Below are positions 1 to 48,113 of a stretch of DNA of 48,113 nucleotides, in pieces (position 1 is the first letter of the stretch; every line of letters begins with the position of its first letter). The DNA is from a virus. Made by a program: the position numbers and the translations under genes. Location of the stretch: positions 1 to 48,113 of the IMG/VR virus record IMGVR_UViG_3300023099_000010. One strand, 5' to 3'. Below the pieces are notes generated by a model, which was not told the origin of the DNA, did no database searches, and saw nothing but the letters and a program-made list of their open reading frames with translations.

Positions 1-12
1 ACTCTCGGTGGC

Positions 13-28
13 TAAGGTCTTTCCCTTA
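13..28 (-). ncRNA. tRNA-leader hairpin 1 (GAAAGA loop)
   Basis: Read on the minus strand: TGACG, stem TAAGG, loop GAAAGA, stem CCTTA, then 4 nt to the 5' end of the edge-spanning tRNA-Ile. Three more hairpins with other stem sequences but the same loop occupy the same place before other tRNAs (373-388, 47283-47298, 47948-47961). The function is unknown; a processing or transcription signal is an inference. Confidence 0.6.
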
Positions 29-29
29 C

Positions 30-222
30 GTCAAGCCCGTTCCGGAGGGGGCTAAACTCGGCCGCATGACGATACTAGGTGCGGTCCCGTAGAGCCCGTT
101 ACGAGGGCTAAGCGGGTCTGACTCCGGCTAACCCGGGGCCTTGTGGGCGTACCGGGTTCCCGTTTAGGGACCATGCTAGTTAGCGTGGGTAGTATTCGTC
201 CAGAATACGTACATCCCCCTTA
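30..222. other. structured non-coding region with repeated hairpins
   Basis: No open reading frame or foldable tRNA is convincing here. Several hairpins are visible, including AGCCC/GGGCT arms at about 34-53 and 91-109. These two lie in an imperfect direct repeat of about 20 bases that ends in GGGCTAA. Further hairpins are GGTTCCC/GGGACC near 155-172 and GTATTC/GAATAC near 191-207. It continues the tRNA locus, so it may be transcribed from the minus strand as structured RNA. Decayed tRNA genes are an alternative. Confidence 0.4.
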
Positions 223-294
223 AGGGAGTAAGGGAATCGAACCCATCATTACCCACAGTTGGCGGGGCCTTCTCTCAGCGAAAAGGTTCCCCGG
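222..294 (-). other. tRNA-like remnant plus strong RNA hairpin
   Basis: A T-arm-like element (GGG, TTCGATT, CCC on the minus strand) lies near 232-245, but I could not find a matching 5' acceptor strand or a canonical anticodon loop. Directly upstream on the minus strand, 264-292 folds as GGGG/CCCC plus a 7-bp stem with loop GCTGA. One pair is G-U in minus-strand RNA but C-A in plus-strand RNA, which supports a minus-strand transcript. This may be a degenerate tRNA or a structured spacer. Confidence 0.4.
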
Positions 295-368
295 TATAGT
301 AGGAGGGACTCGAACCCCCGACTTGACGCTTCCAAAGCGCCCACTCTACCAGACTGAGTTACTACTAT
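295..368 (-). tRNA. tRNA-Pro (TGG)
   Basis: Full cloverleaf on the minus strand: acceptor ATAGTAG/CTACTAT, D-stem ACTC/GAGT with GG in the loop, anticodon stem GGCGC/GCGTC and loop TTTGGAA (anticodon TGG), T-arm GGGGG/CCCTC with TTCGAGT, discriminator A. The CCA end is not encoded (CCG follows). Confidence 0.93.
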
Positions 369-372
369 ATGC

Positions 373-388
373 GCCCGTCTTTCCGGGC
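373..388 (-). ncRNA. tRNA-leader hairpin 2 (GAAAGA loop)
   Basis: Stem GCCCG/CGGGC around loop GAAAGA on the minus strand, 4 nt upstream of the tRNA-Pro 5' end. The preceding flank is CGACA, where the other three copies have TGACG. Confidence 0.6.
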
Positions 389-431
389 TGTCGTTTACAC
401 TTGGATTATCAATGAACAGGGCCGCTAAAGT

Positions 432-471
432 GGCTAGAGCGGGAAAGGAAAGAAGCGAAACCGCTCTAGCC
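432..471 (-). terminator. strong hairpin between early operon and tRNA cluster
   Basis: Eleven-base perfect arms GGCTAGAGCGG and CCGCTCTAGCC enclose an 18-nt purine-rich loop. It lies 30 bases beyond the stop of the last early gene (503) and before tRNA-Pro. No clear U-run follows on either strand, so it may be a processing site rather than an intrinsic terminator. Confidence 0.45.
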
Positions 472-502
472 TTCCCCTATTCTAGCCATCGTTCTCAGTC
501 TG

Positions 503-973
503 TCAAGTACCTTCCGGAACCGCCGAGAAGGTATATGCGACGTAGGGCTTACCTCCGGCGCTTGCGGGGGTCTTCATCTTGCCGTGAACCCGAATGACCG
601 TATCGGTGAAAAGCTGCTCCTCTAGCGCGGCTTCGATAGTCTTACCGATTTGGCCCGTAACGTTCTCCTTTACGGCCTTGGGGTCATTGGAGTCTACCCC
701 AAGAAGAGCGGCCGTAAGTGAAGCCAGGAGGGGCCCTACGATGGTGTCAATCTGGCCCAGAGGGACGTTGAACTGGCTCTCCGAGCCGACTTCCACTGCG
801 TCACAATCTGAGTCTACGACCTCGCACGTTCCGTAGAGCTTGAGGCTCGAGGGGAACTGAGGGTGTCGGCCTTCCTTGAACTTGACGATTTTAACCGTAT
901 GCGTGCCTGGGGGAAGGCCGTCCGCATATACGCCAGCCGGTTGTGCGTTATTGTAGCTATCGAAACGTCCCAT
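503..973 (-). CDS. conserved-looking hypothetical protein, possibly ssDNA-binding type
   Basis: A 156-residue soluble protein, last gene of the leftward early operon. The start has a good ribosome site (AGGAG, about 8 nt upstream). The sequence is rich in beta-type segments, with a G-rich opening (about residues 15-25) and a conserved-looking KxxxFKEGRHPQFPSSLKLYG stretch near residues 30-47. In many phages small proteins of this kind beside helicase and nuclease genes bind ssDNA (DUF669-like), but I cannot confirm that here. Confidence 0.7.
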   Translation of the reverse strand: MGRFDSYNNAQPAGVYADGLPPGTHTVKIVKFKEGRHPQFPSSLKLYGTCEVVDSDCDAVEVGSESQFNVPLGQIDTIVGPLLASLTAALLGVDSNDPKAVKENVTGQIGKTIEAALEEQLFTDTVIRVHGKMKTPASAGGKPYVAYTFSAVPEGT

Positions 974-1006
974 ATGTAAACTCCTAGTCGTGTCTTGTAT
1001 GAATGG

Positions 1007-1315
1007 TTAGAGAGTGGCGATAAACATGCCCAAGGCAGTTTCCGCAATTGCAAGGGCCCCACGTTCTACCATGATGGCCTTGGCCTCTTCCTTGGTAGCG
1101 GTCGGGGGCATGACCGGGATTTCTAGGTTGGCCTGAGCATCGATGATAGTTAGCGACATGTCGCATACCATCCCGAGGGCTTCTTTCATCTTCGGGTCTT
1201 CGGTTTGGTTCCAGAGCTTAGCGACCACGGTCGCGATAGCCGCGTTTCCGTTGGCAATGAACTTCTGGCATTCGTCGGGGCTGATAGCCTTGTAGGTAAC
1301 TTCTTTGCTGGACAT
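1007..1315 (-). CDS. hypothetical protein (102 aa)
   Basis: Start chosen at 1315 because AAGGAAAG lies 5-9 nt upstream; a longer reading to 1366 has no such site. Acidic, mostly helical, no membrane segment or recognisable motif. It sits between the sponge-like gene and the 156-aa protein in the early operon. Function unknown. Confidence 0.7.
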   Translation of the reverse strand: MSSKEVTYKAISPDECQKFIANGNAAIATVVAKLWNQTEDPKMKEALGMVCDMSLTIIDAQANLEIPVMPPTATKEEAKAIMVERGALAIAETALGMFIATL

Positions 1316-1362
1316 GTCTCTTTCCTTTCGGTTCCGGTAGTGTAAGCCCTGGGGCTGGGGAG

Positions 1363-1566
1363 TCAAGTCTTTTTCTTCTGGTACTCTTCGGAGCTCAGTA
1401 GCCAGAGGTAGGCTTCGTCCAACTTGGTCATAGCCATCGATAGGTTACGGCCAGCCGGGTAGGTCGTTTCCAGGTCCCGACGGATGGCGCTAATGCGCTC
1501 TAGGTCGTGTTCTTTTTCGGGGGAGCGATTGGCTGCGGTGTCTAGGGTAGCTCGGGGGTCTTTCAC
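1363..1566 (-). CDS. Acb2/Tad1-hairpin family protein (putative cyclic-nucleotide sponge)
   Basis: A small helical protein. Its C-terminal half carries the pattern P-x-G-R-x-x-S-x-A-x-T-K-L-x-E-A-x-x-W (TYPAGRNLSMAMTKLDEA), which I recognise as the core of the phage Acb2 (T4 Vs.4-like, DUF7681) family. Known members bind cyclic di- and trinucleotides and block CBASS and related nucleotide-signalled defences. The GTG start at 1566 overlaps the upstream stop as GTGA and has GAGG just before it; an ATG at 1587 is the alternative. Family assignment is by motif only; ligand and target system are inference. Confidence 0.65.
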   Translation of the reverse strand: MKDPRATLDTAANRSPEKEHDLERISAIRRDLETTYPAGRNLSMAMTKLDEAYLWLLSSEEYQKKKT

Positions 1567-1715
1567 TTCGCCTCGGTTTCCTGGCATTCACCGTCGCAGA
1601 AAGCTTCTTCGTAGCCTTCGTCCCAGCCCCGGGCGTACCCGTCTTGCTCGCCTCGGTCATAAGCCGCTTCCTCGGCTTCGTCCAGCTCATCTTGCGTATA
1701 CAGCTTTTCATTCAT
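1563..1715 (-). CDS. small acidic hypothetical protein (50 aa)
   Basis: Start at 1715 overlaps the stop of the helicase gene (ATGAATGA), so translation is probably coupled; GGGAG lies about 9 nt upstream. The protein is very acidic, with a glycine-spaced aromatic pattern (YDRGEQDGYARGWDEGYEEA) that looks like a short degenerate repeat. Function unknown. Confidence 0.6.
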   Translation of the reverse strand: MNEKLYTQDELDEAEEAAYDRGEQDGYARGWDEGYEEAFCDGECQETEAK

Positions 1716-3597
1716 CTTCGTCGTCTCCCTCGGTTTCTTCGTCGTCCCAGATATCCAAACGGTTTGCACGTTCTAGCTCTTTCTTCGATACATTGCCGGT
1801 GAATGCCCAGCCCTTGGGGCTTGAGCTCGGCCAATCGACGTCGCACAAGAGAAGCTTTTGCTCCTCGCCTACCGTGTCTCGAATTGACTCTGCTTGTCGG
1901 ATGGCCTTGGGAATAGCTCGGTAGTGTTCCGCGCATCCTAGGAATACGTCCGCGCTAATGGTGTCGGCTTCTTGTCCGTCCCGGTGAGTACGGCCTAGGA
2001 GTTGTTCCCAGGTCATACCGTTAGTGGGTACTGAGACGATTAGATTCTGGTTATACCTCTGTAGGTTACGTCCGGTCGCGTTGGAGCTAATCGAAGCGAT
2101 GATAACCGGATACTTGGCCATCGTGCGGGGGTCGTCTATCGCTTCTTTCTTGCCGTTGACCCCTCCCAATCCAAAGTAGGGCAGTCCGGTACGTTTGGCA
2201 AGCTCTTTCGCGAAGAATCGGTGCTCGACCCAGATAATGCCGTTGTCCGCCTTCTTGGCCCACTCCTCGCACACCTTCAGGGCCGAGTCGTCATGCCAGA
2301 CAGCCAGCTGGTACGCATCGAACGTATCCCGGACCGACCGCCAAGCGTTGTAGTATCGGGGGTCTAGCTGGCCGGCAGCACACGCCAGGGCAACTTGCTT
2401 CTCTGTATCTAGAGTGCGGCTATCCGCGAGCTCGTCTCGTACGAACTTCGCCCACTCCCGACGGGGCCCTAGCCATTCATCCGGCGGCCTGGCCACGGCT
2501 AGGAACGCTTCGAACTCTTTCCGGCCCTCGGCTGTCATGGTCCGGTTGTAGATAGACCGGGTGGAAGCCTTGGTATATGCCTTGTAGGCCTTCTCACTAA
2601 CGGTTACGTAGTGAAACCCTAGGGCCAGCTCACGGGCTGTCTTCCAGATAATGACCGCTTCGGAAATCGAGTACCCGTCGGGGGTTTCCCACAAGGTCCG
2701 CAATTGCTTGAAGTTGGCTTCCGTGTGGGTATTGACCGGGTACGTTACCGGTTTGAGGTAAAGAGAAGCCGCGACTTGCTCGCCCCGGGAGCCGACAACG
2801 CCCCCGGTTTCAAGCATGCGCAGCTGTACCTTTTGCCTGACTTGCTGGCGTTCGTCTTCCGCGTCATCCCCTCCGGGTAGGCTCATGAGCTGGCCGGGGT
2901 GAGTAACGCTTAGGAAGCTTTCGGGGTCTTCTAGGGCTTCGGCCCATTCCTTCAGGGTGCCGTAGTCATTGGGGAGGGGGTTGCCCTCGCCTAGGGCCCA
3001 TTGGGACAAGTGCCCGAAGTCTTCGATAGAGTTCCGGAGCAACGTCCCGGACATGACGATAACCTTCGTGTCTGGGAATTCTTGCATATACCGGATGAGC
3101 CGACGGACTACGCCGGCCTTCCGATTCTTGGCCTTGTGGGCTTCGTCTAGGATGAGAAGCTTAGGCCGGTGGGTCGTGAGGATGTTGGCCCCCTGGACCC
3201 GTCCGAGCTCTTCGTAGGACCAAATCCGGAAGGTCTGGGGTAGCTTCCAGTGCGCCGAATACTTGACCCGTTCTCGATTGGTCTTGTCCCGGAGTGAGGC
3301 CGGGACGATAAGCGCGTAGTTCTGGATACCCAGCACGATAGGTGCCAGGAGGGATACAAGGGTCTTTCCCGACCCTACCCGCATATGCCCGACCAAGCCC
3401 CCGTATTTCTGGAACTCGTACAGGGCTACGGCTTGAACGGGCTTGAGGGCCATAGAACCCCCGGGCCGCTTAAGCGTATTCGTCATGACCGTAGCGAGCT
3501 TGGCTGCTTCGGCCTCGGTCCAGTTACGACGGGGGAGAGCTAGGATGCGTGCAAGGTCGGGGGACTTGTTAACCTGGGTATGCTTGATAATGCCCAT
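1708..3597 (-). CDS. SF2 DEAH-type helicase (SNF2/SSL2-like)
   Basis: A 629-residue ATP-dependent helicase or translocase. Motif I is RVGSGKT near residues 73-79, motif II LILDEAH near 148-154, motif III SGT near 183-185 and motif VI LLGRTHRDGQ near 545. The layout fits two RecA folds separated by a large insert. The acidic C-terminal tail (EETEGDDEDE) is unusual. Its place beside a Cas4/RecB-type nuclease suggests DNA replication or recombination, for example branch remodelling or recombination-dependent replication. Which DNA structure it uses cannot be told from sequence. Confidence 0.92.
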   Translation of the reverse strand: MGIIKHTQVNKSPDLARILALPRRNWTEAEAAKLATVMTNTLKRPGGSMALKPVQAVALYEFQKYGGLVGHMRVGSGKTLVSLLAPIVLGIQNYALIVPASLRDKTNRERVKYSAHWKLPQTFRIWSYEELGRVQGANILTTHRPKLLILDEAHKAKNRKAGVVRRLIRYMQEFPDTKVIVMSGTLLRNSIEDFGHLSQWALGEGNPLPNDYGTLKEWAEALEDPESFLSVTHPGQLMSLPGGDDAEDERQQVRQKVQLRMLETGGVVGSRGEQVAASLYLKPVTYPVNTHTEANFKQLRTLWETPDGYSISEAVIIWKTARELALGFHYVTVSEKAYKAYTKASTRSIYNRTMTAEGRKEFEAFLAVARPPDEWLGPRREWAKFVRDELADSRTLDTEKQVALACAAGQLDPRYYNAWRSVRDTFDAYQLAVWHDDSALKVCEEWAKKADNGIIWVEHRFFAKELAKRTGLPYFGLGGVNGKKEAIDDPRTMAKYPVIIASISSNATGRNLQRYNQNLIVSVPTNGMTWEQLLGRTHRDGQEADTISADVFLGCAEHYRAIPKAIRQAESIRDTVGEEQKLLLCDVDWPSSSPKGWAFTGNVSKKELERANRLDIWDDEETEGDDEDE

Positions 3598-3816
3598 TCA
3601 CTCTACTTCCCTCTCGTAAACCTCGATTGCACCGGAGCTAGGGAAAACCCAAGAATAGACGCAAGTAGAGTCATATTTAGCCGGCTCTGGGTATTCGTGA
3701 CCGTACTCTCTTTCGCTATCGGGGATAGCGGCTACGGCTTTATCTTTCGTGCTGTGCACCCCGAGAAGTTCTCCGGGTTCGTAGTCATATAGCCGCATGA
3801 GTACATAGACTTTCAT
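3598..3816 (-). CDS. small hypothetical protein (72 aa)
   Basis: Starts at MKVYVLMRLYDYEPGE with GAGGAA upstream; abuts the helicase start. Beta-rich opening followed by a short acidic region, resembling the small phage proteins of the type KVYVLxxxYDYEGxxLLGV. No catalytic motif. Function unknown. Confidence 0.65.
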   Translation of the reverse strand: MKVYVLMRLYDYEPGELLGVHSTKDKAVAAIPDSEREYGHEYPEPAKYDSTCVYSWVFPSSGAIEVYEREVE

Positions 3817-3827
3817 GGCTTCCTCTT

Positions 3828-4370
3828 TCACTTGTACGGGAAAACGACCGAGCGCACGGTAATCCCGGCCTCGACATAGTTGGTAGCGAAGAACTCCAAG
3901 GCCTTGATTTGCCCGGATTCGGCTTCGATAGGGATAGACAAGACGAGCTCCCGGAAGTCGTCTTTCAACTCGGACAAGACGAAGCGCATGCCTAGCGACT
4001 CGGCTTCGTTCCGCAGTATTTCAGCCAGGGTTCCTTGGTGCTTTTTCATGCCAACTCGGTATTCTGCCAAGCGGTTGTCGTAGTCCCGGAAAGACTCCCC
4101 GAACTTCTGCACGGGCCGGGTTAGCTTGGCTTGGGCTACGGGGAACTTTTCCTTGGCCAAGGATGCCGGCCCCCAGATTCGGCTAGGCGAAGTAGAGCTT
4201 TCGTAACAAGTCGCGTCAATCTTGTCTATAACACAATCGAAATAGACACCCTCAGGGGAACCCCTTCTAAAGAGCCTCGAGTTCTGTAGTCTGCCAGAAC
4301 TTACAAGTTCCTCGGCTGTACCCAACATGACCCAATTATCGGGAATGCAACTCGGTCGTACGATTAGCAT
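3828..4370 (-). CDS. hypothetical protein (180 aa)
   Basis: Soluble alpha/beta protein with no signal peptide or metal motif. A central amphipathic helical stretch (about residues 90-130) separates beta-rich ends. GGG lies about 10 nt before the start. First gene after a minus-strand terminator at 4386-4408, so it may need its own promoter or readthrough. Function unknown. Confidence 0.7.
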   Translation of the reverse strand: MLIVRPSCIPDNWVMLGTAEELVSSGRLQNSRLFRRGSPEGVYFDCVIDKIDATCYESSTSPSRIWGPASLAKEKFPVAQAKLTRPVQKFGESFRDYDNRLAEYRVGMKKHQGTLAEILRNEAESLGMRFVLSELKDDFRELVLSIPIEAESGQIKALEFFATNYVEAGITVRSVVFPYK

Positions 4371-4385
4371 GTTCTACCCTTTCAA

Positions 4386-4408
4386 CTAGAAAGGCCCCGT
4401 CAGGGGCC
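4386..4408 (-). terminator. minus-strand intrinsic terminator
   Basis: GGCCCC / GGGGCC arms around a 4-nt loop followed by TTTCT in the leftward direction, just past the stop of the gene at 4417. It splits the leftward early operon into two transcription segments. Confidence 0.7.
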
Positions 4409-4416
4409 GATGTAGG

Positions 4417-4656
4417 TTACTCGCTAATCCGCAACTTGAAGTAGGGAGTACCCGCGGAGACAATAGGCCCATTCGGGTTATCGGTCGGGGGACCTCTACG
4501 CCCGGTTGCGTCATCTACGAAGCCTGGAGGGGTTTGGTCCGAGTAGAAAGCGCACATGGCCATCGCTTCCGACTCTAGTTCCTTTAGAGTGCCCTCGGGG
4601 TCGACCTCGACAGGGATTACGATGTATGCACGGACGGTCTTGGATTCGCTTGACAT
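4417..4656 (-). CDS. hypothetical protein (79 aa)
   Basis: Start at 4656 lies 3 bases beyond the upstream stop (4662), with GGGAAC about 10 nt upstream; an upstream in-frame ATG at 4743 would overlap the nuclease gene and is rejected. Beta-strand opening (VRAYIVIPVEV) and a Gly/Pro-rich C-terminal half. Function unknown. Confidence 0.65.
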   Translation of the reverse strand: MSSESKTVRAYIVIPVEVDPEGTLKELESEAMAMCAFYSDQTPPGFVDDATGRRGPPTDNPNGPIVSAGTPYFKLRISE

Positions 4657-4661
4657 GATGT

Positions 4662-6101
4662 TCAGTTCCCTTTCACGATTGAGTCGGCCCGGTCGCGCCA
4701 GGTAGCCGAGGTAATCGACCACTCCCGGCAATGCGTGTCGCACAAGAAGAGTACGGCCGATGCTCCGTCATCTTTAGCAGTTGAAATAGCCTTGTCCAGC
4801 ACTTCCGCGAAGACGACCGAGAAAGCCCCGGCTCCCTTCCCGTAGCCTTCAAAGGCGTAGTCAGGCACCTTCAACTCTTCGTTGACCTGTCGGTGCACTT
4901 CCTTGTAGATGGCCGAATCCGTGATAACGGCCGAGTTAGCCAGCTCACCTACGATAGATGCATCTACCAGGAGGATAACGGTAGCCTCGGATTCGACCGT
5001 GCCCTGGGTCGGTTCGGTAGGCTGGTCCGCCTGGGCCTCCGGGGTCTCGGTCGGTTGGGCCTTGGGCTTGTTCGGACCTCGGGTCCGCTTGGCCTTCTCA
5101 GGGGCTGGCTCGGCCGGGGCCTTGGGCTCCTCTGGAATAGCTACCGTCTCGGGGGCCTTGACGTCATCTACGATAGGGTCCGCAGGGGTCGTAGCCTCGG
5201 GGGGGTTGACGTTCGGGCCGGTGTTGGTACCTTCCGCGGCTTGCTTGGCAGCAAGGGCTTTCGCTGCTTTGAGCTTCTCTAGGATACTTGACATTGGGGC
5301 TTCTTCTTTCTCTATTCCGAGCGGGTTATCTGAGGGAACATCGAACTTGGTAAACACGCTACGCAAGCGAGCTACCGGACTGACTTCGCAAATCTCGCGG
5401 TACGGACAACCGCCGTACTTGTCACAGGACTGGAGATTAGGTTCTACTTCGGTTTGGTGCAAGTCCTTTCGGCCGACTAGGGGTAACATTTTCCGGCCTA
5501 CGATTTCGTCCAGCTTGAGCATTTCGGCTTCTACGTGGGCTTCGTCTAGGACTACCTCGACTAGGCGGGACTTGTAGGGGCGCTTCGTCTGGTAGTAAAT
5601 CCAGGTGAGTCGGACCTTGTCTCGGTTGCGTGCCTGTAGGGCCTGAGCTCCGTACAAGATGCCCTGGGGGTCGGTCTTGAGCGCTTCCTTCGTTAGTGCG
5701 TATCGAAGGTTAGACGTGGTCTTGTGGTCACCTACGGTCCAGATACCATCGGCCGCATCGTACTCCAAGTCTTTCCGTCCGTTATAGAGGACAGGGCCGC
5801 CGGGGGTCTCTCGGGTAAAAGACCAAGCCGATTCGAGGTCAATCTTGAAGTGGGCCGGGTCGGGTAGATGGCAGATGCCGGACTCAGCGATAGCCGCGAG
5901 CTCAGCCCCGTCTAGGGTAGGGGGAGCTACGAGGATACCCGTCCCTAGGTAGCCCTCTAGGATGGTGTGGATGCGCTCCCCTTTCTCGGCCGAGGGGTGG
6001 GTAACCCGGGGGACTTTGACCACGGAACCGAAGTACCACTTGCGCGGACAATCGGTAAACGTGGCTATCTGGCTAGGGCTGATTTTAGGGGTAGGTAGCA
6101 T
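4662..6101 (-). CDS. PD-(D/E)XK nuclease, Cas4/RecB-like, with extra C-terminal domain
   Basis: The N-terminal half has the Cas4/AddB-type layout: SxSQIxxFxxCPRKW with Cys18, the GERIHTILE helix near residue 41-49, a DLEYD...GDHKT catalytic stretch (about 114-131), and a cysteine cluster CDKYGGCPYREIC (about 227-239). That gives four cysteines able to bind an Fe-S cluster. Such proteins are ssDNA exonucleases. A Pro/Ala-rich linker (about 280-370) joins a roughly 100-residue C-terminal domain that I do not recognise. The gene opens the early operon divergently from the primase gene, which suggests a role in replication-linked recombination. Confidence 0.85.
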   Translation of the reverse strand: MLPTPKISPSQIATFTDCPRKWYFGSVVKVPRVTHPSAEKGERIHTILEGYLGTGILVAPPTLDGAELAAIAESGICHLPDPAHFKIDLESAWSFTRETPGGPVLYNGRKDLEYDAADGIWTVGDHKTTSNLRYALTKEALKTDPQGILYGAQALQARNRDKVRLTWIYYQTKRPYKSRLVEVVLDEAHVEAEMLKLDEIVGRKMLPLVGRKDLHQTEVEPNLQSCDKYGGCPYREICEVSPVARLRSVFTKFDVPSDNPLGIEKEEAPMSSILEKLKAAKALAAKQAAEGTNTGPNVNPPEATTPADPIVDDVKAPETVAIPEEPKAPAEPAPEKAKRTRGPNKPKAQPTETPEAQADQPTEPTQGTVESEATVILLVDASIVGELANSAVITDSAIYKEVHRQVNEELKVPDYAFEGYGKGAGAFSVVFAEVLDKAISTAKDDGASAVLFLCDTHCREWSITSATWRDRADSIVKGN

Positions 6102-6269
6102 CCCGGCCCAAGGTAACCACTCCGGGTAGGCAGGGGTAGGGGTTCCCTCGGTTGGGGGTCATGGCTATCCTACCCCCGTGGCATGTCGCCACTAGAAAAG
6201 AGGAAGAATGCACGCTATCCCTACGAAATATAAGGGAGTCCAGTTCCGTTCGCGCTTGGAGGCCACGAA
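6102..6269. promoter_or_regulatory. divergent control region between nuclease and primase genes
   Basis: 168 bases separate the leftward early operon from the rightward primase gene. A 6-bp inverted repeat GGGGGT/ACCCCC surrounds a TAGGAT/TATCCT hexamer that could act as -10 for either strand near 6164-6173. Short direct copies of GGGTAGG lie between it and the leftward gene. No clear -35 partner could be fixed, so promoter and operator calls are tentative. Confidence 0.4.
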
Positions 6270-8498
6270 ATGACCGACACGATTACTACCGAACAAGACC
6301 GACTCCGGGCACGCTTTCACATTCAGACCATTCCTATTTACGCTATCCAGGGTGGCAAGTGTGCTTGCGGCCATGCTCAGTGTAGCCCTTTGAAAGCGGC
6401 CAAGCACCCGATTTCGTGGTCTAGGGAGGCCAAGCCTGGGGAGCCATATGCCGTCAAGACAGGTAACGGACTGGCTGTACTCGACCTGGACCTTAAAGGC
6501 CGCTCTCTAGAAGAGGTTATCAAGCTCGTAGAGGACAACTTCGGTCCTATCCCTAAAACTTTCACTGTACGAACAGGCTCGGGTGGCGTCCACTTCTACT
6601 TCCGCACAGATACCCCTGTCAGGAACGATACCAACATCTTGGGCCCCAAGACAGGGGTAGACGTCCGAGGTGAGAACGGCATCGTCATTGGTCCGGGTAG
6701 CCCGCATCGCTCCGGCCGTGCCTACGAAATCATTTCGGATGAGCCTTTGGCCTACATGCCCGCGGCTTTGCTGGACTTGGTCCGTAAGAAAGTCATTCCC
6801 AAGGAAGAGAAGAACTATGTCAACCGGACCCCTCTTGAGGAAGGTCCCGAGCTCGAAGCGGCTGTATCCTTTTTCGTGCGCCGTATCTCGGAAGAAATGC
6901 CCCCTTCTATCGAAGGCCAAGAAGGGGATAAGGCCTTGTGGCAAGTAGCCAAGCAAGCAGCTTCTTTGAACCTCCCTCCGGAACTTAGCTGCGAACTCAC
7001 GCTACAGCACTTCAATCCCCGGTGTGAGCCGGCCTGGGACGAGAAGACGATTGAGCGGAAGATGAATCAGGCTTGGGAGAAATCCTACGTCCCTTCCGTG
7101 GATGCGGATACTATCAACTTCATTGCCAAGCGACGTCAACTGGCCATCGATGGCGAAACCCCCGAGGTCTTGAAGTTCGAAGTGCCGGATTTCGTCCGGA
7201 CCCGGAAGATTCCCGACCCGAACCATACCTACGACTACCTGGCCGTCTCGGGACTGGATAACGAGAAGCTGAAATCCCTTTCGGCCCCTCAGCTTGTCTA
7301 CGTCATGGCGAACCACCCGAGCTGGGATGGTGTGTGGCAATGGGATATCCGTTCGGAGTCCCTCGTTTGCGTTTGCCCTCCCTTGGAGCTGGACGCGGAA
7401 AGAGGTAGGGGGCTTACCGAGCGGGACAAGTTCGCCATTCGATGCTGGCTTAACGCTCAGGGGAGCTCGGCTACCGATAAGGATATCGAGTTGGCGGTAA
7501 ACGAAGCAGCTAGAGCTAATGGCTTTCACAGTATCCGGGAGTACCTAGATGCTCTGCCGGGGTGCGATATCAAGGAAGCCGAGCAAGTCTTCGACAAACT
7601 GGCCAAGGTTCTGTTTAGCGACGGGGCTCAAGAGATTGAGTCGGACTTCCTTAAGAAGTTCTGCATCGCCTCGGTTCGGCGTGCTTATCGGCCAGGGGAG
7701 CAAGTGGATACCATGCTCGTACTGTACGGGGCTCAGGGCTTGGGTAAGTCGTCTTTCGCGCGCATCCTGTTCGGGGAGGACAACTATCTAGAGCAGATGC
7801 CAGAGAAACTAGCAGGCCGGGACGCTAGCCATATGCTGGCTGGGAAGTGGTGTGTCGAGTTCGCTGAGCTGGAAACTATTTTGCGTTTGGACCAAAACGA
7901 GGTCAAAAGCTTCTTGACAAGGCGAATCGACGAATACCGCGCGTTCGGTAACGGAGCTCGTATCCGTACCCCTCGCGAGACGGTCTTTATCGGGACCACG
8001 AATGAACAAGACTTCCTCCGGGACTCCACGGGTAACCGTCGTTACTGGCCTGTCGAGGTGACCAAGAAACTGGACCTGGACCTGCTTACGGAAGCCAGGG
8101 ATACTATCTGGGGGGCCGCTAAGACCTTGGCCGAGTCGAATGAACCCCACTTCTACCATGACGAAAACTCCCCGGTCTTGGATGCCATCCGAGAGCGCTA
8201 TCTACGAGAGGATGAGTGGGCCGAGCCTATCTCTAAAGAGCTTGCGGGTCGGGACTTCGTTACAGGCTTGCAGATATTCATTGACGCTATCACTAAGGAT
8301 ACGAAAGAGGCTTTGCTGAAATACGACCGGAGAACCCAACTCCGGGTAGGCTCTATCCTCAGACAGCTAGGGTGCAAGAAGAAGACAAGGGTATGTAAAG
8401 ACGGAGTCAAGAGAACCGGGTACGAGACTCCGGACGCGATACGGAAACTCAAGATGTCGGCAAGCGGTAAGTCAGAAGCCGCAAACACGGACAGATAG
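6270..8498 (+). CDS. primase-polymerase fused to VapE-like SF3 helicase
   Basis: A 742-residue replication protein. Residues about 20-170 form an AEP/prim-pol domain with the VLDLDLKG acidic motif (70-77), SGGVHFYF (about 104-111) and a GVDVRGENGIVIGPGS segment; a Cys-rich CACGHAQC (31-38) may bind zinc. The C-terminal half is a VapE/SF3-type ATPase with Walker A YGAQGLGKSS near 487-496 and the FIGTTNEQDFLRD sensor region. It likely primes and unwinds phage DNA. GGAGG lies upstream of the start. An intrinsic terminator and the candidate origin follow directly. Confidence 0.92.
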   Translation: MTDTITTEQDRLRARFHIQTIPIYAIQGGKCACGHAQCSPLKAAKHPISWSREAKPGEPYAVKTGNGLAVLDLDLKGRSLEEVIKLVEDNFGPIPKTFTVRTGSGGVHFYFRTDTPVRNDTNILGPKTGVDVRGENGIVIGPGSPHRSGRAYEIISDEPLAYMPAALLDLVRKKVIPKEEKNYVNRTPLEEGPELEAAVSFFVRRISEEMPPSIEGQEGDKALWQVAKQAASLNLPPELSCELTLQHFNPRCEPAWDEKTIERKMNQAWEKSYVPSVDADTINFIAKRRQLAIDGETPEVLKFEVPDFVRTRKIPDPNHTYDYLAVSGLDNEKLKSLSAPQLVYVMANHPSWDGVWQWDIRSESLVCVCPPLELDAERGRGLTERDKFAIRCWLNAQGSSATDKDIELAVNEAARANGFHSIREYLDALPGCDIKEAEQVFDKLAKVLFSDGAQEIESDFLKKFCIASVRRAYRPGEQVDTMLVLYGAQGLGKSSFARILFGEDNYLEQMPEKLAGRDASHMLAGKWCVEFAELETILRLDQNEVKSFLTRRIDEYRAFGNGARIRTPRETVFIGTTNEQDFLRDSTGNRRYWPVEVTKKLDLDLLTEARDTIWGAAKTLAESNEPHFYHDENSPVLDAIRERYLREDEWAEPISKELAGRDFVTGLQIFIDAITKDTKEALLKYDRRTQLRVGSILRQLGCKKKTRVCKDGVKRTGYETPDAIRKLKMSASGKSEAANTDR

Positions 8499-8500
8499 GC

Positions 8501-8534
8501 AAAAGCCCCGAACCTAACAAGGTCGGGGCTTTTC
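8501..8534 (+). terminator. rho-independent terminator after primase gene
   Basis: AAAAGCCCCGA pairs with TCGGGGCTTTT with a short inner stem CC/GG, followed by TCTCTT. It ends transcription before the iteron region. Confidence 0.9.
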
Positions 8535-8588
8535 TCTTAGTGGAGGGAATCGTAGTGGCACCGTGGGAGAACCGTACTTTTGAAAAGA

Positions 8589-8624
8589 ACGATTCCGAAA
8601 AAGCTTAGATGTTCCGCATACTTA
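8589..8624 (+). repeat. left arm of 36-bp perfect inverted repeat
   Basis: Matches the complement of 8753-8788 base for base over 36 positions; contains a HindIII-type AAGCTT. The spacer is 128 bases. No coding capacity in either arm. Confidence 0.95.
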
Positions 8625-8752
8625 CAGACAGGGAATCGTGGGAATCGTTCTTTTTTAGAAATTAAGAGAGAGAGTAAAGGATAGGGCCTCCCGGTGCTGT
8701 GGTGGGGAATCGGACATTGACGAAAAGAACGATGTCATCGATTCCCGAGGGT

Positions 8753-8788
8753 TAAGTATGCGGAACATCTAAGCTTTTTCGGAATCGT
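8753..8788 (-). repeat. right arm of 36-bp perfect inverted repeat
   Basis: Exact complement of 8589-8624. Both arms carry a GAATCGT element at their outer end. Confidence 0.95.
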
Positions 8789-8831
8789 ACTACGGTTCCG
8801 GGGACGGTTCTAGAGCCACTACGATTCTGCC

Positions 8832-8909
8832 TTATCCGTTATCTTGACATCCCCCTAGGTCTGGCGTCCGCTATGACGGATAACTCCGACCCGGGCTATC
8901 CTTAGAGGT
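8832..8909 (+). promoter_or_regulatory. late promoter region for protease gene
   Basis: GGC-TATCCT at 8897-8902 lies 7 bases before the ATG, giving a nearly leaderless start and matching the GGCTAnnnT element of other late genes. Upstream, TTATCCGT (8832-8839) and ACGGATAA (8876-8883) form an inverted pair around a TTGACA (8844-8849). The TTGACA is wrongly spaced (22 bp) for the nearby TATGAC, so its use is uncertain. Confidence 0.45.
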
Positions 8910-10079
8910 ATGAGCTTCCACGTAGACTTCCGCGGCCCTCTTACTGGCGCTAAGACCATGCCGGATGGCACGCTAAGGGTTAAGGCCCATTTAGCTCGCA
9001 CTGGCATCCAGACCTATAACTACTCAGATGGCCGGACTGTCCGAGAGTACCGAGACGAAGCCGAGGTCTTCTCAGAGGACAGTCTCGACACCTTCCGAGG
9101 TGCGGCCCTGACTGTCGAGCATCCTAACGCCAAGGTAGAGCCCCGCTTGTGGCGCTCGGTAGCTGTGGGTCATGTAGGGGACGACGTCCGCAGGGATGGC
9201 AACCTGCTAGCCGCCACTCTTTATATCAAAGACGACGCAACCATTGCCCGGGTCAAGTCGGGCGAGCTCGTAGAAATCTCATGTGGCTATGACTGCAAGA
9301 TGGTTCCAGAGGCTGGCCGTACTGACTCAGGGGAAGAGTACGACGCAAGGCAAACCCAGGTGCGGGCTAACCATGTGGCCCTTGGCCCTGCTAACTGGGG
9401 CCGAGCTGGCCGTAACGTGCGGCTCTACCTCGACTCGAAAGAGACCCAGCCGGATTCGGCTAGTATTGCCTTTAGCACCACTAGCGAGGATTCATCTATT
9501 ATGACGGACGAAGAGAAGAAGGCCAAGGCCGAAGCAGACAAGAAAGCAGCCGAGGCTAAGGCCAAGGAAGAGGCGGACCGTAAAGAGTCCGAGCTCGCGG
9601 CCGAAAAGGCTCTAGCCGAGCAAGCGGCCAAGGTCCCGGCAGTAACCCCCGAAGCAGTCCCAGCCCCTACCCAGCCAGAGCCCGGCCAGGTCAAGCCCCC
9701 GGGTAACATTGACTCAGCCGATGCAGTCAAGTTCGATAGCACGGTAGACGAGCGACTAGAGGTACTCGATAGCGCACGCAAGGTCATCCCCGGCTTCGAC
9801 CACAAGGGTAAGTCCAATGCGCAAATCCGTCGGGAGGTTGTCGAGGCCAAGGGACTAAAGACTGACTCCAAGTCAGATGACTACGTAACCGCTCGCTTTG
9901 ACTCCCTCGTAGAGGAAGCCCTTAAGCAGGATGCGGCCGATGGCGCGCTAGGCAACGTTCGCACCGTGGCATCCAACCCTGTCGTAAAGACGGACAAGGC
10001 CGAAAGCGCGCGCGAGAAGATGGTACGAGAGAACAACGAAGCTTGGAAGAACAAGACCAAGCCCCGCGGCCAAAAGTAA
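8910..10079 (+). CDS. DUF2213 prohead protease fused to scaffold
   Basis: The N-terminal ~190 residues match the DUF2213 maturation-protease pattern: RDEAEVFSEDSLDTFRGA with TVEHP, VAVGHVGDDVR, GELVEISCGYDC and RANHVALGP. From Met198 (position 9501) the protein becomes a Lys/Glu/Ala-rich coiled coil typical of a scaffolding domain, followed by a Pro-rich linker and a helical tail. GAGG lies 13 nt before the internal ATG, so a shorter scaffold-only product (9501-10079) is possible, as in lambda C/Nu3. First gene of the late virion block. Confidence 0.85.
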   Translation: MSFHVDFRGPLTGAKTMPDGTLRVKAHLARTGIQTYNYSDGRTVREYRDEAEVFSEDSLDTFRGAALTVEHPNAKVEPRLWRSVAVGHVGDDVRRDGNLLAATLYIKDDATIARVKSGELVEISCGYDCKMVPEAGRTDSGEEYDARQTQVRANHVALGPANWGRAGRNVRLYLDSKETQPDSASIAFSTTSEDSSIMTDEEKKAKAEADKKAAEAKAKEEADRKESELAAEKALAEQAAKVPAVTPEAVPAPTQPEPGQVKPPGNIDSADAVKFDSTVDERLEVLDSARKVIPGFDHKGKSNAQIRREVVEAKGLKTDSKSDDYVTARFDSLVEEALKQDAADGALGNVRTVASNPVVKTDKAESAREKMVRENNEAWKNKTKPRGQK

Positions 10080-10110
10080 ACCGGCTAGTATAGCAATACA
10101 GAGGAATCAA

Positions 10111-10587
10111 ATGCCAGTTCAGACCACCTACAATCAGTTTAACCCGGTAGCCGTACCTGGTATGCTATTCGACTTTGCGAGCGATGCTAGTGGCATTGTC
10201 TCGTTTGAGTCGGCTACCGCACTACCAGCTGGCCGCTTCGTTTCCTTGGACGCTAACGGACGTGCGGTACTAGCCAACGGCTCGCTACCTATCATCGGCG
10301 TTACCGTCTACTCCGCGACCAAGTATCAGCAACCGAGCGGCTACCCGGCTAATACGATTGTTCCGATTCTACGCAAGGGACGCATCTTTGCAGAGAAGGC
10401 AGTTGGAGCTACGGCACCGGCCTTCGGTGTTATCGCTCAGCGCCACGCTTCGGACGGCACGGTTGTATCTACGGCCGGTGTCAACGTAGTCGGTGCCTCT
10501 GGCTACCAGCGCGGGACCACGGCCCAGCTCGTTATCCCCACCAACTGTGCGCTAGTCGAGCTTAACCTACCGCTCGTAGCGGCCTAA
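10111..10587 (+). CDS. DUF2190-like capsid cement/decoration protein
   Basis: A 158-residue Gly/Ala/Val-rich beta protein directly before the major capsid gene. The pattern ALPAGRFVSLDANGRAVLANG followed by IIGVTVYSA is typical of the small structural cement proteins of this family. AGAGGA lies 8 nt before the ATG, and a GGC-TAGTAT element lies further upstream. It probably stabilises the capsid surface. Confidence 0.75.
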   Translation: MPVQTTYNQFNPVAVPGMLFDFASDASGIVSFESATALPAGRFVSLDANGRAVLANGSLPIIGVTVYSATKYQQPSGYPANTIVPILRKGRIFAEKAVGATAPAFGVIAQRHASDGTVVSTAGVNVVGASGYQRGTTAQLVIPTNCALVELNLPLVAA

Positions 10588-10610
10588 TCCCTTACTTGGC
10601 TTAGAATAAT

Positions 10611-11606
10611 ATGAAACTAGATTCACTACAGCGATACTTTCAGACGGTAGGCCCCTCGGTCGACCCAACCGCACGTTGGGACGCTAACGAGTCCCTCGCA
10701 TTCGCTCGACAGCTTGAGTTCATCTATACCCAGACGTACGACGTCAAGTATGCGGACCTCAAGGCACGTACCCTCATCCCGGTCGATACCTCGGTACCGC
10801 CTGGCGCGGAGCTCTACTCGTACAAGGTCTTTAACGAGGTAGGTGAGGCCAAGCTCGTAGACGATTACGCAACCGACTTCCCCAATGTCGAGCTTTTCGG
10901 TACCGAGTCTTTTGGTAAGATTGTCTCGCTTGGTGACTCGTACCAATACAGCATTCAGGACATGCGGCGTGCTCAGCTAATGAACATGCCGCTACAGGCC
11001 AAGAAGGCTCTAGCCGCACGCCACGTTATCGAGCGTAAGCTTGACTACATCGCTTGTGTTGGCGCCCTAAACGGCACTGTCCCGGGCTTCGCTACGAATA
11101 CCAACGTACCGGCGCTTAGCTCGGCCTCGACTCCAGCCCTTACCGCGGGCACCTGGGCTAGCCGTGCAAACACCTCAGCGGGTAGCCAAACGATTATCAA
11201 TGACTTGCTCGTGGCCCAGCAGGACATCTTCACCAAGTCGCTCGGCTTGGCTGCCGGTCGGGACCTAGTCCTACCCCTAGCGGCTTACGCAGAGCTCGTA
11301 CGCCGGACCATTAGCCCGGACAACGGCTTTGACCAACGCACGCTTTTGGACTTCCTCCTGCAGACGGGCCGGTTCGATTCTATCGAGCCTTGGGTTGCCC
11401 TCGCTACGGCTGGCCCCGCGGCTGCCCCCCGAGGTGTCATCTACGACCGTAGCCCAGAGAACCTGCAGCTAGTCATTAGCCAGGATTTCGAACAGCTAGC
11501 CCCCCAGGCGGTTGGCATGACCTTCAAGGTTCTTTGCCATATGCGTACCGGTGGTGTAGAAATCTTCTACCCAATGACCATGCGGTACCTAGACGGTATT
11601 GCGTAA
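10611..11606 (+). CDS. major capsid protein (DUF2184-like)
   Basis: A 331-residue protein with the order expected of the DUF2184 HK97-fold capsid family: N-terminal helix with ARQLEFIYTQTYDVKYADLKAR (split here as residues ~29-50), SYKVFNEVGEAKLV, an E-loop-like FGTESFGKIVSLGDSYQYS, and a C-terminal FKVLCHMRTGGVEIFYP strand. It follows protease/scaffold and cement genes and ends at a strong terminator, consistent with very high expression. Confidence 0.88.
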   Translation: MKLDSLQRYFQTVGPSVDPTARWDANESLAFARQLEFIYTQTYDVKYADLKARTLIPVDTSVPPGAELYSYKVFNEVGEAKLVDDYATDFPNVELFGTESFGKIVSLGDSYQYSIQDMRRAQLMNMPLQAKKALAARHVIERKLDYIACVGALNGTVPGFATNTNVPALSSASTPALTAGTWASRANTSAGSQTIINDLLVAQQDIFTKSLGLAAGRDLVLPLAAYAELVRRTISPDNGFDQRTLLDFLLQTGRFDSIEPWVALATAGPAAAPRGVIYDRSPENLQLVISQDFEQLAPQAVGMTFKVLCHMRTGGVEIFYPMTMRYLDGIA

Positions 11607-11631
11607 AGCCCGTACATAGGCTTGGCCTAGA

Positions 11632-11663
11632 CCCCGACCCTACCCAGGGCCGGGGTTTCTTTA
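11632..11663 (+). terminator. rho-independent terminator after capsid gene
   Basis: CCCCG-a-CCCT / AGGG-c-CGGGG hairpin with loop accc, then TTTCTTTA. It isolates capsid transcription from the convergent minus-strand pair that follows. Confidence 0.88.
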
Positions 11664-11912
11664 TTCTTGCGTCTTGAGCTTGAACATAACAATATCGTGC
11701 AGTGAGTAGTAGATGTCTTTGACGTAACAGTTACCGTCCCTGTAGCATTGCTCTACCCAGCGCTCCGCCTCTTGTCTAGCTGTGTATGTGATTCCGTCGT
11801 GCTCAGTCGGAGCAATCATAGCCGTAACTAGTCGGCCCCGGTTTGACCACAGTTCGACATGACAAATATCCTGCTTTGCCGACTCGGCCGGGGTTCGGTA
11901 GGGGGAGTTCAT
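11661..11912 (-). CDS. hypothetical protein (83 aa), accessory
   Basis: A small soluble protein with an antiparallel-beta look (ICHVELWSNRGRLVTAMIAP), second gene of a two-gene minus-strand insert inside the virion operon. Its start overlaps the upstream stop by 4 bases. No recognised domain. Function unknown. Confidence 0.65.
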   Translation of the reverse strand: MNSPYRTPAESAKQDICHVELWSNRGRLVTAMIAPTEHDGITYTARQEAERWVEQCYRDGNCYVKDIYYSLHDIVMFKLKTQE

Positions 11913-12337
11913 TGGTTAACCTTCCTTGCGTGGTAGGTGTCTCGGTTTTGCTTGTTCAACTTTTCCTTATTCTTTCGGTTGTATTCGGCAAGATACGCTC
12001 TCTTCTTCTCTCTATTGGCCTCTAAATAGGTTCTGTCTTTCTGCTTCTTGGCCTCTTTACAGCATTCAGGGGTGCACCCCTTGGCGAAAAGGCCAGACTT
12101 CTTGCGGGGCCGGTAGGCTTTGCCGCACGAGGTGTTTTCACACACACGAAGCTCTGTTACGTCAACGTCAAAGTCGATACCCTCAGCCCGAAGAAGAGAC
12201 ATAGCCAGCTCTTCTTCGGTAATGACTCGCATAACTGTACCGTCAGGGGCCGTCGTGTATATCTTACGATGCGCCTTCTTGGCTCTAAGTACAGGGGCCA
12301 CTAGGCCGGCTACCTCTAGCTTCTCTATCTTGCGCAT
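11909..12337 (-). CDS. zinc-ribbon-like hypothetical protein with basic tail
   Basis: A 142-residue protein. The middle holds CENTSCG and CTPECC cysteine pairs (about residues 66-96), suggesting one treble-clef or ribbon zinc site. The last 45 residues are a Lys/Arg-rich charged helix. The N-terminal part may be a small winged-helix-like segment (KIEKLEVAGLVAPVLRA), so DNA binding is plausible but not shown. It has its own host-type promoter (12338-12375) and behaves as an accessory gene. Confidence 0.65.
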   Translation of the reverse strand: MRKIEKLEVAGLVAPVLRAKKAHRKIYTTAPDGTVMRVITEEELAMSLLRAEGIDFDVDVTELRVCENTSCGKAYRPRKKSGLFAKGCTPECCKEAKKQKDRTYLEANREKKRAYLAEYNRKNKEKLNKQNRDTYHARKVNQ

Positions 12338-12375
12338 GATTCCCCGACCTTAACCCCAAGGCCCTTCTCCGTCAA
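12338..12375 (-). promoter_or_regulatory. sigma70-type promoter for accessory pair
   Basis: On the minus strand TTGACG (12370-12375), a 17-bp spacer and TAAGGT (12347-12352), then 9 bases to the ATG. It overlaps the divergent TAGGAT element of the plus-strand gene at 12400. Confidence 0.75.
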
Positions 12376-12387
12376 GTTCTTTCGGAC

Positions 12388-12393
12388 TAGGAT
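12388..12393 (+). promoter_or_regulatory. -10 element, leaderless start of connector gene
   Basis: GAC-TAGGAT with exactly six bases to the ATG at 12400; no good -35. There is no Shine-Dalgarno sequence, consistent with leaderless translation. Confidence 0.55.
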
Positions 12394-12399
12394 ACTACT

Positions 12400-12690
12400 A
12401 TGGCAGATGTAGCAGGCTTCCGAACGCGCTTCCCTGAGTTCCAAAACATCCCGGACGCGGCTATCTCAGGGCACCTAGCCGGCGCACTCCTAGAGATTGA
12501 CCCGGTCATGTGGCGCTTGAAAGCGGACGAAGGTACCTACTACTTGACCGCGCATAAGCTTGTCCTATCCCCTTGGGGCCAGGGAGCTCGTACGGCTAAA
12601 GACGGGGTCTATATCAAGGGTCAGACTCTCTATTGGCAAGAATACGTCCGGCTTATGCGCTCGGTCGCGACGGGGCCTAGGGTTATCTAG
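12400..12690 (+). CDS. DUF4054-like head-tail connector protein
   Basis: 96 residues starting FRTRFPEFxNIPDAAI, then LTAHKLVLSPWG, the hallmark order of DUF4054 adaptor proteins, which sit on the portal ring as head-completion connectors. Start lies six bases after a TAGGAT hexamer. Overlaps the next gene by one base (tagTG). Confidence 0.8.
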   Translation: MADVAGFRTRFPEFQNIPDAAISGHLAGALLEIDPVMWRLKADEGTYYLTAHKLVLSPWGQGARTAKDGVYIKGQTLYWQEYVRLMRSVATGPRVI

Positions 12691-13232
12691 TGGCTAAGTC
12701 GATTGGGGTCCGGATTAAGGATAAAGACAAGGGCTACAAGAAGATGCTTAAACGTGTCTTGGCCCAGCAACCTAAAGAGGTGTCCGTGGGTATCTTCGAC
12801 GCAGAAGCCAGTCAGGTGCACGAAGAACCTCAGCGTTTCATCGGTCCGGTACAAGAGGGGGCAGAAGCCCCGAACCCCAAGCCACGTAAGCCCATGACCG
12901 TGGGCGAAATTGCAGAGATTCACGAGTATGGTCTAGGGAATAACCCTGAACGCTCCTTTATCCGAGCTTGGGTAGATGAGAACCCGGGGAAGATTCGCGC
13001 GGCTATGACTCGGTTACTCGAGTCTGTAATCAAGGGAAAACGCACGAAGGAAACAGCCATGAATGCCTTTGGCCTTTGGGCCGTGGGCCAGATGCAAAAG
13101 CGTATTGCGGCCGGTATTGCCCCCGGCTTGTCTCCCGTAACCATCCTGCGCAAAGGCTCGGCTATTCCCCTTATCGATACAGGCCAGCTCAGGGCTAGTA
13201 TCACTTACCAAGTCAAGTTTACGGGTTCCTAA
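12690..13232 (+). CDS. neck / tail-completion protein (HK97 gp10-like)
   Basis: 180 residues, GTG start fused to the upstream stop. The middle has EIAEIHEYGLGNNPERSFIR, followed by a helix and PLIDTGQLRASITYQV near the end, a pattern shared by gp10/virion-morphogenesis neck proteins. It lies between the connector and the tail terminator, as expected for a neck component. Confidence 0.75.
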   Translation: MAKSIGVRIKDKDKGYKKMLKRVLAQQPKEVSVGIFDAEASQVHEEPQRFIGPVQEGAEAPNPKPRKPMTVGEIAEIHEYGLGNNPERSFIRAWVDENPGKIRAAMTRLLESVIKGKRTKETAMNAFGLWAVGQMQKRIAAGIAPGLSPVTILRKGSAIPLIDTGQLRASITYQVKFTGS

Positions 13233-14008
13233 TGCTAGTCAATCAAGAAGCCATCCGACAAGCCCTAGCCTTTTGTATTGGGGAGGGCATTACCGTCTAC
13301 TGGGATGGTGAGCCTGAAATGCCTATGTATACGGTACCCTACACCGTAGGAGTAGGTCCGGCCGGGGCCTGTTACGTAGTTGTCAAGCTAGGCCAAGCTA
13401 TCCAGGTCGGGGGGGATGACTTCCGTAACGACTTCAACGAAACTAGCGAGCTCGTAGAGATGACCGTTTCAGGCAACCGCTTGGCTACGCTAAGCCTTCG
13501 GGTCGAGTCCAACTCCAGGGAAGAATCGACCGAGACGACCGAGCGGGTACGTACCCGGCTTAGGTTCCGAGCTCCCCGGGAGATTCTCAAAGCGGCCAAT
13601 ATCTCTATCGCCAGCATCGAGGCTACCCAAAACGTAGATTACTCCTGGGACAACCGAGATATCAGTGCTTGTGTGCTCGACATTCGGCTTAACATCGGCT
13701 CGAATGACCGGGACGAAGACGTTACCTACATCGAAACGGTGAACACCACGGACGTAGTGTCCGGCCCAGCCCGGCCTAGGGTGACCACGGCCGTAGACAT
13801 GTCCGGTACCGTAGCTATCAACGGCACGGGCTACGAGCTTGGGGCTTTGGTCGTTATCGACGGGCAGACATACACGCCAGCCATGGTAGAGCCTACCCTA
13901 ATCCTGGTATCTGCTCCTCTTCCCCCTGGCACATACACCGTTACCGTAATCAACCCCACCCTACAGACCTCAGGCTCTACAGGGTCGGGGAAACTTACGG
14001 TTGCCTAG
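13232..14008 (+). CDS. tail terminator-like neck protein with C-terminal IPT/TIG domain
   Basis: The N-terminal ~165 residues resemble the phage neck terminator family (ALAFCIGEG..., DDFRNDFNETSELVEMTVSGNR..., NVDYSWDNRDISACVLDIRLNI). The last ~80 residues form an Ig-like IPT/TIG domain (GTVAINGTGYELGALVVIDGQ...GTYTVTVINP) that most terminators lack. Such domains often decorate virions and may bind host surface sugars. It probably caps the tail before head joining. Confidence 0.75.
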   Translation: MLVNQEAIRQALAFCIGEGITVYWDGEPEMPMYTVPYTVGVGPAGACYVVVKLGQAIQVGGDDFRNDFNETSELVEMTVSGNRLATLSLRVESNSREESTETTERVRTRLRFRAPREILKAANISIASIEATQNVDYSWDNRDISACVLDIRLNIGSNDRDEDVTYIETVNTTDVVSGPARPRVTTAVDMSGTVAINGTGYELGALVVIDGQTYTPAMVEPTLILVSAPLPPGTYTVTVINPTLQTSGSTGSGKLTVA

Positions 14009-14010
14009 GC

Positions 14011-14016
14011 TAGAAT
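14011..14016 (+). promoter_or_regulatory. late -10 element before lysis block
   Basis: GGC-TAGAAT followed by exactly six bases and ATG (14023), with no Shine-Dalgarno sequence. Same layout as 25813-25818 and 27933-27938. Confidence 0.6.
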
Positions 14017-14022
14017 ACCTAC

Positions 14023-14646
14023 ATGGCCGACCCCAAAGACACCCGATACATCCCCGATTCTAGGGTCGACCCGAGGGCCGAGCCCCCTTCCGCGCGTTCG
14101 AAGTTGGACACTCCGGTAGAGGGTTCTAGCAAAAGACCTCCTTTGCCCCCAGGCGCGAAGGTCTATCAGCCTCATTTCAGCGCCAAACAGACCCGGCAAC
14201 TAGAGGCCCCGGACGCATTCGCGGCTATCCAGGACTTGCGTTCGGACCTCAAGCGACGATTCGAGAGTTACGAGAAGGGTCTTCGCGAGCTCACCGAACG
14301 TACTTCGGAGCTAGAGCGCGGCCAGGGAGTTGTCTCCCACAATGACCTAAGCCAGGCGAAAGAGCTAGCCGATGCCCTGATTCGTGTCAAGAAACTAGAA
14401 GAAGACCTACCCAAGGCTACCGGGCTGGCCGTAGAGAAGGCCAACGCCAAGCAGACAGTTGACCTCAAGTCAAACAAGTTAACCGAATACCTACGCCTAC
14501 TTGGGGTAGTTATCGGTACGGCTGTAGCCTCTTACTTCGCTTCGTACAAGGGTTCCAGCGAAGCCCCCAAAACCCCTACTATCGTCAACGTCCAACCCCA
14601 GACCCAAGCCCCGGCGGCCCCAGCTCCCTCGGCTACCGGGCTATGA
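14023..14646 (+). CDS. coiled-coil membrane protein, possible lysis-block factor
   Basis: 207 residues: a Pro-rich N-terminus, a long charged coiled coil (about 65-160, SDLKRRFESYEKGLRELTER...), one hydrophobic segment (LRLLGVVIGTAVASYFASY, about 161-179) and a Pro/Ala-rich tail. The charged stalk with a single membrane anchor could be a spanin-like or holin-partner protein. No family is recognised. Its stop overlaps the next gene. Confidence 0.7.
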   Translation: MADPKDTRYIPDSRVDPRAEPPSARSKLDTPVEGSSKRPPLPPGAKVYQPHFSAKQTRQLEAPDAFAAIQDLRSDLKRRFESYEKGLRELTERTSELERGQGVVSHNDLSQAKELADALIRVKKLEEDLPKATGLAVEKANAKQTVDLKSNKLTEYLRLLGVVIGTAVASYFASYKGSSEAPKTPTIVNVQPQTQAPAAPAPSATGL

Positions 14647-14912
14647 TTATCTATATGTCCGCTCTAGTCCTCTTTCTAGCCGCTCACCCCGAGTTTTGGG
14701 CCTACTTCTTGTTCCCCCTAATCACGGCGGTAGTCACCTGGCTAACCAAGCCTCGCACGGCTGAGGACTTCGCGGCTATGAATCCCCGGGTCGCGGCTTT
14801 CCTAAAGCTCGTAGCTGCGGTCGGGTTCGATGCGCCCAAGATTCTGGACTCGATTAAACAACTCGTTAGCGGCAAGGTGCGAACCCCCGCAGAAGAGAAG
14901 AAGGAAAAGTAA
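14643..14912 (+). CDS. holin-like small membrane protein
   Basis: 89 residues with an N-terminal hydrophobic run (MSALVLFLAAHPEFWAYFLF and PLITAVVTWL), a short amphipathic segment, a second weakly hydrophobic stretch (FLKLVAAVGF) and a charged, basic C-terminal tail. Size, topology and position two genes upstream of a lipoprotein and near the amidase fit a holin. The role is inferred from context. Confidence 0.65.
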   Translation: MIIYMSALVLFLAAHPEFWAYFLFPLITAVVTWLTKPRTAEDFAAMNPRVAAFLKLVAAVGFDAPKILDSIKQLVSGKVRTPAEEKKEK

Positions 14913-14913
14913 C

Positions 14914-15189
14914 ATGCGCAAATCCCTGTTTTCGTTCGCGGCTGGGTTGGCCCTCGGCTGCTTCTCGTTTGCTTGTGGGCACCAGCTCCAAGTGGAGACG
15001 ACTAAGAGTAAGCAGTACGAGGAAGATGTAGCCATGTGCCGGGAGTATTCCGAGAACTGCCCTGATTTCCTTATCTGCCAGCACAATGCACAGAGACAGT
15101 ACGGTTACCCGTTCACTGGCAAGTGTAAGGGTCCGGCCGTCTCGGACCTCGTAACCGATGCCGGTGCGGACTCTAGCGGGGGTCTCTAA
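14914..15189 (+). CDS. putative lipoprotein (possible outer spanin)
   Basis: Start at 14914 with AAGGAAAA upstream. The N-terminus is a short basic then hydrophobic signal (MRKSLFSFAAGLALGCFSFACG) with cysteines at 16 and 21; LALGC or SFAC could be a lipobox, neither perfect. The mature part has four more cysteines, so disulphides are likely after export. A small lipoprotein between holin-like and amidase genes suggests an outer-membrane spanin, not proven. Confidence 0.6.
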   Translation: MRKSLFSFAAGLALGCFSFACGHQLQVETTKSKQYEEDVAMCREYSENCPDFLICQHNAQRQYGYPFTGKCKGPAVSDLVTDAGADSSGGL

Positions 15190-15377
15190 TGGGTACCATG
15201 GTAGTGCTGAATTGGGCTTGGTCTATCGCCAAGCTAATCGTAGACGGACTACTCGACCCGGCCAAGTCCGCGGAACAAGTCATGTCAGAGGCCGCTATTG
15301 AGGTAGCCGCGTTCAAGGTAGCTCAGGCACGACAGGACGAGCAAACCAAGCTAAAGTTCCCTGACTACGAACCTTGA
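15189..15377 (+). CDS. small hypothetical protein (62 aa)
   Basis: ATG overlaps the upstream stop (taATG). The opening MVVLNWAWSIAKLIVDGLL is amphipathic to hydrophobic and the remainder is helical and charged. It may associate with the membrane as part of the lysis block. No family recognised. Confidence 0.6.
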   Translation: MGTMVVLNWAWSIAKLIVDGLLDPAKSAEQVMSEAAIEVAAFKVAQARQDEQTKLKFPDYEP

Positions 15378-15402
15378 CACCAGACCCGGACCGAGCTAAG
15401 GT
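15374..15402 (+). promoter_or_regulatory. sigma70-type promoter, leaderless start
   Basis: TTGACA (15374-15379), 17-bp spacer, TAAGGT (15397-15402), then exactly six bases to the ATG at 15409. The best-matched promoter in the window. Confidence 0.82.
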
Positions 15403-15408
15403 CCGAGC

Positions 15409-15798
15409 ATGTCATGGTTTAAGACCCCCAAGCAAGCCCCGCCCGCTGTAACTGTCTATCGCCAGCCCGGCACCCGGGATGACTACGAGGAAAAAGCCGA
15501 GGCCCCTGAGGATAAACCTTTCACCGCAGCTAGCGCCAGGGCCTTGGTAGAGAAGGCCGTAAAGGTCAAGAATATGCTAGTTGAAAACAAGGCCAGCGCT
15601 TTGCTTAAGAAGCAAATGCCAATCATCGCGGCGGAAGCCAGCAAAGGTAAGACCTTTCACCTTTTTGACCTCAAAGGTCTAGACTCAGATATCGAGATTG
15701 AAACCGGCTCGGCTGTCTGCAGACTCTTCGAAACCTTTGGGTATAAAGCCAAGTACGAGTATCGAGGCGACCGAGTCCACGTGACGATTACCTGGTAA
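15409..15798 (+). CDS. hypothetical protein (129 aa) with own promoter
   Basis: Pro/Ala-rich first 45 residues, then a compact alpha/beta domain ending YKAKYEYRGDRVHVTITW, which looks like a paired beta-hairpin. Single-gene unit: leaderless host-type promoter upstream and an intrinsic terminator 8 bases after the stop. This moron-like organisation suggests expression apart from the late genes. Function unknown. Confidence 0.7.
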   Translation: MSWFKTPKQAPPAVTVYRQPGTRDDYEEKAEAPEDKPFTAASARALVEKAVKVKNMLVENKASALLKKQMPIIAAEASKGKTFHLFDLKGLDSDIEIETGSAVCRLFETFGYKAKYEYRGDRVHVTITW

Positions 15799-15805
15799 CT
15801 AGGAG

Positions 15806-15828
15806 GGCCCCTTGACCGGGGCCTTTTT
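15806..15828 (+). terminator. rho-independent terminator
   Basis: GGCCCC-TTGACC-GGGGCC followed by TTTTT. The next gene starts only three bases after the U-run. Confidence 0.88.
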
Positions 15829-15831
15829 CAT

Positions 15832-16179
15832 ATGCGTAACCCTGAACTCTATCTATACCTAGCTGCATCCTACGCCCGCGCGGACGAAGACCCAAGGAAG
15901 GCCTACCGTTTCGGCGGAATTGCAGTCCGTGCGGATGGTGTGGCCGTAAGGTCTAGGAATGGCTCGGCCCAAGGCCCCGTCCCGGAGCATCATTGCGAAG
16001 CCCGGCTATGCCGCAAGCTCACCCCTGGCAGCACGGTTTACGTAGCTCGGGTGTCAAGGCTAGGGGATTGGGCGTTGGCCCGTCCGTGCGTCAACTGTGA
16101 GCGGCTCATGAGGAATCGAGGGGTTACCCGGTGTTACTACACCATCGCTCCGGATGAGTACGGCGTTATGGTGTTCTAG
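15832..16179 (+). CDS. deaminase-superfamily zinc protein
   Basis: 115 residues with the cytidine/deoxycytidylate deaminase signature: HCE at 54-56 (zinc His and catalytic Glu) and PCVNC at 85-89 (two zinc Cys), followed by LMRNRGVTRCYY, the usual helix then strand. Shorter than typical dCMP deaminases, nearer to stand-alone cytidine or nucleic-acid deaminases. It lies between a terminator and the endolysin rather than with nucleotide genes. No ribosome site precedes the ATG. Substrate unknown. Confidence 0.72.
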   Translation: MRNPELYLYLAASYARADEDPRKAYRFGGIAVRADGVAVRSRNGSAQGPVPEHHCEARLCRKLTPGSTVYVARVSRLGDWALARPCVNCERLMRNRGVTRCYYTIAPDEYGVMVF

Positions 16180-16187
16180 CCCCCGGC

Positions 16188-16193
16188 TAGACT
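16188..16193 (+). promoter_or_regulatory. late -10 element before endolysin
   Basis: CGGC-TAGACT with seven bases to the ATG at 16201; CAGAGGG in that gap could also serve as a weak ribosome site. Confidence 0.55.
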
Positions 16194-16200
16194 CAGAGGG

Positions 16201-16758
16201 ATGAAACAGATTCCCTCGCCTAACTTTTCCAAGGGTCGCAAGCGAGCCCCGCTAGTCATTGTCCTACACACGACCGAAAGCCCCGAGGTTCCCCAGGGCG
16301 CGGAACGTGTAGCTCAGAACTGGTTTGCGCTCAAGTCATCCAAGGTATCCGCGCACTACATCGTATCAAGTACGGAAGCCGTTCGATGCGTCAAGGAAGA
16401 GGATACGGCCTGGCACGCAGGCAAGGCCAACGGCTGGACCATTGGTATCGAAATGTGCGGCAAGGCAGGTCAATCGGCCTCGGACTGGGTCGACCCGTTT
16501 AGCAAACAGATGCTCATCCGCACGGCTCAGCTCGTAGCCGAGATTTGTGTACGCCATGATATCCCCGTAGCTCGGCTTCACCCCGGGGACTTGAAACTGG
16601 TAGCCGAGGGGAACGATATTCGAGGTATCTGTGGCCATGTGGACGTGTCCAAAGCCTTTGGGGGAACGCACTGGGACCCGGGTCCGGCCTTCCCATATTT
16701 GGAGTTCCTGCTTATGGTCAAGGGCTACGTAGACAGCCCGGCCCCGGAGAAGCTTTAA
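16201..16758 (+). CDS. endolysin: N-acetylmuramoyl-L-alanine amidase (Amidase_2 type)
   Basis: 185 residues of a single catalytic domain. The zinc ligands fit the amidase_2/PGRP fold: His in VLHTTESP (about 23), His in CGHVDVSKAFGGTHWDPGPAF (about 145) and the downstream Asp/Cys-site position, with HYIVSS and AWHAGKANG strands between. It cleaves the bond between N-acetylmuramic acid and L-alanine. There is no signal peptide, so release through a holin is expected, and no separate wall-binding domain is seen. Confidence 0.9.
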   Translation: MKQIPSPNFSKGRKRAPLVIVLHTTESPEVPQGAERVAQNWFALKSSKVSAHYIVSSTEAVRCVKEEDTAWHAGKANGWTIGIEMCGKAGQSASDWVDPFSKQMLIRTAQLVAEICVRHDIPVARLHPGDLKLVAEGNDIRGICGHVDVSKAFGGTHWDPGPAFPYLEFLLMVKGYVDSPAPEKL

Positions 16759-16759
16759 C

Positions 16760-17254
16760 GTGTCACAGCTGTGGGATGACTGGCCTAGGATTGTCTTCAA
16801 CGGACAACTATACGCCGTAGCCCCTCGGTATATCGGGGGCGTAGGTATCAAGGAAGCCCATGACCTGGCTACTAACCACGGGTGTATCTTGCCTACCGTG
16901 GCCCTGGTAAAGGCCATCTACTCAGCCGCGGACTGTAAGCTAGACGCGAGGAAGTTCGTTCGGTCGCACGATGGGACTTACCGAACGATGGCCAGCCCGG
17001 CTATTCTACAAGCTCAGGACGACAAGGTAGCCGATGCTATCGAGGCTTGGGGGGCTGAGCATGGCCGAGCCCGACTCGTAGCAGGGACCCATAAAGACGT
17101 AATCTATGATACGCGCGCACCTACACGGGGGTTCGCTTTGGGACTGTACGGATGGCAAAAAGCCGACGGGACCGTAATCCAGCCGGCTTTCTATGGTCAT
17201 TCCGGAGCCTGGAAAGACTATTCCCAGGGCTGCCGTTTGGTCAAGGTTCTGTAG
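16760..17254 (+). CDS. hypothetical protein (164 aa) following endolysin
   Basis: GTG start one base after the endolysin stop. A conserved-looking order is visible: APRYIGGVGIKEA, ATNHGCILPTVALVKAI, AGTHKDVIYD, LYGWQKADGTVIQP and HSGAWKDYSQGCRLVKVL at the end. The terminal H-(x)n-S-x-G-C-x-L resembles an L,D-transpeptidase/YkuD catalytic motif, but the rest does not clearly fit that fold. A role in cell-wall attack is possible. I do not recognise the family with confidence. Confidence 0.65.
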   Translation: MSQLWDDWPRIVFNGQLYAVAPRYIGGVGIKEAHDLATNHGCILPTVALVKAIYSAADCKLDARKFVRSHDGTYRTMASPAILQAQDDKVADAIEAWGAEHGRARLVAGTHKDVIYDTRAPTRGFALGLYGWQKADGTVIQPAFYGHSGAWKDYSQGCRLVKVL

Positions 17255-17618
17255 AAAAACCGTAGCGCTTGGCTACCATATCCAAACGTTCACGCCAGTT
17301 GCACGGGTCAAAGGTGTCGTGAATGATTTGCAATTGACGAATCATGTGCAATTGCTCTTCTTGTTCCAAGCTTAGCTCTGCGTTGTCACCGGGAAAGCCC
17401 ATAGCCGCGGCTACTCTCGGACTAGTCGCGCTAAACGACTCCAGAGCCGGGCTGTAGTTCTCATCTGGGATAAGACAGCCAGCCGCACAGGACCGACCCT
17501 CCTCCCCTCGGTAGGCGCACTGGGCTTGGAAGTCGTTCGAACTCCTCGAGAGCATTGACTTAGTCCCCTGGCTCAAGAGGTGGTTACGGACCTTCGTGTA
17601 GATTTCTTGCTTCGTCAT
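17241..17618 (-). CDS. hypothetical protein, paralogue of 20459-20836
   Basis: 125 residues starting MTKQEIYTKVRNHLLSQ, with a central CAYRGEEGRSCAAGCLIPDENY block whose cysteines could bind metal. The gene at 20459 has the same opening, block and length, and even the DNA around both starts is similar, pointing to duplication. Convergent with the upstream plus-strand gene (14-base overlap of ends). Function unknown. Confidence 0.7.
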   Translation of the reverse strand: MTKQEIYTKVRNHLLSQGTKSMLSRSSNDFQAQCAYRGEEGRSCAAGCLIPDENYSPALESFSATSPRVAAAMGFPGDNAELSLEQEEQLHMIRQLQIIHDTFDPCNWRERLDMVAKRYGFSTEP

Positions 17619-18103
17619 GGTTTTCCTTCTTTCTGGGCTTCCCGGGCCAAAGCCCGTTCTTCTCTTCGTTCTTTAGCACGTTCGGCCTGCCTGGCCTTAT
17701 GTTTCTGGTACTGAGCCCGGCCGTAAGCCCTGGCTTTCTCTAGGTCGGCTTCCCGCTTGGCTTTGGCGTATGCCGCGGACTTTACCGGGTCGTAAGCCGG
17801 CCTAGCCAGTTCCTTACGCTCGTTTTCCGCTTCGTGCCAACGCCCTGGCTGCTTAGCTCGGTAAACCTGACCGTAGAGACGACGGTATTCCTTGTTCTTC
17901 TCGTGCCTACGTTTGCGTCCGGCTTTCTGGGCTTCGTGCCACTCCTTTGGCTGTCGTGCTCGATAAGCTCGGTCGTAGTCTCGCCGGGTCTCACGGACGA
18001 GTTCTCGCACCTCAAGAAACCTCAGCTGAACTTGATAGACCGACTCTTCCTCGAACTCGCCGAACTCTTCTGCTACTTGGGACTCTAGGTCTAACCAGGG
18101 CAT
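17615..18103 (-). CDS. highly charged hypothetical protein
   Basis: Start set at 18103 (MPWLDLE) because a TTGACC-N17-TACGGT promoter ends exactly six bases before it. A longer in-frame start at 18130 lies inside that promoter. After an acidic opening, the protein is almost entirely Arg/Lys/Glu with repeated RAxQPxxWHEAxx units, giving a long charged helix. It could bind nucleic acid, though nothing proves this. Accessory gene inside the late block. Confidence 0.65.
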   Translation of the reverse strand: MPWLDLESQVAEEFGEFEEESVYQVQLRFLEVRELVRETRRDYDRAYRARQPKEWHEAQKAGRKRRHEKNKEYRRLYGQVYRAKQPGRWHEAENERKELARPAYDPVKSAAYAKAKREADLEKARAYGRAQYQKHKARQAERAKERREERALAREAQKEGKP

Positions 18104-18109
18104 GAGCCG

Positions 18110-18138
18110 ACCGTAGCACCGGCCCGGCAAGGGGTCAA
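18110..18138 (-). promoter_or_regulatory. sigma70-type promoter, leaderless start
   Basis: TTGACC (18133-18138), 17-bp spacer, TACGGT (18110-18115), six bases to the ATG at 18103. The plus-strand element GAC-TAGGCT of the sheath gene lies just outside it, so the two promoters diverge. Confidence 0.75.
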
Positions 18139-18190
18139 GTTCCGACTAGGCTATTATAGGAGGGTACCGCATTTTAGAGGACTCCCCCAA

Positions 18191-19525
18191 ATGGCACTTG
18201 AAGACATCGTTAACATTACCATTAGCCGAAACAGCCTAACGCCTAGCCGTCCGGGCTTTGGCGTTCCGCTTCTTGCCGTAAACAAGGTCCCAGTTAGCTG
18301 GGGCCCCAACCGCGTTCGGGAGTTTACCAGCCTTAAGGAAATGACCGATGCGGGTTTCGTAATCTCGGACCCGGCCTACCTCATGGCCAGCAAGCTAAAG
18401 GCTCAGAACCCCAGCCCCCGGCGCTGGAAGGTTGGCCGGCGCTTGCTCCCTACGACCTCGGTCAATACCCTAACGGTAGTCGGTACTCCAGCCCCGGTAC
18501 AAGGGGACGTCTACACGGTCACGGTTGGAGCTACCACGGTTACCTATACCGCAGCTGCGGCCCCTACGGTAACGTCCGTAGCCACGGCTCTAGCCGCTGC
18601 TATCACGGCAGCCGCTGTAGGTTGGACGGCTGTAGGCGTAGCTGGCGTAATCACGCTTACTGCCGCGGCTGGCGTTCTCCCCAATGTTTCCGCTTGGACG
18701 GATAACCTACTTTACGCTGACACCTCGGTTGACCCCGGCCTAGCTACTGACCTCGTAGCCTTCTCGGCTCAGGATGCGGACTGGTACGGCCTGCTTATTG
18801 ACTCCAACTCCAAGGCTGAAATCCTTTCGGCCGCGGCCTGGACCGAATCGAACAAGAAGCTCTTTATTGCCGAAAGCGCGGACTCGGTCGTAGTTGACCA
18901 GGCCGTTACCACGGACGTAGCGAGCTCACTCAAAACGGGTAACTACTTCCGTACGGCTTTGCTCTACTCCCACAAGGCACCTCGGCTTTACGCTTCGGCT
19001 GCTTGGGTTGGCAACCGGTTCCCTTACGACCCTAGCGCGGCACCGTTCGCAGGCGGTACCTGGGCCTACAAGACCCTTGCCGGTACGAACTCTAGCGTCA
19101 TGACCGGGGGCCAACAGTCGGCCGTCGTGAACAAGAATGCGAACGTTTACACGGTCGTAGCCGGCATCGCTGTAACTCAGTACGGTAAGACGGCTGGGGG
19201 CGAGTGGCTAGACGTTATCCGCTTCCTTGATTGGCTCGAATCGGAAATCAAGATTCGCGTCTTCACCCTCCTAGCCTCGCGCCAGAAGATTCCGTTCACG
19301 GATTCGGGTATCGACTCGATTAAGAACGTAATCCAGGGCACGCTACAGGACGGCGTAACGGCGGGCGGCCTGGCTGCTAACCCAGCTCCCGAGACCACGG
19401 CCCCGGTAGCGAGCGCGGTCAACCCGGTAGACAAGGCCAACCGTAACCTTCCTAACGTACAGTTCACGGCTACCCTTGCCGGAGCTATCCACACGGTTTC
19501 TATCTCGGGGTCCGTTTCGGTTTAG
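18191..19525 (+). CDS. contractile tail sheath protein (DUF3383-like)
   Basis: 444 residues. The opening (IVNITISRNSLTPSRPGFGVPLL) and the following EFTSLKEMTDAGFVISDPAYLMA are typical of DUF3383 sheath proteins. Residues ~95-180 form an inserted Val/Thr/Ala-rich beta domain. The C-terminal region (SEIKIRVFTLLASRQKIPFTD...) carries the conserved sheath core. A leader of about 45 bases has TAGAGGAC upstream. The gene stands just before the tube gene, as in other myoviruses. Confidence 0.88.
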   Translation: MALEDIVNITISRNSLTPSRPGFGVPLLAVNKVPVSWGPNRVREFTSLKEMTDAGFVISDPAYLMASKLKAQNPSPRRWKVGRRLLPTTSVNTLTVVGTPAPVQGDVYTVTVGATTVTYTAAAAPTVTSVATALAAAITAAAVGWTAVGVAGVITLTAAAGVLPNVSAWTDNLLYADTSVDPGLATDLVAFSAQDADWYGLLIDSNSKAEILSAAAWTESNKKLFIAESADSVVVDQAVTTDVASSLKTGNYFRTALLYSHKAPRLYASAAWVGNRFPYDPSAAPFAGGTWAYKTLAGTNSSVMTGGQQSAVVNKNANVYTVVAGIAVTQYGKTAGGEWLDVIRFLDWLESEIKIRVFTLLASRQKIPFTDSGIDSIKNVIQGTLQDGVTAGGLAANPAPETTAPVASAVNPVDKANRNLPNVQFTATLAGAIHTVSISGSVSV

Positions 19526-19532
19526 TCCCGGC

Positions 19533-19538
19533 TAGACT
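19533..19538 (+). promoter_or_regulatory. late -10 element before tail tube gene
   Basis: CGGC-TAGACT followed by 14 bases that include AGGAGGG, so this copy yields a short leader with a ribosome site rather than a leaderless start. Confidence 0.5.
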
Positions 19539-19552
19539 AGGAGGGTAATACT

Positions 19553-19987
19553 ATGGCCGCACTTAAAATCTACGACGCGCAGGAAATGACCTGCAACTTT
19601 GCTGGTATCCCACTAGAGTCCGGCCTTGCCGACGGGGAGTTTCTACGCGTAGAGAACGCGGAAGATGCTTTCATGACGGTTGTAGGTACGGACGGGGAGG
19701 TCACCCGTAGCAAGTCAGGCAATAAGATGGCTACCGTAACGGTCATTCTTATGCAGACGAGCTCGGGTAACCAGGCTCTTTCGACTCTGCATAACCTCGA
19801 TATCGAGACGGGGAACGGGGCTGGCGTAGGCCCTCTTCTCATCCGGGACCGGCAAGGTACGGCGGTTTACGCTGCATCCAAGGCCTGGATTCGAAAGGCC
19901 CCCGATGCTTCTTTCGACCGCACCGCGACTAGCCGAGAGTGGGCTATCGATTGCTCGGACCTAAAGCGACTAGACGGCGGCAACTAA
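19553..19987 (+). CDS. tail tube protein (DUF3277-like)
   Basis: 144 residues. FAGIPLESGLADGEFLRVENAEDAF (here about 16-40) and the DGEVTRSKSGNKMATVTV strand pair are typical of the small tube proteins paired with DUF3383 sheaths. AGGAGGG gives an excellent ribosome site. An intrinsic terminator follows, consistent with abundant product. Confidence 0.85.
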   Translation: MAALKIYDAQEMTCNFAGIPLESGLADGEFLRVENAEDAFMTVVGTDGEVTRSKSGNKMATVTVILMQTSSGNQALSTLHNLDIETGNGAGVGPLLIRDRQGTAVYAASKAWIRKAPDASFDRTATSREWAIDCSDLKRLDGGN

Positions 19988-19991
19988 GACG

Positions 19992-20025
19992 AAAGCCCCG
20001 GCCCTTGATTGGACCGGGGCTTTTT
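19992..20025 (+). terminator. rho-independent terminator after tail tube
   Basis: AAAGCCCCGG / CCGGGGCTTT arms with TTTTT tail. The stop of a minus-strand micro-gene (20024) touches its far end. Confidence 0.88.
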
Positions 20026-20116
20026 ACTCTTCTGGCTCCAAGAAAGTCAGTACGGCTTGCGCGAGCTCAATCAACTTGGCCAAGACCCGGAGGACTAGCC
20101 GAAGCCGCTTAATCAC
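20024..20116 (-). CDS. 30-residue amphipathic peptide gene
   Basis: GTG start overlaps the upstream stop (GTGA), the same coupling used by its neighbours. The peptide is leucine-rich and helical (MIKRLRLVLRVLAKLIELAQ...), basic at the N-terminus and acidic at the C-terminus, and could lie on a membrane. Its coding status rests only on the coupling and clean reading frame. Confidence 0.4.
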   Translation of the reverse strand: MIKRLRLVLRVLAKLIELAQAVLTFLEPEE

Positions 20117-20259
20117 CGGGGAACCCACTTAGTGAGACAAGAAGGGCATTGGACTCTGGTGTTTGTGTCTACCACTTGGCAGTATTCGCCACAGGAGCAC
20201 TGAAAGACACCCCAAAATACGGACCGTCTGTGTCTGGAGTCTCTCTTGTAGTTAATCAC
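20113..20259 (-). CDS. zinc-ribbon mini-protein (48 aa)
   Basis: GTG at 20259 overlaps the upstream stop as GTGA, which fixes the start; a longer reading to 20358 overlaps a real gene. FQCSCGEYCQV and CPSCLTKW supply four cysteines for one zinc ribbon after a basic opening. Function unknown. Confidence 0.6.
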   Translation of the reverse strand: MINYKRDSRHRRSVFWGVFQCSCGEYCQVVDTNTRVQCPSCLTKWVPR

Positions 20260-20459
20260 GGCCAGCACTCGCTTTCGTCGTAAAGTGAGTCCGTATCCGG
20301 GACCTCCCCAGCCAGGAGAATATCCGCATATTCCCGTGGCCCTAGCCCGTTCTCCCAAGCCTCGGAATGGTCCCGGTCAAAGTCCGTGTGCGCCGGGCCG
20401 TCTAGATGGTAGTCGAGGTCTTCTAGCCAGGCTTCAAAGTCATTGTATGAGCGGCCCAT
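20256..20459 (-). CDS. small acidic hypothetical protein (67 aa)
   Basis: Acidic, aromatic-rich protein (YNDFEAWLEDLDYHLDG). Starts one base into the stop of the upstream paralogue gene, so it is probably translated by coupling. No motif recognised. Confidence 0.6.
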   Translation of the reverse strand: MGRSYNDFEAWLEDLDYHLDGPAHTDFDRDHSEAWENGLGPREYADILLAGEVPDTDSLYDESECWP

Positions 20460-20836
20460 TAGGCTTCCTCGATTTTCAGGTTCGTTGAAGCGGCCAACTG
20501 GTTTAGGTGCTCTTCCCAGTGGTGCTCGGGGATTGCGTCGTGAGTGGTTTGCAACCGGCTAAGAAGCTCGGCCGATTCAGGTCCGATGCCCAGCTTTACG
20601 AAAATGGCATGTAGGAAGTGTTCCGCTCGTCCGATTTGGACCCCATTCGCCGCATCGTACGCGGAAGCCCCCTCGATATTGTTCGTATAGAGCTCTTTCG
20701 GGATGAGACAACCGACCGCACAAGTAAGACCCCCGGGGGTACGATACTGGCACGAAGTGCCGTTAACCGCCACGGCCCTTTCTTTCTGGGTAAGCAAGTG
20801 CTTTCGGACCTTCGTGTAGATTTCCTGATTCGTCAT
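20459..20836 (-). CDS. hypothetical protein, paralogue of 17241-17618
   Basis: Shares MTxQEIYTKVRxHLLxQ and a CAVGCLIPKELY block with the 17241 gene. AAGGAAGAC lies upstream of the ATG. The central cysteines (CQYRTPGGLTCAVGC) may bind a metal. Such proteins are common in phages, but no function is known to me. Confidence 0.7.
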   Translation of the reverse strand: MTNQEIYTKVRKHLLTQKERAVAVNGTSCQYRTPGGLTCAVGCLIPKELYTNNIEGASAYDAANGVQIGRAEHFLHAIFVKLGIGPESAELLSRLQTTHDAIPEHHWEEHLNQLAASTNLKIEEA

Positions 20837-20848
20837 GACGTCTTCCTT

Positions 20849-21616
20849 TCAAAGGCCAGGCTTGGAGTCAACCCGGCGCAAACACTCTCTTACCTTGTTA
20901 ACTACATTCGCTTCCGTGTCAACCTGAAAAAGACTATCTCCGAAGTCGACCCGGATAGCCGTAGCGGTACCGAGTTCGGCCAAGGTGAACCACATTTCGA
21001 ACATGCCATAGCCTTCCAGGCCCCTGACGATTTCGGCCCGGTACTCTTCTACCGTGCCGTAGCCCCCGTGGCGAATGGTAATCTGCATCCCCCGACCGTA
21101 ACCCGAACGTCCGGCCGAGTCAAGGTAACTCGCGGCACTTCTTAGGAAAGCCGGAGAATCTCTGAAAAACCCGAGCCCCGAATTGCAGCGGTGACATAAA
21201 AGCCCGCGGACTTTTCCGTTTTCGTGGTCATGGTCAACACAGAGTTTAGACGGTTGCTTGCAAATTGCGCACTTATGCCCTTGGGACTCTGCCATAACCC
21301 CCAACTGCTCCCCGGTCAGGTTGTGCCTGTTAGCCCAAGCGAGGCGAACTTCTGGGTCTAGTCGCGCATGGCTCTTAGCTTTAAAAGCTTTGCCGGCCTC
21401 ACTTCTGAAAAAGGCTTTCATCTTACAGGCTTTAGAGCAATATTTGCGGCCGCCCCGGCTCTGTCGTGGCAGAATTTCTTTGCAAATCGGACAGAATCTA
21501 TCCGGCCTCGGGTGCACCCTACGCCACGCGACCATTGTGCAGGCTCTGTTACAGTACTTCTTCCTTCCGGTTTCTAGTGTCTTTCCACAAGCGATGCATT
21601 GCATGCGGAAGAACAT
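20849..21616 (-). CDS. endonuclease VII-type HNH nuclease with extra C-terminal domain
   Basis: 255 residues: two N-terminal zinc-ribbon pairs (CIACG...CNRAC, about 7-26; CPIC...CSKAC, about 42-64), then an endonuclease VII fold: CAIC, CVDHDHENGKVRG, LLCHRCNSGLGFFRDSP (about 114-155). This catalytic type resolves branched DNA or acts as a mobile nicking enzyme. From Met177 a different, beta-rich domain follows (MQITIRHGGYGTVEEYRAEI) that looks like a once separate gene. It may be a fusion made when the nuclease gene moved in. Confidence 0.8.
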   Translation of the reverse strand: MFFRMQCIACGKTLETGRKKYCNRACTMVAWRRVHPRPDRFCPICKEILPRQSRGGRKYCSKACKMKAFFRSEAGKAFKAKSHARLDPEVRLAWANRHNLTGEQLGVMAESQGHKCAICKQPSKLCVDHDHENGKVRGLLCHRCNSGLGFFRDSPAFLRSAASYLDSAGRSGYGRGMQITIRHGGYGTVEEYRAEIVRGLEGYGMFEMWFTLAELGTATAIRVDFGDSLFQVDTEANVVNKVRECLRRVDSKPGL

Positions 21617-21647
21617 AGCCAGTTAAGCGTTAACTTGCAAGTTTTGC

Positions 21648-21653
21648 TATGCT
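21648..21653 (+). promoter_or_regulatory. -10 element, leaderless start of chaperone gene
   Basis: TATGCT with exactly six bases to the ATG at 21660. No convincing -35. Confidence 0.5.
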
Positions 21654-21659
21654 ACATGC

Positions 21660-22052
21660 ATGCGCAAAGTAGAACCTATCACGATTGGCGAGCATACCTA
21701 CCACGTTACCCAGATGGGAGCCATCCAAGGCAGGGACACCCTAGCTCGGTTGATTGCGGTAGCCGGTCCAATGCTAGGCGACGAGAGCGGAAAGGGCCTA
21801 GCTCACCTCAAGCCCGAAGACCTACAGCGGCTTAGCGACGACTTTGCCAAGCTCACGGAAGTAGAGCTCCCCGATGGCAAGCGGCCGATGCTCTCAAATA
21901 TCTTCGATGCACACTTCGTAGGCCGATATGATGAAATGTTCGAATGGCTAACGCACTGCATTAAGATTAACTTCTCAAGTTTTTTCTCCAAGGCCCTGGC
22001 AAAACTCGGCGTTTTGGCCACGGGCAAAGCAGCAACTCCGGCGGAAAAGTAA
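21660..22052 (+). CDS. tail assembly chaperone, short form
   Basis: 130 residues before the tape measure gene, the position of lambda G/T-type chaperones. Small, helical, with a mid-section LKPEDLQRLSDDFAKLTEVEL and a Phe-rich IKINFSSFFSKAL near the end. The run TTTTTTC at 21980-21986 lies within this last stretch and allows a -1 frameshift. It probably coats the tape measure during tail assembly. Confidence 0.75.
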   Translation: MRKVEPITIGEHTYHVTQMGAIQGRDTLARLIAVAGPMLGDESGKGLAHLKPEDLQRLSDDFAKLTEVELPDGKRPMLSNIFDAHFVGRYDEMFEWLTHCIKINFSSFFSKALAKLGVLATGKAATPAEK

Positions 22053-22240
22053 CCCTCGATATCGAGCCAGAGGTCTGGTGGTGCTGGCGTCTAATCACGG
22101 ATAAGCGGGTCAAGGTAACCCTACAGGAATTGGAGACGCACTGGTCTTATCTGGACGCGGTACAAGCGCACCAGGTACTAGACGCATTGGAAGAGGCGGA
22201 AGAAAAGGCCTACAGAATGGCTCGCGCGGCACGGTCTTAA
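21660..22240 (+). CDS. tail assembly chaperone, -1 frameshift product
   Basis: Ribosomes slipping -1 on T-TTT-TTC continue without stop to TAA at 22238-22240, adding about 85 residues. The added part starts LQGPGKTRRF, then has a Trp-rich EPEVWWCWRLITDKRVKVTL segment and an Ala/Glu helix at the end. The new frame is open throughout and ends one base before the tape measure ATG, as in known G/GT pairs. The product is inferred, not demonstrated. Confidence 0.7.
21980..21986 (+). promoter_or_regulatory. -1 programmed frameshift site (TTTTTTC)
   Basis: Zero-frame codons AGT TTT TTC give the canonical X-XXY-YYZ heptamer T-TTT-TTC. Both tRNAs can re-pair one base back. Confidence 0.72.
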
Positions 22241-22241
22241 T

Positions 22242-23906
22242 ATGGCACTAAGAGAACTCCTAGCAACATTCGGTGTCGAGGTAGACGACGGCCAACTAAA
22301 GGGTTTCGATAAGAATATCAAGTCTACGGTGGATAGCGTTGGCAAGCTAGGGAAAGCCCTTCTCGGGGGCCTGGCTGCTAAGGCTATTGTCGGCTTCATT
22401 ACTGACACGGCAGCCATGGGAGCCGAGGTAGACGACCTGGCCACTAAGCTAGGCATTGGTGCGGACGACGTCCAGAAGTTCCAATACGTAGTCGGCCAGT
22501 CGGGAGGCTCAGCCGAGCTTGCGGCCAAGGGCCTTACCATGTTCACTAAGAACCTAGGTGAAGCCGTTACGGGGAACAAGACGGCGGCCCAAGGCTTTGC
22601 GGACCTCGGACTCAATATCAAGAATGCGGACGGGTCGACCCGCTCGATTACTGACCTGCTACCCGAGGTAGCGGACAAGATTGCAGACACGGACGACGCA
22701 GCCAAGCAAGCGGCCATGGCTACGAAGGTTTTTGGCAAGGCCGGACTCGAGTTGCTTCCGACGCTAAAGAACGGTGCGGATGGCCTACAGGAACTTCTTG
22801 GGAAGTACGACGAGCTTGGCCTAGGTCTTAGCGGAGACTTCATTAAAGCCGCTGCCGAAGCAGACGACGAATTCGACAACATGCGCCAGCAATTCAAAGC
22901 GGTGAAAGGCGCTCTTATGGTCTACATCTTGCCGCCAATTACCGCGGCCAGCCGGACCGTTCTCAAGTTCGTCGGCACCCTAATCAAGTTCGATAAGCAG
23001 ACTCACCTAATCAAAGATGCGCTTTTGCTTCTCTCTGGCGTCGGCTTGTTCAAGGCCGCTAAGGGGTTGAAGTCAATTATGGGCCCGGCCTGGGGAGCTA
23101 TCAAAGCCTTCCGAGCAATGTCCGTTACCTTCTTCGGTATGGGCGTCCCCCTCTGGCTGGTGCTAGGTGCCCTGGCCCTTCTCTACTTGGCTGTAGACGA
23201 TATCTTCGCACTCATGCGCGGGGACAAGTCTATCATCGGTTCGTATCTAGACGAGTTCGGTGGGGCTGGCACGGCTGCCGACCTAGCTAAGAGTCTAAAC
23301 GAAGCTTGGGTAGGAGTGAGCGAAGCCTTTAGCGAGGCCGGTAAGGCTTTCTCCGGGGTCTGGAGTTCGATGAAAGAAGCTCTGGGCACGAACGGAATTA
23401 CCCTCATGACTACGCTTTTCGTGGGCTTGGTCAAAGTCATTGGCGCGGCCGGTGTGGCCCTTGGCTCGCTCGTCGGGGCAATGGCTGCTTTGCTGCACGG
23501 CGATGTAGACAAGGCAGGGGATATCATGACCAAAGGTTCCGATGCGGTTTTCGGGAAGGCGACTAGCTTCTATGACCAGGCAACCGGACGGACCGAGACC
23601 CGCAACGTGGGGGGTCTTTTCGGCTCAACCAATAAAGACTTGGCCAAGGAACTTCCAGAGCTCGCGGCTCGGGGCGCTTTCGGCGTGGGTCAAATCCCTG
23701 TGGGGGTTCCAGGTAGCCAGTTCGCCGGCCCTCCTACAGCCCCCACGTCTATCGCTAACGATGTTCGAACCAACGTGACTATCAACGGAGCAACGGACCC
23801 AGCTGCAACCGCCAAGGAAGTAGCGAAGGCTCAAACCGGAGCGGTCGACCAAGCGAACCAAGACGCGCTAAACGCTATGCAGTCTTTCGGCGGAGGTGTC
23901 TACTAA
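22242..23906 (+). CDS. tail tape measure protein
   Basis: 554 residues, helix-rich, largest protein after the tail chaperone. It has hydrophobic segments around residues 45-60 and 285-330 (LWLVLGALALLYLAV) and a repeated short coiled pattern in the first 220 residues (ATKLGIGADDVQKFQYVVGQSGG). The Gly/Pro/Ala-rich C-terminus ends MQSFGGGVY. At about 0.15 nm per residue it would set a tail of about 80 nm, short for a myovirus. Confidence 0.88.
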   Translation: MALRELLATFGVEVDDGQLKGFDKNIKSTVDSVGKLGKALLGGLAAKAIVGFITDTAAMGAEVDDLATKLGIGADDVQKFQYVVGQSGGSAELAAKGLTMFTKNLGEAVTGNKTAAQGFADLGLNIKNADGSTRSITDLLPEVADKIADTDDAAKQAAMATKVFGKAGLELLPTLKNGADGLQELLGKYDELGLGLSGDFIKAAAEADDEFDNMRQQFKAVKGALMVYILPPITAASRTVLKFVGTLIKFDKQTHLIKDALLLLSGVGLFKAAKGLKSIMGPAWGAIKAFRAMSVTFFGMGVPLWLVLGALALLYLAVDDIFALMRGDKSIIGSYLDEFGGAGTAADLAKSLNEAWVGVSEAFSEAGKAFSGVWSSMKEALGTNGITLMTTLFVGLVKVIGAAGVALGSLVGAMAALLHGDVDKAGDIMTKGSDAVFGKATSFYDQATGRTETRNVGGLFGSTNKDLAKELPELAARGAFGVGQIPVGVPGSQFAGPPTAPTSIANDVRTNVTINGATDPAATAKEVAKAQTGAVDQANQDALNAMQSFGGGVY

Positions 23907-24637
23907 TGGGCGCTTATCTCATCTATGGCCAGGGGATTCCGAGCACGATGCGTTTTGACGTGGTCGTTTCGGAGATTCACAAATTCTCTAACAGTGTCAC
24001 AGAGCACCCCGTAGAGAAGGGCCCTAACATTACGGACAACGTCCGAGCCGAGCTAGATACGATTACTCTAGAGGTCTTCGTATCGAATACGCCTATCAAC
24101 TCTGGCAACCTATTGAAGCCCAACCCCCGGGGCTCTTTCAATAGCTTGAAGCTGGATATCCCCGAGTACAAGGCGCCTTTCGCGGTTACCCCGGGAGCGG
24201 CTTTCAACGCGGTTGGCAATGCTATCAACTCTCTTATTGGAAGTAACAAGAAGGTTGACGGCGCGATTACCCTGCAATTCGCTCAGCCCTTCAACGCAGT
24301 AAGCGAAATCTTTACCGAGCTCCGAAAGCTACGAGACTCGGGCGAAATCGTCAAGGTCATTACAGCCAATTGGGACTACGATTCTATGGTCGTGGCCTCG
24401 GTTGAAATGCCCCGGAGCAATGCCGAAGGGACCGGAGCTCGGTTCACTATTGAGCTAAAGCAGATTATCCAAGTCGAAACGAAGCGCACGGCCGAGCCTG
24501 TACCTACTCAAGTCCGAGGCAAGAAGGCTAAGAATAAGGGAACCAAGGGCACCGTCCCGGTAGAACGGGGGGCCAGTAAGGCGTACGGCCTTCTCGACCT
24601 GCTAGCCCCCGGCTTCCTCAAACCCTCGGCACAGTAA
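23906..24637 (+). CDS. Dit-like baseplate protein
   Basis: 243 residues. FDVVVSEIHKFSNSVTEHPVEKG and the following ITDNVRAELDTITLEVFVSNTPI match the N-terminal domain of Dit-like distal tail proteins. A basic, Lys-rich stretch (about 205-222) precedes the C-terminus. It lies directly after the tape measure and probably forms the hub ring at the tube end. Confidence 0.8.
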   Translation: MGAYLIYGQGIPSTMRFDVVVSEIHKFSNSVTEHPVEKGPNITDNVRAELDTITLEVFVSNTPINSGNLLKPNPRGSFNSLKLDIPEYKAPFAVTPGAAFNAVGNAINSLIGSNKKVDGAITLQFAQPFNAVSEIFTELRKLRDSGEIVKVITANWDYDSMVVASVEMPRSNAEGTGARFTIELKQIIQVETKRTAEPVPTQVRGKKAKNKGTKGTVPVERGASKAYGLLDLLAPGFLKPSAQ

Positions 24638-24641
24638 ACCC

Positions 24642-24971
24642 ATGGCACTCCTAGAAATACCTACCAGCCCCGACGCCCCCTTTTACAGCCAAACCAGCCA
24701 GCTGGAAGGGGTCGACTATGGTTTTCTCTTCGTCTACAACCAGAGAGAGAACGCCTACTACCTGAGCATCGAAGACACGGCCGGTAACCCGCTCGTAAAG
24801 GGTATCAAGTTGGTTTGCAACACATTCCTTCTTGACCCCTTCCTTAGCCCCTCGTTACCCCCGGGTAAGCTTTTCGTACAGAGCTCGGACTCGAATACCA
24901 GCCCCCCAGGTATTGGCGAGCTCGGTTCTAGGTGCCAGCTTATGTATGCGACGAGCGACGGGCTAACCTAG
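24642..24971 (+). CDS. baseplate plug protein (DUF6983-like)
   Basis: 109 residues. LEGVDYGFLFVYNQRENAYYLSI and GIKLVCNTFLL match the small baseplate plug family of compact contractile tails such as Pam3. It lies between the Dit-like and hub genes, as in those phages. Confidence 0.75.
   Translation: MALLEIPTSPDAPFYSQTSQLEGVDYGFLFVYNQRENAYYLSIEDTAGNPLVKGIKLVCNTFLLDPFLSPSLPPGKLFVQSSDSNTSPPGIGELGSRCQLMYATSDGLT
24964..24969 (+). promoter_or_regulatory. possible -10 element before hub gene
   Basis: GGGC-TAACCT then exactly six bases to ATG (24976); it overlaps the end of the plug gene. Confidence 0.4.
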
Positions 24972-24975
24972 TAGT

Positions 24976-25815
24976 ATGGCTTCGGACCTCTTCGGGAGAA
25001 CGTATAAAATCGTAGTCGGGACCGTGGATATCACGGGTCTTCGATGCGCTTTCACCATTCGAAAGACCCTCAAGAAAGAGCCGAATACCTGTACTATCAA
25101 GGTTTACAACCTAAGCGAGTCAACTCGGGAAGAGCTATCGGAGTCCAAAGTCTTGGGTGTCTCGGTAGAAGCCGGCTACAAGGGGGACAATTCCCAGCTC
25201 TATCTAGGCCAGCTCAGAGGGGCCAGCTCCGAAGTGGAAGGCGCGGATATCACTACGGTATTCAGCACTGGGGACGGAGACAAGGCCATTCAGTCAGCCC
25301 GGCTTAGCATCCCCCTTGGCCCCAAGACCCCGAACGATGTAGCCCTCCTGGCCATCGCGCGGACCTTGGGAGTAGGTCTGGGCAACGTGGCCCAAGCCGC
25401 GGCCAAGCTCAAGACCTCGGGGGTTAGCTTGTTCCCCGTGGGCACTTTGCTCACTGGAAACAGCGCGAAGAACTTAACCCAGTTCTGCCGGTCGGCTGGC
25501 CTAGAGTGGTCGATTCAAGACGGCAAGTTGCAAATCCTTGATATCGGGAAAGCCCTAGACGTCCGCCCCTACGTGCTCGACAGTGAGTCGGGTCTAATCG
25601 GCTCCCCCTCCCTGACACACGAAGCCAAGACGGGAGACAAGATTGTCCGAGCTGAGTGTCTCATGTTGCCCGGCTTGCGGCCGGGTATGCGTGTTATGTT
25701 CAATTCTCGTTTCGTCAAGGGCCTGTATCGGGTAGAGGAGTGCGAGTATGAAGGGGATTCCTGGGGCGAAAACTGGGGCATCCGGCTAGCCTGCCGTTTG
25801 CCCAAGGGCGGCTAG
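24976..25815 (+). CDS. baseplate hub protein (gp27/gpD-like)
   Basis: 279 residues with the beta-barrel order of hub proteins: FTIRKTLKKEPNTCTIKVYNLS, LYLGQLRGASSEVEGADITT, SAKNLTQFCRSAGLEWSIQDGKL and RPGMRVMFNSRFVKGLYRVEECEYEG. The last segments resemble gp27/gpD barrels that hold the spike. The spike gene follows at once. Confidence 0.8.
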   Translation: MASDLFGRTYKIVVGTVDITGLRCAFTIRKTLKKEPNTCTIKVYNLSESTREELSESKVLGVSVEAGYKGDNSQLYLGQLRGASSEVEGADITTVFSTGDGDKAIQSARLSIPLGPKTPNDVALLAIARTLGVGLGNVAQAAAKLKTSGVSLFPVGTLLTGNSAKNLTQFCRSAGLEWSIQDGKLQILDIGKALDVRPYVLDSESGLIGSPSLTHEAKTGDKIVRAECLMLPGLRPGMRVMFNSRFVKGLYRVEECEYEGDSWGENWGIRLACRLPKGG

Positions 25816-25818
25816 ACT
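25813..25818 (+). promoter_or_regulatory. late -10 element before spike gene
   Basis: CGGC-TAGACT with exactly six bases to the ATG at 25825; no Shine-Dalgarno sequence. Confidence 0.6.
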
Positions 25819-25824
25819 AAGGGC

Positions 25825-26526
25825 ATGTCCCTCCCGGTTTCCCTGACACAAGTAATCCAAGCGGCTACCCAGGCAAACCAGGATGAGCTACACACGATTA
25901 CTATCGGTCGGGTCTTGACCTACTACCCAACGGACCTAACCGCGGATATCGAGGTCTGTATTGCTCGTCCGTTGCAGTCGGCTAACGAAGAGGTAGTATA
26001 CGAACCCCTGGGTACCTTGCCTAAGGTCCCAGTCCAGTTCCCTCGTACGAAGAAGTACAGCATCGTTTTCCCGCTTGAAGCCGGGGATACGGTCGTTTTG
26101 CTCTTCTGTGAAACCAGCATCGCGGAGTGGCGAATGGGGGCCAAGACGGGGGAGCCGGCTGATACCAGGCGGCATAGCATCGGCTACCCTATCGCTATCC
26201 CTGGCCTCTTCCCTGACTTGGAGCCAGCGGCTAACGCGACTACGACCCCCGGGGCCATGGTACTAGGCTCCGAAACCTCGGCTACGTCCAAGGTCGAAAT
26301 CACGGCTTCGGGCATCTTCCTTGGCCACGGTGCTTCGGACTTCATTGCGCTCAGCTCCAAGGTAGACGCGGCTATTGCGAACATCCGAGCGGCCTTCAAT
26401 AGCCACATTCATCCGGTTGCGGGGGCTATGCCTGCGGTTATCGGGGTGCCTCCTACCACGTCGGCTACCCTGACTACTATCCCTTCTCAGCCGACCACGG
26501 CCAGCACTCTAACCAAGTCCCTCTAA
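25825..26526 (+). CDS. baseplate spike (Gp138-N / gpV-like)
   Basis: 233 residues. An OB-fold-like N-terminal domain (IGRVLTYYPTDLTADIEVCIARP, then PKVPVQF and PLEAGDTVVLLFCE) of the Gp138 type leads into a Gly/Ser/Thr-rich beta helix. Near the end NSHIHPV has an HxH pair that binds iron at the tip of known phage spikes. The tip then continues with a Thr/Pro-rich tail. It punctures the host envelope. Confidence 0.85.
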   Translation: MSLPVSLTQVIQAATQANQDELHTITIGRVLTYYPTDLTADIEVCIARPLQSANEEVVYEPLGTLPKVPVQFPRTKKYSIVFPLEAGDTVVLLFCETSIAEWRMGAKTGEPADTRRHSIGYPIAIPGLFPDLEPAANATTTPGAMVLGSETSATSKVEITASGIFLGHGASDFIALSSKVDAAIANIRAAFNSHIHPVAGAMPAVIGVPPTTSATLTTIPSQPTTASTLTKSL

Positions 26527-27935
26527 TGCGAACTTTTCAGCAAACACTAGCTCGGGACTTGGTCCTATCCAACGGACGACTAGTCCTAATCGATTCGGTC
26601 AAGGCCGTTGCTACCAAGCTCCGGAACCGGCTTCTACTCTTCTCAGGGGAGTGGTTCTTAGATACCCGGCTTGGGGTTCCCTGGTTCGTGTTCTTCGAAA
26701 AGAACCCCGACCTAGATAGCTTGCGTCGGCTTGTCTTGTCTGTCATTACGGAAACGTCCGAGCTCATTACCGAGGTTCCCCAACTGGACCTTGACCTAGA
26801 CCGGGCTACCCGAACCCTACGTATTACCTTTCAGGTCGTTTGCGATGGCTCTCTAATCGAGGGCGATACGGCCGGGGAGTTCTTCGTAGATGGCGCTCCG
26901 GTCTACGTGGACCCTGTCCCGGTCTTGGCCTCGGTAACGTCCGTTAGCCAGGTTGGCGGAACTGTCACGGCTACCGGGTCGGCCTTCCTTCCCGGGGCTG
27001 TCTTGTGGACAGATGGTGTAGCCCGTGCGACTACCTATGTCAACGCTACGACTTTGACGGCCGTGGTTCCTGCGCATGCGGTAGGCTCGGTAAACGCCTA
27101 CGTGGTCCAGAGTTCTGGGACTTCGAATACGGTATCGTTTGCGTATACGTCAAGCGCTGTAGACCCAGCCACGTTCCTGCCGTCCGGCTACTGGGAACAG
27201 CGAGGCGCAGGGGACGTCAATGACTACTCGCAGACCGACACAGATGGTGCTGGACCCGACGTCGCAGGCCGGTGGGAAGACCGTTCCGGGAACTCTAGGC
27301 ACTGGGGCCAGAACACAGGCGGCGCCGGCACACTCCCCTCGACCGGCACCGCAATTGACGGCTCTTCGCCAATTGTCTTCGACGCGCCTGCGGGTAAGAG
27401 CCTGCTACAGACAGCAACGCTTGGCGACTTCGGTACCGCCTCCGAATTCGTTGCGTCTCTGCTAGTTAAGCTCCCCGCAGGTCTTCTACCCGCCTGGAAT
27501 GTCAACGCCTTTGCAAACTCGACTCTCGTTACGGACTCGTCGGGATGGTTCTCTATCATGTGCGGGAGCGAGGGTGGCGTCAATTACATTGGCGTCGCTG
27601 GCTACGACACGGCTTGGAGGTACGCGCGCGCGCCAATTACGACGGGCGTCTATCAGCAAGTGAACGTTTGCCACCTTGGCGGCCAACTCATGGTAGAAGT
27701 GAACGCGCCGCCAGCCATTGACGCCGGTGCGGGCATTCGCAAGTCGGTAGCGTGCGGCAACATCGGGCAGGTAGTTCACGCGCTAGTATCACGTAACGCA
27801 GGCGTTGGCGCCGCGCTTTCATACGACGCCCTTTCGTTCTTCTTCCGCCAGACCCTGGCAGACGCACGATTTGCAGACCTGCGAGCGTGGTGGCGTACCA
27901 GATACGCATCTTTAACGGGGGAGATTCCCGGCTAG
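26526..27935 (+). CDS. gp46/gp25-like baseplate wedge protein fused to IPT and lectin-like domains
   Basis: 469 residues, far longer than usual for gp46 (about 110-150). Residues 1-115 are the wedge domain (LRNRLLLFSGEWFLDTRLGVPWF). Residues ~125-215 form an IPT/TIG Ig-like domain (GSAFLPGAVLWTDG). Residues ~220-469 look like a concanavalin/LamG-type sugar-binding fold (GRWEDRSGNSRHW, IVFDAPAGKSLLQT). The DNA of the last part uses more GCG, GCA and GTC codons than its neighbours, suggesting a recent graft. It may give the baseplate a second receptor-binding activity. Confidence 0.78.
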   Translation: MRTFQQTLARDLVLSNGRLVLIDSVKAVATKLRNRLLLFSGEWFLDTRLGVPWFVFFEKNPDLDSLRRLVLSVITETSELITEVPQLDLDLDRATRTLRITFQVVCDGSLIEGDTAGEFFVDGAPVYVDPVPVLASVTSVSQVGGTVTATGSAFLPGAVLWTDGVARATTYVNATTLTAVVPAHAVGSVNAYVVQSSGTSNTVSFAYTSSAVDPATFLPSGYWEQRGAGDVNDYSQTDTDGAGPDVAGRWEDRSGNSRHWGQNTGGAGTLPSTGTAIDGSSPIVFDAPAGKSLLQTATLGDFGTASEFVASLLVKLPAGLLPAWNVNAFANSTLVTDSSGWFSIMCGSEGGVNYIGVAGYDTAWRYARAPITTGVYQQVNVCHLGGQLMVEVNAPPAIDAGAGIRKSVACGNIGQVVHALVSRNAGVGAALSYDALSFFFRQTLADARFADLRAWWRTRYASLTGEIPG

Positions 27936-27938
27936 ACT
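27933..27938 (+). promoter_or_regulatory. late -10 element before baseplate J-like gene
   Basis: CGGC-TAGACT with exactly six bases to ATG (27945); the TAG of the element is the stop codon of the preceding gene. Confidence 0.6.
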
Positions 27939-27944
27939 ACAACC

Positions 27945-29132
27945 ATGTCAGCCGGAGTAACCGCACAAGGTCTAGAAATCAAGACCGTTGAACAAATCAA
28001 CGCAGAGATTTTCAACGCTCAGCTCTCTTTCCTTGGTGCGGACCTCGATACCGACCCGGACCAACCACTAGGCCAGCTTAACGGCATTGTGGCCACCAAG
28101 CTAGCCGAGGTCTGGGAAATCCTACAGACGGCTTACAACGCCTTCAATCCCGCTGCAGCCGAGGGAGCTCTACTTGACGTTATCGGCCAGCTCCGGGGCG
28201 TACCCCGGCTAGGTGCCACTTCGGGTAGTGTAAGCCTTTTGGTCAACTTGTCTATCGGGACTACGCTTACGGCTGGCGTGTCTATGGCCAACGTTGCCGG
28301 CCAGCCCACGAACCGCTGGACCCCTGTAGCCAACTTCACAGCCCCAGCTACGGGTAACTACCCGGTCAACTTCCGTTCGGTATCCCCTGGCAACTTCCCA
28401 GCCAACACCGGGACCATTACCGAAATCTCCACGGCTACAGCCGGTTGGAACTCGGTAACCAACCTAGGCCCAGCAACTACCGGCCGGGAAATCGAGACGG
28501 ACACAGACTACCGAAACCGTCAAGCTACGGCACCGTCTACCTATGGTTCGGGTACCGTTGGGTCACTACAAGCCGACCTACTGGCTATCTCCGGTGTTTC
28601 TCAGGTAACCGTATTCGAGAATACCTCGGATTTCTACGACTCCCTCGGGCTCCCCCCACATTCCTTCGAAGCGGTCGTAAGAGACGGGAGCTTGGTAGCC
28701 AATGACGTAATCGCCCAAGTCCTCTGGGATAACAAGCCAGCCGGCATCCCTACCTATGGCCTGAACACAGGCACGGCTACCGATACCCTCGGTCAAGCTC
28801 GCTTGGTCTACTTTACCCGACCCACCGCGAAAAACGTGGACCTCTACTTTACAGCCGTAACGCTCCCCGGTTATAACCCAACCACGCAAAACCCACTTAT
28901 TCAAGCGGCTATTACAGCCTACTTGTCAGGGCTTCGTATCGGAGAAGACGTGGTAGTCAACCGGATTCGAACCCTGATTATGCAGCAAGCCAACGTCTGG
29001 GACGTGTCTGGCATCGCGCTTGACGTCGGGACGGGCTTGATTACGACAGGAGCCGCACCCATTGGCCCTCGGTCTTTCGGTCAGTTAGGCATCTACAGCG
29101 CGGTCTACAACCCAATCCCCGGAGCTCCGTGA
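27945..29132 (+). CDS. gp47-like baseplate J protein
   Basis: 395 residues with the Mu gp47/BaseplateJ order: DTDPDQPLGQLNGIVATKLAEVWE, GALLDVIGQLRGVPRLGAT, a central Ig-like strand set, REIETDTDYRNRQA and a C-terminal IRTLIMQQANVWDVSGIALD. Forms the wedge arms of compact contractile baseplates. Overlaps the next gene at GTGATG. Confidence 0.88.
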   Translation: MSAGVTAQGLEIKTVEQINAEIFNAQLSFLGADLDTDPDQPLGQLNGIVATKLAEVWEILQTAYNAFNPAAAEGALLDVIGQLRGVPRLGATSGSVSLLVNLSIGTTLTAGVSMANVAGQPTNRWTPVANFTAPATGNYPVNFRSVSPGNFPANTGTITEISTATAGWNSVTNLGPATTGREIETDTDYRNRQATAPSTYGSGTVGSLQADLLAISGVSQVTVFENTSDFYDSLGLPPHSFEAVVRDGSLVANDVIAQVLWDNKPAGIPTYGLNTGTATDTLGQARLVYFTRPTAKNVDLYFTAVTLPGYNPTTQNPLIQAAITAYLSGLRIGEDVVVNRIRTLIMQQANVWDVSGIALDVGTGLITTGAAPIGPRSFGQLGIYSAVYNPIPGAP

Positions 29133-29752
29133 TGCTTCCGGTTAAGAACACGGCCCACGTAGCTGAGGGCTTGGCTCTTCTTACCGAGCAATTCAAAGGC
29201 AAGCCGGTAATTGAGGGCATCCTAAAGGCTTGGCTGGCTCAAGTCCAGTCGGCCGAAGATGTAACTTTTGAAGTCATCCAAAGCCGAAACCTGCAGGGGG
29301 TTGGCGTACAGTTGGATATTCTGGGGTCCCTTGTAGGCGAGACTCGACAGGGCCGGACCGATGCGGAATACGCCCCTGCTATCGGGCTTCGTATCCAGGT
29401 CAATCAAAGCGATGGCTCTACTCGGGCCATCCTAGATATCATCAAAAACTTCCTAGGTCTGTATGGGCTGTCCGACTCTACTGTAGTCTACTCGGAATCC
29501 CAGCCAGCTCGGTTCCGGGTGGAGACGACTACTTTAACGACGGTCCGGGCAATGGCGCTGCTTCGTATCCTTCTACAGGCCAAGCCAGCCGGAGTAGCAC
29601 TAGAGTTCATTGGCAACGGGGACCCGGCCCCCGGCTCTACCGGGAATGAGATTATCTACGACCATGTAACCTCACTCCCGACCGTGCCCAGAGGCTTTGC
29701 CCACACGACGGGGCTCCCCGATAACGTGGCCTCTAGCGTACTAGTATACTAA
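29132..29752 (+). CDS. gp48-like baseplate protein (DUF2612)
   Basis: 206 residues. VQLDILGSLVGETRQGRTDAEY with the following IGLRIQVNQSDGSTRAIL matches DUF2612/gp48 proteins that join wedge to fibre. A GTG three bases upstream is an alternative start. The Val/Tyr-rich C-terminus leads straight to the fibre gene. Confidence 0.82.
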   Translation: MLPVKNTAHVAEGLALLTEQFKGKPVIEGILKAWLAQVQSAEDVTFEVIQSRNLQGVGVQLDILGSLVGETRQGRTDAEYAPAIGLRIQVNQSDGSTRAILDIIKNFLGLYGLSDSTVVYSESQPARFRVETTTLTTVRAMALLRILLQAKPAGVALEFIGNGDPAPGSTGNEIIYDHVTSLPTVPRGFAHTTGLPDNVASSVLVY

Positions 29753-29753
29753 C

Positions 29754-31145
29754 GTGAAAACCATCCCCATTTTCCGTTGGGCTGAATCGGCCAACTATAC
29801 CGCGGACGGCTCGGGTAACCCCTGGCGTACGGGAGCTAGCCCGACCAAGGTTCTGCCCCCGGCTATCTACTCGACGCAAGGCACGGCCCCGGGGGAGCGC
29901 TATCCAGCTCAGTACGAGAACAGCGTAAAGAACTATACGGGGTTGGCTCTACAGGCTATCGAGAAAGGCCAGCTTCTCAGGTTCTCTCGGACCGTCGGAG
30001 TACCGGCTACGAAGGGCTACCTAAAGGTTCACGCCCCATATTGGAACCCCTATCAAAAGTGTTGGATTGCTGTAGCCTCGGCTGGCACCGACCCGGCTAC
30101 GGTCGTATTCCGGGACATCCACGGATATGCCTATTCGGAAACCTCAGGCACCACCAACATTCAAACCACGGCCACTAATCGGTCATGTTGGTTTGATACG
30201 GGTACTGTTTCCACCAGTTATGGCATTCAGTATTTTACGGACGGAGCTACGGCCAAGACGGCTACGAATTTCAGCGCCTTTACGCTCACCTCGACAGGGA
30301 CCCTAGGCGCGCCCGTTACCGGATTGAGCTCGGCCCAGGCCACAGTAGTTATCGGGCTGGGCAACATGCTGGCTTGTTCGGGCGCATATGCAGCACTTGG
30401 AGTGGTCTCGGGTACCAACTCGGGAACTCCGTGCTTCTTCACTGTAAACCAAAACCTGCTTACCGCAGTTACCCTACCTGGCACTCCCAACGCCAACGCG
30501 GCTAATACCTTCTTCGTGACTAGGCCCTCGGACGGTTCCTTGTGGGGCTTCTCCGGCAGTGCGGCTAACGCATCGGTCTACACAAGCGCCAACGGAAACC
30601 CGGCCGGGCCATGGGTCGAAGTCTACAATAACGTTAGCTTCTTTGGCGCTCCTCTGTATGCGCCCCCTGCTTTGGACTTGGTAAATTCCCAATGGGTCTT
30701 TACGGTCGCGAAGCCCGCAGCCTACTCCTATGGCTCCCTTACTAGGTTCTCTACATCTATCTACACAAGCCCTGTTTCAAACCCATCCAGCATTGGCTTG
30801 CTTCGAACCTTTGCGGGTATCTCGGTAGCCAAGACACAAGACCTGGGGGAAAACAACGTTGTCGGGGTCTACATGGCCCACGGCGGTAGCCCAACCGGGA
30901 CCGATGCGGTTACTCTAGGTTTGTGTGCCAGTGCGGACGCCGGTGTTACTTGGACCGTAGCAGGTAGCGACTTCGCCAAGTATACGAACAACACCTCAAA
31001 CCCGTTCGCGGCAATCCACATTACTACGAACTTTGCCTATGCACAAGGTAAGAGCCTCTTGTTCAACTACTACACGAGCAATGGCACCGTGGATTTTATG
31101 CAGTTCGGTTTGCACGTTCCGGTAGATTCACTCCAGAGTTACTAG
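29754..31145 (+). CDS. tail fibre / receptor-binding protein, beta-propeller-like
   Basis: 463 residues, GTG start one base after the gp48-like stop. No collagen-like or trimerisation region is visible. Instead, repeated blade-like units end in short aromatic strands (WFDTGTVSTSYGIQYF, FFVTRPSDGSLWGFSG, LGLCASADAGVTW) like sialidase or BNR propellers. It is the last gene of the tail block and so probably recognises the host surface. Confidence 0.72.
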   Translation: MKTIPIFRWAESANYTADGSGNPWRTGASPTKVLPPAIYSTQGTAPGERYPAQYENSVKNYTGLALQAIEKGQLLRFSRTVGVPATKGYLKVHAPYWNPYQKCWIAVASAGTDPATVVFRDIHGYAYSETSGTTNIQTTATNRSCWFDTGTVSTSYGIQYFTDGATAKTATNFSAFTLTSTGTLGAPVTGLSSAQATVVIGLGNMLACSGAYAALGVVSGTNSGTPCFFTVNQNLLTAVTLPGTPNANAANTFFVTRPSDGSLWGFSGSAANASVYTSANGNPAGPWVEVYNNVSFFGAPLYAPPALDLVNSQWVFTVAKPAAYSYGSLTRFSTSIYTSPVSNPSSIGLLRTFAGISVAKTQDLGENNVVGVYMAHGGSPTGTDAVTLGLCASADAGVTWTVAGSDFAKYTNNTSNPFAAIHITTNFAYAQGKSLLFNYYTSNGTVDFMQFGLHVPVDSLQSY

Positions 31146-31603
31146 CGGCAAGCTCCGTACTCGACACACAAGGCAAGGTCCGCGGTCGTAAAGGCTTCGG
31201 ACCTTTTCTCTTGACTCATAATATGGCCGTCTTCTTCGATGTGGGGCAAGCCGAGGCCGTGTCCGAGCTCGTGGATAAGCAGGTTGGCCAGCTCTTCCCC
31301 GACTTCGTTACGGACTTTGACGTTCCCCGTACCCTTGTGGTAAGAGCCATTGCGGGTCGGGTTTTCTTCCGCGAAGTCAATCGACCCCTTCGACAGATGG
31401 CAGATACCATCTGAGGGGCCGGCTTCAAGGGTCAAGGTACCCTCGCCAGCAAATGCGTTCCAAGCCGCTTCGGCCCTGGCAATCTGGACCAAGTCATCCG
31501 AGCTCCAATCGCTTGGCGTGTAGGCCCAATGGCCTTCGCAGTTGCGTTCCAGGTTCGTGCAGCCAGAGACCCAAAGGCAGAACAGGACGATTAGGTAGCG
31601 CAT
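31142..31603 (-). CDS. secreted lipoprotein metzincin protease
   Basis: 153 residues. A lipoprotein signal (MRYLIVLFCLWVSGC, lipobox Cys15) leads to a small domain with the complete metzincin site HELGHGLGLPH (His111, Glu112, His115, His121) and the Met-turn HIMS (Met129), as in matrixin-type peptidases. Five further cysteines outside the signal could form disulphides. It has its own host-type promoter and lies antiparallel to the fibre gene. A cell-surface protease could alter receptors, block superinfection or aid release; which one is unknown. Confidence 0.82.
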   Translation of the reverse strand: MRYLIVLFCLWVSGCTNLERNCEGHWAYTPSDWSSDDLVQIARAEAAWNAFAGEGTLTLEAGPSDGICHLSKGSIDFAEENPTRNGSYHKGTGNVKVRNEVGEELANLLIHELGHGLGLPHIEEDGHIMSQEKRSEAFTTADLALCVEYGACR

Positions 31604-31609
31604 AACTAG

Positions 31610-31637
31610 ACCCTAGCATGCGCTACCCGGCCGTCAA
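31610..31637 (-). promoter_or_regulatory. sigma70-type promoter, leaderless start of metzincin gene
   Basis: TTGACG (31632-31637), 16-bp spacer, TAGGGT (31610-31615), exactly six bases to the ATG at 31603. It starts inside the end of the RuvC-like gene. Confidence 0.68.
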
Positions 31638-32107
31638 ATCTTTTTGCCCATGACTCGGTAGAGACCCAACCCAACCGCGTCTAGTAAGTTATTGCGAAGG
31701 CTAGGCGCGATGCCCTGTCCGCACTTCCGGACTACTTCTTGTTCGGCTGGGCTGAGCTTGGCGAAGAGTCGAGCATGGTGCACCTCTTTAGGAACCTGGC
31801 CCTTCCAAGTCGTCGGGCAAAGCTCGATAACCTCGGGGATGCCCCCGGCTAGCATCTTCTCGGTTAGGATGCCAACCCGCACGGCCAGGCGGACGATATC
31901 CTTGGGCGGGGCTTTGGATACCTTGTAGACCTGGGGGAGTTCGATGATACCGACCTTAGAGGTAATGAAAGCCTCGGGCGGGACAACTCGCTTGAAGTCC
32001 CCCGGAGAACAGACCCCACAAGATACGAGCTTGCTAGAACGCCAGTAGGCCCAGCCAGTACAGGCCCCGGGGTCAACGCTTAGCATAGGACCCAACGATA
32101 TAGCCAT
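31634..32107 (-). CDS. RuvC-like Holliday junction resolvase
   Basis: 157 residues of an RNase H fold: LSVDPGACTGWAYW supplies Asp12, IIELPQVYKV supplies Glu56, and NNLLDAVGLGLY near the end supplies the last Asp. It probably trims branches before packaging or resolves recombination intermediates. The start may also be Met8 (32086). It ends the terminase small-subunit operon. Confidence 0.82.
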   Translation of the reverse strand: MAISLGPMLSVDPGACTGWAYWRSSKLVSCGVCSPGDFKRVVPPEAFITSKVGIIELPQVYKVSKAPPKDIVRLAVRVGILTEKMLAGGIPEVIELCPTTWKGQVPKEVHHARLFAKLSPAEQEVVRKCGQGIAPSLRNNLLDAVGLGLYRVMGKKI

Positions 32108-32156
32108 TTAGCCAAAAAACTAGCATGATAACCAACGCGACAGGCACGGTAATCAT
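32073..32156 (-). CDS. 27-residue single-span membrane peptide
   Basis: ATG overlaps the upstream stop (ATGA). The peptide MITVPVALVIMLVFWLNGYI plus a short basic tail forms one hydrophobic helix with a positive C-terminal end. It overlaps the start of the RuvC-like gene by 35 bases. Coding is supported by coupling and composition only. Confidence 0.4.
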   Translation of the reverse strand: MITVPVALVIMLVFWLNGYIVGSYAKR

Positions 32157-32353
32157 TCTGCTTCCCCTACGGCCCATACTTCGATGGCTTGAGCGAGCTC
32201 GATATCCGACATGAAAACCGGATGCGTCTTGTTCTCTAGCCGGCAAGCCAGGATATCGAAGAGGGTCTTGCCGATTGGCTCGTCTGGCTTCGTGGCAAGG
32301 CAGATAGCCAGGTTGTGAATTACCGCCTGCCTTGGCGTTAGGGTTTGGCTCAC
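32153..32353 (-). CDS. hypothetical protein (66 aa)
   Basis: GTG start overlaps the upstream stop as GTGA. The protein is helical (TLTPRQAVIHNLAICLATKP, then GKTLFDILACRLENK). A longer reading to 32470 overlaps a real small gene and is rejected. Function unknown. Confidence 0.6.
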   Translation of the reverse strand: MSQTLTPRQAVIHNLAICLATKPDEPIGKTLFDILACRLENKTHPVFMSDIELAQAIEVWAVGEAE

Positions 32354-32529
32354 TTGAACGCACTCCGGACGACACACTCGAAAGCAGCCCAACGCTTTGG
32401 GGAGTTTGCTCGGTCTTCTGAGGTTCGAACCACGTAGAAGGCTGTCTTCCCGTCGCACGTAATTTTCCACTTGACCCAGCCGAAAGCGTCGGGGCCTGAC
32501 TGTAGGGTTTCGCTAATCTCTTTCGTCAT
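32350..32529 (-). CDS. hypothetical protein (59 aa)
   Basis: A small gene whose ATG overlaps the stop of the terminase small subunit (ATGA). It encodes MTKEISETLQSGPDAFGWVK and then a beta-rich region KWKITCDGKTAFYVVRTSED with a helical end. No motif known. Start and stop are both fixed by coupling to the neighbours. Confidence 0.62.
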   Translation of the reverse strand: MTKEISETLQSGPDAFGWVKWKITCDGKTAFYVVRTSEDRANSPKRWAAFECVVRSAFK

Positions 32530-33068
32530 TCCCCACTAGTACCCATTTCCGCCTTGGCTGTCAAGGCTAGCAATGTCTTGAGCTCGTCTGTAGTCAACTT
32601 GCTGAGGTCTAGCCGTTGCTCGGCTACCTCGGTCGACTGACCTAGAACTAGGCGCTCTAGCTTGACTACCGTTTCCGCGTACTTCTGGAGCTCACCCGGT
32701 TTGAGCATGATAACCCCGGCCTCTTTACTGGCCCCGTTCAACTTGGCCATTTCTCGGCCTAGGATTTCCCGCATGCTCCCCAGGATTTGCAAGTGTTCGG
32801 CCGCTGCGGTTTGGGCGCCAATTCGTAGAGCATCTTCCTTGCCGGCCAGGAATACCGTATCTAGGTGCGCATCGTAGTCGGCCGTTCGGGTAGCCCAATC
32901 GTAGCGCTTGGCCCATGTGGCCAAGTCCCCCGGGGAAACTTGCATACCGTCAACCGTAACGTATTGAATTCGTCGGGGGCTTCGTTGCTCCCGGAACGAA
33001 GCGAAGGCTTTCCAGGCTGCTTCGGGTTCTCCCCTGCGTCGGGTCCAAGTGGGCTTTTCTTCGCTCAT
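32526..33068 (-). CDS. terminase small subunit-like
   Basis: 180 residues. An N-terminal helix-turn-helix-like section (VSPGDLATWAKRYDWATRTADYDAHLD) of the kind found in small terminase subunits is followed by a long helix and a short C-terminal segment that could contact the large subunit. It starts six bases after a TAAACT hexamer, divergent from the portal gene. The large subunit is 4.4 kb away, an unusual separation. Confidence 0.7.
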   Translation of the reverse strand: MSEEKPTWTRRRGEPEAAWKAFASFREQRSPRRIQYVTVDGMQVSPGDLATWAKRYDWATRTADYDAHLDTVFLAGKEDALRIGAQTAAAEHLQILGSMREILGREMAKLNGASKEAGVIMLKPGELQKYAETVVKLERLVLGQSTEVAEQRLDLSKLTTDELKTLLALTAKAEMGTSGE

Positions 33069-33106
33069 ACAGGTAGTTTAGCCTCGGGCTAGTATATGGG
33101 GAAGCT
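33069..33106. promoter_or_regulatory. divergent promoters for portal and terminase small subunit
   Basis: Minus strand: TAAACT (33075-33080) six bases before the ATG at 33068. Plus strand: GGGC-TAGTAT (33090-33095), 11 bases before the portal ATG with GGGGAAG as ribosome site. Confidence 0.55.
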
Positions 33107-34594
33107 ATGGGCATCTTCGACCGCTTCCGTAAACCGGCCCCCGTGGCTCCAAGTCCTAACCCAGTGGTGGCACGTAATGACGCTTGGGTCAACCCTGCAA
33201 CGGGCGTAGGCTCCCTTCGGGACAAGTCGGCTATCGGCTTCTTCCTCCCCGACCAACCGCTTACCGATTCCGAGCTATCTGCCCTCTACTACCATGACGA
33301 CTTGGCGGCCCGAATCATCGATGAACGGGTAGACCAGGCCTTTCGAAAAGGGTACCGGCTAGAAGGCCTGGACCAAGACAAGCTAGACGAGCTCTACGAG
33401 GAAGCCGAACGTATCGAGGTCGACCGTCGCTTTAAGGAAGCCTGGCGTTGGGGTCGTCTCTACGGGTCTTCGATTCTAATCGTAGGGGCCCTTGACGGCC
33501 AGATGCCTACCGCACCTATGGGGGAGAACGTCCGTAGCCTGGCCTTCTTGAACCCGGTAGACAAGCGCACACTTCGGATTTACTCGCGCTATGCCAACCC
33601 CCTCCTACCTCAGTATGGGGAACCGAACCTCTACCAAATCAACCCCGAGCCAGTTACCGCCATCGACATGACCGGCACGAGCTCAGCTGGCCAGGAGACT
33701 TGGAACGGATACCTTATTCACGAGTCTCGGACGATTCGCTTTGATGGCATCGAAACCGACCTACAGGAAAGCCAGAAGCTCGGGGGGTGGTCCTACTCAG
33801 TTCTGCAGAGGGCCTACAAGGTCTTACGCCAGTTCGGCTTGTCTTTCGGCTCGGCCGCTATCCTCATTGAAGAGGCCAGCCAGGGTGTCTTTAAAATCGA
33901 CGGCCTGATTTCGATGCTGGCCGGCAACGAAAGAGACGCACTCCTAGAGCGTATGACCCTTGTGGACATGTCCAAGGGTGCGGCCCGGTCTATCCTGGTA
34001 GACGCAGAGAACGAAGACTACACCCGTATCCCGGTCCAGTTCGCTGGCTTGCCGGATATGCTCGACCGCATCATGCAACGCCTGGCCGCTGCTACCGGTA
34101 TGCCCGTTACTTTGCTTATGGGTCAAAGCCCGGCCGGGATGAATGCCACGGGGGAGAGCGACTTCCGGCAATGGTACGACTCGATTGCGTCCGAGCAAGA
34201 GAAGGTTCTAGGCCCTCGGCTGCTAAAGCTCTACAAGCTAATTGGCCAGGGGTTGGGCATTGATACCGAAGGCCTGGAAGTTGCTTGGGAACCGTTGGAA
34301 GAGGAAAGCCCCAAGGATAAGGCTACCTTGTATTCCACCGTAGCCGCTGCGGACGTGGCCTACGTGAACGCGGGCGTATTCCAGCCTCAAGAAATTGCCA
34401 TCGCCCGAGCTGGCCAGGGGGCCTACGACCCGTTCGCAGTTCCGGCTATCGACGTGGCTAAACTAGAAGCCGAGTTGGCCGAGCCCCCTCCCGAGCAATT
34501 TACCGACCCGACGGAAGCCAATGCCCAAACTGGACAAGAAGACCCGAGCCAAAGCCAAAATCCAATCGAGAAAGATTCGGCTAGCGACACGTAG
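33107..34594 (+). CDS. portal protein (DUF1073-like)
   Basis: 495 residues. The order ARIIDERVDQAFRKGYRL, WRWGRLYGSSILIVGA, NPVDKRTLRIYSRY, GLPDMLDRIMQRLAAATGMP and MGQSPAGMNATGESDFRQWY is characteristic of DUF1073 portals. Forms the dodecameric ring for DNA entry. Overlaps the head-morphogenesis gene by 74 bases. DUF1073 domains are also fused to Acb1 enzymes in some phages; no such domain is seen here. Confidence 0.9.
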   Translation: MGIFDRFRKPAPVAPSPNPVVARNDAWVNPATGVGSLRDKSAIGFFLPDQPLTDSELSALYYHDDLAARIIDERVDQAFRKGYRLEGLDQDKLDELYEEAERIEVDRRFKEAWRWGRLYGSSILIVGALDGQMPTAPMGENVRSLAFLNPVDKRTLRIYSRYANPLLPQYGEPNLYQINPEPVTAIDMTGTSSAGQETWNGYLIHESRTIRFDGIETDLQESQKLGGWSYSVLQRAYKVLRQFGLSFGSAAILIEEASQGVFKIDGLISMLAGNERDALLERMTLVDMSKGAARSILVDAENEDYTRIPVQFAGLPDMLDRIMQRLAAATGMPVTLLMGQSPAGMNATGESDFRQWYDSIASEQEKVLGPRLLKLYKLIGQGLGIDTEGLEVAWEPLEEESPKDKATLYSTVAAADVAYVNAGVFQPQEIAIARAGQGAYDPFAVPAIDVAKLEAELAEPPPEQFTDPTEANAQTGQEDPSQSQNPIEKDSASDT

Positions 34595-35348
34595 GGCTGA
34601 AAACATCTACGTAGGCAAGCTCCGGGCGATTGCAGCTGGCTACAAGGCAGTATACGACAGGTACCTAGTTCGGTCGGTCAAAGCCGTGGTAGCCGTCCGG
34701 GGTGACGCGGTAAAGGGCCCAAAGGCCAAGGCCACAGGGAATCCCTTCGTGGACTTCGACAGCCTAGAGACAGCCGTACAGGCCCAGCTAAAGGCCATGG
34801 TAGGGAAGGCCTTCGATGTCATGTGGGATTCGGTCTACAAGGCCCATATCGAGAACTCGACTTTGCCCCGGATTACTATCGGCCAAGCCGCCGGCCCTGG
34901 CTCACGTCTGGTACAGCTGTACGAGAAGAAGCGGGATGACTCGATTAAGTTGGTAGAGAACGCGCAACGGGTCTACTCGGACCAAGTCCGGGAGGTGTTC
35001 TCGGACCCGGCCAACTTCGGGCTACGGGTAGAAGAGCTACAGGCCAAGCTGATAGAACGCGGCAACGTTTCGGAAAGCCGAGCCGAGCTCATTGCCAGGG
35101 ACCAAACGTTAAAAACCCTCGGCGGAATCAATGAAGTCCGCCAGAGGGAAGCAGGGGTTAACTCGTATACGTGGTCAACTAGCAATGACGAGCGCGTCCG
35201 AGACGAGCACGCTGAACTAGAAGGCCAGGTTTTTAGCTGGGATAACCCGCCGGAACCTGGCAATCCGGGCGAAGACTACCAATGTCGATGCATTGGTGTA
35301 CCATACATCGAAGAGTTAGCCGACCTAGATAACCTAGAGGCTTTCTAG
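34521..35348 (+). CDS. Mu F-like minor head protein
   Basis: 275 residues. Lys/Arg-rich start, then the Mu F core: VSESRAELIARDQTLKTLGGINE, WSTSNDERVRDEHAELEGQVF and the terminal DYQCRCIGVPYI. It starts within the portal gene in another frame, which is typical. Binds portal or capsid interior early in head assembly. Confidence 0.88.
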   Translation: MPKLDKKTRAKAKIQSRKIRLATRRAENIYVGKLRAIAAGYKAVYDRYLVRSVKAVVAVRGDAVKGPKAKATGNPFVDFDSLETAVQAQLKAMVGKAFDVMWDSVYKAHIENSTLPRITIGQAAGPGSRLVQLYEKKRDDSIKLVENAQRVYSDQVREVFSDPANFGLRVEELQAKLIERGNVSESRAELIARDQTLKTLGGINEVRQREAGVNSYTWSTSNDERVRDEHAELEGQVFSWDNPPEPGNPGEDYQCRCIGVPYIEELADLDNLEAF

Positions 35349-35668
35349 TAGCGTTCGAAACCTGGCTCTACCAGCTTGGGGAATCGTCCGTCGTCAAAGC
35401 CCTCAATGAAAGACATTACGGCTTTCGGCGGAGTGACGTTGACGTAACTTTCGTTACCTTCTGAGTCATACGTAGTCAGTTCGATTTCTGAGCCTGAAAC
35501 GCTACAGTAGTGAAAACCTTTGACCGTAGTAGCCAAGAAGTTGGCAACCGGGCATGCGTCGCAATCCCCTGGCCGGCCTTGAATGCCACGCTTCTTTAGC
35601 TGCGCTGCTACCTTATTGGCACTTGAGCCGAGCCGACGGAGTTTGCCTTTGAGTGACGATTCTTTCAT
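35345..35668 (-). CDS. hypothetical protein (107 aa)
   Basis: Last gene of the long leftward operon that begins at 47025. A DCDACPVANFLATTV block could bind a metal. The basic N-terminus (MKESSLKGKLRRLG) suggests nucleic-acid contact. Ends convergently with the Mu F-like gene. Function unknown. Confidence 0.65.
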   Translation of the reverse strand: MKESSLKGKLRRLGSSANKVAAQLKKRGIQGRPGDCDACPVANFLATTVKGFHYCSVSGSEIELTTYDSEGNESYVNVTPPKAVMSFIEGFDDGRFPKLVEPGFERY

Positions 35669-35895
35669 GGTGTCCCTTCAATCTTCAAGTAATCGGAATT
35701 GTGGTTGGCCTCGGGTTGCATTGCCCGAAGTTGCTTCGTACCGGAACTAAGTTGTTCTGTCAAGAGAAAGATTGCGTTTTGAATCGGCTTAGCCATGTAG
35801 GAAGCCCCGGCCTTGTCCCACTCGATACGTGCCTTGTGCAAGGCGTTCAGCGCATCGGACGTAGCTTCTTTGGCTCTTTCGGTATCAGACTTCAT
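35665..35895 (-). CDS. hypothetical protein (76 aa)
   Basis: Helical, Ala/Lys-rich (RAKEATSDALNALHKARIEW), with overlaps to both neighbours. Could be a small coiled-coil protein. Function unknown. Confidence 0.62.
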   Translation of the reverse strand: MKSDTERAKEATSDALNALHKARIEWDKAGASYMAKPIQNAIFLLTEQLSSGTKQLRAMQPEANHNSDYLKIEGTP

Positions 35896-36658
35896 AGCTA
35901 ATGTTCTCCCAATAGTTTGGCTGTTTCATTCGGTCGGGGCCTTCGTGTGGATAACCCCTTGGATGACAAGCTAACCGAGTCTCTCCAATAGTCAAGTTCA
36001 TACTGACATGCGTATGTCCGAAGGCCCAGAAAGCCGGCTTGCGCTCTAGAATGAACTCTTCCCGGTCGCCTACGAAGAAGACGTTAGCCCGGTCCCCTTG
36101 GTAAGCCTGGTGCACACACTTCCAGCTGGGGAGCATATGCGTAACCACAATGTCTCCCTCGGTTACTGAGGCTTTGAGGTTGAACGTGTCTACCCGGTTC
36201 ATATGGTAGAGCTCGTCTTCGAAGCCTGGAATATACTTGAAGTCGTACCAACCCCGGCGGCCTAGGTTGACGATTAGCGGAGCGGCGCTGTACCAGTTGG
36301 TTACGCCTACAACCCGCTTGAGCTCGCCAGCCTTGTTCCGGAATGGGTAGTCATGGTCCCGGAGGTTCCAGAAATGACCCCCTTCATCGTGCAAGCGCTC
36401 TAGCAGGTTGTTCGTATCGTGAATCGACCGCTCCCCCTGGCTGTAGTCATGGTTCCCCGGAACGTACAGGATTGGCTTGGAGACACCCCGAAGCAGTAGC
36501 TCTAGGGCATGCTCCAAAGCCGGGGCGTTGGCCAGGTCGCCGGCCAGGAGAATCGTATCGTAGTCCTCCCCGTCTAGGAACAGCCTGCCGATAGTCTCTT
36601 GATTCTGCCAGTCCGAATAGTGGTCGAAATGCAGGTCTGACGCGAGACGGAACTTCAT
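35885..36658 (-). CDS. calcineurin-like metallophosphoesterase (1)
   Basis: 257 residues from the ATG at 36658 (GGGGGA upstream). Motifs in order: LASDLHFDHY, LLAGDLAN, VPGNHDYSQG, VVTHMLPSW and FGHTHVS, a full binuclear metal site. Close in style to single-domain phosphoesterases that act on nucleotides or nucleic acids. A second, different family member lies at 40279-41217. Substrate unknown. Confidence 0.85.
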   Translation of the reverse strand: MKFRLASDLHFDHYSDWQNQETIGRLFLDGEDYDTILLAGDLANAPALEHALELLLRGVSKPILYVPGNHDYSQGERSIHDTNNLLERLHDEGGHFWNLRDHDYPFRNKAGELKRVVGVTNWYSAAPLIVNLGRRGWYDFKYIPGFEDELYHMNRVDTFNLKASVTEGDIVVTHMLPSWKCVHQAYQGDRANVFFVGDREEFILERKPAFWAFGHTHVSMNLTIGETRLACHPRGYPHEGPDRMKQPNYWENISYEV

Positions 36659-36831
36659 AGGTCCCCCTTGGCCAGCGCGAAGATAACCAACCAAGGCCAC
36701 AAGATAGCCGCGCAGAACATGGCCGGAACCGGGGGCCGCATCGGCTCGGGAAGCAACTTGGCCTCCTTCGAAGCCGCTTGGAAAAAGAAGACGAAACCCA
36801 AAACCCAAAGGATGAGCACAACGTATCCCAT
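36655..36831 (-). CDS. two-span small membrane protein (58 aa)
   Basis: Start at 36831 with AGGTCAC upstream. Two hydrophobic helices (VVLILWVLGFVFFFQ and MFCAAILWPWLVIFAL) flank a short charged loop. It overlaps the phosphoesterase start by 4 bases. Possibly an inner-membrane or superinfection factor; no family. Confidence 0.6.
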   Translation of the reverse strand: MGYVVLILWVLGFVFFFQAASKEAKLLPEPMRPPVPAMFCAAILWPWLVIFALAKGDL

Positions 36832-36850
36832 GTGACCTGTAAACCTTTCG

Positions 36851-37039
36851 TTAGCGCCCGAAGGCACGGAAGAGCCAGTAACGTAGGTACCAGAATAAGG
36901 CCGACAAGCCACCGACGCAAGCCGGGCATGACTGGTAGGCACGGAAACCCACGTAGCCCTCTTCTTGCCAGGAATCACCGCAACCGAGGCAATAGCACGG
37001 ACGGCAGAAAGCCCGGCCCTCGTATGTATCCGGCTCCAC
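36851..37039 (-). CDS. cysteine-rich small protein (62 aa)
   Basis: GTG start overlaps the upstream stop (TAGTG). CRPCYCLGCGDSW and CPACVG give zinc-ribbon pairs, followed by an aromatic hydrophobic helix (ALFWYLRYWLF) that may insert in a membrane. Function unknown. Confidence 0.58.
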   Translation of the reverse strand: MEPDTYEGRAFCRPCYCLGCGDSWQEEGYVGFRAYQSCPACVGGLSALFWYLRYWLFRAFGR

Positions 37040-37269
37040 TAGTACGACCCCAGGAACTCGTGCAGGGAAATCGGTTCGCCCCCGAGCTCTAGAAAGATGT
37101 TCTCACGAGCATATGCCCAATAGTCGGGCCGGTCCGGGACTGGGATTTGGGCTAGCCAGCAAGTCTCAGCCCGGCCCATACCGAATCGGGTCCAGAGGTC
37201 GTCGCTACCCGAGCCCCAGCCAGCTTCCAGGATACCGATTAGACCTTGTGCGTATTCGTCTTTAGTCAC
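37039..37269 (-). CDS. hypothetical protein (76 aa)
   Basis: Helical opening then a Trp/Tyr-rich section (DRPDYWAYARENIFLELGG). Its start overlaps the previous stop by 4 bases. No domain recognised. Confidence 0.62.
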   Translation of the reverse strand: MTKDEYAQGLIGILEAGWGSGSDDLWTRFGMGRAETCWLAQIPVPDRPDYWAYARENIFLELGGEPISLHEFLGSY

Positions 37270-37448
37270 TTGACCCCCGGGCGCACTGTATCGGCCGATT
37301 CGTCTGCTTTGGTTTCTTCCCGGCCTCGGATGTTGTAGGCCGCGTCTTCGATGGCAACGGCCAGAGCGTAAACGTCCGACAACTTGGCGCCAAGGATGAG
37401 TGCGGTTTCGGTGCGCTGGTAGATGGCTTGCATTGTGGTAACGCTCAT
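37266..37448 (-). CDS. hypothetical protein (60 aa)
   Basis: A helical protein (TETALILGAKLSDVYALAVAIE) with a charged tail. A TAGCAT hexamer at 37455-37460 lies exactly six bases before the ATG, suggesting a leaderless promoter that begins a sub-operon inside the end of the terminase gene. Confidence 0.62.
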   Translation of the reverse strand: MSVTTMQAIYQRTETALILGAKLSDVYALAVAIEDAAYNIRGREETKADESADTVRPGVK

Positions 37449-37457
37449 CTTTGCATG

Positions 37458-38891
37458 CTAGACCGAGCCGGTCAAGCCCCCCATGACACTTTTCGCATTC
37501 TTCATAGCTTCCGCGTACGAGCGGTTCCGGTCGGCCAAGAAGGTAAGGGCCTGGCTAGTGGCGTCTACTTGGTCGTCATGGGAGGCCGTAGGAAACCTAG
37601 TCATTTCGTCCACGTAGTCTTTCGTCCAGTCGGCCTCGACTAGGTAGACGTTCCCCGCTTCGAAGAAGGCCGTAACCGCGTTGGCCCTGGCAATCTTACC
37701 GCCTTCCGGGTTTACGAGGATGAGGCCAGATACCTCCCGCTTCAAGTGGTCGACTACGGCCGGGCCGTTGGCCTTGTCTTCTACGACCTTGGCGCGGACC
37801 TTGGGCCACTTCTTCGAAAGGTCTTTCACGGCCTGACAAGCCGCGGTAAACGCCATCTTGGCGCGGACTTGGTCTACGAGGTAGTAGCTAGACCCTTGGC
37901 GCAACCAGACCTGGCCTACGACCCAGTCCGAGCCGTCCGAGTCTTTGAAGCTCATATCCCAGGATTGGCACGAGTCGTCCCAACGGTCAGGGAGCTGAGC
38001 GCACCTGCCCGATAGCCACTTGTGGAAAAAGATAAGACCTTCCGCCGGGGCCGGGTCTTGTTGGTACTGAGCCGAGTAGTGCCTTGGCCCTAGGCCGCCG
38101 GAACCCTTCAACGTGGCTACGGTCTTTTCGTTGTGCCTGGCCTTCCAGAAGATTTCCCCGAGCTCGGTCCGGGGGTCTTCGGGGTGCGCTTGTTCGGGCT
38201 GGAACTCTAGCGGGATTCGAACTACCTCCCATTCGTGGGGCTCGGTTCGAAGCAGGTAGCCGCACAAGTCGTTCTCGTGCAAGCGTTGCATGATAATGAC
38301 GCGGGCAACCGTGAGTTGGTTACCTCGGCTGAGAATCGTCGACTTCCACCAATTCACGACTTCCTCTAGGGACTTGTCGTTAACTTCCTTGGGCTTGGAC
38401 GGGTCGTCTACTACCAAGATATCCGGGTGTTCACCGGTCGTCTTACCCTTGACCGAGGTAGCGAAACGGGACCCGCCTCGGTCCGTCTTGAAGTCCGCGC
38501 TAGCTGCGTCCGGTGGCACGTTGAACACGGACCCCCAACGCTCGCGGAACCACTTGGAGCTCACGAGGTCCAGGGTTCGCTTGCCGTCGCGTCGGGTAAG
38601 TCGGGCGTCGAAAGACGTATACAGGAACTTACGAGAAGGGTTCTGCAGCCAATCCCAGGCGTCCCAGCACACGCAAACCAAGGTCGACTTGGCTGAGCCT
38701 GGCGGGACGTTGATAATCAGCCGCTTGCACTCACCCCGGGAGACTGACTCAAGCTTCTCGCAAATGAGCTTGATATGCCAGTTATCCTGGAACTCTACAC
38801 TGGGCTCGATTACGTGCCATGCGAGCTTGACGAAATCGTATAGTGACCTACGGCCGAGCTCGCGTTCGATGTCAATTCGAGAGGGTTTCAC
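37458..38891 (-). CDS. terminase large subunit
   Basis: 477 residues, GTG start. ATPase: Walker A VPPGSAKST (62-70), Walker B ILVVDDP (about 153-159), then the SRGNQLTVARVIIMQRLHENDL coupling region. Nuclease: QSWDMSFKD with its Asp, the VVEDKANGPAVVDHL segment and ASHDDQVDA near the end. It cuts and pumps DNA into heads. It lies directly downstream of a phage sigma gene, with a 20-base overlap. Confidence 0.93.
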   Translation of the reverse strand: MKPSRIDIERELGRRSLYDFVKLAWHVIEPSVEFQDNWHIKLICEKLESVSRGECKRLIINVPPGSAKSTLVCVCWDAWDWLQNPSRKFLYTSFDARLTRRDGKRTLDLVSSKWFRERWGSVFNVPPDAASADFKTDRGGSRFATSVKGKTTGEHPDILVVDDPSKPKEVNDKSLEEVVNWWKSTILSRGNQLTVARVIIMQRLHENDLCGYLLRTEPHEWEVVRIPLEFQPEQAHPEDPRTELGEIFWKARHNEKTVATLKGSGGLGPRHYSAQYQQDPAPAEGLIFFHKWLSGRCAQLPDRWDDSCQSWDMSFKDSDGSDWVVGQVWLRQGSSYYLVDQVRAKMAFTAACQAVKDLSKKWPKVRAKVVEDKANGPAVVDHLKREVSGLILVNPEGGKIARANAVTAFFEAGNVYLVEADWTKDYVDEMTRFPTASHDDQVDATSQALTFLADRNRSYAEAMKNAKSVMGGLTGSV

Positions 38892-39468
38892 TAAGTCTCA
38901 TCCGAAGGGTTTTGCAGGCTTCTTCGGATAGTTTAGCCAAACGCCTGGCCTCCCGTTCGGTAGCCCCGGCTAGAAGGGCTGCTACGTAGGCTTGTTCTTC
39001 CTCAGTACAGGTAGCGGCCAGCTCGTCTAGAACGGCTTGGAGCTCGCTACTGGCCTCGATACGGTCCCTCTCGTCGTAGCTTAGGAAGCCCTCGGGAAGG
39101 TCGGCAATGTCGGACTTGACCTCACGTCGGTTGGACCGGGGATGGCTGGCTGTCATCTGCTTGCAGAGCTCACGTTGAACTTCGTGCAGGATTTTCCACA
39201 TGCAAATCGAACTGAACTTACCCCGAGCCGGGTTGAAGGTGTCAAGGGTCTTGAGGACCCCAATAACCCCGGCCTGCATTAGGTCGTCTTTCGAGTCTGC
39301 GAAGTTAAGGAAGGCCTGTTTTACCTGGTACTTCTTAACTACCTTGGCTACTAGCCCCATGTTCTGAGCTACCAGGATACCCGCAATCGACTTAGCCCGG
39401 GCCGTCTGTCCGGTAGCCTTGGCTTCTTGGTAGTCTCGGATTTGTTTTTCTGTTACGCCGGTTTCCAC
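38872..39468 (-). CDS. phage RNA polymerase sigma factor
   Basis: 198 residues, GTG start. Region 2 is clear: AQNMGLVAKVVKKYQ, then DLMQAGVIGVLKTLDTFNP and FSSICMWKILHEVQREL (about 35-120), the core-binding and -10 recognition segments. A region-4-like helix pair ends the protein (TEEEQAYVAALLAGATEREA...CKTLRMRLSETL). Probably directs host polymerase to phage late promoters. Its own promoter, six bases upstream, is covered by a palindrome. Confidence 0.82.
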   Translation of the reverse strand: METGVTEKQIRDYQEAKATGQTARAKSIAGILVAQNMGLVAKVVKKYQVKQAFLNFADSKDDLMQAGVIGVLKTLDTFNPARGKFSSICMWKILHEVQRELCKQMTASHPRSNRREVKSDIADLPEGFLSYDERDRIEASSELQAVLDELAATCTEEEQAYVAALLAGATEREARRLAKLSEEACKTLRMRLSETLSN

Positions 39469-39474
39469 TTAACA

Positions 39475-39508
39475 TAGATAACGCCTTGACCGTTTCCAGT
39501 CAAGGCGT
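39475..39508 (-). promoter_or_regulatory. sigma-gene promoter with overlapping palindromic operator
   Basis: TTGACT (39498-39503), 17-bp spacer, TATCTA (39475-39480), six bases to the GTG at 39468. A perfect palindrome, ACGCCTTGAC and GTCAAGGCGT (39481-39490, 39499-39508, 8-base centre), covers the -35 and spacer. It could be an operator or double as a terminator hairpin for the upstream gene, but there is no U-run. Confidence 0.65.
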
Positions 39509-39527
39509 AATTCTCGTATCGCTGTAA

Positions 39528-39893
39528 TTATCCTTCTCGGCTCAGCTTGGCGTGTGCACGAAGGGTAGCCAGTTCGCCACGTAGAAGGGAGTTCTCTAGG
39601 GTAAGCCGTTGGATTTCCGCGAAGGAAACCTCGACTTCCTTAGCTGTAGCTAGCCCGGCCTTCTTGCCAAGTCGGTAGCCCTGGCTGTATTCCGACTCGC
39701 TTTCGTACAGTCTGTAATCGAAGAACTGGCTTTGACTGTCTGGGGCGTCGTCGTCTTCCTCTGGCTCGGGGTCCGGGGCGTCTTCGTAACACTGGTCGCA
39801 ACCCTGGCTACAAGGTACGAGAGGAATGGTGCTATCCTTGTAACTCTCTTGAATGGCCTTGACCCGCTTACCCTCTTCGGTCAAGACCCTCAT
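39528..39893 (-). CDS. hypothetical protein (121 aa)
   Basis: The ATG at 39893 overlaps the upstream stop (ATGA). Acidic, with VPCSQGCDQCYEDAPDPEPEE as a possible metal site and a coiled coil at the C-terminus (FAEIQRLTLENSLLRGELAT). Last gene before the sigma promoter. Function unknown. Confidence 0.65.
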   Translation of the reverse strand: MRVLTEEGKRVKAIQESYKDSTIPLVPCSQGCDQCYEDAPDPEPEEDDDAPDSQSQFFDYRLYESESEYSQGYRLGKKAGLATAKEVEVSFAEIQRLTLENSLLRGELATLRAHAKLSREG

Positions 39894-40282
39894 AGCTGGG
39901 CCTTGATTTCGTTGATAGTCCGAGCGCATGCATCGGCCTCGGCTCGCGCTACGCGAGCTCTAGCCTCAAACCCGGCAACCTTGGCAAAGGTTTTAGGTCC
40001 GGGCTTGCGTGCCAATAGTTTGATAGCTCGCAGCTCGTTACGTGCCTCTTCTAGCTGGGCATTGTGAAACCGGCGTTCCAGGTAAATGAGCTCGTCTGTA
40101 TCGAAGACCACTCGATACTTGGGCTGCTTCGGGGTGTAGATGCGCCAACGCCGGTCGAGTGGGTTGAACTTGAGGGTTTGCCCGGGGCCAACCTTAGGGG
40201 GCTCGGGGATGGCCTGGCTCTTGCCGTCGGCCAGGCGTTCGCGGTAGTAGATGGCCGGGAGTGCAGTTAGAGTGGATTTCAT
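39890..40282 (-). CDS. hypothetical protein (130 aa)
   Basis: AGGAAA upstream of the ATG. A beta-rich opening with PGQTLKFNPLDRRWRIYTPKQP leads to a long charged coiled coil (FHNAQLEEARNELRAIK...). Adaptor or DNA-associated role possible; not recognised. Confidence 0.65.
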   Translation of the reverse strand: MKSTLTALPAIYYRERLADGKSQAIPEPPKVGPGQTLKFNPLDRRWRIYTPKQPKYRVVFDTDELIYLERRFHNAQLEEARNELRAIKLLARKPGPKTFAKVAGFEARARVARAEADACARTINEIKAQL

Positions 40283-41217
40283 ACATTTCCTTGACTTGTA
40301 GGGAAGAACTCAGCTGAGAATTCAGCCGCCGAACCATCCTTGCGGAAGGTCCAGGATACGATAGATGCGCCGATGTCCCAACCGTTGGAGATACGGTTAG
40401 CGAACTCAGAACGCTTCTTCTGGAAGGTGCCACCGGCTACCCCGAAAACGTTCTCTGGGTAGGCCTGCACTGTAGCATACTTGTGGAAGTGTCCAATAGC
40501 CAAAACGTCGCAAGGCTCTTCTAGGGACTCGATACGGCTATTGAGGATACGTCGAATCGCGTTCCGTGTGCCAGCCCCGCCGTGGGGGTGCCAGAGTTGC
40601 CAGTTGGCCCCCAGGACCCGAGCTCGGCCCAGACAGACCCCCGCGAAAGACCAGTCAACCCCGGCCTCTCGCATCTTGGCCCCGAGCTGAACACCCGATA
40701 CCATACCCGAGCTGGTCGAGTAGTAACCATCGTGGTTCCCGTCGATGGCAATCCACTTGAACGGCTTAGCCCCGGAGATAACCTCTACCGCTAGGTCCGA
40801 TTGGTGGTCAAAACCTACTAGGTTTTGGTCGTGTAGGAGAACATCCTTATTGCCGTCTAGGATATCCCCAGTACAGATAATGTGTCGGATACCACGACCC
40901 CAGGCCATAGACAGGAACTTTTCCAGGCCGACTAGGTCCGTGTGAGACGACCCAAAGTGAGTGTCCGTAACGATGGCTACGGAGTGTCGTCCGGGCTTGG
41001 GGTCGGGGAGGATGACGGGCTTGGTAGGTCCGATAGATGGGCTACGGCTGGTAACCATACCGTCTTGGACCCGGATACGGAACCCTTCCGAGTTGGCTTC
41101 TTTGGCCAGCTTGGTAAGTTCCTTCTCCGAAAGGCCCAAACGAAGACACAACTTGTCAATCGGCTGGGCCTTCTTCGTTGTAAGACGAAGGATATCCCAG
41201 AAGCGGGTATCAGTCAC
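40279..41217 (-). CDS. calcineurin-like metallophosphoesterase (2) with HTH-like N-terminus
   Basis: 312 residues, GTG start (GTGA). The first ~55 residues form a winged-helix-like DNA-binding segment (KLCLRLGLSEKELTKLAKEA). The phosphoesterase has VTDTHFGSSH, CTGDILDGN, AIDGNHDGYY, WHPHGG and IGHFHKYA. The DNA-binding arm suggests an SbcD/Mre11-like nuclease or a DNA phosphatase. Confidence 0.82.
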   Translation of the reverse strand: MTDTRFWDILRLTTKKAQPIDKLCLRLGLSEKELTKLAKEANSEGFRIRVQDGMVTSRSPSIGPTKPVILPDPKPGRHSVAIVTDTHFGSSHTDLVGLEKFLSMAWGRGIRHIICTGDILDGNKDVLLHDQNLVGFDHQSDLAVEVISGAKPFKWIAIDGNHDGYYSTSSGMVSGVQLGAKMREAGVDWSFAGVCLGRARVLGANWQLWHPHGGAGTRNAIRRILNSRIESLEEPCDVLAIGHFHKYATVQAYPENVFGVAGGTFQKKRSEFANRISNGWDIGASIVSWTFRKDGSAAEFSAEFFPTSQGNV

Positions 41218-41999
41218 TTGGAAATTTCCCAGCCACCGGTGTAGGTCTTTTCACTGTACGGGTTCAAACCACAGACGATTAGCTTCTGATTAACCGGGCT
41301 AAGTGTGATTTCCCCGTGTGTCCCGACGAAGAGCATTTTACCGAACTCCGTACGAAATCCAACCCCCCGGCTCGGATACACACCAAGGGGACGTACCGTT
41401 TTGCCCTCAAGGAAAGCTTTTCGGGCTTCGTCGTTTGACTGGGTCTCTGTGAACTTGCTGGTATATCGAGCCTTGGCCTTGTCTCGCTTCTTCTGGACGC
41501 TGGCCTTAGCCTTTTCGTCCCGGGCTTTGGCTGCTTCAACCGCCTTGGCCTTGGCTTCCCGGCGGCGCTTCTCGGATTTGAGCTCAGCGGCTTTGAGGGC
41601 CAGCCAGCTAAGAGCGTTGTCGAGGTGACCTTCGGTCATGTCCGAAACGTTGACGAAGGTTCCAGAGCTAGAGAACCACTTGCCACGCTTGCTCGGCTCC
41701 CCCGGGATAATCCAGAGCGACTCCGGTTCGTTGTTCAGGGACTTCCAGAGGTACTCCGGGCCGCTGAGGGTCTTGACTACCACGGCCGCATCCCCGACCC
41801 ATTCGAGGCCGACACCTCGGACGTAACGAACCTGCAACTTCTCGTCGTGATAAGCCGGGCGAATGGTCTTACCGGCCAAGACAGCCGTCAAAGCAGCCGA
41901 GGCCACTACGACCTTTTCCCCAGGGGCTAGTGGTGCGGTCACAGTAACCGACTCCCGGGCGTTGATAGAAACTTGAACCGTTTGAACTTTGGTAGTCAT
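41214..41999 (-). CDS. hypothetical protein (261 aa)
   Basis: Two beta-rich ends (residues 1-110 and 195-261) are joined by a Lys/Ala/Glu-rich coiled coil (about 135-185). Opening: TVQVSINARESVTVTAPLAPG. No enzyme motif. Could be a structural or assembly factor. Overlaps both neighbours by 4 bases. Confidence 0.68.
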   Translation of the reverse strand: MTTKVQTVQVSINARESVTVTAPLAPGEKVVVASAALTAVLAGKTIRPAYHDEKLQVRYVRGVGLEWVGDAAVVVKTLSGPEYLWKSLNNEPESLWIIPGEPSKRGKWFSSSGTFVNVSDMTEGHLDNALSWLALKAAELKSEKRRREAKAKAVEAAKARDEKAKASVQKKRDKAKARYTSKFTETQSNDEARKAFLEGKTVRPLGVYPSRGVGFRTEFGKMLFVGTHGEITLSPVNQKLIVCGLNPYSEKTYTGGWEISK

Positions 42000-42553
42000 T
42001 TTTCGTAGTCTTTCTTTGCTATGCGTACGATGTCTTGGGGCGTTTTGGCTAGGTAGGCATTGGACAACTCATCCAAGGCCGGGGTCTCTAGGGTGTTCCA
42101 GGGAGTTGCCAGGCAGATAGCCGAGCCGAGGGGGTTGCGGTTGGCCCATTGAATGAGCGTTTCCGTTCGGTCTTCGATAAGGATATCGGCCGCGAAATAC
42201 TGCTTTAGCTCCCCGGGGCAAAAGACGATTTCGCTTTCCTTGAAGCCGAGCTCTAGAAGGTGAACCACACGAGCCCGGTGCCAGGTTTCCGAACCCGACC
42301 AAGGTGCGGTTAGAGCTACTACCTTATCCAGCTTCCGTAGCTCCGTCAAGACCTCGTGTGCATGTTCGAAGGCCTGCATACGGTTGGCACGTTCCCCGAG
42401 TCCTAGGAATACGGTACGTCGGAGCTCGTCTAGTTCCGCATAGACATCGTAACGCCCAGTGGCGACGTAGGCCGGGAGACCAAGCGCCTTGAACAAGCGT
42501 TGGCACTCCCCCATGAAATCTACGAGCACTTCGTCGACGTCGATTGCTATCAC
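41996..42553 (-). CDS. HAD-family 5'-nucleotidase
   Basis: 185 residues. AIDVDEVLVDF gives the DxDxV nucleophile pair (Asp5, Asp7), LTAPWSGS the HAD motif II threonine, and DILIEDRTETL the acidic motif IV. Size and spacing match 5'(3')-deoxyribonucleotidases. It probably adjusts dNMP pools during replication. Confidence 0.82.
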   Translation of the reverse strand: MIAIDVDEVLVDFMGECQRLFKALGLPAYVATGRYDVYAELDELRRTVFLGLGERANRMQAFEHAHEVLTELRKLDKVVALTAPWSGSETWHRARVVHLLELGFKESEIVFCPGELKQYFAADILIEDRTETLIQWANRNPLGSAICLATPWNTLETPALDELSNAYLAKTPQDIVRIAKKDYEK

Positions 42554-42876
42554 GGCTTACCCTCGACACGGACCGTCAGAAGAGTAGGGACAAGGATTTG
42601 CAAAAGCATTTCCTCCACTTGGTCGATTTGCTCTGGGTCGGCAAGTACAGTTTTGAGGTACTCCCGAGCTCCCGAGCCGTAGGATACAGCGTGCCCTACT
42701 TCGTGACAGACCGTCTCGAATAGAACCCCCTCGGCTAGGGCTTTCCTCACGAGGATAACGCCCGTGTGAACGTTGCAAGCCCCTACTGCATCCCGGAGAA
42801 CCTTACGCTCCCGGGGAGTTGCCTCTAGAATTGAGTAGGTGACCTGCCCGACTTGGGCTGTAGCAATCTCTCGCAT
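42550..42876 (-). CDS. HExxH zinc-metalloprotease-like protein
   Basis: 108 residues from 42876. ETVCHEVGHAVSYG supplies HExxH, preceded by a short beta segment ending VILVRKALAEG, which resembles ImmA/IrrE-type peptidases in miniature. The usual third ligand (H or E some 20-25 residues on) could be an acidic residue in ADPEQIDQVEE. Possible targets: repressor or host regulator. Moderate confidence. Confidence 0.68.
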   Translation of the reverse strand: MREIATAQVGQVTYSILEATPRERKVLRDAVGACNVHTGVILVRKALAEGVLFETVCHEVGHAVSYGSGAREYLKTVLADPEQIDQVEEMLLQILVPTLLTVRVEGKP

Positions 42877-42884
42877 ACGGTAAC

Positions 42885-43370
42885 CTAAGGCTTGCTGGCG
42901 CGTTGGGCAAGGGCTAGTGCGCCATACATGAGAACTGAGCAAGCCGCGTGGGCTACGTGAGGGAGGTGGCTCGGGGGATTGCCTTCGGGGTCCGGCTCGT
43001 CGTCCAGCCATTTGCCGTTATCCACGGCCGATAGGTGACGCAAGGCGGCATCTAGGTAACGCTCTTTCGGCTCTACCTTCGTCCAGTTGTCCGGCTGGTA
43101 CTTGGCCGCGCCATACTTCAAAACCCCAATGACCTCGACCACGATAGGCAGAAAGTGTCGGTTCGCGAAAAGGGGGTGTAGGTACTTGGAAAGCTGGGGC
43201 TTCTTACCATCGTGTTTGATACCGACTTCGGGCTTGGGGATTGGGGCCTTCTTAGCCGGGGCCGGGTCAAACACACTCCCGAAGCCTCTAGGGTCACAGT
43301 AATCCCCGTAGTGAGACCCCCAGCCAAGCCCACAGTTACGGCAAATACCCGACTTACCGCCTGCTCTCAT
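42885..43370 (-). CDS. dATP/dGTP diphosphohydrolase-like protein (DUF5664, MazG-like)
   Basis: 161 residues. KHDGKKPQLSKYLHP, VLKYGAAKYQPDNWTKVEPKER and LDAALRHLSAVDNG with a later HLPHVAHAACSVLMY form the all-helical pyrophosphatase core of this phage family. An N-terminal CRNCG...YCD pair may bind zinc. Related MazZ enzymes clear dATP/dGTP in phages with diaminopurine DNA, but I see no PurZ gene in the window. Confidence 0.75.
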   Translation of the reverse strand: MRAGGKSGICRNCGLGWGSHYGDYCDPRGFGSVFDPAPAKKAPIPKPEVGIKHDGKKPQLSKYLHPLFANRHFLPIVVEVIGVLKYGAAKYQPDNWTKVEPKERYLDAALRHLSAVDNGKWLDDEPDPEGNPPSHLPHVAHAACSVLMYGALALAQRASKP

Positions 43371-43798
43371 AGCTGAATCCTCCCGTCAAAGTCCTGCATC
43401 TTAACTCCGTCTACGTAGACCGTAGCCTTGTCGTAAGTCTTAACGCCCCGGGACAAGCTTGCATGCATCATCTTAAGGGTAATCAATGAATACTCGGGGG
43501 TCAAAATCGGCTCAGGCGCTAGGGGGCTACCCTCTCGGGTTCGCTTGAAGGCCCAGCACAGGTTGCAGAGAAGCAGACCCTTGAACACATACAGTCCCTT
43601 GCGCTCGTCGTTACACCGGTCGCACAGATGCACCGGCCCTTCTTTGGCCTTCGCTTCTTTGAGCTCATACCAAGTCATGGGAGGAATACCAGCGGCCCGG
43701 CTGGCTACACTGCAGTCCAGCTTATGACTACGCTTGCCCTTGCACTCTGGGCAAGGGGGCTTGTCGTCTTTTTCCGTTAGTGTCCTAATCGTTCGCAT
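43367..43798 (-). CDS. zinc-ribbon protein (143 aa)
   Basis: Three Cys pairs: CPECKGKRSHKLDC (about 16-29), CDRCND (about 59-64) and CNLCW (about 77-81), suggesting two zinc sites. A beta-rich C-terminal end closes the protein (DKATVYVDGVKMQDF). It starts inside the 3' end of the polymerase gene. Likely nucleic-acid associated; function unknown. Confidence 0.68.
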   Translation of the reverse strand: MRTIRTLTEKDDKPPCPECKGKRSHKLDCSVASRAAGIPPMTWYELKEAKAKEGPVHLCDRCNDERKGLYVFKGLLLCNLCWAFKRTREGSPLAPEPILTPEYSLITLKMMHASLSRGVKTYDKATVYVDGVKMQDFDGRIQL

Positions 43799-44720
43799 AA
43801 TTCCAGGCCTTTCCGTCTCGCTTGTAGAATTGCTGGGCCCCTTGTGCCAAGCCTAGGGGGCTGCCGTGCTCGTCGTAAACCCAATCGTCCGAGTCCCAGG
43901 GCACAAGCGTACCAGAGGAATCGAATACGTCAAAGGCTTGCTTGGACCATACCCGCATTAGGGTAGGGTCTAGTTTCGCGAAGTCAACTGGCACGTGGGT
44001 TAGAAACCGGTTGGCCGTGTCCACCATAATACGTGCCACTTCTATAGCCACGGCCGCGGCCTGGGGTCCGTCTGGCGTTTCTACGATAACTTCGTCGTGA
44101 ATCATGTTGACGGCCCGAGAGCCGAACAGGGCAGACCCCGGGGTTCGCACGTAGCACCGGCGCACGATTTCGTAGAAAGCACTCTTCGCAATGTCCGCGC
44201 CAAGTCCTTGGAAGTTGGAGTTACAAGCCGCGGTGAACGAACAACCGGAACGGACGCGCTCGGACACGAGTTGAACGATGGTAATGCCGTCGTCCGTCTG
44301 TCGGTCGCTAATGTATTTGAAGTAGAGGACCATTTCCGGCCAACGCTTGAGCCATTGCGCTCGGAGCTCCCTGGCCTGGTCTTCGGTAATCAGTACCTTG
44401 TAGGACTTCCAAGCGAAGTGGCAAAGGCGTTTCGGTCCCAGCCCTCCCGGATAGCCGAAGTTACAAACCTTGGCCGTTTGGCGGGCCATATCTACGTCAT
44501 GCCTCTTCTTGTTAGCCTTGGCATCCTCATAGGAAATACCCAGGATTTGGGCCCCTAGAGCCAGGTGGGGGTCAAGACCGCTTTTCAGTGCCTCTCCCAG
44601 CTCCGAGAACCCTACCAGCCTGTAGCAGGCTTCAGCCAGGGTGTAGAGCTCTAGTTGCGGGTAGTCTGCCTGAGCGAAGACGAAGCCTTCTCGGGGGACG
44701 ATGCACTCTCGGATGCCCAT
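43785..44720 (-). CDS. family A DNA polymerase, C-terminal fragment (palm/fingers)
   Basis: 311 residues. Contains motif A FAQADYPQLELYTLAEA, motif B RQTAKVCNFGYPGGLG and motif C IHDEVIVE. Begins at GIRECIVPREG, exactly where the upstream fragment stops in family A alignments. Its ATG overlaps the HNH stop (TAATG) and has AAAGG about 9 nt upstream, so it can be translated on its own. It presumably joins the N-terminal fragment to make a split polymerase. Confidence 0.85.
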   Translation of the reverse strand: MGIRECIVPREGFVFAQADYPQLELYTLAEACYRLVGFSELGEALKSGLDPHLALGAQILGISYEDAKANKKRHDVDMARQTAKVCNFGYPGGLGPKRLCHFAWKSYKVLITEDQARELRAQWLKRWPEMVLYFKYISDRQTDDGITIVQLVSERVRSGCSFTAACNSNFQGLGADIAKSAFYEIVRRCYVRTPGSALFGSRAVNMIHDEVIVETPDGPQAAAVAIEVARIMVDTANRFLTHVPVDFAKLDPTLMRVWSKQAFDVFDSSGTLVPWDSDDWVYDEHGSPLGLAQGAQQFYKRDGKAWNYAND

Positions 44721-45157
44721 TACTTCTGACCTTTCATGTAGGCTAGTAGCGCTTCTGCTTGGGCTACAGTCATATCGGATTTCATGGTATTGGCTCTGTA
44801 TGAGATTACCCTGACGTTACCTGCAACGTATCCGAGTTCAGGGATGACCTTGTCAAGAGAGGGCGAGTTGCTCCTGATTCCCTCCCCCGTGGTGGAGTAG
44901 TCTATGAAGACTCCCAGAATAGGACACACTTCGGGCAATTCGATTACGTGCACCTCACAAGGTAAACCTGAGGCTTTAGCTCTAGTTTTAGCCCGACTCC
45001 AAGCTTTGGCGACCCAGAACGATTGGGGATTTTCGCTTCGTCTTTTCTTGTCCGAGCGGATTTGATTGGCTCTGAGGACATCTTTCTTTCGATGGTAGTA
45101 GTCCTTGCGCCAGGCTTTTAGAGCCTTCTTAGATTCTGCAGATTCGGATTTGAGCAT
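44720..45157 (-). CDS. HNH/EDxHD-type homing endonuclease inserted in polymerase gene
   Basis: 145 residues. A basic helical N-terminus is followed by EVCPILGVFIDY, SPSLDKVIPELGYVAGNVRV and ISYRANTMKSDMT, a layout I know from small phage homing endonucleases (SLDR...GY..GNV...N..K). Its ATG lies within the end of the polymerase N-terminal gene with AGGA upstream. The inserted DNA is almost wholly filled by this gene, leaving little room for an intron. It likely spreads into uninterrupted polymerase genes. Confidence 0.72.
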   Translation of the reverse strand: MLKSESAESKKALKAWRKDYYHRKKDVLRANQIRSDKKRRSENPQSFWVAKAWSRAKTRAKASGLPCEVHVIELPEVCPILGVFIDYSTTGEGIRSNSPSLDKVIPELGYVAGNVRVISYRANTMKSDMTVAQAEALLAYMKGQK

Positions 45158-46266
45158 GTAGTTCGTCCTGTATCAGCCAACCCGAAACGACAGTGGATGG
45201 GCATCTGTACACCCTTTCGCAGCATTTCGATATCGTTTTTCATGACCTTAGAGAAGGTCGAAAAGTCGGCATACGCTTCTAGTAAGTCATCTTCGGTGAC
45301 CTTGCAAGCGTCCGAGTCTAGCGAAACCTCTCCCGTGGCTGTCACACGGAGCGGGATTCCCTTCTCTTTGCAGACGGCAATCATCCTCTCTTTGGCAGCC
45401 TTGGTGTCTCGGGTGCCGTCAGCTCTTACTAGTCCCGCTTCCGTGAGCTCAGATTTAAGCCGTTCATACTCGGCCGAAACTTGCTCCTCAAGTTTATCTA
45501 CCGAAGCCAACGAAGTGCGCAAGCCCCAGCACTCAGCCAGGCGGAACGCGAAGTAGTACCGAGCTTGATTGAACTGGTCTACTAAGAGCTCCCCTGCGTA
45601 GCGTTCCTGCGCGTAGTAGACGTCCGAGGTAGCTACCGCGTCTTCCTTGGGGTAACGTAGGACCCCCATGGGGTCGGGGTTGGGTTGGAGCATCTTGGCT
45701 GCTTTGGCCCATTGCGGGTCCGTGTAGCCATACTGTGAGGCCCAATAGGCTACGGCCTTGTCCGTGTGCACGAAGGGTGCAACGTAGTCCCGCGCAAACT
45801 CTGGCCAGGCCTCTAGGGGTACGTGCTGAAACGCCCCGTAGAACATACGCCAGCTATCCTTTTCAAGTCGGGTCCCCCGGTACCGGCTCGATAGGTCGTC
45901 TAGGCCGTACTTGTGGGTAATCCACTTCCCATCCGACCCCATCCGACCCCGGAAGCAGCCGAGGCCAATATCGATAAGCTGCTGACGCAACATGGTACAG
46001 GTAACGCGGTTTTCGTCGTAGGCCTTGAACACCTTAGGGATAAGGCTTGGCCGGTAAGCGCACATAACGACCATATCGAAGGCTACGTTATGCCCGACGA
46101 AAAGCCGGCCCTCATCTAGCCAGCTCTCGAATAGGTCCGCGCCTTCCTTGTGGTGTGCCAGGGCTGGCCGTCCGTCGTCGCCCATATAAGACACACATAC
46201 GAGCTCGGGGGCGTTGACCCCCGGCCGGATGAGGTGGGTCTCGGTATCAAAGATGGCTAGTTTCAC
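45118..46266 (-). CDS. family A DNA polymerase, N-terminal fragment (3'-5' exonuclease and thumb)
   Basis: 382 residues, GTG start in GTGA. DnaQ-type exonuclease: IFDTETH (Asp7, Glu9), GHNVAFDM (Asp64) and the later PKEDAVATSDVYY. The thumb follows and the protein ends at GRTTCSNPNLQNLRR, the conserved stretch just before motif A, plus one extra Leu from the insert. The catalytic palm is in the separate gene 43785-44720. Confidence 0.87.
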   Translation of the reverse strand: MKLAIFDTETHLIRPGVNAPELVCVSYMGDDGRPALAHHKEGADLFESWLDEGRLFVGHNVAFDMVVMCAYRPSLIPKVFKAYDENRVTCTMLRQQLIDIGLGCFRGRMGSDGKWITHKYGLDDLSSRYRGTRLEKDSWRMFYGAFQHVPLEAWPEFARDYVAPFVHTDKAVAYWASQYGYTDPQWAKAAKMLQPNPDPMGVLRYPKEDAVATSDVYYAQERYAGELLVDQFNQARYYFAFRLAECWGLRTSLASVDKLEEQVSAEYERLKSELTEAGLVRADGTRDTKAAKERMIAVCKEKGIPLRVTATGEVSLDSDACKVTEDDLLEAYADFSTFSKVMKNDIEMLRKGVQMPIHCRFGLADTGRTTCSNPNLQNLRRL

Positions 46267-46484
46267 TTTTCGTCCAGAAGCTCGAACAAGGTCCGGCCGT
46301 CAATAGAAATCTCTTCTAGGACAAGCTGTAGAATGTCCCTCTTTGAATCATAGCAGTTGTTTTCAAGGCAATAGGTTTCGACCAAGCCCTGGCACCGGCC
46401 ATACATAGACCACCAAGTATCCTTAGTGTGTGGTGTTCCTAGGAAGTCTGCCAATTCCTGCTTTACTTTGGTTAGTAGGCTCAC
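46263..46484 (-). CDS. hypothetical protein (73 aa)
   Basis: The GTG at 46484 overlaps the upstream stop (GTGA). Helical, acidic C-terminal half (LQLVLEEISIDGRTLFELLDEK) and a Trp-rich middle. It precedes the polymerase gene with the same stop/start coupling. Function unknown. Confidence 0.62.
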   Translation of the reverse strand: MSLLTKVKQELADFLGTPHTKDTWWSMYGRCQGLVETYCLENNCYDSKRDILQLVLEEISIDGRTLFELLDEK

Positions 46485-46822
46485 GCTGTACCTTCTTTCT
46501 TGCGCTTCTCTTCCTCCCAAAACGGGAGCAAGTCTCGGACCCTAGCTACTGTCTCGGCTGTCAGGAATGGGGCCGGTAGGGTGATAGTCATGGTCCCGGC
46601 CTCTTTCATGTAGGCCGTATCGTAATCCCCTGTAGCTAGCCACTCCTCGGCTCTGAGCTCGGCTTCCTCGGGTGAATCGAACATCTGGAACCGGGGGACG
46701 TAGGTAGTAGGTCCGGTTTGCTTGAACGCAACGGCCATCCAGATAGATACTTCCCAACGGCCTTCCCCCAGGTTCCTGGCTACCTTGGGGTCCGGCGGGG
46801 CTTGCTTACGAAATGGCCACAT
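46481..46822 (-). CDS. hypothetical protein (113 aa)
   Basis: Start at MWPFRKQ (46822) with AAAGG upstream. A beta-sandwich-like N-terminal part (RWEVSIWMAVAFKQTG) precedes an EEAELRAEEWL helix and a highly charged end (EEEKRKKEGTA). Function unknown. Confidence 0.65.
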   Translation of the reverse strand: MWPFRKQAPPDPKVARNLGEGRWEVSIWMAVAFKQTGPTTYVPRFQMFDSPEEAELRAEEWLATGDYDTAYMKEAGTMTITLPAPFLTAETVARVRDLLPFWEEEKRKKEGTA

Positions 46823-46824
46823 GG

Positions 46825-47025
46825 CTAACCTTTCTTGTACTCGGACAACTTCAACGGCGCTAGTCCGCCTTTGCATCTAGCGCAAACCATACGACGACCA
46901 CGCAAAACGGCCCCATTGACTAGAGCCAATAGGTAAGACTCGGTTTGAGCGAACGATTGCGACGGGTGTTTAGCCCTGCAGATTTCAAGCTTACAGACAA
47001 CGCAAGTGCAAACAACGGTAGTCAC
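46825..47025 (-). CDS. zinc-ribbon small protein (66 aa), first gene of right-hand operon
   Basis: GTG start. CTCVVC and a second CARC pair near the end give one zinc ribbon. It starts six bases after a TACCTT hexamer, so it is the leaderless first gene of the operon that leads through polymerase and sigma to terminase. Confidence 0.65.
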   Translation of the reverse strand: MTTVVCTCVVCKLEICRAKHPSQSFAQTESYLLALVNGAVLRGRRMVCARCKGGLAPLKLSEYKKG

Positions 47026-47031
47026 CTGGAT

Positions 47032-47060
47032 AAGGTAACCACGAATACGACTAGAGCCAA
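47032..47060 (-). promoter_or_regulatory. operon promoter overlapping tRNA-Thr 3' end
   Basis: TTGGCT (47055-47060), 17-bp spacer, TACCTT (47032-47037), six bases to the GTG at 47025. The -35 is the last bases of the tRNA acceptor strand. Confidence 0.6.
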
Positions 47061-47126
47061 GACCGGGAATCGAACCCGGGTCTTCTGATTACGAAACAGA
47101 GGTGTTACCATTGACACCATCTTGGC
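47055..47126 (-). tRNA. tRNA-Thr (CGT)
   Basis: Acceptor GCCAAGA/TCTTGGC, D-stem GTGT/ACAC, T-arm CCGGG/CCCGG with TTCGATT. Anticodon loop TTCGTAA gives CGT; the closing pair of that stem is T-T, so the call is slightly less certain. Discriminator T. No CCA encoded. Confidence 0.8.
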
Positions 47127-47131
47127 AAAAG

Positions 47132-47202
47132 AGTCTACGGGCTGGCTTCGAACCAACTCCCGCCGGTACCCGGACGTGCACCCTACTACACCACACATAG
47201 AC
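47132..47202 (-). tRNA. tRNA-like gene, anticodon uncertain (possibly Gly ACC)
   Basis: Acceptor GTCTATG/CGTAGAC and D-stem GTGT/GCAC pair well, and T-arm GTTGG/CCAGC has loop TTCGAAG, with one extra C before the acceptor. The anticodon stem has a G-G mismatch; obeying U33 gives ACC. A degenerate or unusual tRNA. Confidence 0.5.
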
Positions 47203-47206
47203 TCAG

Positions 47207-47279
47207 CGATTCCCCCAGGATTCGAACCTGGTACCCGTAGGTTAACAACCTATTGCTATACCATTTCAGCTTGGGAATC
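47207..47279 (-). tRNA. tRNA-Asn (GTT)
   Basis: Acceptor GATTCCC/GGGAATC, D-stem GCTG/TAGC, anticodon loop TTGTTAA (GTT), T-arm CCAGG/CCTGG with TTCGAAT, discriminator G as in other tRNA-Asn. Confidence 0.92.
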
Positions 47280-47282
47280 AGA

Positions 47283-47298
47283 GCTCGTCTTTCCGAGC
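47283..47298 (-). ncRNA. tRNA-leader hairpin 3 (GAAAGA loop)
   Basis: Stem GCTCG/CGAGC around GAAAGA on the minus strand, preceded by TGACG, 3 nt before the tRNA-Asn 5' end. Confidence 0.6.
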
Positions 47299-47355
47299 CG
47301 TCAAGGTCTTTATTTCGGCCATACCCAGGGCACTCTCTAAGGGATGACATCCCAG

Positions 47356-47433
47356 TGGAATAGTCGGGAATCGAACCCGAGTAGCCAGGGTTCCCGACGT
47401 GCGGGTTTACCTTGGCGCTAACCTTTCTATCCC
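47356..47433 (-). tRNA. tRNA-like gene, anticodon unclear
   Basis: Acceptor GGGATAG/CTATTCC and T-arm TCGGG/CCCGA with TTCGATT are good. The middle forms a tall hairpin (GCCA...TGGC with CCCG/CGGG) instead of a normal anticodon arm; a 7-nt loop would read ACG (Arg) with C at position 33. May be a decayed tRNA. Confidence 0.45.
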
Positions 47434-47626
47434 TAGTTGCCCGAATCGAAGACAGGTCGGGCGCCTGCTAGCTAGTCCGTTGTATCTCCAATTGCCCTAC
47501 TTGGTATCACGCGGCGTAGGGCCAGACCACGAAGCGCTGGTTTTATCGGATTGATTACCGCCAGGTGGCTCAATTGGGGATGCGGCACGATACTTGTTTA
47601 GACTCGTGAACCCAGCTCGCACCCAG
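47434..47626. other. non-coding spacer in tRNA cluster
   Basis: No tRNA could be folded with confidence. Visible hairpins: GCCCGA/TCGGGC (about 47438-47461) and CACGA/TCGTG (about 47586-47608, 13-nt loop). D-arm-like strings (CAATTGG) occur on both strands. Perhaps remnants of lost tRNAs. Confidence 0.35.
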
Positions 47627-47696
47627 GGAGTCGTACGGGAATCGAACCCGCGCAAGGAAGGGACACAACCTTCCCGGTAACCACTACCTACGACTC
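47627..47696 (-). tRNA. tRNA-His (GTG)
   Basis: Acceptor GAGTCGT/ACGACTC, short D-loop, anticodon stem GAAGG/CCTTC with loop TTGTGTC (GTG), T-arm GCGGG/CCCGT. Discriminator C, the mark of tRNA-His. The tRNA-Leu 3' end lies 3 bases away. Confidence 0.9.
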
Positions 47697-47698
47697 AG

Positions 47699-47774
47699 TG
47701 CCAGAAGAGGGATTCGAACCCCCACTTAACCGAGCTTGAATCGGTTGCCTCTACCTAGATTGGGCTACTCTGGC
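47699..47774 (-). tRNA. tRNA-Leu (CAA) with short variable arm
   Basis: Acceptor GCCAGAG/TTCTGGC, anticodon stem ACCGA/TCGGT, loop TTCAAGC (CAA), T-arm GGGGG/CCCTC. The variable region is only about 5 nt, although leucine tRNAs normally have a long arm, so charging identity deserves a check. Confidence 0.78.
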
Positions 47775-47778
47775 TTGG

Positions 47779-47852
47779 TTGACGGCCTAGGATTCGAACC
47801 TAGAACCTCGGGAATCAGAATCCCGCACACTATCCGATTGTGTTAGCCGTCA
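47779..47852 (-). tRNA. tRNA-Gln (CTG)
   Basis: Acceptor TGACGGC/GCCGTCA, D-stem ACAC/GTGT, anticodon stem CGGGA/TCCCG with loop TTCTGAT (CTG), discriminator A. CCA is present in the DNA at 47776-47778, overlapping the spacer before tRNA-Leu. Confidence 0.92.
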
Positions 47853-47862
47853 AGAAAGAAAG

Positions 47863-47941
47863 TGCCTAGAGAGGGACTTGAACCCCCACGCGTAAGCATC
47901 GGTTTCTAAGACCGACGTGTCTGCCATTCCACCACCTAGGC
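47863..47941 (-). tRNA. tRNA-Leu (TAG)
   Basis: Acceptor GCCTAGG/TCTAGGC, anticodon stem TCGGT/ACCGA with loop CTTAGAA (TAG), a longer variable region as in class II tRNAs, T-loop TTCAAGT, discriminator A. Confidence 0.9.
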
Positions 47942-47947
47942 TCAATA

Positions 47948-47961
47948 GCGGTCTTTCCCGC
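47948..47961 (-). ncRNA. tRNA-leader hairpin 4 (GAAAGA loop)
   Basis: Stem GCGG/CCGC with GAAAGA loop, preceded by TGACG on the minus strand, 6 nt before the tRNA-Leu(TAG) 5' end. The rest of 47962-48042 holds nothing I recognise. Confidence 0.6.
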
Positions 47962-48042
47962 CGTCAGAAACCTTTGCCAAGGTAGCGAACCGTTGTCTAT
48001 TCCAACTGTCTTTGCGTTGACCAACTAGTATTGTCGCCTCAG

Positions 48043-48113
48043 TCCGAGAGGGTAGAATTGAACTACCATTTCCAGGTTATCGGCCTGGCGTGCTAAACCG
48101 TTCTACTACTCTC
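48043..48113 (-). tRNA. tRNA-Ile (GAT), cut by the window edge
   Basis: T-arm, anticodon arm (CCAGG/CCTGG) and five bases of the acceptor stem are visible on the minus strand. The missing two acceptor bases are supplied by positions 7-8 if the ends are joined, giving CCGAGAG/CTCTCGG. The loop CCGATAA gives anticodon GAT but has C instead of the near-universal U at position 33. The D-stem pairs poorly (two of four pairs). A GAAAGA-loop hairpin lies just upstream at 13-28 in the joined sequence. Confidence 0.75.

Follow-up and report, generated by a model that had tools for sequence, protein, structure and literature searches.

Phage genomes that carry no GATC have been described before; for instance, the tetranucleotide is completely absent from the staphylococcal kayviruses phage K and fRuSau02 (PMC5618024), and the haloviruses HF2, Hardycor2 and Serpecor1 are myoviruses that lack it as well (PMC7911831). 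Near-complete elimination is typical of orthodox Type II sites and is enriched in non-temperate dsDNA phages, and the restriction-site elimination class takes in sites whose observed/expected ratio is under 0.1 and whose expected number is 15 or more (Rusinov et al. 2018, PMC6286503). The stretch of DNA analysed here, which we call the window, is the whole IMG/VR virus record IMGVR_UViG_3300023099_000010 (48,113 bp, 56.2% GC), and by exact count it holds zero GATC on both strands against 142-152 expected, a value within that class.

An earlier note on this DNA had reported that GATC was absent, had put the number of sites due by chance at about 180, had pointed to the abundance of CTAG as a sign that the effect was specific, and had proposed that an exact tetranucleotide count set against a Markov expectation should return 0-2 GATC and no palindrome similarly depleted. 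The absence, the specificity and the result of that count all hold, while the figure of about 180 stands as a zero-order expectation and is lowered by the other null models, to 142.1 under a maximal-order Markov model built from trinucleotide frequencies and to 151.5 +/- 11.0 in 100 dinucleotide-preserving shuffles. The next lowest palindromic tetranucleotides are TATA, AATT and GTAC (observed/expected 0.49, 0.60 and 0.66), all others stand at 0.88 or above, and CTAG occurs 278 times against 280 expected. The one-step neighbours of GATC are in excess (GATA/TATC 1.68-fold, GATT/AATC 1.46-fold), as expected if GATC has repeatedly been resolved by a change of an outer base. Since all 16 NGATCN contexts are empty, each being expected 3.9-15.5 times, the avoided site is the bare GATC tetranucleotide, and on the same ground we rejected longer sites that contain it (BamHI, BglII, PvuI, HIP1) as the sole cause.

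The counter-selection acts on the DNA and not on protein or codon usage. Across the 55 ORFs analysed, aspartate is encoded as GAT in 0 of 145 cases when the next codon begins with C (219 of 614 elsewhere), isoleucine as ATC in 0 of 98 when the preceding codon has G as its last base (365 of 513 elsewhere), and TCN serine is never preceded by a codon with GA at its end; GATC has therefore been purged from all three of its frame placements. When synonymous codons were shuffled within genes, coding sequence alone was expected to hold 146 +/- 8.8 sites (z = -16.6), with a minimum of 115 in 200 shuffles, and together with the dinucleotide shuffles this excludes chance. The roughly 7.3 kb outside the analysed ORFs, including the tRNA cluster, hold 0 GATC where about 27 would be expected. 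Site specificity at the level of DNA, as required of the elimination class, was thus found in both the codon contexts and the synonymous shuffles.

The window is an environmental bacterial virus and by its gene content (Table 1) a lytic-type myovirus with a contractile tail, complete or nearly so; family scans also identified a SNF2-like helicase and a PD-(D/E)XK exonuclease. Among the records of the phage collection none is related to the window in nucleotide sequence. Both contig ends (48108-48113 and 1-6) carry the same six bases, ACTCTC, and when the ends are merged they restore a full tRNA-Ile acceptor stem (CC-GAGAG with CTCTC-GG), for which reason we consider the genome probably complete and circularly permuted, though the record is classed as linear. 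The polymerase gene, uninterrupted in the relatives L001 and L002 discussed below, is here split into two ORFs, one ending in LQNLRRL and the other starting with MGIRECIVPR, with the HNH-type ORF inserted beside the catalytic motif; a group I intron was rejected as there was no Rfam match. The ORF at 31142-31603 (minus strand), which adjoins a putative tail-fibre ORF (29754-31145), is predicted to encode a small lipoprotein and carries a metalloprotease motif of the matrixin-like (M10) type.

Table 1. Features of the window, with coordinates, strand and basis of assignment
Feature	Position	Strand	Basis or remark
GATC-free phage genome, whole record	1..48113		exact count 0 GATC
Prim-Pol / VapE-like primase-helicase	6270..8498	+	PF05272 2.7e-55, PF09250 1.4e-20; phrog_1313
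Head module	8910..11606	+	phrog_530, phrog_563, phrog_264
Maturation protease (head module)	8910-10079	+	
Structural protein (head module)	10111-10587	+	
Major head protein (head module)	10611-11606	+	
Amidase endolysin	16201..16758	+	PF01510 6e-23
Contractile tail module (sheath, tape measure, baseplate hub, wedge)	18191..29752	+	phrog_205, phrog_8125, phrog_196, phrog_120, phrog_6
Endonuclease VII/HNH-type ORF	20849-21616		weak PADLOC 'Type II restriction enzyme' match, 2.7e-8
Portal and MuF-like head morphogenesis module	33107..35348	+	
Portal	33107-34594	+	phrog_146 4.5e-101
Approximate site of the sole GATC in relative L001	33253..33256		alignment; window has GGTC, minus strand
MuF-like head morphogenesis protein	34521-35348	+	phrog_324 1.1e-42
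Terminase large subunit	37458..38891	-	phrog_38 1.1e-93
Family A DNA polymerase, two ORFs	43785..46266	-	PF00476 7.9e-21
HNH-type ORF splitting the polymerase	44720-45157		phrog_3322
tRNA cluster (Thr, Asn, His, Leu, Gln, Leu, Ile), GATC-free	47054..48113	-	

Relatives were found by way of the terminase large subunit. Two close ones, L047 (20.8 kb) and L001 (14.7 kb), are contigs of sample 3300023314 that together align over most of the window genome with 94-95% nucleotide identity in the longer blocks; L047 has 0 GATC and L001 a single one, in its portal gene. Over 28.2 aligned kb and 1,665 substitutions, the window and these two contigs differ by one GATC, whereas the same substitutions placed at random produce 27.7 +/- 5.0 GATC differences (minimum 14 in 100 simulations), and none of 15 control palindromes shows a comparable deficit. 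Selection against GATC is therefore continuing. The counter-selection is complete, GATC-specific and ongoing, and it spares no reading frame and no flank context, extends to non-coding DNA and is not seen in most of the related phages; the strong GATC-specific counter-selection that the earlier note had deduced is upheld by the codon contexts, the synonymous-shuffle null and the close-relative comparison alike.

Among more distant relatives the lack of GATC is confined to certain lineages, and GATC content varies sharply between family members that share about 40-55% protein identity. The relative L002 (IMGVR_UViG_3300016665_000232), which is 46% identical to the window in the terminase large subunit and 45% in the MuF protein, has 0 GATC in 17.9 kb (38-68 expected), and its longer version L053 has 0 in 20.2 kb (38-77 expected for the two contigs). 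Six relatives at a similar distance from the window (L052, L055, L140, L143, L145 and L147) carry GATC at or above the zero-order expectation, and we accordingly rejected the idea that the lack of GATC is a compositional trait of the whole family. Maximum-likelihood trees group L002 with the GATC-rich L055 and/or L140, apart from the window, for portal (100/99), terminase (100/99), polymerase (96/93) and MuF (100/98), and the helicase tree gives the same placement more weakly (87/92). GATC would therefore have undergone two or more losses, or a single loss followed by massive regain in L055 and L140; as judged from these trees, the purge seems to have more than one origin in this virus family. 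Further relatives are partially depleted (L066/L105 13 against 63 expected, L054 17 against 47). A 4.8-kb contig, L119, also appeared to lack GATC but was set aside, being generally poor in GAT and ATC trinucleotides. Two relatives of 43-45% GC, L014 and L010, show multi-site avoidance: CCGG, CGCG and GGCC are entirely absent, GCGC occurs 0-1 times, and GATC is also reduced.

We think it likely that the window phage escapes a GATC-specific host nuclease by carrying no GATC, that is, by restriction-site elimination. The agent, we infer, is a host Type II restriction-modification system of the MboI/DpnII/Sau3AI class, which cuts unmodified GATC. Hosts carrying such a nuclease would keep selecting for removal of the site, and since a single GATC would leave the whole incoming genome open to cutting, elimination and not mere reduction would be the outcome. 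With no recognisable methyltransferase to protect its own DNA, the phage would escape by loss of the site. Family scans of the window ORFs recognised no DNA methyltransferase, so self-protection by a phage-encoded GATC methyltransferase was not found, and they returned no known anti-restriction gene; as the genome is probably complete, the missing methyltransferase is meaningful, though many of the small ORFs match no family, and an as yet unrecognised protective gene could lie among them. Nor did the Pfam and PHROGs scans find an integrase, again with small unmatched ORFs remaining, which agrees with the non-temperate dsDNA phages in which elimination is enriched, a trait that is not required. 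The earlier note had named host restriction enzymes of the Sau3AI/MboI or DpnI types as known causes: restriction remains the best-supported reading, albeit an inferred one, and the former types fit it, while DpnI fits less well, since its cutting is confined to methylated GATC and phage DNA that is unmodified would escape it. Dam/MutH incision, a rival taken up below, was not among the causes that the note named.

The same depletion is predicted whichever agent reads GATC, and for this reason a Type II enzyme, MutH and the others are inseparable by sequence alone. A portal alignment across 84,980 genomes returned only seven loci, none of which gave a host, the best being a 39% match in an 'uncultured proteobacterium' MAG; tRNA similarity gave generic matches and no host, no tail-fibre homologues were found, and sample numbers in papers likewise led to no host. 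The distant portal relative L132 (39% identical) lies in MAG G001, whose phylum, perhaps the Myxococcota by our presumption, has genomes of up to 13.4 Mb that are GC-rich. Within this phylum (379 genomes) MutH occurs in 129, Dam in 215 and DpnII-family enzymes in only 3, and a MutH that was checked is clearly orthologous to that of E. coli (8e-71), which suggests, from gene content, that Dam/MutH repair exists outside the Gammaproteobacteria. These counts lend some weight to an alternative in which no restriction system is needed: MutH of the Dam/MutHLS pathway might nick GATC that is unmethylated or hemimethylated while phage DNA replicates, or repair directed by GATC might be harmful in some other way, as in the documented cause of GATC avoidance in enterobacteriophages, among them phiX174 (PMC5014478). 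We nevertheless regard it as unlikely to be the cause here, in that the link to the phylum consists of a single MAG portal of 39% identity, which does not establish the phylum as the host's, and the loci of related phages found there are rich in GATC. The fuller proposition, that GATC was purged independently at least two times in an uncultured myovirus family through Dam/MutH-type incision in hosts outside the Gammaproteobacteria, strikes us as quite improbable; if true, it would make methyl-directed repair a barrier to phages beyond the enterobacteria.

Alternatively, hosts with a nuclease that depends on Gm6ATC (DpnI-type, Type IIM/IV) might alternate with Dam-methylating hosts, so that progeny of the latter would be cut in the former. 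Of the 46 phages with a host that encodes a GATC Type IIM enzyme, all indeed have GATC under-represented, but the authors credit the avoidance mainly to Type II systems (PMC6286503), and the immunity of unmodified phage DNA makes the alternation of host types a necessity; we hold this to be very improbable. A phage-encoded GATC nuclease directed at host or competitor DNA, from which the phage would be protected by lacking the site, might be sought in the two HNH-type ORFs of Table 1, one of them with its weak restriction-enzyme match, but both match endonuclease VII or homing-type families and look mobile, the one within the polymerase is a recent insertion that is absent at the same place in L001, and zero genes are exclusive to both GATC-free lineages (L002 being partial), all of which leaves such a nuclease a very slight chance. 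Some phosphorothioate-based Dnd-type systems recognise GATC-type motifs, and another GATC-reading host system of this kind might be imagined, but Dnd-type systems modify a fraction of their sites only, which fits total elimination less well, and we give the proposal little credence. Chance, or digestion of the library at GATC, has next to no probability: a 48-kb fragment without a site expected every 320 bp cannot result from digestion, recoding at the codon level and the enriched GATA and GATT show an evolved sequence, and L001, a separate contig, keeps one internal GATC.

Restriction-site elimination by a host Type II enzyme thus remains the reading we prefer, and as a case from nature in which a site has been eliminated completely, the window is exceptionally clean. 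The relatives at 94-95% identity make the strength of ongoing selection measurable (1 GATC difference against about 28), and because they do so, and because family members differ so sharply in GATC, the GATC status of a genome is usable as a marker of the host's defence where phage families are uncultured. The recurrence of the purge suggests that phages in these environments meet GATC-cutting enzymes as a barrier again and again.

Set beside the described systems, the window resembles phage K and fRuSau02 in being a lytic myovirus genome without GATC; theirs is explained by host restriction endonucleases and they infect a known Gram-positive host, whereas the window has no nucleotide relatives in the phage collection and our searches returned no host for it. 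HF2, Hardycor2 and Serpecor1 lack CTAG too, unlike the window, where CTAG is at expectation and the proteome lacks an acidic bias (D+E 11.9% against K+R 11.6%), and a haloarchaeal virus of the HF2 group was rejected on both counts. With phiX174 the window shares the complete absence of GATC, but that genome measures 5.4 kb, for which some 20 sites would be expected, and its hosts have Dam/MutH (PMC5014478), as compared with 142-152 sites in 48 kb here. The likeness to the elimination class of Rusinov et al. 2018 is close, with an observed/expected ratio of 0, an expectation far above 15 and a dsDNA phage without an integrase, although members of that class have a cognate host enzyme and the window's is a proposed one. 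Complete absence of GATC is a known escape strategy, to which the window adds a case in an uncharacterised myovirus group; its contribution is that selection still under way could be put into numbers, and that members of a single family seem to have converged.
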